From: Prochlorococcus sp. AG-363-B04
GTDB lineage: Bacteria; Cyanobacteriota; Cyanobacteriia; PCC-6307; Cyanobiaceae
NCBI GenBank assembly: GCA_003278465.1
Contig: QCFC01000001.1
Coordinates: forward strand, 51,886 to 115,885
DNA length: 64,000 bases
Direction of reading: 5' to 3'
Below, piece by piece: positions 1-64,000 of the stretch. The stretch's first letter is position 1. Each line of letters begins with the position of its first letter. A model generated the notes under the pieces. The model saw only the letters and a program-made list of their open reading frames with translations, was not told the DNA's origin and ran no database searches. A program made the position numbers and the translations under genes.

Positions 1-1
1 A

Positions 2-118
2 TTAAGGCCTCCTTATAACCTTTATGTACAAGGTGGTACACATCGTGCTCATGTCAAAATTTCTCTTCAAAGAGCTTTAGTTGCTTTAGTCAAAGAAGGA
101 TTTGTAGACTTGCAATAA
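2..118 (+). CDS. C-terminal end of an unrecognised protein (partial)
   Basis: An open frame enters from the left edge and stops with TAA at 116-118, giving the last 38 residues of a protein that begins outside the window. The visible part includes RPPYNLYVQGGTHRAHVK and ends in EGFVDLQ. I do not recognise the family from this tail. It lies 31 bases upstream of gcvH on the same strand, so it may belong to the same transcript. It could also be an in-frame stretch without coding function, but its amino-acid composition looks protein-like. Confidence 0.55.
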   Translation, partial: LRPPYNLYVQGGTHRAHVKISLQRALVALVKEGFVDLQ

Positions 119-149
119 ATCCATTGATGTTTTCGGCCCCTTTTGATTG

Positions 150-539
150 ATGGCCTTCCAATTCCCTGAGCAATTTCGTTTTGCTGATAGCCACGAATAT
201 GCAAATGTTGATGCTGACTTAGTACGAGTTGGCATAAGTGCATTTGCTGTGGATCAATTGGGAGATATTGTTTTTGTTGATCTTCCAGAAGTCGGGACAG
301 TTTTAACTCGAGGTCAGAGTTTTGGCTCTGTTGAATCAGTTAAAGCTGTTGAGGAGATGTATGCCCCTTTAAGCGGTGAGGTGGTTCAGCGAAATAATTC
401 TGTGATGGATAACCCTGATGAATTGCAGAATGATCCTCATGGAGAAGGTTGGCTGATGGTCATTCGTCCTTCTGATCCTGAACAGTTGAACGAGCTTATG
501 GATGCCACTGCTTATGGCAGCAAAATTTCAGAGGATTAG
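150..539 (+). CDS. gcvH: Glycine cleavage system H protein
   Basis: H protein is the lipoylated carrier that shuttles the aminomethyl group between the P, T and L proteins of the glycine cleavage system in the cytoplasm. The 129-residue protein has the usual family length. The lipoyl-lysine loop is clear (ESVKAVEEMYAPLSGEV, with the modified Lys in SVKAVEE), and the conserved N-terminal patch RFADSHEY is present. I chose the ATG at 150; a TTG at 147 directly precedes it and would add one residue. gcvP follows 74 bases downstream on the same strand, so the two are likely co-transcribed. gcvT and lpd are not in this window. Confidence 0.96.
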   Translation: MAFQFPEQFRFADSHEYANVDADLVRVGISAFAVDQLGDIVFVDLPEVGTVLTRGQSFGSVESVKAVEEMYAPLSGEVVQRNNSVMDNPDELQNDPHGEGWLMVIRPSDPEQLNELMDATAYGSKISED

Positions 540-613
540 ATCAAAGAAAACGAAAAAATTGACCATCTTTTCAAAATAGTTTCTAGTTTAAATGTCGTTA
601 TTAGTAATTTGCA

Positions 614-3526
614 GTGCTTGACTTTTGCCCTGAGGAGGCTTCAAGCATTGGGCCATCACCTTTTTTAAAAAGGCACATTGGTCCTACCTCTCATGATCAG
701 GATGAAATGCTCAGAGAACTTGGCTTTTCTGACATAAACGATTTTGTGCGAAAAGTAGTTCCTTCAGATATTTACGATGGAGTTTTTCAGGGTGAGGGTC
801 TGATCCAAGGCTGCGATGAAGTAGAAGCCTTGGGAGAACTTCGTGAAATTGCTAAAAAAAATATTTTTAAACGTTCATTAATTGGGCTTGGTTATTGCGG
901 CACTGCCACACCTTCATTGATTAAGAGACAAATTCTTGAAAATCCTGCTTGGTTTACTGCCTATACCCCATATCAGGCAGAAATGTCTCAAGGTCGATTG
1001 GAAGCGTTATTCAATTTTCAAACTCTCATTAGTGAACTAACTGGTTTACCAATCGCAAATGCTTCTTTACTTGATGAAGCCACAGCGGCTGCAGAGGCTA
1101 TGAGTCTTGGCTTCGCTCAGGCCAAGGGCTCTGAAAAGCGTCGTTTTCTAGTTGATATTGAAGTTTTACCTCAAACTCTTGCAGTACTTAGAACTCGTTC
1201 AGAACCACTTGGAGTTCAGTTGGAGGTTGAAGAACCTAGTTCTTTTAATTTTGAAGATGATGTTTTTGGTATTTTTCTTCAGTTGCCAGGGTGTAATGGT
1301 CGTATTTGGGATCCCTCTGAAGTTATTAGTTCTGCTCATGAATTAGGTGCAATAGCTTGTATCGCAGTTGACCCTCTTGCACAGGTTTTATTGAAGCCTG
1401 TCGCAGATTTTGGAGCAGATGTTGCAGTAGGAAGTATTCAACGGTTTGGGATCCCTATGGGCTTTGGAGGCCCTCATGCTGCTTTTTTTGCAACTTCTGA
1501 GCGTTTTAAGCGTCAGGTGCCTGGACGTTTAGTTGGGATGTCTGTTGATTCGGAGGGGAAGCCAGCTTTACGTTTAGCATTACAAACTCGTGAGCAACAT
1601 ATACGTAGAGAAAAAGCAACTAGCAATATTTGTACATCCCAGGTTTTGTTGGCTGTAATGTCATCCTTTTATGCATTGCATCATGGACCTGAAGGATTAA
1701 CTGCTATTGCCAAAAGAATTTCTTCCTTTCGCTTATACCTAGAGCAGGCATTGAAAAAATATGGTTATAACATAGAACCGATTGATAGATTTGACACAAT
1801 TCAAGTTTTATCTGATAAAGCACCTGAAGTGCATAAACAAGCAATATTGGCTGGATATAATCTTCGAATTTTACCATTAGGATCTTCAGTAGAAGTGTCG
1901 AATGGTTTTGGAATAACAATAGATGAGTTAACTACAAAAAAGGAATTAAAAATACTTTTAGATATTTTTGGAAACTGTTCAAATAAATCCTTACAACTCA
2001 ATGAAGTTGACAGTAATTATCGGTCTGAGGAACTTAAAAAATCTTTTTTTAGACAGAAAAGTTGGTTGCAGCAAGAAGTTTTTCATTTATATCGATCGGA
2101 AACAGAATTGCTGAGGTATATGCAGAGATTGAGTACTCGTGACTTCTCATTAGTGCATGGAATGATTCCTTTAGGAAGTTGCACAATGAAGTTGAATGCT
2201 GCATCAGAACTGGAGCCAATTTCTTGGCCGGAATTTGCATCAATCCATCCATTCGCACCTAAAGATCAGTCAGAAGGCTATAGACATATTTTCTCTGATC
2301 TTGAACAATGGTTGTCAAAGCTTACTGGATTTGCAGGTGTTTCCTTGCAGCCTAATGCTGGCTCTCAGGGTGAGTTTGCAGGCCTCCTAGTAATTCGTGC
2401 GTGGCATAAATTCTGTGGACAATCTCACCGCAATATTTGTTTAATACCCAAAAGTGCTCATGGAACAAATCCTGCAAGTTCAATTAATGCAGGCTTCAAA
2501 GTTGTGCCTGTTGATTGTGATCAATATGGCAATGTTGATTTAAAAGATCTGACTTCCAAAGTTGAGCTTTATTCATCTAAACTTGCAGCATTGATGATTA
2601 CTTATCCTTCAACTCATGGAGTTTTTGAGCCAGGGATTAAACAAATTTGTGATTTAATTCATAATCATGGGGGTCAGATTTATTTGGATGGTGCAAATTT
2701 CAATGCACAAGTTGGTATTTGTAGGCCAGGTAAATATGGTGTGGATGTTTGTCATTTGAATCTCCATAAAACATTTTGTATCCCTCATGGAGGAGGGGGA
2801 CCTGGAGTTGGACCAATTGCAGTTTCTCAACATTTAGTGCCTTTTTTACCAGGGCATCCATTAATGAGTTCTTCCTCTGAGCAAGCCATTGGTCCAGTTT
2901 CTGCCGCACCTTGGGGAAGTGCAGGAATCTTGCCAATTAGTTGGATGTATTTGCGGATGATGGGTGTAGTTGGTTTGCGCGAGTGTACCTCTGTTGCATT
3001 GTTATCAGCGAATTACATTGCAAAAAAATTAGGTGATTATTATCCAATTCTGTTCCGTGGCTTAGGAGGCTGGGTAGCACATGAATGCATTCTTGATTTA
3101 CGGCGATTGAAACGGACTGTGGGAGTAGAAGTTGATGATGTGGCGAAGAGATTAATTGATTATGGATTTCATGCCCCAACTGTTAGTTGGCCAGTAGCAG
3201 GAACCTTGATGGTTGAACCAACAGAGAGTGAAAGCCTTTTGGAAATCAAACGGTTTTGTGAAGCTTTGATTGCTATTAGAAAGGAAATTATAGACATAGA
3301 AAATGGTCATATAGATATTCATGAGAGCCCTTTAAGACTTGCTCCACATACTTTGACTGCTATTACTTCATCAGTTTGGGATCGACCTTATAGCAGGGAA
3401 AAAGCAGTTTTTCCAATGCCTAATCAGGTAGTTAGTAAGTATTGGCCAGCTGTATCTCGTATTGATAATGCTTATGGTGATCGCAACTTGGTATGTAGTT
3501 GTACTGCTATGTCGGAAATTTCATAG
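614..3526 (+). CDS. gcvP: Glycine dehydrogenase (decarboxylating), P protein
   Basis: This PLP enzyme decarboxylates glycine and transfers the aminomethyl group to lipoylated GcvH. At 970 residues it matches the single-chain homodimeric P protein. The N-terminal half begins with the typical [17 protein letters not shown] segment. The C-terminal half carries the PLP-lysine region [20 protein letters not shown] around residues 713-732, preceded by [12 protein letters not shown]. The predicted start is a GTG at 614. An internal ATG start is unlikely because the conserved N-terminal segment lies upstream of the first good ATG. The gene sits directly after gcvH, consistent with a photorespiratory glycine cleavage operon. 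Confidence 0.97.
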
Positions 3527-3673
3527 CTCAAGAGAAAAATATTTGCTACTGGTCGAAGACTCTTGAAAGTGTTAATTTTTAATCGAAAACAGAATTTTTA
3601 GTTTTGTTTTGACCGCTTCGAGAAGTTTTTCACTATACTTCTGGCCAGCGGAATCTATTGCTGAGGGGACAGC

Positions 3674-3934
3674 ATGGACAGAAACACATTTCATGAGTGC
3701 TCATTGAAGTCGTTAAGTACTGATGAGTTAAAACTTCCTGCATTGCCAAGCAGTCTGGAAAATTCTCTGCTTAGAGGAAATACCTTGTCTATTGATGGAA
3801 CAAATGTTGTTCGTGTACCATTTGGTGTTCGATTACCAAGAAGACAGAGACCTGAACTTCCTGAAAGAATGGCTACTTTGATATTGCCATTACAGTCTCA
3901 GGGAAATCATCCAACACCACCTCAAGCAGCTTGA
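3674..3934 (+). CDS. Small hypothetical protein, 86 aa
   Basis: I do not recognise a family. The 86-residue product has no membrane segment or cysteine motif. Its middle is basic (RVPFGVRLPRRQRPELPER) and it ends in a proline-rich tail. A GAGGGGA stretch (3662-3668) lies five bases before the ATG and is a good ribosome binding site, which argues for a real gene. Its last 13 bases overlap the 3' end of the opposite-strand gene at 3922-4149, so the two are convergent. The 147-base gap after gcvP leaves room for its own promoter. Confidence 0.6.
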   Translation: MDRNTFHECSLKSLSTDELKLPALPSSLENSLLRGNTLSIDGTNVVRVPFGVRLPRRQRPELPERMATLILPLQSQGNHPTPPQAA

Positions 3935-4149
3935 TCTAAAAAATCGTCAGATTTTCGTTTGTTGGCTGTTTTTAATAGCTTTAAATCAATTGTTTCTTTG
4001 ACTTCTTTTATTGAACAAGAGTTTGTTCTAAAAGGAAGCAATAACATGGGGCTTCTTTCTGGACGTACCAACCATGTGTTGTTGCGTTGCGGTAGAACTA
4101 AAAAACCTCTATATCTTATTGCCTCATCATGATTAGGTACTGACATCAT
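3922..4149 (-). CDS. Small hypothetical protein, 75 aa
   Basis: The product is a 75-residue soluble protein with an ordered-looking core (RYRGFLVLPQRNNTWLVRPE, then SPMLLLPFRTNSCS) and a charged C-terminus. The spacing of aromatic and basic residues looks like a small folded domain, and it resembles short conserved hypotheticals of marine picocyanobacteria. That resemblance is from memory, not a search. Two start codons lie side by side (4149 and 4146). The 3' end overlaps the convergent gene 3674-3934 by 13 bases. I cannot assign a function. Confidence 0.6.
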   Translation of the reverse strand: MMSVPNHDEAIRYRGFLVLPQRNNTWLVRPERSPMLLLPFRTNSCSIKEVKETIDLKLLKTANKRKSDDFLDQAA

Positions 4150-4217
4150 TGAATTCTAACGAGTGACACAGGTCCTAACTTTTTGATCATACCATATATG
4201 GTGTGCAGATTAAATGC

Positions 4218-4280
4218 TAAGCCTTCTCAGGATAGAATCCTGAATCATATGATCAAAAAATTCTATCCTGAGAAGGCTTA
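4218..4280. repeat. Perfect 21-bp inverted repeat with 21-base loop
   Basis: Bases 4218-4238 (TAAGCCTTCTCAGGATAGAA plus T) are the exact reverse complement of 4260-4280. The predicted hairpin is very stable. It stands in the 280-base gap between the minus-strand genes at 3922-4149 and 4430-4954. Neither strand shows a clean T-run directly after the stem, so a simple intrinsic terminator is not certain. Alternatives are a bidirectional terminator for the flv operon, a small structured RNA, or a short palindromic repeat. Confidence 0.75.
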
Positions 4281-4429
4281 TAAAGATTGGGAATTAGATC
4301 TCATTTGAAACTGTGACCAGAATCTTATTGTTTCTAGTGTGAGTAAAAACACCTACGCTATGGATGGCCGGGCTTGTTATGGATTTTTGTTTTTTTAAAG
4401 CTTTTTATGTTTATTAAGCTCCGCTGAAA

Positions 4430-4954
4430 TTAAAGAGTTAAGGGTTGCATTTGAAGCAGAAGTTTTAGTAACTCTTCAATACTTTTCTCTTCTGCTGGTT
4501 TATTGTTGTTGCTCATAAGTTGGCGGCCGACTACTTGAGCTCCTAAGTGAGTAAGTTGGATCCTTAAAGATAGTAGTAGCTCCATACCACCGCCTCCAGA
4601 AAAGCTGGCCATTGCAATTGGCCTGCCGTTAAATAGCTGTCGAAAGTCATCGCCTTGAACTGACAACCACGCGATTGCACTAGTTAATACAGGAGGTATG
4701 GATCCGTTGTATTCCGGTGCACAAATTATCCAACGTGGCACTGATAATAATTTTTTTGTGAGCTCTTTAGCTGAATTTGGAATGCCATGAGCTGAGTGTG
4801 TTCGAGGGTTGTAGAGCGGGAGATCAATTAGCGTTAAATCTAATAACTCTGCATTTGTTTTGAGTTTTTGACTACTTTGGATAAATCTTTGAGCAAGTTT
4901 TAGGTTTTCACCATTGCTGGCGGTTATTACGAGTAAGTCTTTGTTGAATGACAT
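4430..4954 (-). CDS. NAD(P)H-dependent FMN reductase family protein
   Basis: This 174-residue flavodoxin-fold protein has the pattern of NADPH-dependent FMN/quinone reductases (SsuE/ArsH/ChrR type). It starts with a beta strand and phosphate-binding loop (LLVITASNGENLKLAQRF), followed by the family signature PRWIICAPEYNGSIPPVL and a glycine-rich loop (MASFSGGGGMELLL). Such enzymes reduce flavins or quinones with NAD(P)H in the cytosol. It lies 44 bases downstream of flv1 on the same strand and may be co-transcribed with flv3-flv1. That would suggest, without proving, a role in supplying reduced flavin or in the same redox response. Confidence 0.85.
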   Translation of the reverse strand: MSFNKDLLVITASNGENLKLAQRFIQSSQKLKTNAELLDLTLIDLPLYNPRTHSAHGIPNSAKELTKKLLSVPRWIICAPEYNGSIPPVLTSAIAWLSVQGDDFRQLFNGRPIAMASFSGGGGMELLLSLRIQLTHLGAQVVGRQLMSNNNKPAEEKSIEELLKLLLQMQPLTL

Positions 4955-4998
4955 TGGATGGAAATTTCGGAGATTAGTTTTGGTACAAGTATTAATTT

Positions 4999-6849
4999 CT
5001 AATAGTTGGCGCCAGTGCGACGGTGGTGGACTGCAGTTGTGCCTTCTTGATCAAGTACGCCTCCACAACTGACTTCTGCATAAATCAACCAATGATCACC
5101 GCATTCCATTCTTTGTTGTACGCATGCTTCTAGCCAAGCCAATGACTCAGGAAGTATTGGTTGACCAGTGGGACTGCTTTCAGTTTTTACTCCTTTAAAT
5201 CTATCTGCACCAGGAGGGAAAGGTTGTAGGAATTGCTTCATAAGATTATTATGTCTTCCTGCAGCGAGTATATTTAACGTGAAATGATCATGTCGATTAA
5301 GAAGTGCTCCTACCGCTCTATCTTTAGCAATAGCAATAGTAAGACCTGGAGGTGAGAAGCTGGCTTGACTAACCCAACTTGCAACCATTGCTCCACTCAT
5401 GCATTCATGATTTTTACCTTTTCGAATAGTAAGAATGCAAAGTGATCCAATAATGCGTCCTAGAGCAAGTATTTCCGGATTACTGCGACTCTCATTGAGT
5501 CCACCAGCAGAACGTCGTTGTTGTTGCTTTTTCTTTTGTAATAGCTCTCTCCCGAAGCAGACACCTATTTCTTGAATTGTTTTAATTTTGGAGCTACTAG
5601 GACTAAATTTTATTTTGATTGTCTTAAAGCCAAACTTGAAGCCTCCATTACGTAGTTTATTTTCCAATAAATCTATTGCTTCACCACTCCAACCGTAGCT
5701 TCCAAATACGCCTACTGGTTTGTTACGGTCCCCTTCAGATAATAGTGTTCCTAGTGCAGAGACTATAGGAGTTGGTGCATGACCTCCTAATGTTGGTGAA
5801 CCAATTAGATAGGCATCTGCGTCCTTAATGGTTTCCAATAGTTCATCGGCTTTTGAGAATTCACAATTCAGACTTTTAACGCGAATTCCAGTAAGGCTTA
5901 CTCCAGTTGAAAGTGCATCGGCAATGGATGCAGTATTTCCATAGGCACTTGCAAAGAGTAAGGCTACATTGAGCTTAGATTGCTGTTTTTCTTCTCCCCA
6001 CCTACGATAGTCGTTAAATAAACTACGCCAACTTGCCTCAATCGCTGGACCATGAACTGGTGCAATAGTTTGTATATCTAGTTCATACAATCGCTCCAAA
6101 AGTGCATTTATTTGATCTGCCATCGGAGCCATGAGGCAATCATAAAAATGACGCCTCTCTTCTTCTGTACTGATGCGATAAGCTTCTGACCAATCAGAAA
6201 TGCAACAATGAGCTGCAAATAGTTTATCGCTCATTAACAGACCTTGAGATTCTTCGAATGCAATAAGTCCGCCAGGCCATTTTGCTGTGGGAGCAGGAAT
6301 TAAATGTAATGTATGAGAATTATTTAAAGAAAGTTTTGTTTCTTGTCTAATGATTTGAATAGGAGGTAGGGCAATTCTTTGATTTTTGCTAATGTCTATA
6401 TCTTTATCAGTGATAGGCCTTTTTTGATCCCACAGTTCCCGAATTAATTTTGCACCAGGATTAGAGCTGATTAATTCGATCTTTGAATAAATTTGGGCTA
6501 ATTGACGTATCATGTCAATTCGATTTGGATTGACATGACCTACGATTATTTTTAGTTTATTGAAGTTGTTGGGTAAAGCATCGCCTAGAGCTTGAATAAA
6601 TACCTTTGCATAGATTGCACCTGGTGGATGCACCAGAACATATGAATTTAAATTTGATTTGCTGTTATCTGATTCCGTAAATAGGAAGCTGTTATCTGTA
6701 GTACCTCTCTCTAGTCCATATTCCAATTCAAAACGTAGACGTTTGGGACTAAGGCCTCTTATGCTTAAGATCCCGTTTTCAATTGGGATGATGACCACTC
6801 TTAGTTGATCATCCTCAGTATTTTTCAAATTTAGTGTTGAATTTAACAT
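4999..6849 (-). CDS. flv1: Flavodiiron protein, Flv1-like (degenerate diiron site)
   Basis: The 616-residue protein has the cyanobacterial flavodiiron layout: an N-terminal metallo-beta-lactamase-like domain (about 1-260), a flavodoxin domain (LLFASAYGNTASIADALSTG), and a C-terminal flavin reductase domain ending in GTTAVHHRRTGANY. The canonical H-x-E-x-D-H iron ligands are missing: the equivalent position reads GHVNPNRIDM. This substitution is typical of Flv1, the partner of Flv3 in the O2-reducing, Mehler-like heterodimer that protects photosystem I. Its ATG overlaps the flv3 stop codon by one base, so the two are translationally coupled. The assignment as Flv1 rests on the lost ligands plus the Flv3 neighbour. 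Confidence 0.9.
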   Translation of the reverse strand: MLNSTLNLKNTEDDQLRVVIIPIENGILSIRGLSPKRLRFELEYGLERGTTDNSFLFTESDNSKSNLNSYVLVHPPGAIYAKVFIQALGDALPNNFNKLKIIVGHVNPNRIDMIRQLAQIYSKIELISSNPGAKLIRELWDQKRPITDKDIDISKNQRIALPPIQIIRQETKLSLNNSHTLHLIPAPTAKWPGGLIAFEESQGLLMSDKLFAAHCCISDWSEAYRISTEEERRHFYDCLMAPMADQINALLERLYELDIQTIAPVHGPAIEASWRSLFNDYRRWGEEKQQSKLNVALLFASAYGNTASIADALSTGVSLTGIRVKSLNCEFSKADELLETIKDADAYLIGSPTLGGHAPTPIVSALGTLLSEGDRNKPVGVFGSYGWSGEAIDLLENKLRNGGFKFGFKTIKIKFSPSSSKIKTIQEIGVCFGRELLQKKKQQQRRSAGGLNESRSNPEILALGRIIGSLCILTIRKGKNHECMSGAMVASWVSQASFSPPGLTIAIAKDRAVGALLNRHDHFTLNILAAGRHNNLMKQFLQPFPPGADRFKGVKTESSPTGQPILPESLAWLEACVQQRMECGDHWLIYAEVSCGGVLDQEGTTAVHHRRTGANY

Positions 6850-8579
6850 CAGTAGTGGTTTCCAACTTTGCGATGATGTACGGCTGTACGAGCTTCTGCA
6901 TCTGCAACGTTTCCTTGTTCAACTATTGCATAAATAATCCAATGATCAGGTCCTTCTAATTTTTGCTTTACTTGACAACTTAGGAAGGCAAGAGCATCAG
7001 TTAGTACAGGACCACCCTTTGCAACATTTTCAAGGATATTCACTCCAGAGAAGCGATCTGCTCCAGGAGGAAAACGTTTAAGAAAATGACGTAATAGGTG
7101 CTTGTAATTATCCTCTCGTAATACGTTAATGACAAATCGATCTCCTATTTGCATAAGGCTTTCAATTGCGCGATCTTTTGCCACTGCTACTGTTAAGCCT
7201 GGGGGTTTGAAGCTGGCTTGACTAACCCAACTAGCTACCATTGCACTTTGTCTGAGGTTGTTTGTTTTACCTTGGCTTGCTGTAACAACGTATAACCCAC
7301 CACTTAGACGCCCCAAAGCTTTATCAAGATCATTATTAAGACTTTTCATCATAGAAATATTTTTATTTTGATTAAGAACTTGACCTAAGTCAGTTCCAGC
7401 CTCTTCGAATTCTTGATAGGTCTTCCCATTTGGCTCTTCTTTTACTCTTAAAGGTTTAAATGCTTCTTTCTGTTCAAAACTTCTTAATTGACTAGCAACA
7501 GAATCAATTGGCTCATCATTACCTCCATATGAATCATAAACGGCTATTAATTGTTTTTGTTTTAGGGCTGCAAGTAGCGTACCTATAGAATTTTGTAGGT
7601 CTATATCAGGTTCACTTGGCCAAGTTGGTGCGATTACAGCTTTTGCTTCCGAGATTAAATTACTTAATTCTTGAGAGTCTGTTGCTTGTAGATCAATAAG
7701 TTGTCCTTGAGCTCCTGCCTTACCAATTCCATGGGCTATTGCTTGGCTAAGTTGATCACAAAATCCGTATTGGCTGATGTAACAAATAGCTGCATAGTTT
7801 TCATGTTGGTTTCGTTGCTTACTCCATTCTCGATAATCATTTACCCATCTATTTAAATTATGATGAAGTAAGGGCCCATGACCTACTGCAATTGTATTGA
7901 TTTCTGCTAATTCATCTATTCGTTTAAGAGCTTGTACAACACTGCGTGCATTTGGTCCCATTAGACAATCATAATAGTAACGAAAATCTTCAGCAATTAT
8001 TTCTGCATCCTTATCAAAAAGCTCATTTGAGCAATAATGAAGACCAAAAGCATCGCATGTATATAGAATTGATGTCCCTTTATCGAATGAGAAAATTGTA
8101 TCTGGCCAGTGAAGATTTGGAGCACTTATAAATTGAAATTGATGATGAATACCACTAGTTTGATTAATGCCGAGGTCAATTTGATCACCACTTTTGACTG
8201 CACGAGAATTAAATGGTCGGTGTATTTGATTCGCGAGGAATTGAATTGCAACTTTAGATGCTATTATTTCTATCTCAGGATTAAGTTCAAGTAAATCATT
8301 AATTAATCCTGAATGATCTGGTTCTGTATGGCTAATAATTAGATAATGAATTTGTTTGGGGTTAACATATTCCTTGATCTTGTTTAACCAAATCTGTTGA
8401 AATTTGAGATGACTAGTGTCTATTAATGCTGTTTTCGATCCATTAATAAGAAAACTATTGTATGTGGTTCCATTGCGAAGTCCAAATTCAATATCAAAGC
8501 GATTTCTCTCCCAATCTAAGGATCTCAATGCAATGCTATCAGCGCCAAAGACTTCACATTGGATAGAGAGCTTTGACAT
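6849..8579 (-). CDS. flv3: Flavodiiron protein, Flv3-like (intact diiron site)
   Basis: This 576-residue protein has the same three-domain layout as its downstream neighbour: beta-lactamase-like domain, flavodoxin domain (AICYISQYGFCDQLSQAIAHG) and flavin reductase domain. Here the diiron site is canonical: ISHTEPDHSGL supplies H-x-E-x-D-H, followed by APNLHWPDT, CDAFGLHY and AVGHGPLLHH. Such proteins reduce O2 to water with NAD(P)H and, in cyanobacteria, work as Flv1/Flv3 pairs to drain electrons after photosystem I. It is the first gene of the minus-strand run flv3, flv1, FMN reductase, with about 100 bases of leader before the TRAP genes. Confidence 0.92.
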   Translation of the reverse strand: MSKLSIQCEVFGADSIALRSLDWERNRFDIEFGLRNGTTYNSFLINGSKTALIDTSHLKFQQIWLNKIKEYVNPKQIHYLIISHTEPDHSGLINDLLELNPEIEIIASKVAIQFLANQIHRPFNSRAVKSGDQIDLGINQTSGIHHQFQFISAPNLHWPDTIFSFDKGTSILYTCDAFGLHYCSNELFDKDAEIIAEDFRYYYDCLMGPNARSVVQALKRIDELAEINTIAVGHGPLLHHNLNRWVNDYREWSKQRNQHENYAAICYISQYGFCDQLSQAIAHGIGKAGAQGQLIDLQATDSQELSNLISEAKAVIAPTWPSEPDIDLQNSIGTLLAALKQKQLIAVYDSYGGNDEPIDSVASQLRSFEQKEAFKPLRVKEEPNGKTYQEFEEAGTDLGQVLNQNKNISMMKSLNNDLDKALGRLSGGLYVVTASQGKTNNLRQSAMVASWVSQASFKPPGLTVAVAKDRAIESLMQIGDRFVINVLREDNYKHLLRHFLKRFPPGADRFSGVNILENVAKGGPVLTDALAFLSCQVKQKLEGPDHWIIYAIVEQGNVADAEARTAVHHRKVGNHY

Positions 8580-8681
8580 TTAAATAGTTTCTTGAGATGG
8601 CCTAGAACTTTATACTACTTCAAGTGTTGAGTGACATCTAAGAAGTTTAGCCTAATCATAAGGTGCATTAAAGCCAATTCT

Positions 8682-10052
8682 TTATGAGTAGGCTAGGTTT
8701 GGCAGCCAGTTAACAAGACCTGGTAGGGTAATGATCAATAGCAATACAGATATTTGTAGGATGACGAATGGAATTGCGCCAAAGTATATGTCTCTTGTAG
8801 AAATTGATTTTGGTGCAACACCTCGAAGATAAAAAAGAGCAAACCCAAAAGGTGGTGTCAGAAAAGAGGTTTGTAGATTGGCACCTATTACAACACCTAG
8901 CCAAACAATTGCTTCTGGACCTAGCAATTGTTTGGCAGCTGGTAGCAAGAGAGGAACAGCGATAAAGGCAATTTCAAAAAAGTCTATGAAAAATCCTAAA
9001 ATAAAAATAGTGAACATGCTGAATGCTATAAATCCAACCTTGCCTCCCGGTAAATTGAGTAATAAATCAGCAATTAATTGATCACCCCCGACACCTCGAA
9101 AAACTAAACTGAAGGCAGTAGAACCTAATAAAATTGCCATAACCATTGATGTTGTTCGTAGAGTTTCATCGCAAACTTTTGACAGGGCCTGATTGCTAAA
9201 ACCGCTATTAAAGGCAGCTAATCCCATTGCTCCAAGGGCTCCAAGAGTTCCAGCTTCAGTTGGGGTAGCAATACCAAAAAAGATGCTCCCCAGAACCAAA
9301 AAAATCAGTCCTAAGGGTGGAATCATTACTTGTATCAGTTTTGATATTTGTATTGGTGTTAGATCAATTGATTTTTGTTCTGGGACAAGTTCAGGCTTGA
9401 CAATACTGATTACTAATACATAACTGGCAAATGCACCAGCCATTAGCAAGCCGGGTATTAAGGAACCAAGAAACAAGTCTCCTACGGAGATTCCTAATTG
9501 ATCAGCTAGCACAACTAGGACAATACTTGGTGGAATTATCTGACCTAGTGTTCCAGAGGCGGCGATTACACCTGTCGCAAGTGAACGGTTATAACCTGCT
9601 TTTAGCATTGCAGGTAACGAAATGAGTCCCATAGTGGTTACTGTTGCGGCGACCACCCCTGTAGTTGCTGCTAGCAGGGAACCGACAAGTACGACTGCAA
9701 GAGCTAGACCACCACGAATTCGTCCCAGAATTTTTCCTATGCTTTCGAGTAGACGTTCTGCTAAACCAGATTTTTCCAACATAGAACCCATAAAAACGAA
9801 AGCTGGTATTGCTAATAATGTGAAATTGGCCATTATCCCCATAATTCTTTGCGGCAGAGCAGTTATAAATTGAGGTTCAAAAACTCCCAGCAATATTCCT
9901 ATCCCTGTGAAGAGAACTGCTGTACCACCTAGACAAAAAGCGACGGGATATCCTGTTAATAGTGCTATACATAGCGTTAGAAACATTCCTGGCCCAAGGA
10001 TTAGGGCTGTGTCGAAGCTAATGATGTAGTCAAATATGCCAATTTCAATCAC
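8682..10052 (-). CDS. dctM: TRAP transporter large permease subunit DctM
   Basis: The large membrane subunit of a tripartite ATP-independent periplasmic (TRAP) transporter catalyses ion-coupled uptake of an organic acid across the inner membrane. The 456 residues form about twelve hydrophobic segments. Typical DctM stretches are visible: IPAFVFMGSMLEKSGLAERL, SGTLGQIIPPSIVLVVLADQ and ATPTEAGTLGALGAM. It is the last gene of the operon dctP-dctQ-dctM and overlaps dctQ by 8 bases. The set is complete, so the transporter is probably functional. The substrate is judged from the binding protein. Confidence 0.95.
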   Translation of the reverse strand: MIEIGIFDYIISFDTALILGPGMFLTLCIALLTGYPVAFCLGGTAVLFTGIGILLGVFEPQFITALPQRIMGIMANFTLLAIPAFVFMGSMLEKSGLAERLLESIGKILGRIRGGLALAVVLVGSLLAATTGVVAATVTTMGLISLPAMLKAGYNRSLATGVIAASGTLGQIIPPSIVLVVLADQLGISVGDLFLGSLIPGLLMAGAFASYVLVISIVKPELVPEQKSIDLTPIQISKLIQVMIPPLGLIFLVLGSIFFGIATPTEAGTLGALGAMGLAAFNSGFSNQALSKVCDETLRTTSMVMAILLGSTAFSLVFRGVGGDQLIADLLLNLPGGKVGFIAFSMFTIFILGFFIDFFEIAFIAVPLLLPAAKQLLGPEAIVWLGVVIGANLQTSFLTPPFGFALFYLRGVAPKSISTRDIYFGAIPFVILQISVLLLIITLPGLVNWLPNLAYS

Positions 10053-10614
10053 TATGATTCTCCGAAATATTTCGTACTAATAAATTATTTTCCTTTGAAA
10101 TTTTTTGGATTTTGTTCCAGGTTTTAATTGCTTCAGCAATGCCTTGGAGAGTCAATAGCAAAAAGCCCAATGGGATTAAACTTTTTACCCAGTATCTTGG
10201 AAGACCATTGGGATCTGGAGAAACCTCCCATATTTTCCAGGATTGCCAGGTAGGTTCGATTGAAATAGCCATTACTCCAAGGGCAAAAGGTAATAGCAAT
10301 ATCAGAGTGCCAAATAGTTCGATTTGAGCTTTGCGTTTAGGAGCTAAACGACTTTGGAAAATGTCCACCCTTACATGGCCTTTTTGTTGGAGTGTCCAAC
10401 CCATTCCAAGTAGAAAAATAACATCGAATAAATACCATTGACCTTCAATAAGTGCATTTGAACTGAGATTATGTCCTATAATTACACTGATGTATCTGCC
10501 TAAAACATTCCAGAAGCCAAGGCTTAGCATTAATAAAACAGACCATCGAGTAATTATTGCAATGACTCGATTTATATTTTCTAGTTTATTCGCGAGAATA
10601 AGTAATTGTTTCAT
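10045..10614 (-). CDS. dctQ: TRAP transporter small permease subunit DctQ
   Basis: The 189-residue protein has four hydrophobic segments and the DctQ-family landmarks: GQWYLFDVIFLLGMGWTLQQ, then KGHVRVDIFQSRLAPKRKAQ. DctQ pairs with DctM in the membrane and is needed for transport. The gene overlaps dctP by 4 bases and dctM by 8 bases, a tight operon that should keep the three products in balance. No fusion of DctQ to DctM is present, unlike some TRAP systems. Confidence 0.92.
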   Translation of the reverse strand: MKQLLILANKLENINRVIAIITRWSVLLMLSLGFWNVLGRYISVIIGHNLSSNALIEGQWYLFDVIFLLGMGWTLQQKGHVRVDIFQSRLAPKRKAQIELFGTLILLLPFALGVMAISIEPTWQSWKIWEVSPDPNGLPRYWVKSLIPLGFLLLTLQGIAEAIKTWNKIQKISKENNLLVRNISENHSD

Positions 10615-11738
10615 CTGATTCCTTGGACTTGTTGATAACTAAATCTTGAAAAGGGTAATTCATTGATTCCATTCCAGGTATACACTTCCTTTCGAAATTT
10701 CTGCCATTGTTCAAATATTTGACGGAAACTCACACTTGTTTTGGCGAGGTCAGAATAGATTTGAAAGGATGCATCTTTGGCTGCTATGAGAATATTTTCC
10801 TCGTAAGGAACTAGTTCAGTTCCACTTTGTAAAAGTCTCTGGAGTGCTATTCCATTCAGGGTGTCATATCTGTTTAGCATTGTGAGATTTGCTTCATAAC
10901 ATGCGGTTTTAAAAATTTCCTTGTATTCCTTCGGTAGTTTTTCCCAGGCTTTTTTATTTACAAGAGCAGTAAGTGTTGGCCCTGGCTCCCACCATCCTGG
11001 ATAGTAGTAAAACTTTGCTGCTCGAAATAGGCCAAGTTTTTCATCATCGTATGGGCCAGTCCACTCGGCGGCATCTATTGCCCCTCTTTCAAGGGCTAAA
11101 TAGATTTCACCTCCTGGTAGCACTTGAACATTAACCCCTAGTTCGTTCATTACTTTTCCTCCAAGGCCTGGAATGCGCATTTTTAGCCCTTGGAGTGATT
11201 TGAGGTCATTTAGTTTTCGTTTAAACCATCCACCCATTTGTGCTCCAGTGTTTCCTGCAGGAAAACCAATAACTCCAAAAGAGGAATACATTTCATTGAG
11301 TAATTCGTTACCGCCTCCTTCATAGAGCCATGCATTTTGCTGTTGTGCATTCAGTCCAAAGGGCACCGAAGTTCCAAATGCTAATGCGGGATTTTTACCT
11401 ATGTAGTAGTAACTAGCTGTATGCCCGCATTCCACGGAACCAGCTTGAACTGCATCTAGAACCTCTAGGCCAGGAACTAACTCACCAGCCGCATAAGGTT
11501 TAATTTGAAATTTTCCTCCACTTAATGCATTAACTCTTTTGCTAATTGTTTCTGCACCTCCAAAAATGGTATCTAAAGAAATCGGCCAGCTGGTTGCCAT
11601 GCGCCATGTAACTTTGTTTAAGGCAATAGAATTGGTCTCTTCACCTTCACGTCGAACTTTGCAAGAACTTAATACACCTGAGCTGATTGCTGCAGTAAGA
11701 GCTGTAGCACCAGTCCTCAGTAGCTGACGACGTTTCAT
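10611..11738 (-). CDS. dctP: TRAP transporter solute-binding protein (TakP-like)
   Basis: This is the periplasmic solute receptor of the TRAP system. The N-terminus shows a twin-arginine signal (MKRRQLLRTGATALTAA) and a Cys soon after (SSGVLSSCKV), so a Tat-exported, possibly lipid-anchored protein is likely. The segment AAEWTGPYDDEKLGLFRAAK plus YYYPGWWEPGPTL matches the subfamily of TakP and the lactate-binding TRAP receptors, which bind alpha-keto acids or lactate, often with a cation. The substrate is therefore probably a small 2-oxo or 2-hydroxy acid, by family resemblance. Length is 375 residues, slightly above the usual 330-360. It is the first gene of the operon. Confidence 0.92.
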   Translation of the reverse strand: MKRRQLLRTGATALTAAISSGVLSSCKVRREGEETNSIALNKVTWRMATSWPISLDTIFGGAETISKRVNALSGGKFQIKPYAAGELVPGLEVLDAVQAGSVECGHTASYYYIGKNPALAFGTSVPFGLNAQQQNAWLYEGGGNELLNEMYSSFGVIGFPAGNTGAQMGGWFKRKLNDLKSLQGLKMRIPGLGGKVMNELGVNVQVLPGGEIYLALERGAIDAAEWTGPYDDEKLGLFRAAKFYYYPGWWEPGPTLTALVNKKAWEKLPKEYKEIFKTACYEANLTMLNRYDTLNGIALQRLLQSGTELVPYEENILIAAKDASFQIYSDLAKTSVSFRQIFEQWQKFRKEVYTWNGINELPFSRFSYQQVQGIR

Positions 11739-11828
11739 ACAGTTTCCTTTTAACGCGATCTTACGGGGAAAAATCTATTTCAGATGTTATTCAAGTTTCT
11801 GAAACAGTTTGTTGAATATGGGCCATGA

Positions 11829-12731
11829 TTAATTCTCTCCTCCGGCCATGGCCTGCAACATTGCTTCTTGTGCAAGGACTTGTCCTTGTGATTTGAGGTG
11901 ATTAAGAAATAGTTGCTTTGCTTTTGGGAATCGAGGCTCTTCGGCGAGAGGAAGATCACCAGCTGAATCGAGACCAGTATCGCCTTCCATTGCTGGAGTA
12001 ATTACTACCAGATCTGAGTTAAGACTTGCATCGTAGCGCCACCATAAACTCGGATCTTCTATGGCAGGATGTGATGTTATTGGTTGATTTTCTATCTCAT
12101 CTTCATTTATATCGCTTTGCGTTTTGGCTGCTGAAGTTGCTGTAATTGATCTGAGAATTTTTTTACGTTGCTTTGCTAGATCTGCAAGTAATTTTTCACG
12201 AGTTCTACCTCTCAACTGAAACAGGACAAAAGGATCTTCACTGAATCGATCTCCCATTAAGTAATAGATTGCACTTATGTGCTTACAAGGATTAGCTTTA
12301 TCGGGACAGCTGCATTCGCTGCGTACTTCTTGAAGCTTGAATGGAAATAGACGCTTTCCACTTGCAGCAAAGGCTCGTTCGATATCTGAAGGCATGATTC
12401 CGGCAAGTAATTGAGCTGACCAGCGAGCTTTTTGTATTAATGCTTCAAGCACAAAACTCCAGTCTTCGTCATTTAAAACATCAAGCCATAGCTTTACTTT
12501 ATACGGCTCCTCATCAGTACCTTGAACTCTGGCATGCACTCTTCTACCTTCAAATCGTATTGACGTTACATTGCCCTCTCGTGCATATGTCCAGGCTCGC
12601 TCAAGACGTTTTTTGAAACGGTAAGAATTGATTAGTTCCATCCATTGCTCTACCCACCAGGGTTGATTGCCTAATCCATCTTCTCCTAGAGCGGTTGTGA
12701 TTTGAATTTTATTTGTGTTGTTATTTGTCAT
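11829..12731 (-). CDS. SWIM zinc-finger protein
   Basis: The 300-residue protein carries a SWIM zinc-binding motif, CSCPDKANPCKHISAIYYLM (C-x-C-xn-C-x-H), around residues 140-160. An acidic, variable linker and a C-terminal helix rich in Gln and Ala follow. SWIM domains bind DNA or proteins, and in bacteria this form typically accompanies SNF2 helicases. Here the SNF2 gene lies 11 bases upstream on the same strand, so the two are almost certainly one transcription unit and probably one complex. The exact job (DNA repair, remodelling or transcription recycling) cannot be read from sequence. Confidence 0.85.
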   Translation of the reverse strand: MTNNNTNKIQITTALGEDGLGNQPWWVEQWMELINSYRFKKRLERAWTYAREGNVTSIRFEGRRVHARVQGTDEEPYKVKLWLDVLNDEDWSFVLEALIQKARWSAQLLAGIMPSDIERAFAASGKRLFPFKLQEVRSECSCPDKANPCKHISAIYYLMGDRFSEDPFVLFQLRGRTREKLLADLAKQRKKILRSITATSAAKTQSDINEDEIENQPITSHPAIEDPSLWWRYDASLNSDLVVITPAMEGDTGLDSAGDLPLAEEPRFPKAKQLFLNHLKSQGQVLAQEAMLQAMAGGEN

Positions 12732-12742
12732 GGTGATTGGAG

Positions 12743-15700
12743 TTAATTATCTTCTAATGTCACTAGTTTTCTTAACTCACCAACTCCAAGACTTCCTAGC
12801 CAGTTTTCCCCAGAGCCTATAATATCTTCGGCAAGTCGCGATTTTTTTCGGATCATTTGGTCAATTTTTTCTTCAACTGAACCACTAGTAATAAATTTAT
12901 GCACCATAACTCTCTTTGCTTGTCCAATTCTGTATGCACGATCTGTTGCTTGGTTTTCGACTGCTGGATTCCACCAACGGTCAATATGAAAAACATGATT
13001 TGCACGTGTCAAGTTCAGACCAACACCTCCTGCTTTTAAAGAAAGTAAAAAAAGTTGTGGTCCTCTTGGGTCCTCTTGAAAACGATCGACCATTGCTTGC
13101 CTCTCATTTTTAGTGGTGCTTCCATGTAGAAAAGGCACTTCAAATCGCCAACGTTTTTGTAGATATAATTGAAGAAGATGACCCCATTCTGCGAATTGTG
13201 TAAATAAAAGAGCTCGGTCTCCAGCTGATATTACTTCCTCTAAAATTTCTTCTAAGCGTTGAACTTTTGAAGAGCGATCAAGGAACTTTTCGCTGCATTT
13301 TTTTTCTTTTAGTGCTAGTGCAGGATGGTTGCAAATTTGTTTTAACTTCGTCAGTAAGCCAAGGATTTTTCCATGTCGTTGTCCTATGGGAGATTGGGCT
13401 ATGACATCCAGTGTCTTTTCAACTGTTTTTCGATAAAGACTAGTTTGTTCATTACTTAAGCCAACCCATTCACATAATTCGACTTTTTCAGGAAGATCTG
13501 AAATGATTACTTTGTCGGTTTTTAGTCGACGTAAAATGAAAGGACTCACCCTAACTTTAAGATCTTTCAGGGAAGACATATCTCCATAACGTTCGATTGG
13601 CAATCTATATCTTTGATGAAAGAAATCTTCGTCACCTAGAACTTTTGGGTTTAAGAAGTCCATTAGAGCCCAAAGTTCACTCACCCTATTTTCAATTGGA
13701 GTACCTGTTAGTGCAATTCTGAAACGATTAGTCTTGTTTTGCTTTGCTATATCACGAGTTGCTTTACTTTGCTTGGAATTAGGATTTTTGATTGCTTGAG
13801 CTTCATCTAATACAACTCCTTGCCAATCGATCATCTCAAGTAATTCAATGTCTCTTTGGATGAGTCCATAACTAGTTAGAACTAGATTAATGTCCTTTAG
13901 AGTTTCCTTGAGATTAACTATGGTTGATGGTCTACGTGGTCCGTAATGTTCAAATATTTTTAAATCGGGAGTAAAAGAAACAGCTTCTCGTTGCCAATTT
14001 ATCAAGACAGAAGTTGGTGCAATTAGTAAGACAGGACGTTTTAGTTCATTTTCTATTTTTAGGTGTTGAAGAAAGGCTAGTAATTGAATAGTTTTCCCTA
14101 GACCCATGTCGTCTGCAAGGCATGCGCCTTGATTGAAGCGATGTAGGAATGAGAGCCAACCTAAGCCTCTTTCTTGATAAGGCCGTAGTTGTCCGCAAAA
14201 CCCTTCCGGAGCTTGTAGAGGTTCTGGGGCTTTTTGCTGGTGGTATTGTTCCAGGACTGATTGGAGTCTGGGCCCAGCATCAAATTGATGGACAGGAAGA
14301 CGCATAAAGTTGTCTCCCTCTGTTGCCGATAGACGTAGTGCATCATCAAGACTGATATCTGATTTAGTGCTGCAAAATCGCTCAGCATTTTTAAGATCGT
14401 TTGGCCTTAATTCAATCCAAGCCCCCTTGTGATTTACTAGGGGACTTCGTTTGTTGGTAAGTCTTTCAAGCTCTTTCAGTGTTAATGAAACTCCACCGAT
14501 CATGAGTTCCCATTCCCAGTCAAGATTTTCACCAAGCGTGAAACCTTGAGATGTTGCTGAAAGTTCTGCTTTGATAGCTAATCCAAGACGACTAGCCAAA
14601 CCTCCTGAGAGACTGGGAGGTAAGTCAACACCGACACCTATATCTCTTAGTTGTCTTGCCGCAGTTCTTACAAGAACAAAAGCCTCTGCAGGCGTAAGTA
14701 GCATTGATTTTGGTGTGGCACTGTCAAGTCCTCTTTCAATTGGTGTAAAAACTGTTAGCGCACGTCCAAGACCTTCTAAAAGCACTTCGCCTGGGTTTGA
14801 AACTTGAATTTCCCCTAATTGAAGAATCTCAGTACCTGCTTCCCATGCTGTTTCGGCTGGTACTTTTAGGGTTGGATCTGCTTCGGCTTGCAAAGCAAAT
14901 CTTAATCCCCAGAGCTCTTCTTCGTTCTCAGGGGTACAGAGTTCAAGGCATGCTCTTGCAGGTGCGACACTTCCAGCGACTCCTTCTCGCCAATGATTGC
15001 TTGCAGTTGCAAGTCGTTCAATTTCTTCCTTAGATAGGTTAATTATTCCAGTATCAGATCCAAGTGCTTCTTGCCAAGTAAGGAGGAGTGGGTCTAAATT
15101 CTCATTTATGGGCTGAAATCCCTTACGTAATTGTGCATCTACAAGCTCTTCCAGTAGAGTAGCCACTCGTAGACGTCCGCTCCTAGGTCGACATGAGGCT
15201 ATTGGGTTGGCAGCTCGCATTGCTTCTGGGCGTAGGCGTGTTGTGCGATGACTTCGACTTCCAGTAGGTTCACGCCAAGGAAGTGCACAAGTAGCTACTA
15301 AAGGTAGCCTTGCAGCGAATTCTTCTAAACGACGTCTATCATCTTCTCGATTAAGCAAAGGTACCCACCTTGCACGATGTGGGTAGCCTTCACCTTTACT
15401 AAGTTCAATATGAGGTAGCCATCTTCCGCGAGCAATGATGCTTAATGCCCAACGTTGTAAATGGCTCCACCAACGGAGTTCATCAGCCAGTTCAGGATGT
15501 TCCCCTGATAGGGGAAGTTGAGAGAGCCAAGTTGTTGCAGAAGTTGGTTCTATAGCTAGACCTTCAACTTGCCATGGCCACCACTCACATTTTTTAGGAA
15601 TAGGTTCACCGGCTTGTAGAGGCAAACCTGTCCAGGTTTCATTATTTATTTGATCTTCTTTGCATGTATTTCCTTTAGGATTATGTTTCTGTCTATGCTT

Positions 15701-15946
15701 TACAGATCGACTAGGTAAAGTCAGGCATGCTGTGGCATCGATAATTCCTTCAGGAAGCAGATCTATTTCATGAAGCCAATCTTTTAGTGCTTCTGATGTG
15801 AGAGTAAATGGATGTAATGCTGGTGTGCTATTCGGTCCAGTAGGTTCGGCAACTTTCCAAGTATCTGCCCAGACAAGGAGAGCTGGCCGACCTGAAGAGG
15901 TCGGATGGCGGATAGCTGGAAGCCAGGTGGCGTGCAGCAGGCTCAT
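12743..15946 (-). CDS. SNF2/HepA-family DNA-dependent ATPase
   Basis: The 1067-residue protein has a long N-terminal region (about 1-580) of the bacterial SNF2-associated type, then a complete SNF2 motor. Visible motor motifs are CLADDMGLGKTIQLLAFLQH (motif I), LLIAPTSVLINWQRE (Ia), VVLDEAQAIKNP (DEAQ, motif II), RIALTGTPIENRVSELWALM (III) and KAGGVGLNLTRANHVFHIDR with DRAYRIGQ (V/VI). Such proteins translocate on double-stranded DNA and strip or remodel bound proteins. The ATG at 15946 is the first reasonable start. It is co-transcribed with the SWIM gene downstream. Confidence 0.93.
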   Translation of the reverse strand: MSLLHATWLPAIRHPTSSGRPALLVWADTWKVAEPTGPNSTPALHPFTLTSEALKDWLHEIDLLPEGIIDATACLTLPSRSVKHRQKHNPKGNTCKEDQINNETWTGLPLQAGEPIPKKCEWWPWQVEGLAIEPTSATTWLSQLPLSGEHPELADELRWWSHLQRWALSIIARGRWLPHIELSKGEGYPHRARWVPLLNREDDRRRLEEFAARLPLVATCALPWREPTGSRSHRTTRLRPEAMRAANPIASCRPRSGRLRVATLLEELVDAQLRKGFQPINENLDPLLLTWQEALGSDTGIINLSKEEIERLATASNHWREGVAGSVAPARACLELCTPENEEELWGLRFALQAEADPTLKVPAETAWEAGTEILQLGEIQVSNPGEVLLEGLGRALTVFTPIERGLDSATPKSMLLTPAEAFVLVRTAARQLRDIGVGVDLPPSLSGGLASRLGLAIKAELSATSQGFTLGENLDWEWELMIGGVSLTLKELERLTNKRSPLVNHKGAWIELRPNDLKNAERFCSTKSDISLDDALRLSATEGDNFMRLPVHQFDAGPRLQSVLEQYHQQKAPEPLQAPEGFCGQLRPYQERGLGWLSFLHRFNQGACLADDMGLGKTIQLLAFLQHLKIENELKRPVLLIAPTSVLINWQREAVSFTPDLKIFEHYGPRRPSTIVNLKETLKDINLVLTSYGLIQRDIELLEMIDWQGVVLDEAQAIKNPNSKQSKATRDIAKQNKTNRFRIALTGTPIENRVSELWALMDFLNPKVLGDEDFFHQRYRLPIERYGDMSSLKDLKVRVSPFILRRLKTDKVIISDLPEKVELCEWVGLSNEQTSLYRKTVEKTLDVIAQSPIGQRHGKILGLLTKLKQICNHPALALKEKKCSEKFLDRSSKVQRLEEILEEVISAGDRALLFTQFAEWGHLLQLYLQKRWRFEVPFLHGSTTKNERQAMVDRFQEDPRGPQLFLLSLKAGGVGLNLTRANHVFHIDRWWNPAVENQATDRAYRIGQAKRVMVHKFITSGSVEEKIDQMIRKKSRLAEDIIGSGENWLGSLGVGELRKLVTLEDN

Positions 15947-16315
15947 GGCCCCGACGCAGAAATCATGCGATGATTCATTTAAGTACCAGAAACTGCTATT
16001 TAGTAGTACCCAGACTTATAGGATGCATCAAAATAATTATGCCAGGTTAGTGGGGTTTAGTCATTGCGTGGAACTTATTCAACTTCTTGTTTAGTGTTGA
16101 TCAAGTGAAAACTGTCCTTTTCACTTGGACAGAAACATGAGAATTTTTCTTTAATTAAAAATGAATTATTTAGTTTTTGTTTTAATAGAATGATTTACAT
16201 CCCAACATCTATAGCGTTTTATTGTTTTACTAGTTTGGAAAGGTTGTCGCAATCTATTTCGCTGATTAAAAGAGGATATGGCTTTTGGACGTCCTATTAG
16301 CAAAATCTCTTTGCC
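15947..16315. other. Intergenic region between SNF2 gene and alaS
   Basis: The two flanking genes diverge here, so promoters for both should lie in these 369 bases. I see a short perfect inverted repeat, CAAGTGAAAA (16102-16111) with TTTTCACTTG (16118-16127) and a six-base loop, which could be an operator or hairpin. The rest is A+T-rich without a tRNA, a strong promoter consensus or a convincing small ORF. Confidence 0.4.
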
Positions 16316-18997
16316 ATGACAGATAAATCTTCTTCAAGATCAAGTCAAAAGCAACCAAAAACTGGTGCAGAAATTCGCAGTGCTTTTTTAGGTTTTTTTG
16401 CTGAACGTGGTCATCAAGTCATACCTAGTGCTTCTTTGGTGCCTGAAGACCCAACTGTGCTTCTTACTATTGCAGGCATGTTGCCATTTAAGCCAGTTTT
16501 TCTCGGACAGGCTAAGCGTCCATCAGCTAGAGCAACCAGTGTACAGAAATGTATTCGTACGAATGATATTGAGAATGTTGGTCGGACTGCCAGGCATCAC
16601 ACGTATTTTGAGATGCTTGGGAACTTTTCGTTTGGAGACTACTTTAAGCATCAAGCTATTCTCTGGGCTTGGGAGCTAACGACTCAGGTTTTTAGTTTAG
16701 ACCCTAAGAATTTAGTAGTAAGTATTTTTCGAGATGATGAAGAGGCTGAAATGATCTGGCGTGATGTCGTAGGGGTTAATCCTAAACGCATTGTCAGAAT
16801 GGATGAGACTGATAATTTTTGGAGTTCTGGTCCTACTGGACCATGTGGTCCTTGTTCGGAAATCTATTATGATTTCAAGCCAGAATTAGGAGATGAGTTA
16901 ATTGATCTAGAGGATGATGAACGTTATATCGAGTTTTATAACTTGGTCTTTATGCAATACAACAAGGATGCTGAGGGTCAGCTTTCCCCTCTCGCGACAT
17001 GCAATATTGATACTGGCATGGGATTAGAAAGAATGGCTCAGATTTTACAAAGAGTTCCTAATAACTATGAAACTGATTTGATTTATCCATTGATTGAGAA
17101 AGCAACCTTTTTGGCTGGTATTAATTATCATGATCTTGATTCAAAGTCACAAACTTCTCTTAAAGTTATTGCTGATCATACTAGAGCTGTAACCCAATTA
17201 ATTGCTGATGGAGTAATTGCAAGTAATCTTGGACGTGGATATGTATTGAGAAGACTGTTAAGACGTGTAATTCGGCATGGTCGACTTTTAGGAATAGTTC
17301 AACCTTTTTTAGTTGAAATTGGTAAAGCAGCAATTGATTTGATGAAATCAGCTTATCCTGAATTAGAAGAGCGACGAAAAATTATTCTTAATGAGTTGCA
17401 AAGAGAAGAAGTTCGCTTTTTAGAAACTCTTGAAAGAGGTGAGAAATTATTGAATGAAATGATTTCTTGTCATCCAAATATGATTACAGGAGATCAAGCT
17501 TTTGAACTTTATGATACCTATGGATTCCCTATAGAGCTCACTCAGGAAATTGCTGATGAACAGGGTTTAAAGGTAGATCTTGTAGGCTTTGAAAAGGCCA
17601 TGCAAGCTCAACGGCAGAGAGCACAGTCAGCAAATGTTGCAATTGATCTAACTTTAAAGGAAGCAGTCGATGAAGTAGTTATTACCTTAGAAGCAACTGA
17701 ATTTAAAGGGTATGAAACTCTTCAACAGAAAAGTTTTGTTAAAGCTTTGATTGTTAATGGTAAATCTTCTCAAGTTGCCTCAGTTGGAGATCAAGTACAA
17801 ATTGTTCTAGACCGGACAGCTTTTTATGCAGAGGGTGGTGGTCAAATTGGTGATTCTGGGAAATTAACTACTTTTGGTAGTGATAAAACTGATAGTGCAT
17901 GTATAGCAATTAATAATGTTATTCAGAATAAAAGTATTTTTGTTCATAGTGGTGAAATAGAAAAGGGACAATTAGTTGTTGGAGATCAGGTTTATGGGCA
18001 AGTTGACCGTTCCATTCGCTTACGTATTCAGGCACATCATACTTCCACTCATTTATTGCAATCTGCTTTGAAAAAGATTGTTGATATGTCCATAGGTCAA
18101 GCAGGTTCATTAGTTGATTGTGATCATTTGCGATTTGATTTTCATTCACCAAAAGCAGTGACTGATGATGAGTTGATACGTGTCGAAAAATTGATCAATG
18201 AATGGATAGCTGATTCTATCTGTCTTGAAGTAAAGGAAATGGAGATTAAAAAAGCTCAGGCAGCAGGCGCAATTGCGATGTTTGGTGAAAAATATTCTGA
18301 TTTAGTAAGAGTTGTAGATGTCCCTGGTGTGTCTATGGAGCTTTGTGGAGGTACTCATGTTTCTAATACTTCTGAAATTGGGATTTTTAAAATTGTTTCA
18401 GAAAGCGGAATAGCTGCTGGTATTCGACGTATTGAAGCTGTTGCAGGTTCTGCTGTTATTCCCTTTCTCAATCAGCGTGATGAGATAGTCAAGAATCTGG
18501 CAGATCAGCTAAAGACTAAGCCAAGTGATATTTTAGGTCGTGTTGTGTCTTTGCAAGAAGAATTAAGAGTAGCGAACAAAAGTTTAGCAACTATTAGTCA
18601 AGAGTTGGCTTTGGCTAAGGCAATGTCTTTTACAAATAATGTAGATGTCATTGGGAATAGCAAGCTAATTATTCAAAGACTTGACGGAGTTGATGGTGGT
18701 GGATTGCAAATAGCAGCTCAGGGTTTATTGAATCAACTTGGTGATAATGCTGGAGTAGTTTTAGGCGGAATTCCTGATGCTGCAGATGAGAATAAGGTTA
18801 TTTTTGTTGCAGCTTTTGGGTCAAGGTTGTTATCTATAGGTTTAAAGGCTGGGCAATTTGTAGGCGAGGTTGCTAAGTTATGTGGAGGGGGAGGTGGTGG
18901 TCGTCCCAACCTTGCGCAAGCTGGTGGAAGAGATGGTAAATCTTTAACAATTGCTCTAAAGTATGCGAGAGAAAAACTTGAGTCAGTACTTAAATAA
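16316..18997 (+). CDS. alaS: Alanyl-tRNA synthetase
   Basis: The enzyme charges tRNA-Ala with alanine. The 893-residue length fits the family. The N-terminal class II catalytic core is evident (SAFLGFFAERGHQVIPSASL, TARHHTYFEMLGNFSFGDYF, NIDTGMGLERMAQIL). The editing domain follows with its zinc-binding HHTSTHLL and ELCGGTHVSNTSEIG segments, and the C-terminal C-Ala domain includes CGGGGGGRPNLAQAGG. The ATG at 16316 gives the expected N-terminus. It is convergent with speA, four bases beyond its stop. Confidence 0.98.
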   Translation: MTDKSSSRSSQKQPKTGAEIRSAFLGFFAERGHQVIPSASLVPEDPTVLLTIAGMLPFKPVFLGQAKRPSARATSVQKCIRTNDIENVGRTARHHTYFEMLGNFSFGDYFKHQAILWAWELTTQVFSLDPKNLVVSIFRDDEEAEMIWRDVVGVNPKRIVRMDETDNFWSSGPTGPCGPCSEIYYDFKPELGDELIDLEDDERYIEFYNLVFMQYNKDAEGQLSPLATCNIDTGMGLERMAQILQRVPNNYETDLIYPLIEKATFLAGINYHDLDSKSQTSLKVIADHTRAVTQLIADGVIASNLGRGYVLRRLLRRVIRHGRLLGIVQPFLVEIGKAAIDLMKSAYPELEERRKIILNELQREEVRFLETLERGEKLLNEMISCHPNMITGDQAFELYDTYGFPIELTQEIADEQGLKVDLVGFEKAMQAQRQRAQSANVAIDLTLKEAVDEVVITLEATEFKGYETLQQKSFVKALIVNGKSSQVASVGDQVQIVLDRTAFYAEGGGQIGDSGKLTTFGSDKTDSACIAINNVIQNKSIFVHSGEIEKGQLVVGDQVYGQVDRSIRLRIQAHHTSTHLLQSALKKIVDMSIGQAGSLVDCDHLRFDFHSPKAVTDDELIRVEKLINEWIADSICLEVKEMEIKKAQAAGAIAMFGEKYSDLVRVVDVPGVSMELCGGTHVSNTSEIGIFKIVSESGIAAGIRRIEAVAGSAVIPFLNQRDEIVKNLADQLKTKPSDILGRVVSLQEELRVANKSLATISQELALAKAMSFTNNVDVIGNSKLIIQRLDGVDGGGLQIAAQGLLNQLGDNAGVVLGGIPDAADENKVIFVAAFGSRLLSIGLKAGQFVGEVAKLCGGGGGGRPNLAQAGGRDGKSLTIALKYAREKLESVLK

Positions 18998-19001
18998 GGT
19001 T

Positions 19002-20975
19002 TTAGATTTGTAAATAAGTACTTTGTCTAAGACTAGTTTCAAGATGATCCATTAGGCGTTGAGCATCACTGATTTTCAAACTCCCATCTTGTATGGCTGT
19101 TTCACTAGCTATACGTAATCTTTCGAGGATTTGATCTGGATTATGTTCCATTGCCTCCAGTACTTCAGAATTAGTATTTCCTTTTACTACATGATCAATT
19201 TGGTATTTATTGTCATTTGCAAGACGTATATGTACAGCATTGGTACTTCCAAAAAGGTTATGAAGGTTCCCCATTACTTCCTGATAAGCTCCTCCAAGGA
19301 ACATGCCAATTAGATATTGTTCATCCTTTTTGAGTTTATGAAGCTCTAATAAAGGTTTGCTATTTCCGTTGCAAATAAATTTTGCTAGTTTTCCATCGGA
19401 ATCACAGGTTAGATCAGCGAAATTTCCAAGTTGAGTAGGCTTTTCATTCAATCGCTGAATTGGCATGACAGGAAATAGTTGGTCTATTGCCCAAGTATCT
19501 GGGGCTGATCTGAAAATTGATAGATTTGAATAATAAGTACTTGCCAGTACTGAACTTAAAAATTTTAGTTCGGCTGGAGTGGAGTTTTGATTAGGTAATA
19601 ATTCAACTAGTGCTTTGGCACATGCCCAAGTGAGTTGTTCTGCAGTAGCTCTTTCAGGTAACCCTAGATATCCAAGCCTAAAAGAAGTTAGCGCATCATC
19701 TTTAAATTTGATAGCATCGTTCCAGGCTTCTTGTAGTTGTGAATGGTCAATGTTTGACTTAATAGCAATTGATTTTATACGAGCTAATGTCTCTCTTAAG
19801 TTGTGAACTGGTAGACATTCATTACTATCTTTTAAGGGTATAGATGTTGAGACTGTACTTGTACTGAGTACATTAAAAATTAGGACTGAAAAGTGACTTG
19901 CTATTGCTCGTCCACTTTCACTAACGAGTGTTGGCATATTTATTTGATGAAATTCACAACATTCACGAACAGTGGCTACAACATCATTCGCATAGTTTTG
20001 TAATGAATAGTTTGTTGAAGTCATAGAAGAGGTTTGACTTCCGTCGTAGTCGACTCCAAGACCCCCACCAACATCTAAATAACCCATTGGTGCGCCAAGT
20101 CGACTAAGTTCCACATAGATTTGTCCAGCTTCTTGAAGAGCATCTTTTATGACGGCAATGTCATTGATTTGACTACCAATATGAAAGTGGAGTAAATGCA
20201 GGTCTGAGAGTAGGTCTGCATTTCTGAGTGATTCAACTGCTTTTAAAATGTCAGGTATGGAAAGGCCGAATTTGGAGGTTTCACCAATAGAACTCCCCCA
20301 TCGTCCTGAACTTCGGCTGGCTAACTTTGCTCGAATTCCAATTAATGGAGCAGACCCAAGATTTTTACTTGCCAAAATTATTTTGTCGATTTCATCGGCT
20401 TGCTCAATAACGACAATTGGCTTACGTCTTAGATGTCGAGCTAAAATTGCTGTCTCTATATAGCGTTGATCTTTATACCCGTTACATATAAGCAGAGCAT
20501 CTGGATCATTTAAAAGTGATAAGGCGATTAAGAGCTCAGCTTTGCTGCCGGCTTCTAATCCAAAATTTCGAGATTTACCACAGGCAACTAATTCTTCAAC
20601 GACGTGGCGTTGATGGTTACATTTCACAGGAAAAACACCTTGATATGTACCTTGATATTTGTATGTTGAAATGGCTTGATCGAATGCTTGGTGTAATTGC
20701 TGCAGGCGATCTTCAAGAATATCGTCGAAACGAATCAGTAGAGGGAGGTTGAGATTTCTTCCTTCTAATTCTTTGACTAGACCAACAAGATCAAGACTGT
20801 TCCCTTTGGTTCCTTTTGGAAGAACAATCATGTTTCCATGTTCATTAATGGAGAAATATGGCTGTCCCCAACGGATTAATCCATATAACTCTGCACTTTC
20901 GTCAATAGACCAGGCTGCATTTGTTAATTCTTCAGCACTGTCTGCTATTCCTGCATCTTCGTGGTTGGCTCGCAC
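19002..20975 (-). CDS. speA: Biosynthetic arginine decarboxylase
   Basis: This PLP enzyme converts arginine to agmatine at the head of polyamine synthesis. The 657 residues match the large SpeA family. The PLP-lysine region reads GVFPVKCNHQRHVVEELV, and the barrel has HFHIGSQINDI and YLDVGGGLGVDYDGS. The C-terminal beta domain carries YLIGMFLGGAYQEVMGNLHN, where the family has its substrate-binding residues. The gene is convergent with alaS. It is separated from ndk by a short divergent region. Confidence 0.96.
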   Translation of the reverse strand: MRANHEDAGIADSAEELTNAAWSIDESAELYGLIRWGQPYFSINEHGNMIVLPKGTKGNSLDLVGLVKELEGRNLNLPLLIRFDDILEDRLQQLHQAFDQAISTYKYQGTYQGVFPVKCNHQRHVVEELVACGKSRNFGLEAGSKAELLIALSLLNDPDALLICNGYKDQRYIETAILARHLRRKPIVVIEQADEIDKIILASKNLGSAPLIGIRAKLASRSSGRWGSSIGETSKFGLSIPDILKAVESLRNADLLSDLHLLHFHIGSQINDIAVIKDALQEAGQIYVELSRLGAPMGYLDVGGGLGVDYDGSQTSSMTSTNYSLQNYANDVVATVRECCEFHQINMPTLVSESGRAIASHFSVLIFNVLSTSTVSTSIPLKDSNECLPVHNLRETLARIKSIAIKSNIDHSQLQEAWNDAIKFKDDALTSFRLGYLGLPERATAEQLTWACAKALVELLPNQNSTPAELKFLSSVLASTYYSNLSIFRSAPDTWAIDQLFPVMPIQRLNEKPTQLGNFADLTCDSDGKLAKFICNGNSKPLLELHKLKKDEQYLIGMFLGGAYQEVMGNLHNLFGSTNAVHIRLANDNKYQIDHVVKGNTNSEVLEAMEHNPDQILERLRIASETAIQDGSLKISDAQRLMDHLETSLRQSTYLQI

Positions 20976-21092
20976 TATTTTAATTTTTTAATTTTTCCAA
21001 ATCTAAGGACTGTTGTATCAGGTGCCATCCATTGACTTGCCAATTGGGTGGTTCGCAGATGACCATGGCCAGGTTTGCATCTTTTTGAATTC

Positions 21093-21551
21093 ATGGGCGT
21101 CGAACGAACTTTTGTTGCCATTAAACCTGATGGTGTCCAGCGTGGGCTTGTTGGTGAAATCCTTTCTAGGTTTGAACGAAAGGGATTTAAATTGGTTGGC
21201 CTTAAAGAGATAATCCCAACTCGTCAGTTGGCTGAAGAGCATTATGGAGTACATCGTGAAAGACCTTTTTTTGAGGGTTTAGTTAATTTCATTACAAGTG
21301 GCCCGGTAGTGGCAATGGTTTGGGAAGGTGATGGAGTTGTGCTTAGTGCACGCAAATTGATTGGTTCTACCAAGCCTTTAGAAGCTGAACCAGGCACCAT
21401 TAGGGGTGATTTAGCGGTCAATATTGGCAGGAATGTAATTCATGGATCTGATGGCCTTGAAACCGCAGAATTTGAAATTGGACTTTGGTTTGAGAGTTCT
21501 GAACTTAACGATTGGACGCCTTCTGATCAGTCATGGAGAATAGAGAATTAG
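21093..21551 (+). CDS. ndk: Nucleoside diphosphate kinase
   Basis: Ndk balances NTP and dNTP pools by phosphate transfer through an active-site histidine. The 152-residue product shows the N-terminal [20 protein letters not shown] and the active-site loop [20 protein letters not shown], with His in NVIHGSD. I start at the ATG at 21093 because the family begins only a few residues before ERTF; an in-frame ATG at 21075 would add six residues of no family resemblance. Confidence 0.97.
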
Positions 21552-21573
21552 GATTGTATTCTGAAAATTTATT

Positions 21574-21607
21574 AGTAATCTAGGCTTGAGATTAAGTCTA
21601 GATTACT
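21574..21607. terminator. Probable bidirectional terminator between ndk and thiO
   Basis: The arm 21574-21587 (AGTAATCTAGGCTT) pairs with 21594-21607 (AAGTCTAGATTACT) with one mismatch over 14 bases and a six-base loop. It lies between two convergent genes, 22 bases after the ndk stop and 21 bases from the thiO stop. T-rich sequence follows on the plus strand only weakly. Confidence 0.65.
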
Positions 21608-21627
21608 GATTAATTATGTTGTTTAGT

Positions 21628-22755
21628 TCAGTTAATGTTTGCTGAATTTTGACCAAATCGATTCCATCGGAAGTTTTTTAAAAATTGTTTTTGTTCATTG
21701 TCTAGATTTTTTTTGGTTAAGCAAGATGAAAGCAATTCTGCTGTGATTGCAGCTAGTAATACTCCATTGCGATGATGACCTACTGCTAACCATAGACCTT
21801 CAATTGGAGAAGGCCCTAGGCAAGGACTTCCATCAGGAGTACATGGTCGGAATCCCCACCACCGCTCCATTGATGGCCAATTACTAGCTGCTGGAAGTAG
21901 ATCAGTAACGCCTTGTTGAAGTTGTTTTTGACCAGATGGAGTTAGCCCTTCTTTAAAGCTTGCATCAATTTCGCTGGTTGCACCAACCACTATTAGCCCA
22001 TCTTCACGTGGTACGAGATAGGTTCCAGGACCAAAGACCACGCGACTGAGAGCATTTCTTGGGCCTTGAAGTGACAACATTTGTCCTTTTACTGGAAATA
22101 TTGGGAGTTGTAATAAGAGTTGATTACTCCAGGCGCCACTGCATAGAACTGCTTCTTGTACTGGAATGGTTTTAATTTCTCCTTCTGCATTTCTGATGCG
22201 CACCCCTTTTAATTCATAGTTTTTGTTAATTAGTTCTAAAACTTCAACCCCTTCTTGAAAGTTCACTTTTAGTTCAACACAGGCCTTTTCAAGAGCTCTC
22301 ATTAGTCTTCGTCGATTATCAATTTGACCATCTTGTTTAAAAAGCAATCCGCTGTTCCAGCGGGCTCCAATTCCAGGTATTTCTTGCCTTAATTCAGATT
22401 TGTTGAGGTGGATGCCAAATTGGCTAGTTGGATATTCTTCAAGTGAGTTTGAATCTAGAAAAGGCACTACTATTCCACTGGAAAGCAGTCCACAAGACAT
22501 ACCACTAGTTGCTTCTATCTTTTCTACCCATTCAGGAATTTTTTTAAGACTAACTTGTCCAAGTTGTAGAAGTTCTCCATGAAGTCCTTCAGCATGTGGA
22601 GCGAGCATGCCAGCTGCTACAAAACCTGCTGCTTCATTTCTATTTCGGCTAAGAACTTCTACTGCTCGACCTTCTAGAGCCATTTGATGGGCTATGGAAA
22701 GGCCCATTAGACCACCACCAAGGATTAGCAAGGGATCTTCTAAAGCCGCAACCAT
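21628..22755 (-). CDS. thiO: Glycine oxidase-like FAD-dependent oxidoreductase ThiO
   Basis: The 375-residue protein is a DAO-family flavoenzyme. An N-terminal FAD-binding Rossmann motif is present (LLILGGGLMGLSIAHQMALE), and the C-terminal FAD segment reads GFRPCTPDGSPCLGPSPIEG, then LAVGHHRNGVLLAAITAELL. In cyanobacteria this family makes the glycine imine used for the thiamine thiazole ring. A related amino-acid oxidase activity cannot be excluded. The gene diverges from gatB with about 100 bases between starts. Confidence 0.87.
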   Translation of the reverse strand: MVAALEDPLLILGGGLMGLSIAHQMALEGRAVEVLSRNRNEAAGFVAAGMLAPHAEGLHGELLQLGQVSLKKIPEWVEKIEATSGMSCGLLSSGIVVPFLDSNSLEEYPTSQFGIHLNKSELRQEIPGIGARWNSGLLFKQDGQIDNRRRLMRALEKACVELKVNFQEGVEVLELINKNYELKGVRIRNAEGEIKTIPVQEAVLCSGAWSNQLLLQLPIFPVKGQMLSLQGPRNALSRVVFGPGTYLVPREDGLIVVGATSEIDASFKEGLTPSGQKQLQQGVTDLLPAASNWPSMERWWGFRPCTPDGSPCLGPSPIEGLWLAVGHHRNGVLLAAITAELLSSCLTKKNLDNEQKQFLKNFRWNRFGQNSANIN

Positions 22756-22855
22756 TGATTCATTTAGAGAATAATTTAGATCAGTGTTTCAGGTCAGCCA
22801 AGCGACTAAGAATGGGAGCTATTTTCATAGGATTCAAAGATCTAGTCAAATAATC

Positions 22856-24331
22856 ATGGAATTAACGAGTGCATCTTGGGAAGCTGTTATTGGTCTGGAG
22901 ACCCATGTTCAGTTGGGTACTGCTAGCAAGATTTTTACCGCATCTTCAACAGAGTTTGGCGATGCACCAAATACTCATATCGATCCTGTTGTATGCGGCT
23001 TGCCAGGGACATTGCCAGTTCTTAATAAAAAGGTTTTGGAATATGCCGTTAAAGCAGCTATGGCATTGAATTTGAAAATTGCTGACCATAGTAAATTTGA
23101 TCGTAAACAGTATTTTTATCCAGATTTACCTAAGAATTATCAGATTTCCCAATTCGATGAGCCAATTGCTGAAAACGGTTGGATTGACGTTGAAGTCGCT
23201 GAAAAAGGTAAGCAAACTTATATCAAGAAGATAGGCATTGAGCGTCTTCATATGGAAGAGGACGCTGGCAAATTAGTACATGCAGGTAGTGATCGTTTGG
23301 CTGGGTCAACGCATTCTCTGGTTGATTACAACAGGGCTGGAGTGGCTCTTGCTGAAATTGTTAGCAAGCCTGATTTGCGAACAGGTAGAGAAGCTGCTGA
23401 ATACGCATCAGAGATTCGTAGAATCATGCGTTATTTAGGTGTTTCTGATGGGAATATGCAAGAGGGTTCTTTGCGATGTGATGTCAATATCTCAGTAAGG
23501 CGGGGACCTGAGGCACCTTTTGGGACAAAGGTAGAAATTAAGAACATGAATTCATTTTCTGCGATTCAGAGAGCTTGTGAATATGAGATTAAGAGACAGA
23601 TCAATGCTTATGAGAGTGGAGAGCCTGTGGTTCAGGAGACTCGTTTATGGGATGAGGCTAAACAACTCACCAAAAGCATGAGATCGAAAGAAGGCAGTAG
23701 TGATTATCGTTATTTCCCAGACCCAGATTTAGGCCCAATAGAGGTAAGTCCCGAGCTTCGTGAGTCATGGCGAGAAGAGTTACCCGAGTTGCCTGCCTCT
23801 AAGCGTTCAAGATATGCGAAGGAGTTTGGATTGTCTGCATATGACGCGAGAGTATTAACTGATGAATTCTTAATGGCTGTTTATTTTGAGGAAGTTGTAG
23901 CTGCTGGAGCAGATGCCAAGCTTGCTTCAAATTGGATTACGGGCGATATAGCAGCTTATGTAAATGCCAAGAAGTTGAGTTATGCAAAGTTGGCATTTAA
24001 ACCAGTGTTTTTAGCGGAAATGCTTCAGATGATTGATTCAGGAAAAATTAGTGGAAAGATCGCCAAAGAAATTTTGCCAGAATTGCTTTTAGAAGGTGGC
24101 TCTCCAATGGCAGTTGTTGAGAAGAGAGGCCTTGGAATGATCAGTGACCCTATTGCTATTACTGAGATAGTTGATGAGTTAATGGCTTTATATCCTAATG
24201 AGGTCGAGGCATTCCGCGGTGGTAAGACTAAATTGCAGGGCTTTTTTGTTGGTCAACTGATGAAAAGGACAAGTGGTAAGGCTGATCCAAAGCTTTCCAA
24301 TCAGATTTTGAGTCAAAAACTTCAAGAGTGA
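22856..24331 (+). CDS. gatB: Aspartyl/glutamyl-tRNA amidotransferase subunit B
   Basis: GatB is the kinase/amidation subunit of the GatCAB complex that converts Glu-tRNA-Gln (and Asp-tRNA-Asn) to the correct aminoacyl-tRNA. The 491-residue form starts with WEAVIGLETHVQLGTASKIF and includes FDRKQYFYPDLPKNYQISQF and DYRYFPDPDLGP. The C-terminal YqeY-like tail ends in LQGFFVGQLMKRTSGKADPK. The in-frame ATG at 22784 would add 24 unlike residues, so I chose 22856. Confidence 0.97.
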   Translation: MELTSASWEAVIGLETHVQLGTASKIFTASSTEFGDAPNTHIDPVVCGLPGTLPVLNKKVLEYAVKAAMALNLKIADHSKFDRKQYFYPDLPKNYQISQFDEPIAENGWIDVEVAEKGKQTYIKKIGIERLHMEEDAGKLVHAGSDRLAGSTHSLVDYNRAGVALAEIVSKPDLRTGREAAEYASEIRRIMRYLGVSDGNMQEGSLRCDVNISVRRGPEAPFGTKVEIKNMNSFSAIQRACEYEIKRQINAYESGEPVVQETRLWDEAKQLTKSMRSKEGSSDYRYFPDPDLGPIEVSPELRESWREELPELPASKRSRYAKEFGLSAYDARVLTDEFLMAVYFEEVVAAGADAKLASNWITGDIAAYVNAKKLSYAKLAFKPVFLAEMLQMIDSGKISGKIAKEILPELLLEGGSPMAVVEKRGLGMISDPIAITEIVDELMALYPNEVEAFRGGKTKLQGFFVGQLMKRTSGKADPKLSNQILSQKLQE

Positions 24332-24335
24332 TAAT

Positions 24336-24977
24336 TTATTGAAAAAGTTTTTTTATATCAGGTATCCAAGCTTGGGCTTCTCTACTGTTGTCGATTACTA
24401 CATCTGAAAGTTGTTTCTTGTATTGAAGTGACCATTGTGCATTAATACGATCATATGCTTCATTTCTTGTAAGCATATCTCTTTTCATTAGTCTTGTACA
24501 TTGTTGAGTTAGGGTGCAATCAACACACCAGAACTCACTACATAAATCTGTAAAATTACCTTCAAATAATAGAGGAATATTTAATGCTATAGTTGGATCT
24601 TTTTGGAGTGAATTTAATTCTATTTTTAATCTTTTTAAGACAAGTGGATGTATAAGTTGCTCTAGCCATAATCGCTCATTAGGATTGCTAAAGATGATTC
24701 TTGCTAGGGCAGAGCGATTGATCTCAATTGATATCCCATTTCTATTAATTGCAATTGAATTGCCATATCTCTCAATGACTTCTTTGGTAGATGTTGTATT
24801 AGGAGCAAGTACATCTTTTGCATATAAATCCGCATCAAGTACTGGTAAGCACATAACATCTTTAAGAAACCTTCCAACACTGCTTTTCCCGCTAGCTATT
24901 CCACCAGTTAATCCAATGCGCCTTTGTTTCCCTTCCCATCTGGGTAGATTTTTAGGTCTAGGGGTTTCGATGTTCAT
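24336..24977 (-). CDS. coaE: Dephospho-CoA kinase
   Basis: CoaE phosphorylates dephospho-CoA in the last step of CoA synthesis. The P-loop reads IGLTGGIASGKSSVGRFL (about residues 21-38). It is followed by the DADLYAKDV lid region and the conserved IHPLVLKRLKIEL and IALNIPLLFEGNF segments. The 213 residues fit the family. It is convergent with gatB, four bases after that stop, and diverges from argJ across 51 bases. Confidence 0.94.
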   Translation of the reverse strand: MNIETPRPKNLPRWEGKQRRIGLTGGIASGKSSVGRFLKDVMCLPVLDADLYAKDVLAPNTTSTKEVIERYGNSIAINRNGISIEINRSALARIIFSNPNERLWLEQLIHPLVLKRLKIELNSLQKDPTIALNIPLLFEGNFTDLCSEFWCVDCTLTQQCTRLMKRDMLTRNEAYDRINAQWSLQYKKQLSDVVIDNSREAQAWIPDIKKLFQ

Positions 24978-25028
24978 ATCTCAGGATGAGGATGACCTTT
25001 GTTTTATTTCAAAACTGTGAGCCAATCG

Positions 25029-26258
25029 ATGGATTCGTCATGGGCTTCAAGTTCTTTAGGTATCACTATGCCAAAAGGGTTCCTAGCGACAGGTATTCGA
25101 GCAGGATTAAAAGCCTCAGGAAAACCCGACTTGGCTCTTTTGTTAGCTCCTGAAGATGCTATTTGTTCAGGTACTTTTACTAGATCAGTCTCAAGAGCCG
25201 CATGTGTAGATCTTTCTGCTGCGCGTTTGCAAGAGCGTGCTGGAAAGGTTCGTGCAGTCTTAATTAATTCTGGACAGGCTAATGCGTGTACAGGAGATCT
25301 AGGCTTGATAGATAGTCAACGTGCTACAGAGGCTCTTGCTGATCGCCTTGGTTTGCTATCTGAGGAAGTATTAATTTGCTCAACCGGAATAATTGGCGAA
25401 CCAATTGATATGCAGAATCTTCTTAAATCTATTGATCCATTAGTAGTCTCGCTCAGCAGACAAGGGGGTGATGCTGCTGCAACTGCAATCCTTACAACTG
25501 ATTTAGTTGAGAAGCAAGTCTCATTAGAAGCGGATCTTGGTGGCCGTAGGGTTTGTATTGGTGGAATGGCAAAAGGATCAGGGATGATTCATCCCGAAAT
25601 GGCAACAATGCTTGCTTTCTTGACATGTGATGTAGGTGTTTCGTTTGACAAGTGGGAGGCGATGGTTAAAAGAGTTGTTGCAAATTCTTTTAATGCAATC
25701 ACAGTTGATGGAGATACAAGCACTAATGATTCTTTTCTTGCTTTTGCAGCTGGAGACCCTCTTGAAGATGCGTATTTGGATGATTTAGAGGTAGGGCTCA
25801 GAAAAGCAACTCAGCATCTTGCAAAAGCTATAGCTCGTGATGGCGAAGGTGCTACATGTTTATTGGAAATAAAAGTCATAGGTACTTCCAGTGATAATGA
25901 AGCGCAGCAAATTGCCCGTACTATTTGCAGTTCCTCGCTTGTCAAGACTGCAGTACATGGTCATGATCCAAACTGGGGCCGCATCATCGCAGCCGCTGGC
26001 AGAGCAGGCATTCCTTTTTGTTTAGAATCTGTTGAGCTTTTGTTAGGTCCTTACAAATTAATGGCTGCTGGAAAACCGCTAAAGTTTGATAGAGAGGCAG
26101 CATCAAATTATATAAAAAAATGCAAAATATCTGATAAATTTTTTAATAATAAAGTTGATTTTTGCTTGAAAGTTGGTGACGGATCTGGATTAGGTATAGC
26201 TTGGGGATGTGATTTGTCTGATCAATATATACGTATCAATGCCGATTATACTACTTGA
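25029..26258 (+). CDS. argJ: Arginine biosynthesis bifunctional protein ArgJ
   Basis: ArgJ transfers the acetyl group from N-acetylornithine to glutamate (and can make N-acetylglutamate from acetyl-CoA). The self-cleavage site is visible (KGSGMIHPEMATMLAFLTCD, cleavage before the Thr of ATML). ITVDGDTSTNDSF and VHGHDPNWGRIIAAAGRAG are also present. The C-terminus is RINADYTT. I start at the ATG at 25029; an upstream in-frame ATG at 24999 adds ten unlikely residues. The last seven codons form the left attachment site of an integrative element. They read GAT TAT ACT ACT TGA at the end, while two further copies of the argJ tail lie at 32280-32300 and 43783-43809 with other synonymous codons. The present 3' end is therefore probably element-derived. 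Confidence 0.96.
   Translation: MDSSWASSSLGITMPKGFLATGIRAGLKASGKPDLALLLAPEDAICSGTFTRSVSRAACVDLSAARLQERAGKVRAVLINSGQANACTGDLGLIDSQRATEALADRLGLLSEEVLICSTGIIGEPIDMQNLLKSIDPLVVSLSRQGGDAAATAILTTDLVEKQVSLEADLGGRRVCIGGMAKGSGMIHPEMATMLAFLTCDVGVSFDKWEAMVKRVVANSFNAITVDGDTSTNDSFLAFAAGDPLEDAYLDDLEVGLRKATQHLAKAIARDGEGATCLLEIKVIGTSSDNEAQQIARTICSSSLVKTAVHGHDPNWGRIIAAAGRAGIPFCLESVELLLGPYKLMAAGKPLKFDREAASNYIKKCKISDKFFNNKVDFCLKVGDGSGLGIAWGCDLSDQYIRINADYTT
26232..26258 (+). repeat. attL: argJ 3' end, left attachment site of element 1
   Basis: CGTATCAATGCCGA (26232-26245) is identical to 43783-43796. The following bases differ only at silent positions and at the stop codon, so both encode RINADYTT. The AATGCCGA core (26238-26245) is common to all three copies. 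The right half is inferred to have come from the element. Confidence 0.85.
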
Positions 26259-26261
26259 TGA

Positions 26262-26348
26262 GTGTGATTATAGTAAAAGTCCCATGATAACTGGATAAAT
26301 CACCCCTTACTAATACACTACATGGGGTGGTGTGATTATTGTGTGATT
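26262..26348 (+). repeat. Element 1 left arm-type repeats (GTGTGATTAT)
   Basis: Copies of GTGTGATTAT lie at 26262-26271 and 26330-26339, with a shorter GTGTGATT at 26341-26348. The pair at 26330-26348 recurs with one mismatch in 19 bases at 32195-32213, at the other end of the element. A 12-bp repeat TAATACACTACA (26311-26322) also recurs at 32070-32081. Such repeats flanking an att core look like arm-binding sites of a tyrosine integrase. Confidence 0.75.
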
Positions 26349-26384
26349 TGGATATACTACAAATAACCATGATTCCTATGGCTA

Positions 26385-27773
26385 ATGCCTCGTGAAGGTA
26401 AAGGTAAATGGGTTAAAGACAAGATTCTTGTATTGCCTCCCTATGAGGATTGCTATGTCTATAAAAGACCGGGCTCAAATACATATCAATACTTTCTTGC
26501 AATAGAAGGTGAAGGTGCTGAAAGAAAAACTACAAAGACAACCAATCTGGATATAGCCAAGAAGGTTGCATTAGACAGAAAATTAGAAGTAATGTCCCGC
26601 AAAAAGCAGGGATTAAAAGCAAGAAGAGTTAAAAAGTTGTTTGACTTTATTGATGAATACCTTGAAGAGGAATCTAAAAGAATCGCTGATTACAATAAAC
26701 CTGGCTTCATTACCTTTGAGACATACAGGGGTAAAAGATACCATTTGGATAGATTTAAGATATTTTTAACCAGCAAACAAGGTAGGAATATACGTCTTGA
26801 AGATTTAGATTATGTAAAAATAAAAGATTACCCTGTGTGGAGGACTATCAAGAGTGATGATAATCCTAAACCACCCAAAACTAATCAATCTATTAATGCT
26901 GAATTAACAACTATAAGAGCTTATTTTGCGTACCTTGAGGATAAGGGATATATCTCCAGACAACCAACATTCAAGAAATTGCAGAGAGAATCCTTAAGGA
27001 ATAACAGAAGAGATTATCTGAATGTAAAAGAATATATGCAAACTATTAATACCTTAAGAGCCTGGAGTAATAAACAAAATCTTACGCCTACCCAATCATA
27101 TAATAGAAGATTGTGTTATAACAGCATCCTCATCATGTCTAATAGTTTGATGAGGATAGGAGAATTGAAAGGATTAAGATGGATGGATTTAGAAGTTAAT
27201 CCTAACTTATCTAAAGACGACCAGAAAATAGGACATTTAATTAGGATTAGAAAGGAGAATACTAAAACAGGACAATCCCGAACAATTCAAAGTCCCACCG
27301 TTAAAAGATTTAATGCTATTAGAGAATTATGTGATATACCTAAAGTTAGGGGCTCTTCATTTCCACATATACCTCCTGAATATAAAAGTAGATATATCTT
27401 CCACATCTATAATCATCCAGAGACAAAGATTGGTACCAATAGTTGGGATAGAATATGGAAGGAGATAAAAGAGCTTTGTGCTAATAGATATTGGAATATG
27501 AAAAACATCACATGGTATTCCTTCAGACATACAGGAATATCATTTTCTGTGAGTAGGGGAGTCCCACTATTATTCTTAAGTCGTAATGCAGGGACGGGAT
27601 TAAAGTATATTCAAGATGTGTATTATCATCATGAGAGTGAAAGTAAGGCTACTTGGGATACTCTCAACCAGAATAGAGTTTTCTATGATGAGCTACACAA
27701 GAAAAGAGATGATACCCTCATAGATTTTGAAGAGTTAGTAGATATTGTAGATAAAGGAAAAGAGACTCGGTAG
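26385..27773 (+). CDS. Tyrosine recombinase (integrase) of element 1
   Basis: The 462-residue protein is homologous over its full length to the integrase at 32415-33758. Shared blocks include a family-specific N-terminus (YVYKRPGSNTYQYFL), a core-binding domain (TNQSINAELTTIRAYFAYLE) and the catalytic domain. Arg257 lies in LMRIGELKGLRW, Arg381 in WYSFRHTGIS, and the likely nucleophile Tyr413 or Tyr414 in DVYYHHES. The first His of the usual HxxR box is replaced by Tyr378 (YSFRH), and the second His/Trp position is not obvious; both hold for the sister integrase. It lies just inside attL and probably mediates insertion at argJ. No promoter is obvious, and read-through from argJ is possible. 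Confidence 0.92.
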   Translation: MPREGKGKWVKDKILVLPPYEDCYVYKRPGSNTYQYFLAIEGEGAERKTTKTTNLDIAKKVALDRKLEVMSRKKQGLKARRVKKLFDFIDEYLEEESKRIADYNKPGFITFETYRGKRYHLDRFKIFLTSKQGRNIRLEDLDYVKIKDYPVWRTIKSDDNPKPPKTNQSINAELTTIRAYFAYLEDKGYISRQPTFKKLQRESLRNNRRDYLNVKEYMQTINTLRAWSNKQNLTPTQSYNRRLCYNSILIMSNSLMRIGELKGLRWMDLEVNPNLSKDDQKIGHLIRIRKENTKTGQSRTIQSPTVKRFNAIRELCDIPKVRGSSFPHIPPEYKSRYIFHIYNHPETKIGTNSWDRIWKEIKELCANRYWNMKNITWYSFRHTGISFSVSRGVPLLFLSRNAGTGLKYIQDVYYHHESESKATWDTLNQNRVFYDELHKKRDDTLIDFEELVDIVDKGKETR

Positions 27774-27800
27774 ATTCCTTAAATGTATATCTGGTAATCC

Positions 27801-27830
27801 TGTAGGACATGCCGCTGCATTCATGACCGC
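27801..27830 (-). repeat. 30-bp dispersed repeat, copy 1
   Basis: Bases 27801-27830 match 30791-30820 at 27 of 30 positions. The core on the minus strand is GCGGTCATGAA, four variable bases, then GCGGCATGTCC with small differences. This copy is downstream of the stop codon of the 66-aa gene at 27839-28039. Copy 2 lies at the 3' end of another minus-strand gene and is translated there as RGHEGSGMS. Confidence 0.7.
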
Positions 27831-27838
27831 AGATATTA

Positions 27839-28039
27839 CTAATCAATAGAATCCAGTAAATCGGCCATTAACTTAATCCATTCCTTTGCATTATACCGTT
27901 TCCCACTTTGATATATCTGTCTTAATTTTTGGAATGCTTTAGTGAGTTTAGACGTACTTTCTCTTAATTCTTTCCTTTCTCCAGATGTGGGAAACTTCCG
28001 ATAATTATTATCAAACTCACTATATGTCTTGGTATTCAT
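27839..28039 (-). CDS. Small hypothetical protein, 66 aa (element 1)
   Basis: A 66-residue, charged, probably helical protein containing ERKELRESTSKLTKAFQKLR and ending in WIKLMADLLDSID. No known motif is seen. Its ATG overlaps the stop codon of the upstream 52-aa gene (ATGA arrangement at 28036-28039), a strong sign that both are translated. The 30-bp dispersed repeat follows its stop codon. Function unknown. Confidence 0.6.
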   Translation of the reverse strand: MNTKTYSEFDNNYRKFPTSGERKELRESTSKLTKAFQKLRQIYQSGKRYNAKEWIKLMADLLDSID

Positions 28040-28194
28040 TTTCTAAACCAATCCTTATTAGGGTTTGATTTAATTAATGCAGTATCCTTTTTTACATGAT
28101 ACTCAAGGTATTCTAATACACTACTGAAAGGACTCCTTGCAAGAATCTTATCAATAGAATCAGCCATAGGCTTGTTGTATGGAATATTAGGCAT
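28036..28194 (-). CDS. Small hypothetical protein, 52 aa (element 1)
   Basis: The minus-strand ATG at 28194 opens a 52-residue reading frame starting MPNIPYNKPMADSIDKIL and ending NPNKDWFRK. Its TGA overlaps the ATG of the next gene by the ATGA pattern, so translational coupling is likely. No family is recognised. A copy of the repeat word TAATACACTAC, also found at both element ends, lies inside it at 28114-28124. Confidence 0.5.
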   Translation of the reverse strand: MPNIPYNKPMADSIDKILARSPFSSVLEYLEYHVKKDTALIKSNPNKDWFRK

Positions 28195-28241
28195 GTTATA
28201 AAAGTCCTCTGAATAGTAGTTTTAAATAATAGATTCTTCGT

Positions 28242-28409
28242 TCATAAGGTTATTAATCCATACTCCTTCCTGATTAAGTCCTTATGTAATTGGCTGTAAT
28301 TCTTACCATGATGATTCATTAATTTATCTTCCATCATTAGTAATCGTTCTACTTCATATTCTCCATATGAAACTTGTCTTACTCTTGGTAGGGTGTTGTA
28401 GTGAGCCAT
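28242..28409 (-). CDS. SYG...QLHK small protein, 55 aa (element 1 copy)
   Basis: The minus-strand ATG at 28409 opens a 55-residue frame. Its central part, SYGEYEVERLLMMEDKLMNH then YSQLHKDLIRKEY, aligns with the protein at 34375-34545 in element 2 (SYGRHEERVLTMEDYLMDHY then RSQLHKVLVRERY). Conservation across two otherwise diverged elements shows that this is a real gene family. The compact helical look suggests a small DNA-binding or protein-binding factor, but I cannot assign a function. Confidence 0.68.
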   Translation of the reverse strand: MAHYNTLPRVRQVSYGEYEVERLLMMEDKLMNHHGKNYSQLHKDLIRKEYGLITL

Positions 28410-28711
28410 AGTAGTGTTGAGTTAGTGTTGTGAATATAAATACTAAAGATTCTATTGAATAACTTTTTCTTCGTACCACGCGACCTTAAAGGACAATAAA
28501 GAGTATGATTTAAAAACATATTAATCAATAGTATTTAGATAAATAATCATGTTATCTACCATACAAACCCCTTTAGGACTTTTCTAAAGGGGCTTAATAA
28601 TGAATAAACTCATCTGCAATACTATCTATAATAACTCAACATTAAATCATGAGTTATATTTACAATCAGAAACATTTATGGTATGATACTTATTCAAGTT
28701 AAGTTATCCAT
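28410..28711. other. Noncoding region of element 1 with hairpin
   Basis: The 302 bases between the divergent genes at 28242-28409 and 28712-29149 are very A+T-rich. A perfect 9-bp stem with a 7-base loop (CCCCTTTAG at 28568-28576 with CTAAAGGGG at 28584-28592) could be a terminator or operator. A 28-codon frame at 28600-28686 is too short and unsupported to call. Promoters for both flanking genes should be here. Confidence 0.45.
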
Positions 28712-29149
28712 ATGAATTACATGTATAAGCATTCTTGGGATAATACCCATGAGGATTTACTGAAGTCCAGTAATCATAAAACCTATACATTCTCAAGTGA
28801 TATTTATAAGGAAGAGCCCTTTTTTCAGAAGATATTAGGGATGTATGGTGCAAAACCATACAGAAGGAAAGTTTTTAACAGAGAAGCCCATAGAGGTAAA
28901 TGTCCTGCATGCAATCATACTTGTGGATTCTATCTAACAACAGATAGACAAGATACGTACATGGTTGTCTGTGCTAATCCTGATTGTAGATATCCTAATG
29001 GTAAAAGGAGTATGTTATTACATGAGATTATTATGCATTATGGTAGTAGTGGATTAATTAAAGAGTGGAGAGATGCAAGATATACAAAGGAATTAGCATA
29101 TGGGTGGAAAGGAATCCGACCAGAGAATAGGAAGACGAAAAAATCCTGA
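28712..29149 (+). CDS. Zinc-ribbon protein, 145 aa (element 1 copy)
   Basis: The 145-residue protein contains a putative zinc ribbon with Cys64, Cys67, Cys87 and Cys92 (CPAC ... CANPDC), a CX2C-X19-CX4C pattern. It is followed by LLHEIIMHYGSSGLIKEWRD. The protein at 33761-34105 in element 2 has exactly the same cysteine spacing and the same following block (VLHEVIKRYGGSEMFERWRK). The ribbon resembles the CHC2-like zinc fingers of primases and phage proteins only in general form. A nucleic-acid-binding role is inferred. The ATG at 28712 has a near-adjacent second start at 28721. Confidence 0.72.
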   Translation: MNYMYKHSWDNTHEDLLKSSNHKTYTFSSDIYKEEPFFQKILGMYGAKPYRRKVFNREAHRGKCPACNHTCGFYLTTDRQDTYMVVCANPDCRYPNGKRSMLLHEIIMHYGSSGLIKEWRDARYTKELAYGWKGIRPENRKTKKS

Positions 29150-29191
29150 TACCATAATTTTTTACTGCAAAAATATTTTCATATAATCTGA

Positions 29192-29226
29192 TATAACTCT
29201 CGCTTTTTAGGAATGTTGTAGGTTAG
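29192..29226 (-). promoter_or_regulatory. 35-bp noncoding motif shared by both elements (copy 1)
   Basis: Read on the minus strand, this stretch begins CTAACCTACAACA and ends GCGAGAGTTATA. It matches 34742-34776 of element 2 at 27 of 35 positions, including the first 13 in a row. It lies in the gap between the zinc-ribbon gene and the 3' end of the methyltransferase gene. A TATA-like end could be a promoter -10, but no downstream gene on that strand fits, so the role is open. Confidence 0.6.
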
Positions 29227-29249
29227 CTTCTTTGAAAAAGTTTAACTTA

Positions 29250-30752
29250 CTAAAACAACACCCATGTTAGTTGAGTTTCATGAGATTTATGTGTGAATCT
29301 AAACTCATAATTCCGTTTAATACTGCATACCAAATGAGGGTTATTTAATTCCACATGCATGGTATCCCACAAAGTAAATCCATGTTTCTTGGCTAATGAT
29401 TGGAATGAATACTGCATATCATGGATTCCATTTTCAGCATCTCTTGCCGTACCTATTACCATCATTACTGGATGAAAGATTTTCTCCTTGTAATTTGACT
29501 TCTTGATTACTCTTGCAAGATTCTTAAACATCTCATCTATTTTACTATCAAAATCTTCAATACTCATGTTGCATAAATCTCTGGGGTCGGTTGAGTATGG
29601 CTCTGCTTTTAGGTAATAGGGAGGACTTGAAAATACAGCATCTACAAATCTACCTTCACCTTCAAAATCTTTCATTTCACATCCACATCCCTTCAGTAAT
29701 TCAAAATCACCATCAGACACATCTATATGCTTCTGTATAGCATCTGTAGTTAATTCATATGCTTTATCATCAATAGTGAATCCAATAAACTTTCTATTGA
29801 GATGTAATGCTGTGAATGCAGTCGTACCTCTACCTGAAAATGGGTCGCATATTAAATCTCCAACATTAGTAAAATAATCAATAGCAAATCTTGCATGCTC
29901 TGGATTCATCTGATGCAATTTGATTTCTGTTTCTCCAAATCTTAAGGAGCCTTTCTTGACTCTTAAATCCTCATCATGATTCACCAAATCACATAATGCT
30001 TTTAACTCATCATTAACCCTGTTAAACTTCATCATACTCTTTGCATATTGTCCCCACCGTTCCTTGAATGAGAAATCTAAATCCTCTTGTCTATGGAGTT
30101 TAAAATCCTCCATTTTTGCTTGATAAAACGCCTGCTTCCAACTCCTACACTTTCCACTTATTAGTAGATTGCATACTAATATTTGAATATCATCTGATTC
30201 AGCAGATAACTTTACTAACTCTTCAAAACAATTAGCCCAATCTGTTTCCACCAATAAATCTTTTACTTCAGGATTTAGTTTTGATATTTGTTTTCTCTTC
30301 TGATAACTCCTCTTACTTAATCCTACTCCCGCTGCAACATCTTCAATAGTAAGTTTCTCATCACTCATATTATTCTGATTATCACCCCTTTGATATAACA
30401 ACCCTAATTCTTTTAAAAGCTCTTCTCTTTTTAATATATGGTCGGCAGTTTCAATATGATTGAGCTCATTCCTTTTTAGATTTTCATCTATCTCAACCAA
30501 CTCACTCACGCTTTTATCTACATCTTTTACTATGGATGGTATCTTATCTAATCCAAGTTGTTGATAAGCAAGATATCTGTGATATCCGGCCAATAGAATA
30601 TTGTTTCTATCAATTACTACTGGAGAAATTAATCCCACTTGAGATATTGACTCTGCAATTTCCCGTACTTTTGCATCTGATGGAGTCCTTAATCTAAACT
30701 TTACTACCACATCTGATAATGGAGTTTCTACCACCTGCATAGATGCACCCAT
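29250..30752 (-). CDS. ParB-domain DNA methyltransferase
   Basis: The 500-residue protein joins an N-terminal ParB/Srx-type domain (about 1-115, with LLAGYHRYLAYQQLG around residues 53-67), a helix-turn-helix-like segment (TIEDVAAGVGLSKRSYQ, about 135-151) and a C-terminal methyltransferase. The SAM-binding motif is DPFSGRGTT (303-311) and the catalytic motif is SSPPYY (375-380). The SPPY signature fits an amino-methyltransferase making N4-methylcytosine or N6-methyladenine. No restriction nuclease is adjacent, so it is probably a solitary methylase protecting the element or altering host regulation. It is the last gene of a minus-strand operon with a recombinase. Confidence 0.88.
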   Translation of the reverse strand: MGASMQVVETPLSDVVVKFRLRTPSDAKVREIAESISQVGLISPVVIDRNNILLAGYHRYLAYQQLGLDKIPSIVKDVDKSVSELVEIDENLKRNELNHIETADHILKREELLKELGLLYQRGDNQNNMSDEKLTIEDVAAGVGLSKRSYQKRKQISKLNPEVKDLLVETDWANCFEELVKLSAESDDIQILVCNLLISGKCRSWKQAFYQAKMEDFKLHRQEDLDFSFKERWGQYAKSMMKFNRVNDELKALCDLVNHDEDLRVKKGSLRFGETEIKLHQMNPEHARFAIDYFTNVGDLICDPFSGRGTTAFTALHLNRKFIGFTIDDKAYELTTDAIQKHIDVSDGDFELLKGCGCEMKDFEGEGRFVDAVFSSPPYYLKAEPYSTDPRDLCNMSIEDFDSKIDEMFKNLARVIKKSNYKEKIFHPVMMVIGTARDAENGIHDMQYSFQSLAKKHGFTLWDTMHVELNNPHLVCSIKRNYEFRFTHKSHETQLTWVLF

Positions 30753-30779
30753 AGTCAGATTAGCTATCTAAACTGCATA

Positions 30780-30995
30780 TTAGCTAATATTGTCGGACAT
30801 GCCGCTTCCTTCATGACCGCGTAATAAATGTTGAGGAATTACCATGTTGTCTTCCATATCAAACTCATTAAATATCCATTCTCCGTACTCAAGCAAAATA
30901 TGATACCTATTTTCCGCATCAAGATACTTCATTCTTTCAAGTAGATGCACTACTGATGAATTAATAGCTCTTTTAACATCATCATCCTTATTCAT
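30780..30995 (-). CDS. Small hypothetical protein, 71 aa (element 1)
   Basis: I chose the ATG at 30995 (MNKDDDVKRAINSS) because a GGAG lies about seven bases upstream; an upstream ATG at 31016 would add seven residues. The protein is acidic with one helical core (LLERMKYLDAENRYHILLEY) and no known motif. Its C-terminus is RGHEGSGMSDNIS, encoded by the second copy of the 30-bp dispersed repeat. It overlaps the upstream WRQ gene by 8 bases. Confidence 0.6.
   Translation of the reverse strand: MNKDDDVKRAINSSVVHLLERMKYLDAENRYHILLEYGEWIFNEFDMEDNMVIPQHLLRGHEGSGMSDNIS
30791..30820 (-). repeat. 30-bp dispersed repeat, copy 2 (translated)
   Basis: This copy matches 27801-27830 at 27 of 30 bases. Here it forms the 3' end of the coding frame at 30780-30995 and is translated as RGHEGSGMSD. 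The flanks also share some bases. Two copies near gene 3' ends suggest a mobile or selected short repeat. Confidence 0.7.
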
Positions 30996-31227
30996 TATCA
31001 TTCTCCATTTCATCAAAAAGTTTTAGGGAGTCCTTCAGATTTGAAGAGCAATCAGGTGGAGGAGGTGGAGGTTTTATACCATTCATCCTTTCCCACTCCC
31101 TATGCATAGCCCCTAACATCACCGCTTGCATCCAACTTTTCGGTCCTTCTTTTAATAGTTGGATTTGTTTTTGATTGAGCCTGGCTTTTGTATTCAGATA
31201 ATCCTGTCTCCAGTTTTTATCATCCAT
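30988..31227 (-). CDS. WRQ-motif small protein, 79 aa (element 1 copy)
   Basis: The 79-residue protein starts MDDKNWRQDYLNTKARLNQK and continues QIQLLKEGPKSWMQAV, then a proline-rich stretch. It aligns with the 88-aa protein at 35586-35852 in element 2 (DWRQELLDSAQFNEKEEKLL, then LGALYTRWKKLKGIK). In each element it lies downstream of a recombinase gene in the same operon: a tyrosine recombinase here, a serine recombinase in element 2. That suggests an accessory role to element recombination, which is inference. Only one base separates it from the recombinase stop. Confidence 0.7.
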   Translation of the reverse strand: MDDKNWRQDYLNTKARLNQKQIQLLKEGPKSWMQAVMLGAMHREWERMNGIKPPPPPPDCSSNLKDSLKLFDEMENDNE

Positions 31228-31228
31228 A

Positions 31229-31822
31229 TCACACCTCCTCCTCTATAAGTTTCCGATACTTCAGATGGGTATCATGCTTATCAGAGTCAAGATATTGCTG
31301 TAGAGAATGAAGATTCTTATGTCCTGATATATCCATTATTTCACGTACATTCCAATTCTTTTGCATCAGATGAGTCAATCTACTTCTCCTAAAACTATGG
31401 GAAGTAGCTCCTTCAATTCCTATCCAGTCAAATGTCTTCCTGAATATCTCATCCACAGATTGATTAGAAATCTGTTTTGCACCTGGAGCATGTTGTGTAT
31501 TTCTGCTTGAGGTGAAGAATACAAAATCATCATCCTCCAGAGAATTGGATGATACCCACCGCCTCAAGTCATCCATCAACTTGTTAGGTATGGGTATCTG
31601 ACGAGTCTCTTTTGTCTTGGTAGATGACTTCTCAAGGGTTATTAACCCCTCCTGAAGGTTGATGTTTCTTACCTTGATAGATGTTGTCTCTCCAACCCTC
31701 CCTGCAAGGAAATACATGGTTTGAGCCAGTAATGCATATTTCTCTGGTAGGTGGGATAGGAATCCATCTAACTGGTGTCTGGTGAGGCAGGCAGATTTGC
31801 CGTGTCTGTTGGATTTAGCCAT
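31229..31822 (-). CDS. Small tyrosine recombinase, catalytic domain only
   Basis: At 197 residues this is much shorter than the integrases and resembles FimB-size recombinases that lack a separate arm-binding domain. The catalytic residues are complete and canonical: Arg42 (LAGRVGETTSIKVRNINL), His142 and Arg145 (SHSFRRSRLTHLMQ), His168 (ISGHKNLHSL) and Tyr177 (QQYLDSD). It is first in a minus-strand operon leading to WRQ, the 71-aa unknown and the methyltransferase. It may act as an invertase, an excision factor or a dimer-resolution enzyme. No target inverted repeats are proven. Confidence 0.87.
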   Translation of the reverse strand: MAKSNRHGKSACLTRHQLDGFLSHLPEKYALLAQTMYFLAGRVGETTSIKVRNINLQEGLITLEKSSTKTKETRQIPIPNKLMDDLRRWVSSNSLEDDDFVFFTSSRNTQHAPGAKQISNQSVDEIFRKTFDWIGIEGATSHSFRRSRLTHLMQKNWNVREIMDISGHKNLHSLQQYLDSDKHDTHLKYRKLIEEEV

Positions 31823-32279
31823 GATTTATCTCTCAAATGATGTTTCAGGAGATTCGCTGGATTAGCTTTCAAAATCCCTGATACGACCATTATACCTGAT
31901 AAAAAGGACAAATTATCAAGTTAAAAGTTAAGTTATAATGGTATCTCCCACCGTACTGCCTTGTTTCTACCCTCTTTTGGTAGATATCATTTCATCAGAT
32001 AACAATTCAACTTGCACCATTTTGTATTTTGTGCTAATGCATTTCAAAGAGCCCAAATCAGTAGATGTTTAATACACTACAGACACAAAAATGTGATGGG
32101 TTTGTGATTATTTTGCTAACACACCACAAAACCACCCCCATGAATAAAGGGATTTGAAGGAAATCCAAGAAAGTGTGATTATTCTGTAAAGGGTATGTGA
32201 TTATTGTGTGATTATAATTTTCTCTGTAATCCCTCTGATACCAATATGTGGTGTATCAATATGTTGAATGTAGTGTTAT
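31823..32279. other. Noncoding right end of element 1
   Basis: The 457 bases between the small recombinase start and the middle att site carry no convincing gene. An imperfect inverted repeat (ATACGACCATTATA at 31881-31894 with TATAATGGTAT from 31934) could be an operator for the recombinase operon. The right arm-type repeats begin at 32102. The 12-bp word TAATACACTACA (32070-32081) repeats the left end. Confidence 0.55.
32102..32215 (+). repeat. Element 1 right arm-type repeats (GTGTGATTAT)
   Basis: Direct copies of the decamer or a one-base variant lie at 32102-32111, 32173-32182, 32195-32204 and 32206-32215. The last two form the same close pair as at 26330-26348. They face the middle att site, mirroring the layout at the left end. 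Confidence 0.75.
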
Positions 32280-32300
32280 AATGCCGACTACACGACCTAA
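32280..32300 (+). repeat. attM: second copy of argJ 3' end, junction of the two elements
   Basis: AAT GCC GAC TAC ACG ACC TAA encodes NADYTT-stop with no gene upstream of it. It shares AATGCCGACTACAC with 43789-43802 and AATGCCGA with the real argJ end. Upstream of AAT the bases no longer match argJ. The natural reading is an element 1 / element 2 hybrid att site. Confidence 0.83.
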
Positions 32301-32304
32301 GTTT

Positions 32305-32389
32305 TGCGACTACCAAAAAGTATTGCTATAACTGAAAATAATAAGATTTTTGTAGTCTAAATTTGCAATTGCGACTAAACTGCGACTAA
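32305..32389 (+). repeat. Element 2 left arm-type repeats (TGCGACTAA)
   Basis: Copies lie at 32305-32312 (TGCGACTA), 32370-32378 and 32381-32389 (TGCGACTAA). The word TAGTCTAAAT at 32353-32362 recurs at 43763-43772. The repeat resembles the att core TGCCGACTA minus one C. None is found at the ends of element 1. Confidence 0.75.
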
Positions 32390-32414
32390 GATTATCACGT
32401 TTTAGTCCTTTAGG

Positions 32415-33758
32415 ATGCCACGAGCGAGAGAAACAGGAAGTTGGGTTTTAGACCCGATTGAAGTCTTTGATGGCGAGAAAGATTTGTATGTCTATAAGCG
32501 TCCTACAAGTAAGAAATATCAGTTGTATCTCAAAACTTTGAGTGAGGGTGTGATTCGTGAAAGTACGAAGAAAGATAACCTGGATGAGGCATTGGAGTAT
32601 GCAAGAGATCGATGGTATGAGATTCAATCTCGTCAACGCAGTGGTTTAAAAATTATCAAGAAGGAGAAGTTATTATTTGATTTCGTTGATGAGTTCCTAG
32701 AGGCAGAGAAACAACGTATAGAGGTGATTCCTAAGAAAGGTATTACCAAAGACACCTACAGACAGAAGAGAGTTCATCTGGACTGGTTAAGGCAGTTCTA
32801 TGGATCACGTAGTCCTAAGTTAATGCAAATATTTTTTGGTGGTAAAGGTAATAAAACTAGTGTGTCTGAATATGGCGTTTGGAGAAGGAAAGAAAGTAAA
32901 ACACCTCCTCAAACAAATCACACTATTAATGCTGAGATCTCAACGATTAGAGGGTTTTTTAATTATCTCTATCAGCAGCATCTGATTGAACAGACTCCTT
33001 CATTGAAGAGCGTTAAGAACGAAGCATCTGAAGAGTTGCGGAGAGATTATCTAACACTTTCAGAATGGAAAAGAATGGTGCCGACTTTGAATGCGTATAG
33101 GAAAGATAAGAGCATTACTGCAAGGCAGAAATACAACAGGAATGTTTTGTATTACGCAATGGTTGTAATGATCAATAGTGGTTTACGGAAAGGAGAAATC
33201 AAGCAACTTAAATGGAGCGACCTTGAACGTAATCCAGTACTGAAAGGAGAAGATGCTGAGATTCATCACATTATTAGTATTAGAGGGGCAACAACGAAGA
33301 CTGGTAAACCAAGAAGAGTGAATTCACCGACTCAGGCATACTTCAATAAATTGAGAGAACTTTCCGGTATATCTAAAACTGGTAGACATTTTCCATATAT
33401 CCCTTCAAGTCATAAGGATGATTTTGTCTTATGCAAAGAGGGTAAAGGTGATCAACCTCTTGGCGTAGGGACATGGAATAGATGCTGGCAAGAAATTAAA
33501 GAACGTGTGATCAATGCAGGTGGAGACTGGATGGAGAATAAAAATATTACTTGGTACAGTTTCCGTCATAGTGCAATTTCATTTGCTGTTCAGCGTGGCG
33601 TGAATCATCTCAAACTTGCACGTAACGTCGGAACAGGTTTGAAGTATATCGATGGTGTTTACTATCATCATGAATCGGAAATGTCGACGAATGAACTGAA
33701 TAAAGGTAGAACTTTTTTCACTAAAAGTTCAGAACTTATAGAACCACAGTTTGATTGA
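32415..33758 (+). CDS. Tyrosine recombinase (integrase) of element 2
   Basis: The 447-residue integrase is the sister of the one at 26385-27773, with the same N-terminal block (LYVYKRPTSKKYQLYL), core-binding domain (TNHTINAEISTIRGFFNYLY) and catalytic residues. Arg258 lies in NSGLRKGEIKQLKW, Arg384 in WYSFRHSAIS, and the likely nucleophile Tyr416 or Tyr417 in GVYYHHES. As in the sister, Tyr replaces the first His of the HxxR box. It starts with an ATG 115 bases after the argJ-tail stop codon and ends 2 bases before the convergent zinc-ribbon gene. It probably recombines at the argJ 3' end using the TGCGACTAA arms. Confidence 0.92.
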   Translation: MPRARETGSWVLDPIEVFDGEKDLYVYKRPTSKKYQLYLKTLSEGVIRESTKKDNLDEALEYARDRWYEIQSRQRSGLKIIKKEKLLFDFVDEFLEAEKQRIEVIPKKGITKDTYRQKRVHLDWLRQFYGSRSPKLMQIFFGGKGNKTSVSEYGVWRRKESKTPPQTNHTINAEISTIRGFFNYLYQQHLIEQTPSLKSVKNEASEELRRDYLTLSEWKRMVPTLNAYRKDKSITARQKYNRNVLYYAMVVMINSGLRKGEIKQLKWSDLERNPVLKGEDAEIHHIISIRGATTKTGKPRRVNSPTQAYFNKLRELSGISKTGRHFPYIPSSHKDDFVLCKEGKGDQPLGVGTWNRCWQEIKERVINAGGDWMENKNITWYSFRHSAISFAVQRGVNHLKLARNVGTGLKYIDGVYYHHESEMSTNELNKGRTFFTKSSELIEPQFD

Positions 33759-33760
33759 CT

Positions 33761-34105
33761 TCAACTGTGCTTTCTATTTTTAATTGGCATCCAATTTGAA
33801 TTAGTCGAAGTCCACCTTGCCTTCCTCCATCGTTCAAACATCTCAGACCCTCCATATCTTTTGATGACTTCATGCAGGACTATTCCTTTTAGTCCGCATC
33901 CATCTACTGGGCACGCAAGAACAAAAGTATCTTTCCGCCTGGCATACCCCATTACCGCTTTTCTCTTCTCACAGTTGGGACAACAGACTTGGTACTTTTC
34001 ACGTCCATTAAATAGAGTTTTACTTTTCTTACCCTGAAGTCTTTCTACCATTTCTGTAAAGAATAGATATTCAATGTTGATATCTGTTTTAAATAAATAA
34101 CTCAT
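33761..34105 (-). CDS. Zinc-ribbon protein, 114 aa (element 2 copy)
   Basis: Cys42, Cys45, Cys65 and Cys70 (CPNC ... CPVDGC) form a CX2C-X19-CX4C ribbon with exactly the spacing of the element 1 homologue at 28712-29149. It is followed by IVLHEVIKRYGGSEMFERWR. It is convergent with the integrase, with two bases between stops. In element 1 the homologue lies on the other strand and apart from the integrase, so the family has moved relative to its neighbours. Nucleic-acid binding is inferred. Confidence 0.72.
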   Translation of the reverse strand: MSYLFKTDINIEYLFFTEMVERLQGKKSKTLFNGREKYQVCCPNCEKRKAVMGYARRKDTFVLACPVDGCGLKGIVLHEVIKRYGGSEMFERWRKARWTSTNSNWMPIKNRKHS

Positions 34106-34374
34106 GCTATTATATATCTATTAGTTAACATATATTAACACAAATGTATGTTTAAATCAATAACTTGTATAGATAGAGTGTGCAGAAAAATTAGAACAAA
34201 TAAATTCCTTAAGTATGCTAACTAAATCATAATATGAATATTTAGATGAATATTATTAGTCTTATATACTTAGGAATACTATTTTAATTAAAAGTACATA
34301 AGTTCCTTAAGAGTCTAAGTTATTGAGAATAAATAGTTACATAGAAAACAGTAGATTTACAAAGGTTGCCTCTT
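34106..34374. promoter_or_regulatory. A+T-rich divergent promoter region (element 2)
   Basis: The 269 bases lie between the minus-strand zinc-ribbon gene and the plus-strand small gene at 34375. The sequence is extremely A+T-rich, with several TATA-like words and short repeats of TAGTTAACATATATTAACA type near 34122-34140. Both promoters probably lie here. No gene is seen. Confidence 0.4.
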
Positions 34375-34545
34375 ATGCAATTTCTAGAAGAACCAAAACA
34401 AATCAAACGAACTATCTCTTACGGAAGACACGAAGAGAGAGTATTAACTATGGAAGATTACCTGATGGATCATTATGGATATGACAGAAGTCAACTTCAT
34501 AAGGTTTTAGTCAGAGAAAGATACCATCAAATACGCATGGTCTAG
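34375..34545 (+). CDS. SYG...QLHK small protein, 56 aa (element 2 copy)
   Basis: The ATG at 34375 opens a 56-residue frame with SYGRHEERVLTMEDYLMDHY then GYDRSQLHKVLVRERY, homologous to the 55-aa protein at 28242-28409 in element 1. The N-terminus is basic (KQIKRTI). Both copies have about the same length, so the gene is complete. A small regulator or recombination accessory factor is possible; nothing in the sequence proves it. Confidence 0.68.
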   Translation: MQFLEEPKQIKRTISYGRHEERVLTMEDYLMDHYGYDRSQLHKVLVRERYHQIRMV

Positions 34546-34573
34546 CAAAACAATTAACTGAGGATTCCAGTAC

Positions 34574-34714
34574 ATGAATATTCCAATACAACTGAATAAG
34601 GTTCAGGTAGAACAACTTAAAGACGTAATGAAGCGTCAGAAAAGAACATTCAGTATGAATGAAGCAAAGAAGTACTTTTTGGATACATTGAATAGTGCAT
34701 ACCTAAAGAAATAA
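34574..34714 (+). CDS. Small hypothetical protein, 46 aa (element 2)
   Basis: The ATG at 34574 opens a 46-residue, lysine-rich, probably helical frame (LNKVQVEQLKDVMKRQKRTF, SMNEAKKYFLDTLNSAYLKK). A GAGG lies 13 bases upstream of the start. It follows the SYG...QLHK gene by 28 bases on the same strand, so the two may form a small operon. The pattern of a strand followed by two helices would suit a ribbon-helix-helix-like protein, but that is a guess. No clear homologue was seen in element 1. Confidence 0.5.
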   Translation: MNIPIQLNKVQVEQLKDVMKRQKRTFSMNEAKKYFLDTLNSAYLKK

Positions 34715-34741
34715 ACCTTCAATATAAAAATACTAACTTCA

Positions 34742-34776
34742 CTAACCTACAACAACTGTAAAGTGAGCGAGTTATA
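34742..34776 (+). promoter_or_regulatory. 35-bp noncoding motif shared by both elements (copy 2)
   Basis: This copy starts CTAACCTACAACA and ends GCGAGTTATA. It matches the minus strand of 29192-29226 at 27 of 35 positions. A TATACT follows immediately and could be a -10 box pointing toward 35123. It lies 27 bases after the 46-aa gene. Confidence 0.6.
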
Positions 34777-34917
34777 CTTAATCAAGTATTTTAAAAATTT
34801 TTTGATAATATTTTTTCGCCTTGTAGGTTTTTAATATATAAACCAAATAAAAACATCTAAACAATATCTAATAAATAGCAAAACCCTTTCTATCATTATG
34901 ACTTTTTGTTAAGCAGA

Positions 34918-35122
34918 ACCTGCGGGCAGCGTTCTCCTGTGGTATAATTAATTCATGCAAACGAGGTGAATCGAGCAACCTCCACTGGTATACAAATTTA
35001 ATATCTAACCACTCGAAAGAGCATCCTAAATTAAACCTAAACGGTTTACTTTTCTGGCAAGAAAATAACGAAGATTTGATTAACTTTATTCAATTAACAA
35101 ACAACTATTAAGGAGTGATTTT
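34918..35122 (+). promoter_or_regulatory. Strong extended -10 promoter and ~165-base leader
   Basis: TGGTATAAT at 34940-34948 is a textbook extended -10 (TATAAT at 34943-34948). No good -35 is visible, as expected for an extended -10. Transcription should start near 34955, leaving a leader of about 165 bases before the ATG at 35123, which has AAGGAG nine bases upstream. The leader has more G+C-rich, structured-looking sequence (GAGCAACCTCCACTGG and CTAAACGGTTTAC) than its surroundings. It may be a regulatory 5' UTR or an independent small RNA. Confidence 0.55.
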
Positions 35123-35557
35123 ATGACTGAAACTTTGTATGTAACTTCTGTTGCCGCTGAATACGATTGTAGTTTTTTTATTCTTGATCAATATGTGCCA
35201 TTAACTGTTCTACAAGACATATTGGATACTTATTCCATTGTTCCATGCAACACAATAGGCAAAACTGAAGTATGGACTTTGGTTCCTTCTTCAATTCTGT
35301 TAAATGATGAGCAGGAAATTGTTGAAGTTAATCCTTTAGACCCTTACTACATAGAATCAGGGACTAACTTCTCTTCTCTAGAAGATGAAGTTTTCTGTGA
35401 GTATCCCGTTGACAATACGAATGACTTCATTGGGTTTCATGGTTGGAATCATGATGACATCACAAAAGCAGTTAAAAATTACATTTCAAATACATCAATA
35501 AAGCAGAGACAATCCCAAGCATCTAGAAGGCAAGAATTCTTGAAACTTTGTGCCTAG
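35123..35557 (+). CDS. Hypothetical protein, 144 aa (element 2)
   Basis: An acidic 144-residue protein beginning MTETLYVTSVAAEYDCSFFI and containing VPLTVLQDILDTYSIVPCN; the C-terminus is basic (NTSIKQRQSQASRRQEFLKL). There is no signal peptide, no membrane segment and no recognisable motif. The start is well supported by AAGGAG and by the long leader with a strong promoter, so this is probably the most strongly expressed gene of element 2. An anti-restriction or regulatory role would suit a small acidic element protein, but nothing in the sequence shows it. Confidence 0.65.
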   Translation: MTETLYVTSVAAEYDCSFFILDQYVPLTVLQDILDTYSIVPCNTIGKTEVWTLVPSSILLNDEQEIVEVNPLDPYYIESGTNFSSLEDEVFCEYPVDNTNDFIGFHGWNHDDITKAVKNYISNTSIKQRQSQASRRQEFLKLCA

Positions 35558-35585
35558 AAAATCTTTGCGATTAATCCACAAGATT

Positions 35586-35852
35586 TCACCAATCTGGATA
35601 AGCAAAGTCCTCTTCTGTAAGTAGATAAAAATCTCCTCTCCTTAATCTTCTTTCCCAGTCAATAAAACTGGATTGAAGATTAGGGAGAGGTTTTTCTTTG
35701 ATGCCTTTAAGTTTTTTCCAACGAGTGTAGAGAGCACCTAAGTGCCAACTCTGTGCCAATGATGTAGCACCATGCTTCAGCAACTTTTCTTCTTTCTCAT
35801 TGAATTGTGCAGAGTCCAGCAACTCTTGTCTCCAATCTATTTTTTCAGTCAT
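35586..35852 (-). CDS. WRQ-motif small protein, 88 aa (element 2 copy)
   Basis: The N-terminal 55 residues (MTEKIDWRQELLDSAQFNEK, EEKLLKHGATSLAQSWHLGA, LYTRWKKLKGIK) align with the 79-aa protein at 30988-31227 of element 1. The C-terminus is different. It is the last gene of the minus-strand operon begun by the serine recombinase at 36799 and overlaps the upstream gene by 8 bases. Conservation in recombinase operons of both elements argues for a function in element maintenance. Confidence 0.7.
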   Translation of the reverse strand: MTEKIDWRQELLDSAQFNEKEEKLLKHGATSLAQSWHLGALYTRWKKLKGIKEKPLPNLQSSFIDWERRLRRGDFYLLTEEDFAYPDW

Positions 35853-36030
35853 TAATCTTTGCCCTCAACTTGTAAAAGGTTTCTTCGCAGCGACAAGTAA
35901 TACCTTTGTAGTCATCTGGGAAAGATTTCATCCAAGTAGGAATTGCCATCGTGACTGGATAACCACCTTTCAGATGGAATACAACCTCTTTGTTCTTTTC
36001 ATCTACGAAATGTGGAGGAAGACTCATCAC
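35845..36030 (-). CDS. Small hypothetical protein, 61 aa (paralogue of next gene)
   Basis: The 61-residue protein (KNKEVVFHLKGGYPVTMAIP, then SFPDDYKGITCRCEETFYKL) is a clear paralogue of the 65-aa protein encoded just upstream at 36027-36224. Shared words are KEV-F-L, YP, IP and FPDDYK. It overlaps that gene by 4 bases and the WRQ gene by 8, so all are one operon. No family is recognised. Tandem duplication is the simplest origin. Confidence 0.65.
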   Translation of the reverse strand: MMSLPPHFVDEKNKEVVFHLKGGYPVTMAIPTWMKSFPDDYKGITCRCEETFYKLRAKIND

Positions 36031-36224
36031 ACCTGCCCTCTGTATTTCTTGAACTCCTCTAGTGAACTTGTAACTATGCTCTTGTAATCATCAGGGAACC
36101 TTTGCTTCATGATTGCTGGAATTTCCAAGCAATCTGGATAAGGGTTATGCAAATAAAAAATAACTTCCTTCTCTTTCTTCAAGACAATGTAATCAGATAG
36201 TCCACCTGTATTTTTTTCAGTCAT
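36027..36224 (-). CDS. Small hypothetical protein, 65 aa (paralogue of next gene)
   Basis: The 65-residue protein contains KEKEVIFYLHNPYPDCLEIP and RFPDDYKSIVTSSLEEFKKY, matching its downstream neighbour at 35845-36030. The start ATG overlaps the stop of the serine recombinase by 4 bases. The small beta-rich look with a C-terminal helix suggests a folded protein. Function unknown. Confidence 0.65.
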   Translation of the reverse strand: MTEKNTGGLSDYIVLKKEKEVIFYLHNPYPDCLEIPAIMKQRFPDDYKSIVTSSLEEFKKYRGQV

Positions 36225-36799
36225 GCTGCCACTCCTTCTCTTTCAACAATCTTCTGCACTGTAGATCTATTCATGCCCAGTGACTTAGCAATCGTTCCAT
36301 AACCTTGTCCTTGCTTCCTCTTTTCAAGAATCTCTGCGACTTGATACTTATCGAATTTTCTCTTTGCCCCAAACTTCACTCCTCTAGTTTTTGCTACTGC
36401 TCTTCCTTCTGAAGTTCTGTGCTTGATATTCCTTAGTTCGCACTCTGCTGCATATCCCATCACTCCAACGATCAACCTGACGATCTCATCATTCATCAAA
36501 GAAGTATCAAGACGACCGTCAAGAGTTTTTATAAATACTCCTCTCTCAATCAAGTTATTCACCTCAACCAACATTGTGACCATGGTCCTCCCAAGTCTCG
36601 TCATGTCTTCTAAAACGAGTAGGTCATCTTGTTGAAGTTGTTCTAGGCACTTCGATAATTCTTCTCGATCTCCGTAGTTGCTTGTTCCAGTGATCTTGTC
36701 TCCATAGATTTTTTCGCAACCTGCTTCTTCAAGAGCAAGAACTTGCCTCTCTTGATCTTGTAAGTCAGTCGAGCATCTCCAATATCCATAAACAGTCAT
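36221..36799 (-). CDS. Serine recombinase (resolvase/invertase family)
   Basis: From the ATG at 36799 the 192-residue protein starts MTVYGYWRCSTDLQDQERQ, with the nucleophile Ser10 in RCSTDLQDQ. The conserved LLVLEDMTRLGRTMVTMLVE and ECELRNIKHRTSEGRAVAKT follow, and a C-terminal helix-turn-helix is present (YGTIAKSLGMNRSTVQKIVE). An in-frame ATG at 36868 would add 23 residues that do not fit the family. Such enzymes resolve or invert DNA between short sites. It heads a minus-strand operon of four overlapping genes and diverges from hsdM. Confidence 0.92.
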   Translation of the reverse strand: MTVYGYWRCSTDLQDQERQVLALEEAGCEKIYGDKITGTSNYGDREELSKCLEQLQQDDLLVLEDMTRLGRTMVTMLVEVNNLIERGVFIKTLDGRLDTSLMNDEIVRLIVGVMGYAAECELRNIKHRTSEGRAVAKTRGVKFGAKRKFDKYQVAEILEKRKQGQGYGTIAKSLGMNRSTVQKIVEREGVAA

Positions 36800-37018
36800 C
36801 AATCGACCTCTAAAACCTTGCCTGTATACTAACTCATTTTTATACAGTATTTCTATACAAGCAAACACTAGTCATATCGGTCCAAGTGAAGGTGTACAAA
36901 ATATTTTGCTTTTTTATACCTCTAATCAGGGAATCAAGTTTGTGCTTGTTATGTTTTTAACTTTGAAAAGCGCAGATTACTATTACTAGTCAAACTAGAA
37001 AAAACTGTTTAAGAACTT

Positions 37019-38575
37019 GTGCCTGATCAAGGTTTCAAACAAATTCTTTGGGCGTCAGCGGACAAACTACGAAACCAGATGGATGCGGCGGAATATAAGC
37101 ATCTGGTACTTGGACTGATATTTCTTAAATACATTTCAGATACTTTTGCTGAACATCAGAAGAAAGTTTTAAAGCAAGTATCTGATCCTTCTTCTGATTT
37201 TTATTTGGGTGATGATCCCTTAGATCATTCAAGTGCGCTTGAGGAAAGAGATTTCTACAAACAAGATAATGTCTTTTGGGTTCCTACAGAAGCGAGATGG
37301 GAATCTATTAGAGCGAAGGCGAAGCAACCAGATATAGGACAAATCATTGATTCTGCTTTAGTTGTCATCGAGAACGAGAACAAATCTCTAAGAAACAAGT
37401 TGGATCGTCGTTTTGGTCGTGCCCAGATGGAACCTGGTCGAATGGGTGAGTTGGTTGACTTGATATCTACTATTGGTTTTGGAGGACAAGAGCGCAGTGC
37501 AACAGATGTTCTTGGTGAGGTCTACGAATATTTCTTAGGTCAGTTCGCTACTGCTGAAGGGAAGAAGGGAGGGCAGTTCTATACACCTGCGCATGTGGTG
37601 AAAACATTGGTTGCTGTTTTAGCACCAGATAAAGGTCGTGTTTATGACCCTTGCTGCGGTTCAGGTGGAATGTTTGTTCAGAGCGAACGGTTTGTAGAAG
37701 CACATGGCGGAAAAAGAGATCATCTTTCTCTCTACGGGCAAGAAAGTAATCCGACGACTTGGCGACTAGCGGTAATGAATCTTGCTATTCGTGGTCTTTC
37801 TGGAGATTTAGGAAAAGACCCTGCAGATTCTTTTGGACGAGATCAACACCCTGATCAAAAGTTCGATTACATACTTGCTAATCCACCATTCAATATTTCT
37901 GATTGGGGTGGTGAAAAATATGACAGTGATCCTCGTTGGGTTTATGGAAGACCACCAGTAGGAAATGCCAACTATGCATGGTTGCAACATATGCTTTGGA
38001 AACTTCGACCAGGTGGTCAAGCAGGTGTGGTGCTGGCAAATGGATCAATGAGTTCCAACACCTCTGGTGAAGGAAAGATTCGTGAAGCGATGGTACGAGG
38101 TGATGTCGTTGAGGCAATGGTTGCTTTACCTGGACAGTTGTTCGCAAATACTCAGATTCAAGTTTGTTTATGGTTTTTGACTAACGATAAAACTCAAAGA
38201 GGAAGAGATAGAAGAGGTGAAACTTTGTTCATTGATGCTCGTCAAATGGGTACGATGGTCTCCAGAAAAGAAAGGGTTCTTACTGAAGGAGATATCTCGA
38301 AAATTGCTGAGACTGTTGATTGTTGGCGTAATGCAAAAGATTATCAAGATATTTCCGGTTACTGCTACAACTCACAGTTTGAGGAAATTGAAAAGAACAA
38401 TTTTGAACTAACTCCTGGACGTTATGTAGGTGCACAAGATGAAGAAGATGATGGCGAATCTTTTGAGGAAAAGATGAAAAGACTTACATATTTACTCAAA
38501 GAGCAACAAGAAGAAGGTGTGAAATTAGATAAGAAGATTGCTGAGAATTTGAAGAGGATTGGTTATGGACAGTGA
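37019..38575 (+). CDS. hsdM: Type I restriction-modification DNA methyltransferase subunit
   Basis: HsdM methylates adenine in the bipartite target recognised by HsdS and is part of the restriction complex. The 518-residue protein has the N-terminal helical HsdM domain (FKQILWASADKLRNQMDAAE), the SAM motif DPCCGSGG (210-217) and the catalytic NPPF (288-291, in ANPPFNISDWGGEKYDS). The start appears to be GTG at 37019 (MPDQGFKQI). It is the first gene of the operon, with a ~220-base divergent promoter region toward the serine recombinase. Confidence 0.95.
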   Translation: MPDQGFKQILWASADKLRNQMDAAEYKHLVLGLIFLKYISDTFAEHQKKVLKQVSDPSSDFYLGDDPLDHSSALEERDFYKQDNVFWVPTEARWESIRAKAKQPDIGQIIDSALVVIENENKSLRNKLDRRFGRAQMEPGRMGELVDLISTIGFGGQERSATDVLGEVYEYFLGQFATAEGKKGGQFYTPAHVVKTLVAVLAPDKGRVYDPCCGSGGMFVQSERFVEAHGGKRDHLSLYGQESNPTTWRLAVMNLAIRGLSGDLGKDPADSFGRDQHPDQKFDYILANPPFNISDWGGEKYDSDPRWVYGRPPVGNANYAWLQHMLWKLRPGGQAGVVLANGSMSSNTSGEGKIREAMVRGDVVEAMVALPGQLFANTQIQVCLWFLTNDKTQRGRDRRGETLFIDARQMGTMVSRKERVLTEGDISKIAETVDCWRNAKDYQDISGYCYNSQFEEIEKNNFELTPGRYVGAQDEEDDGESFEEKMKRLTYLLKEQQEEGVKLDKKIAENLKRIGYGQ

Positions 38576-39878
38576 ATGGGTTTCTAAAAAAGCAAGTGAA
38601 TACTGCATTTCGGTAAGAGATGGAACTCATGATTCACCTAAAGAGGTTTCCCAAGGAGGAAAAAACTTAGTCACTTCTCGCCATATAAAAGGAGGGATTC
38701 TTGATCTGGAAAAGTCTTATAAAATTTCTATTCAGGATTTCAATGAGATCAATAAGAGAAGCAAGGTTCATCAATGGGATGTGCTTTTTTCAATGATTGG
38801 GACTATAGGTGAGACCCTTTTAGTAAAAGACTCTGAACCAGATTTTGCTATCAAGAATGTTGGTCTTTTCAAGTGTAAAAACGAATTAGAGAGTCAATGG
38901 TTGTATTACTATCTCAATTCTCCAAATGTAAAAAGAGAAATTCACTCTCTTTCAAGAGGCACTACGCAACAGTATGTCCCTTTAGGTTCTCTTAGAGATT
39001 TGGAAATAGTTTATCCAGTTTCAAATTTATATAAAAAAGTAGTTGTAGAGTTTCTCACGAATATCGATGAAAAGATTGAACTAAACCGAAAGACTAATGA
39101 AACTCTTGAAGGAATAGCGAAGGCACTCTTCAAATCTTGGTTTATTGATTTTGATCCAATAAGAGCAAAAGCAGAAGGACGTTCAACTGGTTTATCCAAA
39201 GAGATCAGTAAGTTATTTCCAGACTCATTTGAAGATTCTGAATTAGGTGAAATTCCTAGTGGGTGGTCAATAGAATCTTTCACATCGCACTTCAATGTTC
39301 TTGGTGGTGGAACTCCAAAGACTTCCATAAATGAGTATTGGAATGGAGGAGTGCAATGGTTTTCAGTCGTAGATGCTCCTGTTGAATCTGATTGTTGGGT
39401 GATGAAAACAGAGAGAACAATCACTGAAGAAGGTTTGAAAAATTGTTCATCAGCACTATTCAGAAAGGGTACAACGATTATTTCCGCGCGTGGAACAGTT
39501 GGGAAGGTATGTCTTGTAGGAGATGAAATGGCAATGAATCAATCCTGCTATGCCTTGCAGGCAAAAAAAACTAATGAGGATGTCTATTGCTATTACTCCA
39601 CAAGAAGCATTGTGGAGATACTTCGAGGAAGATCTCATGGTTCTGTTTTTGATACGATTACCCGTAAAACTCTTCAAGGAATTGAATTTTGTTTCGCTTG
39701 CAAAAATGTAATTAATGCCTTTGAGGAAAGTGCAAAACCATTGATGGAAAAGATCAGGTTGAATGTAAATGAATCTATGACTCTTGGTGGAATTAGAGAT
39801 GTTCTTCTTCCTAAACTCATCTCTGGTGAACTAAGAGTCTCAGATGCTGAAAAGATGCTTGAGGAGGTAGGCATCTGA
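38565..39878 (+). CDS. hsdS: Type I restriction-modification specificity subunit
   Basis: HsdS chooses the DNA target. The ~437-residue protein has two target-recognition domains (about 1-150 and 215-350), each followed by a conserved helical spacer: IDEKIELNRKTNETLEGIAK, then SWFIDFDPIRAKAEG, and near the end PLMEKIRLNVNESMTLGGIR. The second domain shows GGGTPKTSINEYWNGGVQWF, typical of type I specificity subunits. I chose the ATG at 38565; a TTG at 38559 is also possible. It overlaps hsdM by 11 bases and hsdR by 1. The target sequence cannot be read from the protein. Confidence 0.93.
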   Translation: MDSEWVSKKASEYCISVRDGTHDSPKEVSQGGKNLVTSRHIKGGILDLEKSYKISIQDFNEINKRSKVHQWDVLFSMIGTIGETLLVKDSEPDFAIKNVGLFKCKNELESQWLYYYLNSPNVKREIHSLSRGTTQQYVPLGSLRDLEIVYPVSNLYKKVVVEFLTNIDEKIELNRKTNETLEGIAKALFKSWFIDFDPIRAKAEGRSTGLSKEISKLFPDSFEDSELGEIPSGWSIESFTSHFNVLGGGTPKTSINEYWNGGVQWFSVVDAPVESDCWVMKTERTITEEGLKNCSSALFRKGTTIISARGTVGKVCLVGDEMAMNQSCYALQAKKTNEDVYCYYSTRSIVEILRGRSHGSVFDTITRKTLQGIEFCFACKNVINAFEESAKPLMEKIRLNVNESMTLGGIRDVLLPKLISGELRVSDAEKMLEEVGI

Positions 39879-42800
39879 TGTCTCTAATTACCGAAGATCT
39901 TCTTGAACAACAGTGCCTTGATTGGTTCAAGGAAATGGGATATTCCTATGTCTTCGGTCCTGACCTTGCTCCTGATGGAGACTCTCCAGAGCGGGATGAT
40001 TTTCGGCAAGTCATCCTTCCAGGACGTCTTCGATCATCACTGCAAAAACTCAATCCAAAGGTCCCACCTTCCACTATTGATTCAGCAATATCTCAACTAA
40101 CCAACCCAAATATTCCAGAACTTTTAGCAAGTAATCGTCAGGTCCATCGTCTGATGACTCAAGGTGTACCTGTCACTTATATGGATGGGAATCAACAGAT
40201 CGGAATTCGATTGAAGGTTATTGGATTTGATGATCCTGCCTCTAATGATTGGTTGGTTGTAAATCAATTAGCGGTTAAAGGAGATAAGCACAATCGTCGA
40301 CCTGATGTAGTCGTTTACTTAAACGGATTGCCTATTGGAGTCATTGAATTAAAAAACCCTGCTGATGAAAAGGCAGATATCTGGAAAGCATTCAATCAAC
40401 TTCAGACATATAAGAACGACATTCCAGATCTTTTTGATCCCAATGTTCTTTTGATTATTAGTGATGGAACTCAGGCAAGAGTGGGTTCTCTTAGTGCTAA
40501 TGAAGAACGCTTTTTGAGATGGAGAACAATCAAAGATGAAAAGGACCTTGATCCTCTTGGACAGTTCCGGGAACTAGAAACTCTTGTTCGAGGTCTGTTT
40601 GATAAAGATCGTTTGCTCGATTTTATTCGCTCTTTTTGCCTCTTTGAAGAAGACAAATCAATCATTAAAAAGATTGCTGCTTATCACCAATTCCATGCAG
40701 TTCGAGCAGCAACTGAACAAGTCGTTAAAGCAAGTCAATCAGATGGGGATAAAAAAGGTGGCGTTGTTTGGCATACCCAAGGAGCAGGTAAAAGCATCGA
40801 AATGGCATGCCTTGCGGGCAAGTTGCTGACTGACCCTCGCCTTGAGAATCCAACTCTTGTGATGGTTACTGATCGACAGGATTTAGATGGTCAGTTGTTT
40901 GGCGTATTTGCTGGAGCAGGGGATTTATTAGGAGAGAACCCACAACAAGCAAATACCAGGCAGGAACTTAGAGACCTTTTAGGGAATCGACCAAGTGGTG
41001 GAATCATCTTTACGACGATTCAGAAATTCGCTTTAGAACCTGGCGAGCAATCATTCCCTGTGCTCAGCAATCGCCGCAATGTAGTGGTGATTTGCGATGA
41101 GGCGCATCGCACTCAATATGGTTTCAAGGCACGACTTGATATCAAAACTGGAACGATTAAATACGGTCTTGCCAAGACCCTGAGAGATGCTCTTCCAGAT
41201 GCAACATTCCTTGCCTTCACTGGAACTCCAATCTCTAAAGACGATCGGGATACCCAAGCAGTTTTTGGAAATTATGTCTCTATCTACGACATACAACAGG
41301 CAGTAGAAGATGGAGCAACAGTTCCGATCTACTACGAATCAAGGCAAGCAAAACTTGAAATCAAGAAGGAGTTCTTACCGACAGTTGATCAAAAGGTTGA
41401 TGAGATTTTTGAAGAGGAAGATGATATTCCTGCAGAAGAAAAAGCAAAGACTCGCTGGGCAGCATTAGAAGCATTAGTTGGTGCCCAACCTCGATTGCAA
41501 GAAGTCGCTCAAGATTTAATTGCACATTTCGAGAAGAGGTCAAAGACACAACCAGGCAAAGCAATGGTTGTTGGTATGAGTCGAGAGATATGTGCTCGCC
41601 TCTATAAAGAGATCATCAATATCCGTCCTGATTGGCATAACTCTGATCCTGCCAAAGGAGCAATCAAAGTTGTCATGACTGCATCTGCTTCAGACAAAGC
41701 ATTACTCCAAGAACATCACACCAGTAAGCAGCAAAAGAAAGATCTGGAAAAGAGATTCAAAGACCCAAGCGACCCATTGAAAATCGTTTTAGTACGGGAC
41801 ATGTGGTTAACAGGATTTGATGCTCCTTGTCTTGCCACTCTTTATGTCGACAAACCAATGAGGGGAGCGAATCTTGCTCAAGCAATTGCAAGAGTGAATC
41901 GCGTTTTTAAAGACAAACCAGGTGGACTAGTTGTTGACTACATCGGTATTGCACCACAACTCAAAGAAGCGCTGGCGGATTACACCGCAGGGAGAGGTAA
42001 ACCAACTCTTGATGTTGAGGAAGCGCTAAGAATCCTCAAAGAGAAAATTCAGATCGCCAAAGATATCCTGCATCCAATCGATTGGAGCAATTTCAAAAAA
42101 CCAGGGAAAGCATTAGAACTACTCCCAATTTGTTTAGACCACGTATTGGGGATGCCTGATGGACGTCCGCGTTTTTGCGACACAGTACTTTCAGCAACTA
42201 AAGCATTTGCTCTTTGTGGGACTTTGGATGAAGCGTTAGCACTCAATGAAGAAGTTGCTTTCTTGCAAGCAATTCGTGCTCCACTCATCAAAGGAGAAGG
42301 GGATACTCCACCAGGGAAGAAAGGCGATACCGATTTTGAATTACGCCAATTGCTATCAGAAGCATTAGTTGGGAAAGGAGTGACAGATGTCTTCAAGGTT
42401 GCTGGTTTAGATAAACCTGACATCAGCATCTTGTCCGATCAATTCTTGGCAGAGGTCAGCAAGATCCCTCAAAAGAATCTTGCGGTTGAATTGCTCCAAC
42501 GTCTTTTAAAGGAAGAAGTTTCATCACGCTTTAAAACCAATGTTGTGAAGCAAAGGAAATTTAGTGACTTGCTTCAAGCGTCATTGAAAAAATATGCAAA
42601 TAGAACGATTGAGGCAGCACAAGTCATTGAAGAACTCATACGCATGGCAAAAGAATTCAGAGAGGAGGCAACCAAGGTTGATTCACTTGGTTTAACACCT
42701 CCAGAGATCGCCTTTTATGACGCACTTGCGAATAATCAATCTGCTCAAGAACTGATGGGAGACAAAGTGTTGGTTTCTATGGCAAGAGAACTTGCAAAGA

Positions 42801-43003
42801 AACTCAGAAATAATCTCACTATTGATTGGCAATACAAAGAAAACGTACGCGCCGGATTGCGTAACATGATCAGGTCACTTCTAAAGCGATATAAGTACCC
42901 TCCCGATCAAGAAAAAACTGCAATTGAATTAGTTCTTGTTCAAGCAGAAACCTTATCTGAAGACTGGATAGAGACAGAAACAGAAAATGCAACCACCTCT
43001 TAA
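39878..43003 (+). CDS. hsdR: Type I restriction endonuclease/translocase subunit
   Basis: HsdR is the motor and nuclease of the type I complex. The 1041-residue protein has an N-terminal PD-(D/E)XK-type nuclease (RRPDVVVYLNGLPIGVIELK, Asp143, Glu157, Lys159). The SF2 translocase follows, with Walker A QGAGKS (301-306), DEAH (407-410), FTGTPIS and the later helicase motifs QAIARVNRVFKDKPGG. A C-terminal helical region binds the methylase core. All key residues seem intact, so restriction should be active. It overlaps hsdS by one base and the following small gene by 17. Confidence 0.95.
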   Translation: MSLITEDLLEQQCLDWFKEMGYSYVFGPDLAPDGDSPERDDFRQVILPGRLRSSLQKLNPKVPPSTIDSAISQLTNPNIPELLASNRQVHRLMTQGVPVTYMDGNQQIGIRLKVIGFDDPASNDWLVVNQLAVKGDKHNRRPDVVVYLNGLPIGVIELKNPADEKADIWKAFNQLQTYKNDIPDLFDPNVLLIISDGTQARVGSLSANEERFLRWRTIKDEKDLDPLGQFRELETLVRGLFDKDRLLDFIRSFCLFEEDKSIIKKIAAYHQFHAVRAATEQVVKASQSDGDKKGGVVWHTQGAGKSIEMACLAGKLLTDPRLENPTLVMVTDRQDLDGQLFGVFAGAGDLLGENPQQANTRQELRDLLGNRPSGGIIFTTIQKFALEPGEQSFPVLSNRRNVVVICDEAHRTQYGFKARLDIKTGTIKYGLAKTLRDALPDATFLAFTGTPISKDDRDTQAVFGNYVSIYDIQQAVEDGATVPIYYESRQAKLEIKKEFLPTVDQKVDEIFEEEDDIPAEEKAKTRWAALEALVGAQPRLQEVAQDLIAHFEKRSKTQPGKAMVVGMSREICARLYKEIINIRPDWHNSDPAKGAIKVVMTASASDKALLQEHHTSKQQKKDLEKRFKDPSDPLKIVLVRDMWLTGFDAPCLATLYVDKPMRGANLAQAIARVNRVFKDKPGGLVVDYIGIAPQLKEALADYTAGRGKPTLDVEEALRILKEKIQIAKDILHPIDWSNFKKPGKALELLPICLDHVLGMPDGRPRFCDTVLSATKAFALCGTLDEALALNEEVAFLQAIRAPLIKGEGDTPPGKKGDTDFELRQLLSEALVGKGVTDVFKVAGLDKPDISILSDQFLAEVSKIPQKNLAVELLQRLLKEEVSSRFKTNVVKQRKFSDLLQASLKKYANRTIEAAQVIEELIRMAKEFREEATKVDSLGLTPPEIAFYDALANNQSAQELMGDKVLVSMARELAKKLRNNLTIDWQYKENVRAGLRNMIRSLLKRYKYPPDQEKTAIELVLVQAETLSEDWIETETENATTS

Positions 43004-43199
43004 TGACGAAGAATTAGCGAGACTTTATCCCCATCTCACTCCTACAGAAAGGATTGAATTGGAGGTATGGCATCGAAGTTGGATTACCAAAATGTTTATG
43101 GGAGAGGCAACTCAAGAGGAATATGATGCTGCAATTCCTCCTTATCCAGATCCGCACCATCCAGAGAAAGAAGAAGATGAGGATGAGGAAGAAGAATAA
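42987..43199 (+). CDS. Small acidic protein in the hsd operon, 70 aa
   Basis: The 70-residue protein starts inside the 3' end of hsdR (17-base overlap) and ends in a strongly acidic tail (HPEKEEDEDEEEE). The front part (LNDEELARLYPHLTPTERIE) looks helical. Its stop overlaps the next ATG by one base (TAATG). The overlaps on both sides support translation. An acidic tail could mimic DNA or bind the restriction complex, but that is speculation; no family is recognised. Confidence 0.6.
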   Translation: MQPPLNDEELARLYPHLTPTERIELEVWHRSWITKMFMGEATQEEYDAAIPPYPDPHHPEKEEDEDEEEE

Positions 43200-43525
43200 T
43201 GACGACTCCAATCGCTAACGAAGATCTTCTCTTAGAAAAGATCCCTAATCCTGAAGGTGAATCTTCCGATTATCAAGAAACATGGGCGGAATTTGCACTC
43301 ACAATGAATGGTTATGAAGTCTGTGGGGACTTTGAATCTTGTTCTGATTTAGCAAGTCAAATAATTAAAGAACCCAAGAATGCTTCCTTAACTGAACTTC
43401 GTTGTGCATTGTTTTTTTTGCAGCGCCGTCATCGTTGGAATGAATATTCAGATCCTGCAGATGAAAACATAGTTCATCTCCTCAAGTTCATAAGAAGAAA
43501 AGTACAAGATCGTGAAATCAAATAA
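43199..43525 (+). CDS. Hypothetical protein at the end of the hsd operon, 108 aa
   Basis: The 108-residue protein has DYQETWAEFALTMNGYEVCG, DFESCSDLASQIIKEP and ELRCALFFLQRRHRWNEYSD, and looks like a small all-helical domain. It overlaps the previous stop codon and is the last gene before the right terminal repeats of element 2. Its place in the hsd operon suggests a role linked to restriction or its control, but no known domain is evident. Confidence 0.62.
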   Translation: MTTPIANEDLLLEKIPNPEGESSDYQETWAEFALTMNGYEVCGDFESCSDLASQIIKEPKNASLTELRCALFFLQRRHRWNEYSDPADENIVHLLKFIRRKVQDREIK

Positions 43526-43782
43526 ATATGTTTTTGGATAAGTCAGACTACAAACGTCTAACAAATTGCGACCATATTGCGACAATATGCCTAATACGCA
43601 CCTTTCCTCATCTCTTGAAATCCCTTTACCTCGTTAGAGTGGGGAAGCGAGTTCAAGACCTATTTAAAAAACTGCGACTAAAATACAGCGAGTTGCGACT
43701 AAAATGCGACTAAAATGGTCTTAAAAGATCTTAGTATCTATAGGGGTTTAGAAAGAGATTTATAGTCTAAATCCAGAAGATG
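43526..43782. other. Noncoding right end of element 2
   Basis: The 257 bases after the hsd operon carry the right arm-type repeats and no convincing gene. A frame at 43528-43713 overlaps the repeats and is rejected. The word TAGTCTAAAT at 43763-43772, just before attR, repeats 32353-32362 at the left end. Confidence 0.6.
43567..43714 (+). repeat. Element 2 right arm-type repeats (TGCGACTAA)
   Basis: Full copies are at 43673-43680 (TGCGACTA), 43694-43702 and 43705-43714 (TGCGACTAAA); partial TGCGAC copies are near 43567 and 43579. The close pair with about 11-base spacing mirrors 32370-32389 at the left end. Confidence 0.75.
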
Positions 43783-43809
43783 CGTATCAATGCCGACTAC
43801 ACAACTTAA
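43783..43809 (+). repeat. attR: third copy of argJ 3' end, right border of the island
   Basis: CGT ATC AAT GCC GAC TAC ACA ACT TAA encodes RINADYTT-stop, the exact ArgJ C-terminus, 17.5 kb from the gene. The first 14 bases equal those in argJ. The right part is probably the original chromosomal argJ end, displaced when the elements entered. Confidence 0.85.
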
Positions 43810-43984
43810 AAGTGTGAGTATCTAAACTCCTTTTTTGAATTACTTTTAAAAAATTATGCTTGCTATTGGTTAATAATTAAACAATATTTCTGAGAAGTTT
43901 TTCGTTGAATGTATCAGATTAACCTAGTTTCAAATCTTTCTTTTTTGCTAAGGGTTTAGTAAACGTATCGTATGTTCAGATTCT

Positions 43985-44140
43985 CTAGGTAATACAAACG
44001 ACTAGAATCCCTATTAATGAGGTTCCAATGGGGAGCAGCCACTGGAGGTAATGGGGAAAAGCGGTGAAAGTCCGCTGCTGTCCCGCAGCTGTGAAATATC
44101 GATATTCATCGATATTTAGTCAGAACGCCCGCCTTATTTC
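43985..44140 (+). promoter_or_regulatory. Cobalamin (B12) riboswitch
   Basis: The stretch from GAGGTTCCAATGGGGAGCAG through AAAGCGGTGAAAGTCCGCTG and CTGTCCCGCAGCTGTGAA to AGTCAGAACGCCCGCC (44118-44133) has the conserved boxes of the AdoCbl riboswitch in order. A short A+T-rich hairpin (ATATCGATATTCATCGATAT) sits before the last box. It ends about 30 bases before the HupE start and should repress it when cobalamin is plentiful. Boundaries are approximate. Confidence 0.93.
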
Positions 44141-44162
44141 ACAATTCGACGAGGATCGATCT

Positions 44163-44795
44163 ATGACGCCTCCCTTCTTGAAATTTAGGGATTTTCTGGG
44201 AGCTTTAGCTCTTGTATTGTTTGTAATCATTTGTTCAACTGATCCAGTATTAGCTCATCATCCTTTTGGAATGGGCGGGAGTTCTGAACTATCAGGCTGG
44301 CAAGCATTGCTTAGTGGTATTGGCCATCCATTGCTTGGACCTGACCATTTACTTTTTATGCTAGGAATTGCCCTTGTGTGCCTTAACAAAACCAAGAAAT
44401 GGGTTTTTCCTTTATTGGCTTTTGGTTTGGCTGGAAGTGCATTAGTTCAGTTGCAGCCGTTACCTGAAGCACTAGATCTTTGGGCAGAGGCACTTGTTTC
44501 TTTATCTTTAGCAATAGAAGGCCTAATTATTCTAAATTTTCTGAGCTCAAAATGGCTCTTCCCAATGTTTGCCTTTCATGGCTATTTACTTGGAAATACG
44601 ATTGTTGGTGCTGAACCTACACCTCTTGTAGGTTATTTTTTAGGCCTTCTTCTTGCACAAGGATCCTTACTGTTACTCTTAACATCTGCCTCTAAAATAG
44701 TGACTCGTAATTTTGGCGTTAATGTTCGAAATTTGTTTGCTGGTATCTGGATAGGTTTAGGATTTGCTTTCTCTTGGGTTGCTGTTGTCCCATAG
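44163..44795 (+). CDS. HupE/UreJ-family permease, probable cobalt transporter
   Basis: The 210-residue protein has an N-terminal signal or membrane segment (ALALVLFVIICSTDPVLA), then a histidine-rich mature start (HHPFGMGG) and the HupE motif GIGHPLLGPDHLLFMLGIAL, followed by about five more membrane segments. HupE/UreJ proteins carry Ni or Co. Control by a B12 riboswitch makes cobalt for B12 synthesis the likely substrate. I use the ATG at 44163, because the in-frame start at 44064 lies within the riboswitch. It would have followed argJ directly before the elements inserted. Confidence 0.9.
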   Translation: MTPPFLKFRDFLGALALVLFVIICSTDPVLAHHPFGMGGSSELSGWQALLSGIGHPLLGPDHLLFMLGIALVCLNKTKKWVFPLLAFGLAGSALVQLQPLPEALDLWAEALVSLSLAIEGLIILNFLSSKWLFPMFAFHGYLLGNTIVGAEPTPLVGYFLGLLLAQGSLLLLLTSASKIVTRNFGVNVRNLFAGIWIGLGFAFSWVAVVP

Positions 44796-45118
44796 TTTCC
44801 AATAATAGATAGATATATAAACTGGTTATCTATTATTAGAATCTTGATCCCTTAAAAGGCCTTGATTTTATCAAATAAGAAAAGAATCTTTTCATGTATT
44901 CTTTGCATTATTCTAGCCAATAAAATTAAACCCAAGAAATCCTTTTCAAGTTTTGTTTAGGGTGTAGTTTTCTCCTAAAAGAATGTTTTGAATTCTTTAA
45001 AAAGAAATTAGCTTCTTATTTTAGCCTTCTATATACTTAGTAAATTATAAAGAGAACTAGTTAATCCTATGATAGAATTTTAGTCAATAGAGATTTGATT
45101 ATTGAATGTTTTTGTATT
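44796..45118. other. Intergenic region with hairpin after the HupE gene
   Basis: A perfect 11-bp inverted repeat (AATAATAGATA 44801-44811 with TATCTATTATT 44827-44837) just after the stop codon is probably the terminator of the HupE gene. The rest of the 323 bases is A+T-rich. I see no tRNA or gene; a promoter for the oxygenase should lie toward the right end. Confidence 0.5.
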
Positions 45119-45721
45119 ATGGATAGCTTTATTTATAAAGTTGAGAAAGCCTTGTCTAAAGATAGTTGTTTTAAGTTGATAGATTTTATGAATAACGAGC
45201 ACATTAAAGAAAAAATAGAATTGGGACCTGTCAATCCCCGAACAGACTTGACAGGCGAATTTGATTATCAGTTATTGACTCTTAATGCTCATAAATCAAG
45301 TTTCTCAGATATTTTAGTCAAATCTATTAAATTGTATTCAAAGCAGTACCCATTTCTTGCATCTAGACCATTTACTATCTCTCCTGCATGTAATTTGCAG
45401 AAATATAAACCCGGTCAGGCTTATTCAGGTGAACATTGTGAAAATGATGGAAATTCAGGCCCAATATTGTTAAGGAATTTAGCTTGGATGTTTTATTTAA
45501 ATGATATTAAGATAAATGGAGGAACCTGTTTCCCCAATCAGAAATTAACTTTAATTCCTAGAGCAGGAGATTTGTATATTTGGCCTGCATATTGGACACA
45601 TTCTCATTATGGTATCGCTGCTAACTATGAGGAAAAATATATTCTTACGGGATGGTGTCGATACCTAACCAAGTCGGAATCTAGAAAATTAGCCAATAAA
45701 ATAAGTAAATATAAGAAGTAA
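45119..45721 (+). CDS. 2-oxoglutarate/Fe(II)-dependent oxygenase family protein
   Basis: The 200-residue protein has the prolyl-hydroxylase-like double-stranded helix pattern. The iron triad is probably His and Glu in SGEHCENDG and His in WTHSHYG; an Arg or Lys near KYILTGWCRYL would bind 2-oxoglutarate. NLAWMFYLNDIKINGGTCFP and IPRAGDLYIWPAYWTHSHYG are typical. An upstream non-ATG start at 45095 adds eight unlikely residues. The substrate is unknown. No neighbour hints at a pathway. Confidence 0.8.
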   Translation: MDSFIYKVEKALSKDSCFKLIDFMNNEHIKEKIELGPVNPRTDLTGEFDYQLLTLNAHKSSFSDILVKSIKLYSKQYPFLASRPFTISPACNLQKYKPGQAYSGEHCENDGNSGPILLRNLAWMFYLNDIKINGGTCFPNQKLTLIPRAGDLYIWPAYWTHSHYGIAANYEEKYILTGWCRYLTKSESRKLANKISKYKK

Positions 45722-45856
45722 TAGCAAATCATGATAACTTTTTCGCCTTTTTTAACCTAAACATTAATTATGCAAGAGTTTAAGTTTACTTAACTGTATA
45801 TGATATATTAATTACGATAAGAAGTTTTGAGAAATGTATATTTCCTCCTGATATTT

Positions 45857-46039
45857 TCATCTGCCTGTTAACAATCTTCTTCGCTCTTTTGTACTTTTGC
45901 TCTCTAATGCATGCTGAAGCTCTAGCTGCCTGAAGAGAAGATGTTTTTCATTATTGATTAGCTTAACTCCTAGCCATGCAAGCCCAGAACCCAGAATTAC
46001 AGGAACAGCTTTTAAAAAGAATGTATTTTTGTTGTTCAT
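45857..46039 (-). CDS. Small membrane protein, 60 aa
   Basis: The product has one membrane segment (FLKAVPVILGSGLAWLGVKL) and a charged C-terminal helix (LELQHALESKSTKERRRLL). It is third in a minus-strand run of small proteins (46425, 46282, 46039), which supports it over the opposite-strand frame covering the same DNA. Function unknown. Confidence 0.55.
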   Translation of the reverse strand: MNNKNTFFLKAVPVILGSGLAWLGVKLINNEKHLLFRQLELQHALESKSTKERRRLLTGR

Positions 46040-46132
46040 GGATTGAAGTTACCTGTTTCTGTTTTATCGCAGCTCCTTTACGAACAAGAGAAGTCTTTGC
46101 AATTTATGAGATTTTTCGTACTTTGCAACTTA

Positions 46133-46282
46133 TTAACGCCAGCGTATCCTCTCAGGTGTTTTTAGTTGTATTTGTTTTAGTAGGAATAAAAGTCCAAGGA
46201 TTGCAAGGGGTCCTGATATTGAAACAACTATTAGAAATATCTTGATTTCAGGTCCTAGCACTAATAAATGATATGAGTACAT
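46133..46282 (-). CDS. Small membrane protein, 49 aa
   Basis: The ATG at 46282 overlaps the TGA of the upstream 47-aa gene (TGATG), a translational-coupling arrangement. The protein has one strong membrane segment (IKIFLIVVSISGPLAILGLL) and a short basic C-terminus (KTPERIRWR). No family is recognised. The overlap and clean membrane topology make it likely to be real. Confidence 0.55.
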   Translation of the reverse strand: MYSYHLLVLGPEIKIFLIVVSISGPLAILGLLFLLKQIQLKTPERIRWR

Positions 46283-46425
46283 CAGGTTTTAGGTTCGTTG
46301 TTCTCTATTTTGACTTTGCTTTTCTGGGGCTCTTCTCCTTCTATGAGGCCAGCAAACATCATTAGACCTCTTCCTAGGACGGGAACCCAGAATTTTTCAT
46401 ACATTTCTTTGAGTGGATTTGTCAT
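46282..46425 (-). CDS. Small protein, 47 aa
   Basis: The ATG at 46425 opens a 47-residue frame, MTNPLKEMYEKFWVPVLGRG then LMMFAGLIEGEEPQ, ending in a charged tail. The GRGLMMFAG segment faintly recalls high-light-inducible proteins, but the Glu of their ExxNGR motif is missing, so I do not assign it. The TGATG overlap with the next gene supports translation. Confidence 0.5.
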   Translation of the reverse strand: MTNPLKEMYEKFWVPVLGRGLMMFAGLIEGEEPQKSKVKIENNEPKT

Positions 46426-46541
46426 TGGAATAACGGTTTACAAATCAAGCAGATAGATTCATTGTATTATTAATGGAGGAATTTGCAATGAATTTAAAGT
46501 TAGTCAAAGGTCTTTAGATATCGTTTCGAATTGCAATATTT

Positions 46542-47063
46542 TCAGAAGTATTTTCTAGATAGTTTTCTTGTGAGCCAATAAATAAGAATGATTGATCCCC
46601 AAACTGGCAGCAGGTAAATTGCAGTAATAAGACCCATTATTAGTAGCCATAATATGAATAGGCTGATTCCAGTAAGGATTAAGTAGGTAAGGATTGTGAT
46701 TAGTTTTTTCTTCCAGAGAGTACCTGAATAATAATCTAATTCTCTTTGTAGGATTCGGCGCTGTCTTTGAAGATCAATTAATTGTTTTATATGGAATTTG
46801 GCTGAGTTATTTGCTGCATTTCGATATAATGTACTCTGTAAAGAGTATAGCAATCCATTTTGCTTTGATAAAGTTGATCTAATACTGACTAATTGTGCAT
46901 TCCATAGATCACGAATTGTTATTTTAAGTTGCTCTTCAATAATAAATAATTGTTTTTTAATTTTGTCTTTTCTGTGATTGGAAAATTGTGAATTATTTGC
47001 AATCTGTATTGCCGAATTTTTTTTGAAGACTGTTTTTATTAATGAATTTAATGAGGTAATCAT
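46542..47063 (-). CDS. Hypothetical membrane protein, 173 aa
   Basis: The first ~120 residues are basic and helical, with coiled-coil character (FIIEEQLKITIRDLWNAQL, HIKQLIDLQRQRRILQREL). Two membrane segments follow (LITILTYLILTGISLFILWL and LITAIYLLPVWGSIILIYWL) and a short basic tail. This looks like a membrane-anchored coiled-coil protein. No family is recognised and no operon partner is tight against it. Confidence 0.65.
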   Translation of the reverse strand: MITSLNSLIKTVFKKNSAIQIANNSQFSNHRKDKIKKQLFIIEEQLKITIRDLWNAQLVSIRSTLSKQNGLLYSLQSTLYRNAANNSAKFHIKQLIDLQRQRRILQRELDYYSGTLWKKKLITILTYLILTGISLFILWLLIMGLITAIYLLPVWGSIILIYWLTRKLSRKYF

Positions 47064-47203
47064 AGGTGTTCGTAGCTAGTCTGGTTTTTTAGGTATAGAT
47101 CTCAGAATTCAAAGCTGGTTCTTTGAACCATGATTTTCCCATACGGCACTGCCTATAGAGTTAACCTTTTCCTGCAAGACTTAGATAGGAAAGCTTATTT
47201 CTG

Positions 47204-47743
47204 GTGAAACATTTAAAAGACTCGGTGAAGAGCTCTGTTCAACAACCCCTTTTTTGGCTAGGTCCTTTGACTTTTGGGGCTTTTGTTTCCATGGGGTATG
47301 GAATAACACAGCGTGTTTTGATTCTGCATAGTAATAGACGCTTGCCACCTGTTGAAGCTTTTAATTCAGAACCTTTTCCTGGAAAAAATTTGGATGAATT
47401 AAGACTTTTTTATGGTGGTAGGAAAGCAGATCTTTTAGCTCTTAGGTCTAAGAATACCCGTGATATCGACAATTTAGAATTTCAAGATTTAGATACCTCT
47501 ATAGGAAGTTCTTATCAAAGGTCTATGACTGGAGCGGGAGAAGAGTCCGTTGAGATTGCTGGAGCGGGAGAAGAGTCCGTTGAGATTGCTGGAGCGGGAG
47601 AAGAAGAGACCTATCAACCAGAGAAGCTACCTCAGATGAATTCATTAGGTTTGATTAAGCCTCATTCAAGTTCTCTTCAAGAACTATTTTATTCGTCAGC
47701 AATTTTTTTATTGCCTATTGAATCGCCACAGCCATTGAATTAG
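47204..47743 (+). CDS. Hypothetical protein with internal repeat, 179 aa
   Basis: The start appears to be GTG at 47204 (MKHLKDSVKSSVQQPLFWLG). A membrane segment follows (LTFGAFVSMGYGITQRVLIL), then a soluble part with NLDELRLFYGGRKADLLALR. Residues 110-135 are a 10-residue repeat (AGAGEESVEI) from a 30-bp tandem DNA repeat at 47531-47604, so the length probably varies between strains. It precedes the UbiB-kinase gene pair. Function unknown. Confidence 0.65.
   Translation: MKHLKDSVKSSVQQPLFWLGPLTFGAFVSMGYGITQRVLILHSNRRLPPVEAFNSEPFPGKNLDELRLFYGGRKADLLALRSKNTRDIDNLEFQDLDTSIGSSYQRSMTGAGEESVEIAGAGEESVEIAGAGEEETYQPEKLPQMNSLGLIKPHSSSLQELFYSSAIFLLPIESPQPLN
47531..47604 (+). repeat. 30-bp tandem repeat inside a coding region
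   Basis: Two exact copies (47531-47560 and 47561-47590) begin GGAGCGGGAGAAGAGTCCGT, followed by a partial third copy of 14 bases. The unit is a multiple of three, so the frame is kept. Exact identity suggests recent slippage. Confidence 0.95.
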
Positions 47744-47782
47744 TTACACATTCAATTCAGCTTTTTGTTTAACCTGCTGGTT

Positions 47783-48097
47783 ATGAACTCTCCCGATTCC
47801 TTATTTCAGGCCACGGTCAATACTTTGACTTTGCGATTAACCAAGAGGCTTTCTAAGATGGCTGATAATTTTTCAGCGACAGTAGATGATGCCCCTCAGC
47901 GACTGAGAGAAGAATGGGATTTGTTTCAAAAAGAGGTAATTGATGAAGCTGATCGCTTAGATCGGCAAAATTCCGATCAGGTTGATGAGGTGAGGGTGCA
48001 ATCGCAAGATGAAGTAGTTGATGAGCCTAGGCAGACAATTCTTCAGATAAGAAAAAAGGTTTCTGACCTAAATCAAAAGTTTGAGGCCTGGCTTTGA
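47783..48097 (+). CDS. Hypothetical coiled-coil protein, 104 aa
   Basis: Starting at the ATG at 47783, the 104-residue protein is acidic and helical (LREEWDLFQKEVIDEADRLD, then IRKKVSDLNQKFEAWL). No membrane segment or motif is seen. Its TGA overlaps the TTG start of the kinase gene (TTGA), so the two are coupled and may act together. Confidence 0.68.
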   Translation: MNSPDSLFQATVNTLTLRLTKRLSKMADNFSATVDDAPQRLREEWDLFQKEVIDEADRLDRQNSDQVDEVRVQSQDEVVDEPRQTILQIRKKVSDLNQKFEAWL

Positions 48098-49776
48098 TCG
48101 ATTTAAAGGTGTTTGTCGAACCGTTGTGGAGAAGTTTACGCGTTTTTCGTATTTGGCGAACAGTTTTCATGCTCGTTTTTTTTCTTTGGTGGGATGGAAA
48201 TGAGTGGAGTTATAGAAGGGGTTGCAATGATGAAAAGCGTCTTAGACGGCAAAAAATAAGAGCTCGATGGCTTACACAAGAGCTGCTGCGACTTGGATCT
48301 GCCTTTATAAAACTTGGGCAGTTACTGTCTGCTCGCCCTGATGTGTTACCAGCTGGATGGGTTGTGGAACTGGCATCTTTGCAGGATAAAGTTCCAGCCT
48401 TTAGTTTTATTCAGGCTAAGGAGTTGTTGGAAAGCGACTTAGGGACTGCTTGTAAAGAGATTCTTAATCTGGATCAGCGGCCATTGGGTGCTGCTTCTCT
48501 TGCTCAGGTTCATAGGGCAGATTTGAGAAATGGTCGTGAGGTGGTCTTCAAAATTCAACGTCCTGGGCTGCAGAGAATGTTTCGGCTTGACCTTGAAGTG
48601 ATGCAAGATGTGGCTGCACTTTTGCAAAAACACCCTCGGTGGGGAAGAGGTCGTGATTGGAGAGGAATCGCAAAGGAATGTCGTCGTGTCTTGCTTAGAG
48701 AACTAGATTTCAAATTGGAGGCACAATATGCAGCCAGATTTCGCCAACAGTTTTTGAATGAGCCTAGGATCCAAATTCCATCTGTGATTTGGGAGTTAAG
48801 TACTAGTCGAATTCTTTGTCTCGATTATCTTCCTGGTATTAAAGTTAATGATAGAGAGGCATTAATAGAAGCGGCAATAGATCCTATTGAAATTGCGGAG
48901 ATTGGAGCAGCTAGTTATTTGCAACAGCTAGTAAAATACGGTTTCTTTCATGCTGATCCCCACCCAGGGAACCTTGCTGTCGCTAGAGATGGTGGCTTAA
49001 TTTATTATGATTTTGGGATGATGGGTTTGGTTTCTGAGGGGCTTCGTTCTCGATTAGGTTCTATGGTCCGAGCTGCTGCTGCGAGGGACGCAACAGCTCT
49101 TGTGAATGAATTGCAAATTGCTGGAGTTATAGCCTCTGGAATGGATACAGGTCCTGTACGAAGGTTGGTAAGAGTAATGCTGAAGGAGACTTTGACTCCT
49201 CCTTTTAGTTCAAATGTTCTTGAGAAACTCTCTGGTGATTTGTATGATCTTGTTTATGGCAAACCTTTTCGTGTGCCCGCTGAGTTGATTTTCGTTATGC
49301 GAGCGTTATCAACTTTTGAAGGAGTTGGTAGAAGTCTTGATCCAGGGTTTAATTTGATGGCAATAGCTAAGCCTTATTTGCTTCCGCTTATGTCCTCTAC
49401 CGGTTCTGGTCCTAATGATTTGTTCAATGAATTAGGTCGTCAGGTTGGTGAATTAGGCAGTAGGGCTGTCACCTTGCCCAGACGACTGGATGAAAGTCTT
49501 GAAAGACTTGAACAAGGTGATTTGCAGCTTCAAATTCGGATGGGTGAATCGGATAGACAGTTGCGGCGAATGGTTCATACTCAACAAGTAATCGGTCAAT
49601 CTGTCTTACTTGGATCATTAGTTTTGGCTGCCGCTCTTTTAGGTTCAAGTAGTAGGCCAGTCTGGGCAGCTATTCCTCTTGTAAGTTCATTGCCAGTAGC
49701 GCTTGGTTGGTTAAAGCTACAATTGAAATTAGGACGTGATGCACGATTAGATAAGATCCCTGGCAATAAGAAATAA
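48094..49776 (+). CDS. UbiB/ABC1/AarF-family atypical kinase
   Basis: The 560-residue protein has the family signature KLGQLLSARPDVLPAGWVVE, the Ala-rich nucleotide loop PLGAASLAQVHRADLRNGRE, the catalytic ADPHPGNLAVARDGG and the metal-binding YYDFGMMG. Two membrane segments end the protein. These kinases support quinone or isoprenoid-lipid metabolism in plastids and cyanobacteria. The start is TTG at 48094, coupled to the previous stop; an ATG at 48169 would lose the N-terminal helix. Convergent with eno. Confidence 0.92.
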   Translation: MIDLKVFVEPLWRSLRVFRIWRTVFMLVFFLWWDGNEWSYRRGCNDEKRLRRQKIRARWLTQELLRLGSAFIKLGQLLSARPDVLPAGWVVELASLQDKVPAFSFIQAKELLESDLGTACKEILNLDQRPLGAASLAQVHRADLRNGREVVFKIQRPGLQRMFRLDLEVMQDVAALLQKHPRWGRGRDWRGIAKECRRVLLRELDFKLEAQYAARFRQQFLNEPRIQIPSVIWELSTSRILCLDYLPGIKVNDREALIEAAIDPIEIAEIGAASYLQQLVKYGFFHADPHPGNLAVARDGGLIYYDFGMMGLVSEGLRSRLGSMVRAAAARDATALVNELQIAGVIASGMDTGPVRRLVRVMLKETLTPPFSSNVLEKLSGDLYDLVYGKPFRVPAELIFVMRALSTFEGVGRSLDPGFNLMAIAKPYLLPLMSSTGSGPNDLFNELGRQVGELGSRAVTLPRRLDESLERLEQGDLQLQIRMGESDRQLRRMVHTQQVIGQSVLLGSLVLAAALLGSSSRPVWAAIPLVSSLPVALGWLKLQLKLGRDARLDKIPGNKK

Positions 49777-49802
49777 GAATCCTTATATTTTAGTTTTTTG
49801 AT

Positions 49803-51122
<1,320 letters not shown>

Positions 51123-51244
51123 TTATGGTTGCTCCGTTAACTGGCTTTGTGTTGATTGGCACCACTACTCAATAAGTTTGTGATGTTGGCCGGTTAAGTA
51201 AGCAGAATGAACTTAGCTGTTTCTGTTGTTAGAGACTTTTAAAT

Positions 51245-51646
51245 ATGAGAATGCTCCATACGATGCTGAGGGTTGGGGATCTAGATAGGTCTTTGCTTTT
51301 CTATACGGATGTCATGGGAATGAAGTTGTTACGCCGTAAAGATTATCCTTCAGGGCGTTTCACTTTGGCTTTTGTTGGTTATGGAGAAGAACATGACACA
51401 ACAGTCCTTGAATTAACGCATAATTGGGATAAGAATCATTACCAACTGGGAGAGGGATACGGGCACATTGCTTTGGGTGTTGAAGATATTAAATCGACTT
51501 GTTCAATAATTGCTGCTCGAGGTGGGCGAGTAGTCAGAGAACCCGGACCAATGAAACATGGAACTACAATGATTGCCTTTGTTGAGGACCCTGACGGCTA
51601 CAAGATAGAGCTTATTCAAGCATCTCCTAAGAATTCCTTGACTTGA
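51245..51646 (+). CDS. gloA: Lactoylglutathione lyase (glyoxalase I)
   Basis: GloA converts the methylglyoxal-glutathione adduct to lactoylglutathione. The 133-residue protein starts [20 protein letters not shown] and has [35 protein letters not shown] and [14 protein letters not shown], matching the Ni-type bacterial enzyme with metal ligands His, Glu, His and Glu. The clpB start lies 5 bases after its stop, so they probably share a transcript. Confidence 0.94.
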
Positions 51647-51651
51647 TACGC

Positions 51652-54396
51652 ATGAATCCTCAAGTAAGTACAAAGTTTTCTATAAAGGGCAGTCTTACAA
51701 ATGAGCCAGATCTTTTTAGCGAAGATGGTTGGAATCTTTTACTAGATGGTCAAGATGCAGCGAGAAAATGGAGACATGATCAACTTGATGTTGAACATCT
51801 CATACAGGTTCTTTTTGCTGATTTAGCTTATAAGTCATGGGTTGAATCTTTGCCAATTGATCAGGTTCTATTGTTGGATCGATTGGAAGATTTTTTAGCT
51901 GAACAGCCGATCGCAAAAGGCGAAGAATTATTTATTGGTGATGACTTAGAAGAATTACTTGATGAGGCAGAAAGATCTCGTTTGAGGTGGGGTTCGAAGT
52001 TGATAGATGTAACTCATTTGTTAATTGCTCTTGGCAGAGATAAAAGAATTGGTAAAGGACTTTTTGACGAATTGGGGCTTACTAGTGATCGGTTGGAAGA
52101 TGTAATAAAAAATTTACCTTTTTCTAGGAGAAATAATTCTATAAAATCTTCACAAATTAGTGAAGAGAAAAATACTTTAGACTCATCTTTTAGAAATCAA
52201 TCTATTCCTAACAAGCAGGAAGGCTCATTGGAGTCTGCTTCTTTAAAATTAGAAAAGGAGCCAAAAGCATTAGATTCCTATTGTAGAGATTTAACAGATG
52301 CCGCTAAATCTGGTCAATTAGATCCAGTAATAGGAAGGGATCAAGAAATTCGACAATTAATTAAGGTTTTATCTCGTAGGGGGAAAAATAACCCTGTATT
52401 GATTGGTGAGCCTGGTGTTGGGAAAACTGCAATTGCTGAATTATTGGCTCAGAGAATTGTTGCAGGAGAAGTTCCTGATTCATTAAAAGGGATGAAGTTG
52501 GTTGCGCTTGATCTCGGCGCATTAATTGCAGGAGCCAAATTCAGAGGTCAGTTTGAGGAACGTTTGCGATCAGTGCTTGTAGAGGTGAGTGAGTCAGACT
52601 CTGGCGTTGTTTTGTTTATAGATGAATTGCACACTCTTGTTAGTAATGATCGATCTAGCGCAGAGGCAGGAAGCTTGTTAAAGCCTGTTTTAGCTAGAGG
52701 AGAGTTGAGATGCATTGGTGCTACAACTCCTGAAAATTATCGAAAAACTGTTGAGAAGGATCAGGCTCTTAATCGACGTTTCCAGAAAGTTATTATCACT
52801 GAACCTAGTATTGAATTAAGCATAGAGATATTGCTTGGTTTGAAAGAACGCTATGAACTGCATCATGGTGTGACTATTACTGATTCCGCAGTTCAAGCTG
52901 CAAATCGTTTGGCTGATAGATATATAAGTGATCGTTGTCTTCCAGATAAGGCCATTGATCTTATTGATGAGGCTGCTGCACAGTTAAAGATGGATGTAAC
53001 ATCTAAACCTCAAGTTATTGAAGAAGCAGAGTTAGTTCTTAGACGATTGGAAATGGCTTTGCTAACTGCTGAAAAGGATTCTGCTGAAATAAACCAGCTG
53101 CAGGATGAACGTTCTAAAGCTGTGGAATTTCTCGATGAACTTAGACATCGATGGAAAGTTGAGCGGACACGACTTGATGAATTAAGGGATTTGATGCAAC
53201 AGGATGAGAATTTAAGCAATGCTATTTCTGAAGCTGAGCTTTTAGGTGACTTGGAAGAGGCTGCCAGACTGCAATATGAGCAGTTGCATATTGTTCAGCA
53301 ACGACGGAATGATCTTGAAGATGCCATAGAGGTTGTCCAGGAATCTGGTAATGCGTTGCTTCGTGAGCAGGTTGAGGCTGAGGACATTGCTGATGTAGTT
53401 GCTCGTTGGACTGGTATTCCGATGCAAAGACTTTTGGCTGGTGAGAGGCAAAAGCTTTTAGATCTAGAAAGTTATCTAGAGAAAAGGGTAATTGGTCAAT
53501 CTGAAGCTGTTCAGGCAGTGGCTGCAGCAATTCGTAGAGCCAGAGCAGGTATGAAGGATCCTCGTAGACCTGTGGGTTCTTTTTTGTTTCTAGGTCCCAC
53601 GGGAGTTGGCAAGACGGAATTAGCGAAGGCTTTGGCAGCTTGTCTATTTGATGAAGAAGAAGCTCTAGTCAGACTTGATATGAGTGAGTTTATGGAGCGT
53701 AATGCAGTGGCTCGTTTGTTAGGTGCTCCTCCTGGTTATGTTGGATATGAAGAGGGTGGGCAGTTGACAGAGGCTGTACGTCAACGCCCCTATGCAGTTT
53801 TGTTATTAGATGAGATAGAGAAGGCTCATCCAGATGTTTTTAATGTGTTATTGCAAGTTTTGGATGATGGACGGTTAACTGATTCTCAAGGGAGAACTGT
53901 TGATTTTCGCCATATAGTCATTGTTATGACAAGTAATCTTGCTAGTAGGGACATACTTGATTTTGCAAGGCTTTCTAGGCAGGACGGAGTTGATATCCAA
54001 AATCTTGATCAGACTCTTGCTAATCAGATTGATAAGGCTTTGGCTAAGCATTTTCGCCCTGAATTTTTGAACCGAATAGATGAGGTGATTAGATTTAGAC
54101 CTCTCAAGAAAGGCGATTTAGAAAGGATTATTAGGTTGCAATTAGCTGATTTGGCTTTGTTGTTATCTGAGCAAGGAATGTCAATGTTGGTTGATGATGA
54201 GGTGGTAAAGGCAATTGCAATGCAAGGATATGAACCAGAATATGGAGCTCGTCCATTACGTCGTGTATTACGGAGAAGGATTGAGAATCCTTTGGCCACT
54301 CAGTTGTTGGAAGAGCGATTTACTGGTGTGAAGGCAGTTAGGATTACATGTGACAGCGATTTAGATTTACCATTTATTTTTCTTCCAGAGGCTTGA
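51652..54396 (+). CDS. clpB: ClpB-type disaggregase AAA+ chaperone
   Basis: The 914-residue protein has an N-terminal Clp-N domain (about 10-140), a low-complexity linker (about 145-190), NBD1 with [17 protein letters not shown] and IDELHTLV, a coiled middle domain ([20 protein letters not shown]), and NBD2 with [14 protein letters not shown] and [17 protein letters not shown]. The middle domain has about the length of ClpB, not the short ClpC form, and no ClpP loop is obvious. The N domain is divergent. I chose ATG 51652 over TTG 51643. Confidence 0.9.
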
Positions 54397-54464
54397 TAGA
54401 AGCTTTATCAGTTAACCTTGGATTCTGTATGGTAGATGCGAAATCATTTGCCTAGGCTTCAGGC

Positions 54465-54713
54465 TTGACTTCAGTGACTAGCACTAATCCAGAGGAAACA
54501 CCTTCATCTGATTTTTCACATGAAGGTAAAACAAATCGAAAGTCTGGTTTTTTCACCTCAACTTACGAGGAATTAAAGCTAGTTGTTTGGCCTAGTCGAC
54601 AGCAATTATTTAGTGAATCTGTTGCTGTGATTCTCATGGTAGGTCTTTCAGCTGCTTCCATTGCAGCTGTAAGTCGTTTTTATGCATGGGGTGCTTCTCA
54701 AATTTTTCGTTGA
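54465..54713 (+). CDS. secE: Preprotein translocase subunit SecE
   Basis: The 82-residue protein has a polar N-terminus, then FFTSTYEELKLVVWPSRQQL, the SecE signature, and one membrane segment (VAVILMVGLSAASIAAVSRF). SecE clamps SecY in the translocon. The start is probably TTG at 54465 or GTG at 54474. It precedes nusG, the classical secE-nusG-rplKA order. An inverted repeat separates it from nusG. Confidence 0.93.
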   Translation: MTSVTSTNPEETPSSDFSHEGKTNRKSGFFTSTYEELKLVVWPSRQQLFSESVAVILMVGLSAASIAAVSRFYAWGASQIFR

Positions 54714-54718
54714 TTTAG

Positions 54719-54752
54719 TGAAGTACTTTCTTTTTACAAAGAAGTACTTCAC
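54719..54752. terminator. Inverted repeat between secE and nusG
   Basis: GTGAAGTACTT (54719-54729) pairs perfectly with AAGTACTTCAC (54742-54752) around a 12-base T-rich loop. It begins six bases after the secE stop. It may be a partial terminator or processing site that sets nusG level apart from secE. Confidence 0.55.
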
Positions 54753-54780
54753 AATTTGACCATTTCACTTCTTTTTTATA

Positions 54781-55452
54781 GTGCCTGAAATCGATCTCTC
54801 ACATCAGCAAGAAGAATCATCAGAAGTGATTGATGCATCTGCTTCTCCTCCTTTGGATGAAGCGCCAATGACATTTGTTTCTAAAACTTCTGTTGCACGC
54901 TGGTATGCCGTTCAGGTTGCTTCAAGTTGTGAGAAAAAAGTCAAAGCTACTCTTGAGCAGAGAGCTGTCACTCTTGGTGTGAGTAACAGAATTCTGGAGA
55001 TTGAAATTCCACAAACACCAGCAGTAAAATTAAAAAAAGATGGAACGCGCCAGTCTACTGAGGAGAAGGTTTTCCCAGGATATGTTTTAGTTCGGATGGT
55101 ACTTGATGAAGACACAATGATGGCTGTGCGCAGCACTCCTAATGTTATTAACTTTGTTGGTGCTGAAGATCGACGAGCCACTGGTAAAGCTCGTGGACAT
55201 ATAAAACCAAGACCTTTAAGTCGACAGGAGGTAGATCGTATATTTAAACGAGCTGCAGAGAAGAAGACTGTTGTCAAACTAGATCTCGCGGAAGGAGATC
55301 AAATTGTTGTAACTTCTGGACCTTTTAAAGATTTCCAAGGAGAGGTTATTGAAGTTTCTGGAGAGAGAAGCAAATTAAAGGCACTTCTCTCAATCTTTGG
55401 TAGAGAAACCCCTGTGGAGTTGGAGTTTTCTCAAATCAGTAAGCAAAATTAA
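54781..55452 (+). CDS. nusG: Transcription termination/antitermination factor NusG
   Basis: The 223-residue NusG starts with GTG at 54781. After an acidic extension of about 35 residues comes the NGN domain (RWYAVQVASSCEKKVKATLE, KVFPGYVLVRMVLDEDTM). The KOW domain follows (LDLAEGDQIVVTSGPFKDFQ). It binds RNA polymerase and couples it to ribosomes or Rho. The N-terminal extension is longer than in E. coli, as in other cyanobacteria. Confidence 0.96.
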   Translation: MPEIDLSHQQEESSEVIDASASPPLDEAPMTFVSKTSVARWYAVQVASSCEKKVKATLEQRAVTLGVSNRILEIEIPQTPAVKLKKDGTRQSTEEKVFPGYVLVRMVLDEDTMMAVRSTPNVINFVGAEDRRATGKARGHIKPRPLSRQEVDRIFKRAAEKKTVVKLDLAEGDQIVVTSGPFKDFQGEVIEVSGERSKLKALLSIFGRETPVELEFSQISKQN

Positions 55453-55456
55453 ATTA

Positions 55457-55488
55457 GAGGCGGCCATCTCCCTGCGGAGGATGGCCTC
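55457..55488 (+). other. Imperfect G+C-rich hairpin between nusG and rplK
   Basis: GAGGCGGCCATCTCC pairs imperfectly with GGAGGATGGCCTC around a CTGC loop, right after the nusG stop. It is much more G+C-rich than its surroundings. No T-run follows, so it may be an attenuator, an RNase processing site or part of an rplK leader rather than a full terminator. Confidence 0.5.
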
Positions 55489-55560
55489 AGAGGGTGGCTA
55501 GCCCCTCGCCGAGCCCTTATAAGATTTTGGGTATCCGTAGTTGTCCACTTCCGTTCGCTG

Positions 55561-55986
55561 ATGGCTAAAAAAGTAGTAGCTGTGATTAAGCTGGCCCTTC
55601 AGGCCGGCAAAGCAAATCCGGCCCCCCCGGTTGGTCCTGCCCTTGGACAGCATGGGGTAAATATCATGGCGTTTTGTAAGGAGTACAACGCTCGAACGCA
55701 GGACAAGGCAGGATTTGTCATTCCTGTTGAGATTTCAGTTTTTGAGGATCGTAGTTTTACTTTCATTACGAAGACTCCTCCTGCTTCAGTTTTAATTACA
55801 AAAGCTGCTGGGATTGAAAAGGGTTCTGGTGAGTCGGCTCGCGGAAATGTTGGAAGCATTAGTCGTGCGCAGCTCGAGGAAATTGCTAAAACTAAACTTC
55901 CAGATCTCAATTGTTCATCAGTTGAGTCGGCAATGCGAGTAATAGAGGGAACCGCGAGGAATATGGGTGTTTCGATTAGTGATTGA
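55561..55986 (+). CDS. rplK: 50S ribosomal protein L11
   Basis: The 141-residue L11 is complete: [37 protein letters not shown], and the RNA-binding C-terminal domain with [20 protein letters not shown]. It sits at the GTPase-associated centre of the large subunit. It is the first ribosomal gene in the rplK-rplA-rplJ-rplL block. Confidence 0.98.
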
Positions 55987-56064
55987 TTAGCTAAGAGTTA
56001 TTCTTTTAATTTCTAAACTCTTTTCAGGGGGGAGATCAAAAGTCGTCAGTACCCCAAAATTCCT

Positions 56065-56772
56065 ATGACAAAACTTTCTAAGCGCCTAGCTGGCCTTGTC
56101 TCAAAGATTGATTCCAAGGCTTATGAACCTTTAGAGGCTATTCAATTAGTTAAAGAAAATGCCACTGCAAAGTTTGATGAAACCATTGAGGCTCATGCAC
56201 GTTTAGGCATTGATCCTAAGTACACCGATCAACAGTTAAGGACTACTGTCGCGCTACCTAATGGGACTGGGCAAAGCGTGAAGATTGCTGTGATTGCAAA
56301 GGGTGAGAAGGTTGCAGAAGCAAAATCTGCAGGTGCGGAGTTGGCTGGAGAGGATGAATTGGTTGATGATATTGCCAAGGGAAATATGGATTTTGATCTC
56401 TTGATTGCTACTCCTGACATGATGCCAAAAGTGGCAAAGTTAGGCAGAGTTCTTGGACCAAGAGGACTCATGCCGAATCCCAAGGCAGGTTCAGTGACAA
56501 CCGATTTAAGTGGGGCTATTAAAGAATTCAAGGCTGGCAAACTTGAGTTCAGAGCTGATAGGGCAGGAATTGTTCATGTTCGGTTTGGGAAAGCAAGTTT
56601 TTCTGCTGAAGCTCTTATGGAAAATCTCAAGACTTTGCAGGAAACTATTGATAGGAATAAACCAAATGGAGCGAAGGGTCGCTATTGGAAGAGTCTCTTT
56701 GTAACATCAACTATGGGACCTTCTGTAGAAGTCGATATCGCAGCTTTGCAAGATATTCAACAAGGTGATTGA
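56065..56772 (+). CDS. rplA: 50S ribosomal protein L1
   Basis: The 235-residue L1 has [37 protein letters not shown] and [20 protein letters not shown], all family landmarks. L1 binds the mobile L1 stalk of 23S rRNA and usually represses its own operon mRNA; no specific operator was identified here. 78 bases follow rplK. Confidence 0.98.
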
Positions 56773-56799
56773 GCTTAGTGTTGTATCTTTAGTACTTGG

Positions 56800-56965
56800 C
56801 GTAAGCCATTGGGCATTGCTCAGCCATAGACAGTGGGTTCAAATCAGGTCTGATTTGTGGAAATCCTGCCGAGGCATACATTCCGATTTTTCCACAGAGG
56901 AATTTGATCGAAATGCAGCCTCGTTTCCCCTTGTTGGAAGCTTTGGTTGCATGCTCAGCTTTTTT
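56800..56965 (+). promoter_or_regulatory. L10 leader (autoregulatory mRNA structure)
   Basis: The 213-base gap between rplA and rplJ contains CCATAGACAGTGGGTTC, then CCTGCCGAGGCATACA and further base-paired segments. These resemble the conserved core of the bacterial L10 leader, where the L10-L12 complex binds its own mRNA. The position directly before rplJ fits. Boundaries are approximate. Confidence 0.8.
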
Positions 56966-56985
56966 CCTGATTCGATCCAAATCCT

Positions 56986-57513
56986 ATGGGCCGCACGCTG
57001 GAGAACAAGCAACAGATAGTCGAGGAGTTAAAACAGCTTCTTGACAGTGCCGAAATGGCACTTGTCCTGGATTACCAGGGTTTATCCATCAAAGAGATGT
57101 CAGATCTGCGAACACGTTTGCAGACTACAGAAAGTGTATGCAAGGTCACTAAAAATACCTTGATGCGTCATGCCATTGATGGAAATGATTCTTGGTCACA
57201 CCTTGATTCCTTGTTAACTGGTACTAATGCATTTGTTCTTATTAAGGGCGATGTAGGTGGTGCAGTTAAGGCTGTTCAAGCCTTTCAAAAGGAAATTAAA
57301 AAATCAAAGACCAAAGGTGCTCTTTTTGAAGGAAAGCTTCTTTCCCTTGAGGAGATACGGGCTATTGCAGAAATTCCTTCTAGGGAGGTCTTAATGGCTC
57401 AAATTGCAGGTTCAATTAATGCTTTAGCTACCAAAGTGGCTGTTGGTATTAAAGAAGTTCCAGCAGGTCTTGCTCGATCTCTTAATCAGCATGTTGAGAA
57501 AGGAGAGAGCTGA
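56986..57513 (+). CDS. rplJ: 50S ribosomal protein L10
   Basis: The 175-residue L10 starts [20 protein letters not shown] and has [20 protein letters not shown] and [17 protein letters not shown]10 anchors the L12 dimers to the ribosome. It is preceded by the L10 leader, which should adjust its level to free L10-L12. rplL follows 47 bases later. Confidence 0.98.
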
Positions 57514-57560
57514 ATTCCTTGACAAGATTTCCCCTTTTTATCTGTTCTTGAATCTCAATT

Positions 57561-57953
57561 ATGTCTACAAAAACTGATCAAATTCTTGATTCTCTCAAAA
57601 CTCTTTCTTTGCTTGAAGCTTCTGAGCTGGTCAAGCAGATAGAGGAAGCATTTGGAGTCTCTGCAGCTGCTTCTGCTGGCGTTGTTATGGCTGCACCTGG
57701 AGCGGCTGCTGGTGGTGGAGCAGATGCGGCTGAAGAGAAGACCGAGTTCGACGTTGTCCTCGATGGTTTTGAAGCATCATCCAAAATTAAGGTTCTCAAG
57801 GCTGTGCGTGAAGCAACTGGTCTTGGACTTGGTGATGCAAAAGCCATGGTAGAGGCTGCTCCAAAGACTATTAAAGAAGGCATCTCTAAAGATGATGCAG
57901 AAGCACTCAAAAAGGCTATTGAAGAAGTGGGAGGGAAAGTCACTCTTAAGTAA
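57561..57953 (+). CDS. rplL: 50S ribosomal protein L7/L12
   Basis: The 130-residue protein has the N-terminal dimer domain ([20 protein letters not shown]), an Ala/Gly hinge, and the C-terminal factor-binding domain ([32 protein letters not shown]). Multiple copies form the stalk that recruits translation GTPases. It ends the ribosomal block and is followed by a strong terminator. Confidence 0.98.
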
Positions 57954-58048
57954 TTTTTAGTAGAGACTTTATTTAGGGTCTTTTCTTGCCTAGTTATTCA
58001 AGGCATCTTTGTGATGCATGTTCTGGGATCTTAGATTTTAGCCAATTA

Positions 58049-58075
58049 AAAAGCCCTGCCTAAGGCAGGGCTTTT
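58049..58075 (+). terminator. Intrinsic terminator after rplL
   Basis: AGCCCTGCC (58052-58060) pairs with GGCAGGGCT (58064-58072) around a TAA loop, flanked by A-run and followed by TTT. It is a classic rho-independent terminator about 95 bases after the rplL stop. Confidence 0.93.
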
Positions 58076-58365
58076 GAGGTGAAATTTTCTTCAGGAGTCT
58101 TTCCTTGTTTCGACCCTGAAAAGTATTCAGCACCCCTCACACAAGTTCATTTTATCCATTCTTCTGATCTAGCCATTGGCCCTTAGTGGCGCTACTCAAA
58201 CTGTCATAGTATTTGAAAGTTAAATTTGATTTAGTTTATAAGTACTATATTTATTATTCAAGAAAATAAAGGAATGTATGTATATGGTTGTTGAATTAAG
58301 TTATTTTCATGAGAAAATAATAGAAAAAGTTGTTGTTGATTTGGGTAATTAGTAAAAGCTTTTCA
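58076..58365. other. Intergenic region before rnhA
   Basis: These 290 bases are A+T-rich toward the right. A CCCCTCACAC stretch near 58134 recalls the core of the small RNA Yfr1, but the flanking stems are missing. No gene is supported; an rnhA promoter should be present. Confidence 0.4.
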
Positions 58366-59130
58366 ATGACACATCCTCATGGACAAGTAGTTGATGCGGC
58401 CACTGATGGGGCTTGTAGCGGAAACCCTGGTCCAGGCGGGTGGGGTGTTCTTTATCGTTTTGAAGATGGGACTGTTAAAGAGCTTGGTGGGTATGAAGCA
58501 TCGACAACAAACAATCGAATGGAGTTAAAAGCTGCCTTGGTTTTGTTAGAGCAAGTGAAGGATCTTCCTAGACATCCAGAATTAAAGATTCGTACAGATA
58601 GCAAATATTTGATTGATGGTTTAAGTAAGTGGATTTTTGGATGGAAGCGCAAAGGTTGGCGAACTTCCTCAGGTAAACAGGTTTTGAATCAAGACCTATG
58701 GCAAGCATTGGATATTGCTCGAATTGATAACGTACAATTTGCCTATGTGAAAGCTCATAGTGGTGATCCGGATAATGACCGTGTAGATCAGATAGCCGTA
58801 TCCTTTTCGAAAGGAACTAATCCCAATTTGAATTCTCCGAATTCGCACAGTCATTTAAGAGCAACGGTAGAGCAAGGTCAGCCTGCCCCATTAGCTTTAA
58901 ATAAGATATTTTCGCGATTAGAGTTGGCAGATCGCTTTGCTCAAAAGGGTTATAGCCTAAGTATGTCTGAGTTGTCTCAGTTAGTCGATTTGCCTCTTCC
59001 CTTACTCAAGCAGAGAGATTGTGCTTGGAGCTGGCGTGATTGGGTGGTTGAGCCTATTGACGGAGATAGATGGCGTTTGCGTCGTTATGTAGAAGATTTA
59101 AGTTCTTGCAATGAGAACAAGGATGACTGA
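58366..59130 (+). CDS. rnhA: Ribonuclease HI with C-terminal extension
   Basis: RNase HI degrades RNA in RNA-DNA hybrids. The catalytic residues are present: Asp in [18 protein letters not shown], Glu in [13 protein letters not shown], Asp in [12 protein letters not shown] and the last Asp in DNDRVDQIA, with His in [11 protein letters not shown]. After about residue 145 there is an extra ~110-residue tail ([20 protein letters not shown]) of a kind common in marine cyanobacteria. I start at ATG 58366; 58330 adds 12 unlikely residues. Confidence 0.94.
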
Positions 59131-60304
59131 AAAGAATCCATCTCAGTTTTCGTCAATAGGTAGTATTTATCGTTATTGGTTCGGCCCAATACTTTCACAA
59201 GATCAGGGATTTGATGCTGAGAAATTGTCACAGCTTTCTTTAGTGGCTTTAAGTCGGCTCTCGCAATGTAGAGATTGGCCCATTATGTCTATAATCTTGA
59301 GTAAGTTGGCAAATGATTTGCAACGTCGAGATTGTCGACTCGAGCAAGTCTTGTTTGGATGTCGGTTTAGTAATCCTGTTGGTTTAGCAGCTGGCTTTGA
59401 TAAAAATGGAGTAGCAGCAGGTCTTTGGGATGTGTTTGGTTTTGGTTTTGCTGAATTAGGTACAGTGACTTGGCATTGTCAATTTGGCAACCCTCGTCCA
59501 AGACTGTTTCGATTAGCAGAAGAAAAAGCTGCCTTGAATCGAATGGGATTTAATAATGCTGGAGCTGAAGCAATGCGAGAGACATTATTTAGACAGAATC
59601 TTTTACCACCAGGTCAGCGGCCGATTGTACTTGGTTTGAATTTGGGCAAGTCAAAAATCACTTCTTTAGAACTAGCTGCAGATGACTACTTATCATCGTT
59701 GAATATGCTCGCAGATATCGCTGATTATGTTGTGATTAATGTTAGTTCTCCCAATACTCCAGGCTTAAGAGATCTTCAAGATCCTAAACAATTAAAACGT
59801 TTGATAGATAGATTGCGATCTCTACCAAATTGTCCGCCTCTATTGGTAAAAATTGCACCTGATCTTGCTAATGATGAAATTGATAATTTGGCAAGACTTG
59901 CTTGTGATGAAGGTTTAGATGGTGTAATCGCAGTCAATACAAGTCTTGATCGCTTAGGTCTTGAAGATCGTGTTATTCCTCAAACTGGAATGAGATTAGA
60001 TGAAGAGGCTGGTGGTTTAAGTGGCTCACCTCTTCAGTCCCGTGGGTTAGAAGTGATAGTACGTTTACGAGCAATTGTTGGCTCTAGGTTGCCTTTGATT
60101 GGTGTTGGAGGTATTGACTCTCCAGAATCTGCTTGGGAAAGAATTGCTGCAGGAGCATCACTTATACAGGTGTATACGGGTTGGATTTTTGAAGGACCAG
60201 ACTTAGTACCACGCATTTTAGATGGGATTATGTCTCAATTAGATAGATATGGATTTATCAATGTCTCTGAGGCTGTCGGCAGTGGAGCTCCATGGAAACG
60301 ATAG
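59111..60304 (+). CDS. pyrD: Dihydroorotate dehydrogenase (quinone), class 2
   Basis: PyrD oxidises dihydroorotate to orotate in pyrimidine synthesis and passes electrons to quinone at the membrane. The 397 residues include an N-terminal helical membrane-binding part ([20 protein letters not shown]), then [36 protein letters not shown] with the catalytic Ser, and the FMN phosphate site [20 protein letters not shown]. The start overlaps rnhA by 20 bases; an ATG at 59123 is an alternative. Confidence 0.96.
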
Positions 60305-60362
60305 AGAAAGATCCTTTTAGTATTTTAAGAAATCTTCAGTTAATGGTTTTTATATTTGAAAT

Positions 60363-61451
60363 GTGATTCCCTTTTCTTCCCGACATGGTGGCAATTTGGC
60401 ATATGAAGCTAGGCGACTAGGTTGTCGTATAGATCAGGTGTTGGATGCAAGTTCTTCTTTAGTCCCATTTCCTCCTTCAAGGTCACTTAGGCGTTGTCTT
60501 ATTGCAGAAATACGAGGACATGGATTACGTAATTATCCTGACAGGCATCACAAGGATTTAAGAGAAGCAATTGGCATCTGGCATGGTATTGATCCAGCTA
60601 TGGTTTTGCCGGGAAATGGAGCATCAGAACTGTTTACTTGGGCAGCACGAGATGCTTCTCTTGAAGGGATTAGTGGTTTACCTTCTCCAGGTTTTTCTGA
60701 TTACGTAAGGGCATTGTGTTGTTGGTCTGCACCTTATGTTCATCAAACGCTGCCTTTGTCTTGGTCACTTGTCGCACCCGAAACTTTTCCTTTGTCGCCT
60801 AAAACTGATGTGCTTTGGCTGACTAATCCACATAATCCAACTGGACAACTGTGGAGTCGTGAATCAATCATCCCTTTATTGGATAACTATAAGTTGATTA
60901 TTTGCGATGAAGCTTTTTTACCTTTAGTGCCTTATGGAGAGCAACAATCTGTAGTTTCATTGGTAAGTCATTTCCCCAACCTCATCGTCATTAGAAGTCT
61001 TACAAAGCTTTTTGCGATCGCAGGTTTACGACTTGGCTATGCAATTAGTACGCCTGACCGTTTGATGAGATGGCGCGAATGGCGTGACCCTTGGCCTGTG
61101 AATGGGCTGGCATTAGCGGCAGGAACGATGCTATTAGAGGACCATTTAGCATTGGAACGTTGGCTTGCTAAAATTCAAAGTTGGGTGGCCAATGAAGGCT
61201 CATGGTTTTATAGAAATCTACTTAAATTACCAAGGATTTCGGTTCATCCTTCTTCGGCTAATTTCTTTTTGGTGAAGGGTAATTCCTCTCTTGTGTCTTT
61301 TAGAGAACAACTAGCTCAAAGACGAATCTTAGTAAGAGATTGTTCTTCTTTCCCAGAGTTAGGGGGAAGTTGGTTACGTATAGCTCTACAGGATAGAGCT
61401 GGAAATCGTCGAATATTGAGAGCTATGAATAAATTAATCAATCAACTATGA
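60363..61451 (+). CDS. CobD-like PLP aminotransferase (threonine-phosphate decarboxylase)
   Basis: The 362-residue protein is a class I/II aminotransferase-fold enzyme starting with GTG at 60363 ([20 protein letters not shown]). The N-terminal HGGN is typical of the CobD/CobC group that makes aminopropanol phosphate for cobalamin. The PLP-lysine site is [19 protein letters not shown], and [17 protein letters not shown] is also present. Histidinol-phosphate aminotransferase is the main alternative. A B12 role fits the B12 riboswitch elsewhere in the window. Its 3' end overlaps murG by 14 bases (convergent). Confidence 0.82.
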
Positions 61452-62517
61452 ATTGATTAATCACATTAATTAATTGTTGATCCGCATTGAAAACGGCAAG
61501 AGTTTTCATTGCTTTATGCATTTGAGTTAAAGGATCATTGATTATTTTGATTTTTTTGATTCTTCCTTCTAAGAGTCTCCATGTAGTGTCTGCCAGGGCT
61601 CGATGCCTTGGCTCATGTTGATGAATGATAATTGCGGCTCCAATTTGAGCAGCACAGTTTGCGTTTGCTTCTTGATGTTTATCAGTTGCTTGCGGATAAG
61701 GAATCAGAATGGTAGGTGTCCCACATATTGCAAGCTCGCTTAAAGCGCCTGCTCCTGCACGACTAATGGCAAGATCAGCATGTTGGAGTAGTCCAGGGAT
61801 TTCGTCACAAAAAGGGATTTCTATAAGGTTTGGGTGAATGATTCGATTGGATTCAGGATCATTGGTTCCAGTGAGATGAACGACTCTGCAACCAGCATCG
61901 AGTAATTTCGGTAAGATTGCTCTTACCATTTGATTGAGGCCAATAGCTCCTTGACTGCCTCCCATCACAACTAGGAGAGGGCCTTCTCCTGATGGCACCC
62001 AATTAGGTAAAGGTTGAGAAACAAGAAAGCTCTTTCTTACAGGTGTACCTGTGACAATAGTTTTACAGTTTTGTAAATATTTGACATTAGTGGATAAACC
62101 GAGAGCTACCACTTTGCAAAATCGACCCAAAAGTCGTGTTACTTTGCCTGGGATTGCATTAGATTCATGAAGAATAACTGGCACACCACAACATCTTGCA
62201 CCTAGGATTGTTGGTGCTGCGATATATCCTCCTGTTGTAAAGACTACCTTTATCTTGTTCTTTCTAATTTGTTGGTAAACTGTTGAAGTGGCAAGTATTA
62301 AGCGAAATATTTGAATTACTTTTTGCAAGTAGTTTCCATTGAGGCCTTCAGCTTTGATTGTTATTAGTTCATATTTTTCTGCGATAAGTTGACTTTCGAG
62401 TCTGTTGGATACACCTAACCATTTTAAAGCCCATGTATTAGGAACTTGTTGAGCAACAGCCAATGCAGGGAAAATGTGACCTCCGGTTCCACTTGCTGCG
62501 ATTAAAAGATTAGACAT
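61438..62517 (-). CDS. murG: UDP-GlcNAc:lipid II precursor GlcNAc transferase
   Basis: MurG adds GlcNAc to lipid I to make lipid II at the inner face of the membrane. The 359-residue protein starts [20 protein letters not shown] and has [30 protein letters not shown] and the UDP-GlcNAc site [20 protein letters not shown]. All motifs are intact. Convergent with the CobD-like gene. Confidence 0.96.
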
Positions 62518-62588
62518 TGGGTTTGGTCAAAAAAGGAGGGGGAGGATTAACTTGTTGATAGCTATTAGAAGTTTGAGTGCGTCATTTA

Positions 62589-63320
62589 ATGCGACTTGGT
62601 GTAGCTGCAGGATTTTTCAGTTTGATTTCGATTTTTAAACTTGCTCCTCTTTTCGCAAGTGAAATTGAATTTTTAATCAATCGATTTGAGAAGGCTCTAA
62701 ATAACCCAGAAAACCCTTCCTTGCAAAGTCCATTTCTTGGTCAAGAGGCTACAAGTTTAGAGTCTAGATACAAGGCATTTTTAAAGAAGTACCCAGATGC
62801 TCGATGGCATGTCAGCTTGGCTAAGCCTTTAAGCGATGGTAGATCTACATTAAACGTTTTTGTGGTTGGGAGCAGGAATATTGGCGGAAACAATTTTAGA
62901 TTAGAAGCCAAGCAAAGATTGTCTTTTATTAATAGGGGAGATGCTCTTAAGGTGGAAGAACTGATAGCTGATGAGTCCATTTTGCGAACTTCTGATAATG
63001 AGATACCTATTTCGTTGTTGATTCCTGATTCGGTTTTGACTGGTAGCAAATATGACATTGATATTGTTCTTGATAAGCCTTTAGGAGATGCAATGCTTGC
63101 TGGAGGTTTAATAACCTTAAATTCTGATCATGTAAGAAACCAGACTATGCCTGCTATTGAACTTGCTCCAATGGCAGGTGGTGGGATTTTTAAATCAGTT
63201 CAAGCGCCCTTAAAACCAGGTGTACAAATATGGGCAGCCTTTTTAGCTCATCCTGATGGATTAGTTTCTATAATTAAACGCGTACGTGTAGTGGATGATC
63301 AAGCAAAATTAATTCCTTAA
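62589..63320 (+). CDS. Secreted hypothetical protein, 243 aa
   Basis: The protein begins with a signal peptide (LGVAAGFFSLISIFKLAPLFAS), with a probable cleavage after PLFAS. The mature part has YPDARWHVSLAKPLSDGRST, PISLLIPDSVLTGSKYDIDI and VQIWAAFLAHPDGLVSII, a beta-rich look suggesting a periplasmic domain. A GTG at 62577 would add four residues before the ATG at 62589. I do not recognise a function. It runs away from murG and toward the terminator before pgk. Confidence 0.72.
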   Translation: MRLGVAAGFFSLISIFKLAPLFASEIEFLINRFEKALNNPENPSLQSPFLGQEATSLESRYKAFLKKYPDARWHVSLAKPLSDGRSTLNVFVVGSRNIGGNNFRLEAKQRLSFINRGDALKVEELIADESILRTSDNEIPISLLIPDSVLTGSKYDIDIVLDKPLGDAMLAGGLITLNSDHVRNQTMPAIELAPMAGGGIFKSVQAPLKPGVQIWAAFLAHPDGLVSIIKRVRVVDDQAKLIP

Positions 63321-63334
63321 TTGTATTTTTAATT

Positions 63335-63392
63335 AATAATCTTTTAAGGGAGTAGAGCTAATAAATAATTTCTACTCCCTTAAAAGATTATT
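63335..63392. terminator. Strong bidirectional terminator
   Basis: A perfect 22-bp inverted repeat (63335-63356 with 63371-63392, loop 14 bases) lies between the convergent secreted-protein gene and pgk. One arm runs AATAATCTTTTAAGGGAGTA plus GA. The outer A/T parts provide U-tracts on both strands. The right arm touches the first base of the pgk stop codon. Confidence 0.93.
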
Positions 63393-64000
63393 TAGTTTGC
63401 ATCATCTAAGGCAGCTACTCCAGGCAAAGTCTTCCCTTCTAACAGTTCTAGGCTTGCTCCTCCTCCAGTGGAGATATGAGACATTTTGTTTGCAAGACCA
63501 GCTTTCTCAACTGCAGCTACTGAGTCACCTCCTCCGATAATGGTGCAACATCCTTTCTCACTTAGCTCAGCCAGAGTTGTTGCAATCGAATTTGTCCCAT
63601 GAGCAAATTTGTCAAATTCAAAAACTCCCATTGGTCCATTCCAGATAACTGTTTCACAATCAGAGAGTGATTGTTGAAAAACTTTTATTGATTGGGAACC
63701 TATATCTAGTCCCATCCATCCTTCTGGGATGGAATCTATAGAGGCTTGTTGAACATTTGCATCGGGAGCAAAGTTGTCTGCTAAGACGACGTCTGTTGGT
63801 AGAAGAAGTTCAACGCCCTTTTGCTTTGCTTTAATTTCTAATTCTTTGGCTAATTCTAATTTATCTTCCTCTACCAGGCTTTTGCCCACTGATAGACCTC
63901 TTGCTTTGTAGAACGTGAAGATCATGCCTCCACCTATGAGTACCTTGTCACATTTGTCTATTAGGGATTCAAGTACTCCGATTTTGCTGCTGACTTTTGA
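63392..64000 (-). CDS. pgk: Phosphoglycerate kinase (3' part, partial)
   Basis: Pgk transfers phosphate from 1,3-bisphosphoglycerate to ADP in glycolysis and, in reverse, in the Calvin cycle. The window holds about 202 C-terminal residues; the frame stays open through the right edge. Visible landmarks are [37 protein letters not shown] and [16 protein letters not shown], then [20 protein letters not shown]. The N-terminal half is outside the window. Confidence 0.96.

What the first reader, a model, noticed from the sequence alone, without database searches (positions are those of the whole stretch)
26232..43809. Two related elements inserted in tandem in the 3' end of argJ
The argJ C-terminal coding sequence (NADYTT-stop) occurs three times on the same strand: 26238-26258, 32280-32300 and 43789-43809. 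Two homologous tyrosine recombinases start 126 bases (26385) and 115 bases (32415) after the first and second tail-stop codons, both in the direction of argJ. That is the geometry of tandem site-specific integration, with the integrase next to its own attP half. No tRNA is at any border, unlike most tRNA-targeting elements of marine picocyanobacteria. A protein-gene 3' end in arginine synthesis is an unusual attachment site.
Basis: partly seen in the sequence, partly recalled or inferred. Interest (0 to 1): 0.92.

Follow-up and report, generated by a model that had tools for sequence, protein, structure and literature searches.

The report
Tandem mobile elements rebuilding argJ's end
Two related DNA elements, one carrying a predicted restriction-modification system, sit head to tail at the end of the arginine gene argJ in a genome of the Prochlorococcus family, each bounded by copies of the gene's last codons, and were likely inserted by their own integrases at a site that many relatives appear to use too.

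Summary
The argJ tail occurs three times on the + strand (26238, 32280, 43789; 0.03 expected), and two 45%-identical tyrosine recombinases start 126 and 114 bp after the first two. The segments are two related elements of 6.0 and 11.5 kb sharing four homologous genes; they carry a ParB-methyltransferase and a predicted type I restriction-modification system. Three relatives keep the empty order coaE-argJ-cobalamin riboswitch-hupE. (2) Of 33 close integrases, 32 lie beside an argJ tail and one has no readable flank; they form two clades of opposite polarity, 10 and 22. (3) Each window element has 7-8 direct repeats, partly paired 11 bp apart, around the core: mostly TGTGATTA in element 1, TGCGACTA in element 2, whose eight sites all have C where a relative has T. 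These look like integrase arm sites. Excision and transfer were not shown. Protein-gene targets and tandem accretion are known; my paper searches (listings) showed no argJ-specific integrase family.

The parts
25068..26258 (+). argJ, target gene; its last codons are read through tail copy 1
   Evidence: NCBIfam ArgJ equivalog 461.8 bits; frame ends NADYTT-stop
26235..26258 (+). left junction (attL), tail copy 1
26259..32279 (+). element 1, 6.0 kb between tail copies 1 and 2
26385..27773 (+). Int1, tyrosine recombinase of element 1
   Evidence: Pfam PF00589 21.2 bits, under its 27.1 cut-off; phrog_1 integrase 9.5e-23; tree clade A
26263..26349 (+). arm-type repeats of element 1, integrase side: 26263, 26331, 26342 (TGTGATTA, TGTGATTA, TGTGATTT)
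28242..28409 (-). small protein shared with element 2 (34366-34545 +)
   Evidence: 53% identity over 45 aa, E 2.8e-9
28712..29149 (+). Cys-rich, zinc-finger-like protein shared with element 2
   Evidence: 30% identity over 105 aa, E 4.2e-14; no Pfam, PHROG or phage-record match
29250..30752 (-). ParB N-domain fused to N6/N4 DNA methyltransferase (cargo)
   Evidence: PF02195 and PF01555; relatives in G215, G335 and L089
30988..31227 (-). small protein shared with element 2; relatives in cyanophages
   Evidence: phrog_16908; 43 phage records
31229..31822 (-). 197-aa catalytic-domain-only tyrosine recombinase
   Evidence: PF00589 92 bits; relatives in G215, G335
32103..32214 (+). arm-type repeats of element 1, distal side: 32103, 32174, 32196, 32207 (TGTGATTA)
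32277..32300 (+). middle junction, tail copy 2 (element 1 left / element 2 right)
32301..43788 (+). element 2, 11.5 kb between tail copies 2 and 3
32305..32388 (+). arm-type repeats of element 2, integrase side: 32305, 32370, 32381 (TGCGACTA)
32415..33758 (+). Int2, tyrosine recombinase of element 2
   Evidence: Pfam PF00589 22.5 bits, under its 27.1 cut-off; phrog_1 9.3e-30; model with N-domain of 3 strands plus helix, helical domain, catalytic domain, pLDDT 76, pTM 0.53; Foldseek matches XerH, Tn1549 Int, Cre at TM about 0.3-0.45
33761..34105 (-). Cys-rich, zinc-finger-like protein, homologue of 28712-29149
34366..34545 (+). small protein, homologue of 28242-28409
35586..35852 (-). small protein, homologue of 30988-31227
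   Evidence: phrog_16908; 57 phage records, named Synechococcus, Prochlorococcus, Cyanophage or Marine
36221..36868 (-). serine resolvase/invertase-like recombinase
   Evidence: PF00239; relatives in other argJ elements
37019..38575 (+). HsdM, type I modification subunit (cargo)
   Evidence: PF02384 347.6 bits
38559..39878 (+). HsdS, specificity subunit (cargo)
   Evidence: PF01420; PADLOC Specificity_I
39878..43003 (+). HsdR, type I restriction subunit (cargo)
   Evidence: PADLOC REase_I 1125 bits; TIGR00348
43567..43712 (+). arm-type repeats of element 2, distal side: 43567, 43578, 43673, 43694, 43705 (TGCGACCA, TGCGACAA, then TGCGACTA three times)
43786..43809 (+). right junction (attR), tail copy 3, displaced host end of argJ
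44003..44150 (+). cobalamin riboswitch ahead of hupE, native neighbour of argJ
   Evidence: RF00174 62.5 bits; same order in empty sites

Best explanation
Two related integrative elements lie head to tail between argJ and a displaced copy of its 3' end, and each was likely inserted there by its own tyrosine integrase. Inferred steps: the integrase likely binds the core inside the last argJ codons (ATCAATGCCGAYTAYACNAC) with its core-binding and catalytic domains, and the outlying direct repeats with its N-terminal domain. Recombination between attP (which would carry a copy of the argJ tail) and attB would swap the last argJ codons for synonymous ones, so that the ArgJ protein stays whole. Each insertion would leave a tail copy at the far end, itself a usable site, so that elements could pile up in tandem. 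Shown by sequence: three tails, an open argJ frame, two related elements, two different and largely uniform repeat sets, cargo that by homology is a type I restriction-modification system and a ParB-methyltransferase, and relatives with empty and differently filled sites.
For: Tails 3 against 0.03 expected. Same geometry (integrase on the tail's strand, 118-181 nt after it) in 10 of 10 clade-A integrases, two of them the window's; of the 33 closest integrases 32 have a tail adjacent and one has no readable flank (up to 2 mismatches allowed: 28 of 32 exact, L019, L032, L037 one, L016 two). Empty order coaE-argJ-riboswitch-hupE in L046, L064, L067. Elements 1 and 2 share four homologous ORFs. 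Arm motif TG[TC]GA[TC]N[AT]: 23 sites in 8 integrase-side flanks against a mean of 1.72 (max 6) in 300 shuffles, 30 in 7 distal flanks against 2.27 (max 7), none on the other strand; 17 pairs 11 bp apart against 0. In the window TGYGAYTAW occurs 18 times against 4.76 expected, 11 of them at the element ends. Integrase-side offsets +22, +87 to +90, +98 to +101 in 7 of 11 rows. Element 2 and G372 have eight sites at the same offsets within 1 bp, third base C in 8 of 8 and T in 8 of 8. The Int2 model has the three-domain build and recombinases as best folds. Codons at both window integrase junctions read NADYTT-stop; in L089 and L090 argJ ends NSEYTT and further tails copy that.
Against: No excised circle, no att recombination and no transfer was seen; mobility is inferred. 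Of the 11 rows, G271 lacks the +22 repeat, L089 has its outer pair at other offsets, L090 and the G013 remnant show one site each; G324's distal repeats (TGTGAT) do not match its integrase side (TGTGAC); G372 has a ninth match with no counterpart in element 2; G335's tail reads NADYHT. The motif was defined on the sequences it was then counted in, and 7 of 18 window matches of the short form lie elsewhere. No excisionase was identified. A+B together is supported by only 84/84. Several rows are near copies (G324, G372, G376; and pairs in clade B), so independent lineages are fewer than rows. Of 400 family genomes 137 gave no exact tail match. A crude sorting of 113 tails by their right flank left 66 unclassed.
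Confidence: 0.92

Rival explanations
1. One composite island came in at once (or by homologous recombination with a donor's argJ region) and the two elements no longer move on their own.
For: A tandem pair with related contents exists elsewhere (G335: an element 1 homologue followed by a segment with HsdM, HsdS, HsdR); tail-bounded segments without an integrase are common, 30 of 53.
Against: Both integrase genes are open and each window element keeps its own repeat set at both ends, as selection on two separate integrases would keep. An element 1 homologue also occurs with only two tails in its genome (G215).
Confidence: 0.25
2. The repeats are duplicated argJ ends from slippage or gene conversion, and the integrases are bystanders.
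For: Tails are short, and many tail-bounded segments hold no integrase.
Against: The tails bound segments of 0.6-12 kb; integrases sit at narrow distances and fixed polarity from tails in 32 of the 33 closest cases, with two clades splitting by polarity; phased repeats.
Confidence: 0.02
3. They are satellites of cyanophages that use argJ as their docking site.
For: Both elements carry a small protein (phrog_16908) whose matches in phage records are all named Synechococcus, Prochlorococcus, Cyanophage or Marine (57 and 43 records); sizes of 6-12 kb; no relaxase or structural domain among the 20 proteins scanned with Pfam. Tycheposons of the same hosts have been proposed as phage satellites (one passage of PMC11389934).
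Against: Five other element proteins tested (Int2, both Cys-rich proteins, the 55-aa protein, the ParB-methyltransferase) show no cyanophage among the records listed; no capsid, terminase or packaging domain; no element of this kind in the virome stretches read.
Confidence: 0.2

Closest known systems
ICESt3-type ICEs, IMEs and CIMEs at the 3' ends of fda, rpsI, rpmG, rplL (Streptococcus; PMC7563491, passages read)
   Same: Integration in the 3' end of a protein gene, tandem accretion of elements, integrase-less remnants bounded by att sites.
   Different: No relaxase or conjugation domain among 20 proteins scanned here; target is argJ; integrases of two polarities at one site; cyanobacterial hosts.
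Tycheposons of Prochlorococcus (passages of PMC10872708 and PMC11389934; the original paper was not found in the library)
   Same: Tyrosine-recombinase elements with cargo in the same organisms; 6.0 and 11.5 kb lie within the quoted 4-200 kb.
   Different: Described as bordered by one of seven tRNA genes; here no tRNA in the 64-kb window and the target is a protein gene; cargo is DNA modification/restriction rather than nutrient uptake.
dusA-associated integrase family (PMC4482086, search listing only)
   Same: An integrase family tied to one protein-coding gene in many genomes.
   Different: Targets the 5' end of dusA; no polarity split known to me.
Lambda-type integrase/attP architecture (recalled)
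   Same: N-terminal arm-binding-like domain, core site flanked by two sets of arm-type direct repeats.
   Different: Repeat sequence, spacing and number differ; no helper protein or excisionase identified.

Membership tests
Tyrosine-recombinase integrative element (site-specific) | Integrase gene next to an att junction | tested here: met
Tyrosine-recombinase integrative element (site-specific) | Direct repeats of the target at both borders, target gene kept whole | tested here: met
Tyrosine-recombinase integrative element (site-specific) | Empty target site in relatives | tested here: met
   L046, L064, L067
Tyrosine-recombinase integrative element (site-specific) | Excision and re-integration | not testable with these tools
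   needs reads or bench work
Tycheposon | Bordered by one of seven tRNA genes | tested here: not met
   0 tRNA in the window; borders are argJ tails
Tycheposon | Tyrosine recombinase, 4-200 kb | tested here: met
ICE / IME | Relaxase, coupling protein or type IV secretion genes | tested here: not met
   none among 20 proteins of the two elements scanned with Pfam; some further short ORFs were not scanned
CIME (cis-mobilizable remnant) | att-bounded, no integrase | tested here: not met
   both window elements keep an open integrase; 30 of 53 tail-bounded segments in the 40 loci read have none
Phage satellite | Packaging or helper-interference genes, induction by a helper phage | tested here: inconclusive
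   one shared protein with cyanophage relatives; no packaging domain among proteins scanned; induction not testable

The most novel reading that the evidence does not exclude
The argJ end of marine picocyanobacteria is an integron-like loading dock: a dedicated integrase family, split into two clades that read the same protein-coding att site in opposite polarity, builds arrays of tail-bounded modules (restriction systems, methyltransferases, unknowns), each module re-supplying the codons that keep ArgJ working, while private arm-site alphabets (TGTGATTA, TGTGATAA, TGTGACTA, TGCGACTA) let neighbours in one array be cut out independently. The integrases have followed argJ's own sequence drift from NADYTT to NSEYTT.
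Probability: 0.35. Interest if true: 0.85.

Novelty: new variant of a known kind. Interest (0 to 1): 0.64.

Why it matters
How Prochlorococcus and marine Synechococcus gain and lose genes, phage defence above all, is a long-standing question, and attention has gone to tRNA sites (recalled, and as quoted in PMC10872708). A protein-gene hotspot with an identifiable integrase family, a defined att core and readable arm sites gives a testable entry point, and two natural pairs (Int1 with TGTGATTA, Int2 with TGCGACTA) for arm-site specificity. It may also offer a conserved landing site in a group for which genetic tools are scarce (recalled).

Tried and rejected
Tandem duplication of argJ: rejected; in the 14 regions argJ matches at most one place each, only the tail recurs (in one search, G130/L109 has a second piece of 21 codons). 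tRNA or tmRNA target: none in the window. Phage or plasmid origin of Int2: the phage collection gives only partial Streptococcus integrase matches (43 records, under 60% identity, 58% of the query in the rows shown), plasmids none. Free elements in viromes: nine viral contigs carry the tail pattern, but the stretches read hold no match to argJ, the integrases or the other query proteins at E 0.01. Relatives in viral contigs by integrase: none confirmed in three scans. Profile search of PDB sequences: none. Own promoter for Int1: no sigma-70-like site in 26150-26450, and a terminator-like hairpin at 26314 overlaps an arm repeat; 32000-32480 has no promoter-like or terminator-like site on the + strand; so read-through from argJ stays open. 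Precise strand-exchange point: narrowed only loosely (G372 has GCA left of the element-type GACTACACGACC), so not claimed.
Full report
What is there. The window lies in an unnamed draft genome of 1,503,418 bases, 41 contigs, 77.88% complete, on one contig. Its family is that of Prochlorococcus: contigs of the family genomes G324, G376, G372 and G335 equal in length records titled Prochlorococcus sp. AG-402-P16, uncultured Prochlorococcus sp. AG-439-L12 and AH-324-J21, and Prochlorococcus sp. AG-311-D23. argJ (25068-26258) ends in AATGCCGATTATACTACTTGA. The same tail stands at 32280 and 43789, same strand. A 20-base core with up to 3 mismatches finds only these three in 64 kb, against a shuffle mean of 0.03.

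Two elements. Tails 1 and 2 are 6.0 kb apart, tails 2 and 3 11.5 kb. Each element opens with a tyrosine recombinase reading away from argJ; the two are 45% identical. The elements share four homologous ORFs: the integrase (44% in that comparison), a Cys-rich protein (30%), a 55/59-aa protein (53%) and a 79/88-aa protein (42%). So they are kin with different cargo: element 1 has a ParB-methyltransferase fusion and a 197-aa recombinase; element 2 has a resolvase-like protein and HsdM, HsdS, HsdR. No relaxase, capsid or terminase domain was found among 20 proteins scanned with Pfam; some further short ORFs were not scanned.

Empty sites. Of the 30 loci returned, three (L046, L064, L067) show coaE, argJ, tail, cobalamin riboswitch, hupE with no element between (in L064 the contig ends inside hupE). 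The other 27 show no hupE match in the stretch held (up to 1.5 kb past the tail). In the window the third tail is followed after 193 bp by the riboswitch and then hupE. In G152 (L100) two tail-bounded segments lie between argJ and riboswitch-hupE, as here.

A hotspot. The exact tail pattern occurs in 263 of 400 family genomes, the reversed control in none of the rows listed; 59 of 400 (the window's own included) hold two or more copies by my count of the listing (list length checked). The most are six in G330, on two contigs, and five on one contig in G074, G246 and G283. I did not check for all 59 that every copy lies near argJ; in G183 one copy is some 350 kb away. In 40 loci read, 53 tail-bounded segments were found: 18 with a full integrase of this family (4.7-12.2 kb), 5 with fragments, 30 with none (0.6-6.4 kb). 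Most of these loci were chosen because they hold several tails, so the numbers describe arrays, not prevalence. G195 has a segment with HsdM, HsdS and HsdR and no integrase of this family.

One integrase family, two polarities. Forty-one distinct ORFs of 300 aa or more matched the family profile at 1e-15. Of the 33 best (E up to 1e-83), 32 have a tail beside them (28 exact, three with one mismatch, one with two); the 33rd (L103) has only 2 nt of upstream sequence. Ten (type A, both window integrases included) have the tail on their own strand 118-181 nt upstream; 22 (type B) have it on the other strand at 134-298 nt, that is, they sit at the far end of the element and read back towards argJ. 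The 8 weaker matches (E from 6e-63) have none within 600 nt. On a tree of 40 rows type A is one clade (100/100), type B one clade (96/92), and A plus B stand together with 84/84; several rows are near copies. The 32 were all hits of integrase searches, not chosen by tail. In 242 genomes of the class, 7 matched at 1e-10, all of this family.

Arm sites. Flanking the core are direct repeats, all on one strand: element 1 TGTGATTA at +22, +90, -180, -109, -87, -76 and TGTGATTT at +101; element 2 TGCGACTA at +22, +87, +98, -119, -98, -87, with TGCGACCA at -225 and TGCGACAA at -214. Over 8 type-A elements the integrase side holds 23 sites (1.72 in shuffles, max 6); over 7 distal sides 30 (2.27, max 7); none on the other strand; 17 pairs stand exactly 11 bp apart (0 in 300 shuffles). 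Against its relative in G372, element 2 has the same eight positions within 1 bp, and the third base is C in all eight where G372 has T in all eight; G372 has one more match at -151. Such concerted change is what a change of binding preference in one protein would leave. That this protein is the integrase is inferred; the Int2 model has an N-terminal sheet of three strands with a helix (residues 24-76), a helical domain and a catalytic domain (mean pLDDT 76, pTM 0.53), and its matches in the PDB are XerH, Tn1549 integrase, Cre and other tyrosine recombinases, the best rows at TM-scores of about 0.3-0.45 by whole length.

ArgJ stays whole. In 7 of the 8 full type-A rows, the window's two included, the codons at the integrase junction read NADYTT-stop; G335 reads NADYHT-stop. 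Codon choice differs, as expected if the element brings its own end. In two Prochlorococcus genomes (L089, L090) argJ ends NSEYTT and further tails copy it (2 and 3 copies with at most one mismatch; a 3-mismatch match in L089 not counted), so att site and gene seem to have drifted together.

Against my reading. No excision was seen. G324's distal repeats do not match its integrase side, G271 lacks the +22 site, L090 and the G013 remnant show one site each in the 150 nt read. The virome scan found no such element. The repeat motif was drawn from the same sequences. A crude sorting of 113 distinct tails by right flank gave 19 A-like, 28 B-like and 66 unclassed.

Comparison. Tandem accretion at protein-gene 3' ends is known from Streptococcus (PMC7563491, passages: 33 two-element and 4 three-element islands in rpmG, rpsI, fda, rplL). 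Tycheposons, as quoted in PMC10872708 (passages), border one of seven tRNA genes, which fails here. On argJ as an integration site I saw listings only: two papers with argJ, integrase and genomic island, on Staphylococcus aureus and Rhodococcus; 20 listed of 188; all 10 with argJ and Prochlorococcus; 20 listed of 1,207, none of the 20 holding argJ. No title or abstract start among these describes argJ as an integration site; none of the argJ papers was opened, and most subscription papers are not held. PMC2784084 (passages) puts the putative site of siphovirus P-SS2 in non-coding DNA with pseudo-tRNA-Met genes, a different locus.

Noticed in passing
window 43813-43820: Just after tail 3 stands TGTGAGTA at +21, one base off the arm motif and next to where type-A elements have their first arm site; it may be the remnant of a third, lost element.
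   Followed up: partly
L099, L116, L102: In G108, G183 and G218 a further argJ tail lies beyond hupE, so that riboswitch and hupE themselves sit inside a tail-bounded segment.
   Followed up: no
L101 12399-18792: Type I restriction-modification genes (HsdM 78%, HsdR 76%, HsdS 34% to the window's) bounded by two argJ tails with no integrase of this family inside.
   Followed up: partly
window 36221-36868; L085 8473-9117: The resolvase-like gene of element 2 is 97% identical to one in the AG-402-P16 element, whose integrase is only 67% identical to Int2 and which shows no hsd match in the stretch read.
   Followed up: no
window 31229-31822: Catalytic-domain-only tyrosine recombinase of 197 aa kept in three element-1-type islands (window, G215, G335), role unknown.
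   Followed up: no
window 30988-31227 and 35586-35852: Small protein in both elements (phrog_16908) with matches in phage records only of cyanophages and marine viruses; that several are T4-like is recalled.
   Followed up: partly
L083 (G074): Five argJ tails within 4 kb; the four segments of 0.7-1.3 kb hold no integrase of this family: micro-elements.
   Followed up: partly
L090 8635-9820: argJ matches in two overlapping pieces in different frames in this draft genome, a frameshift or a sequencing error.
   Followed up: no
window 58076-58146: Cyano-1 RNA on the minus strand (50.3 bits).
   Followed up: no
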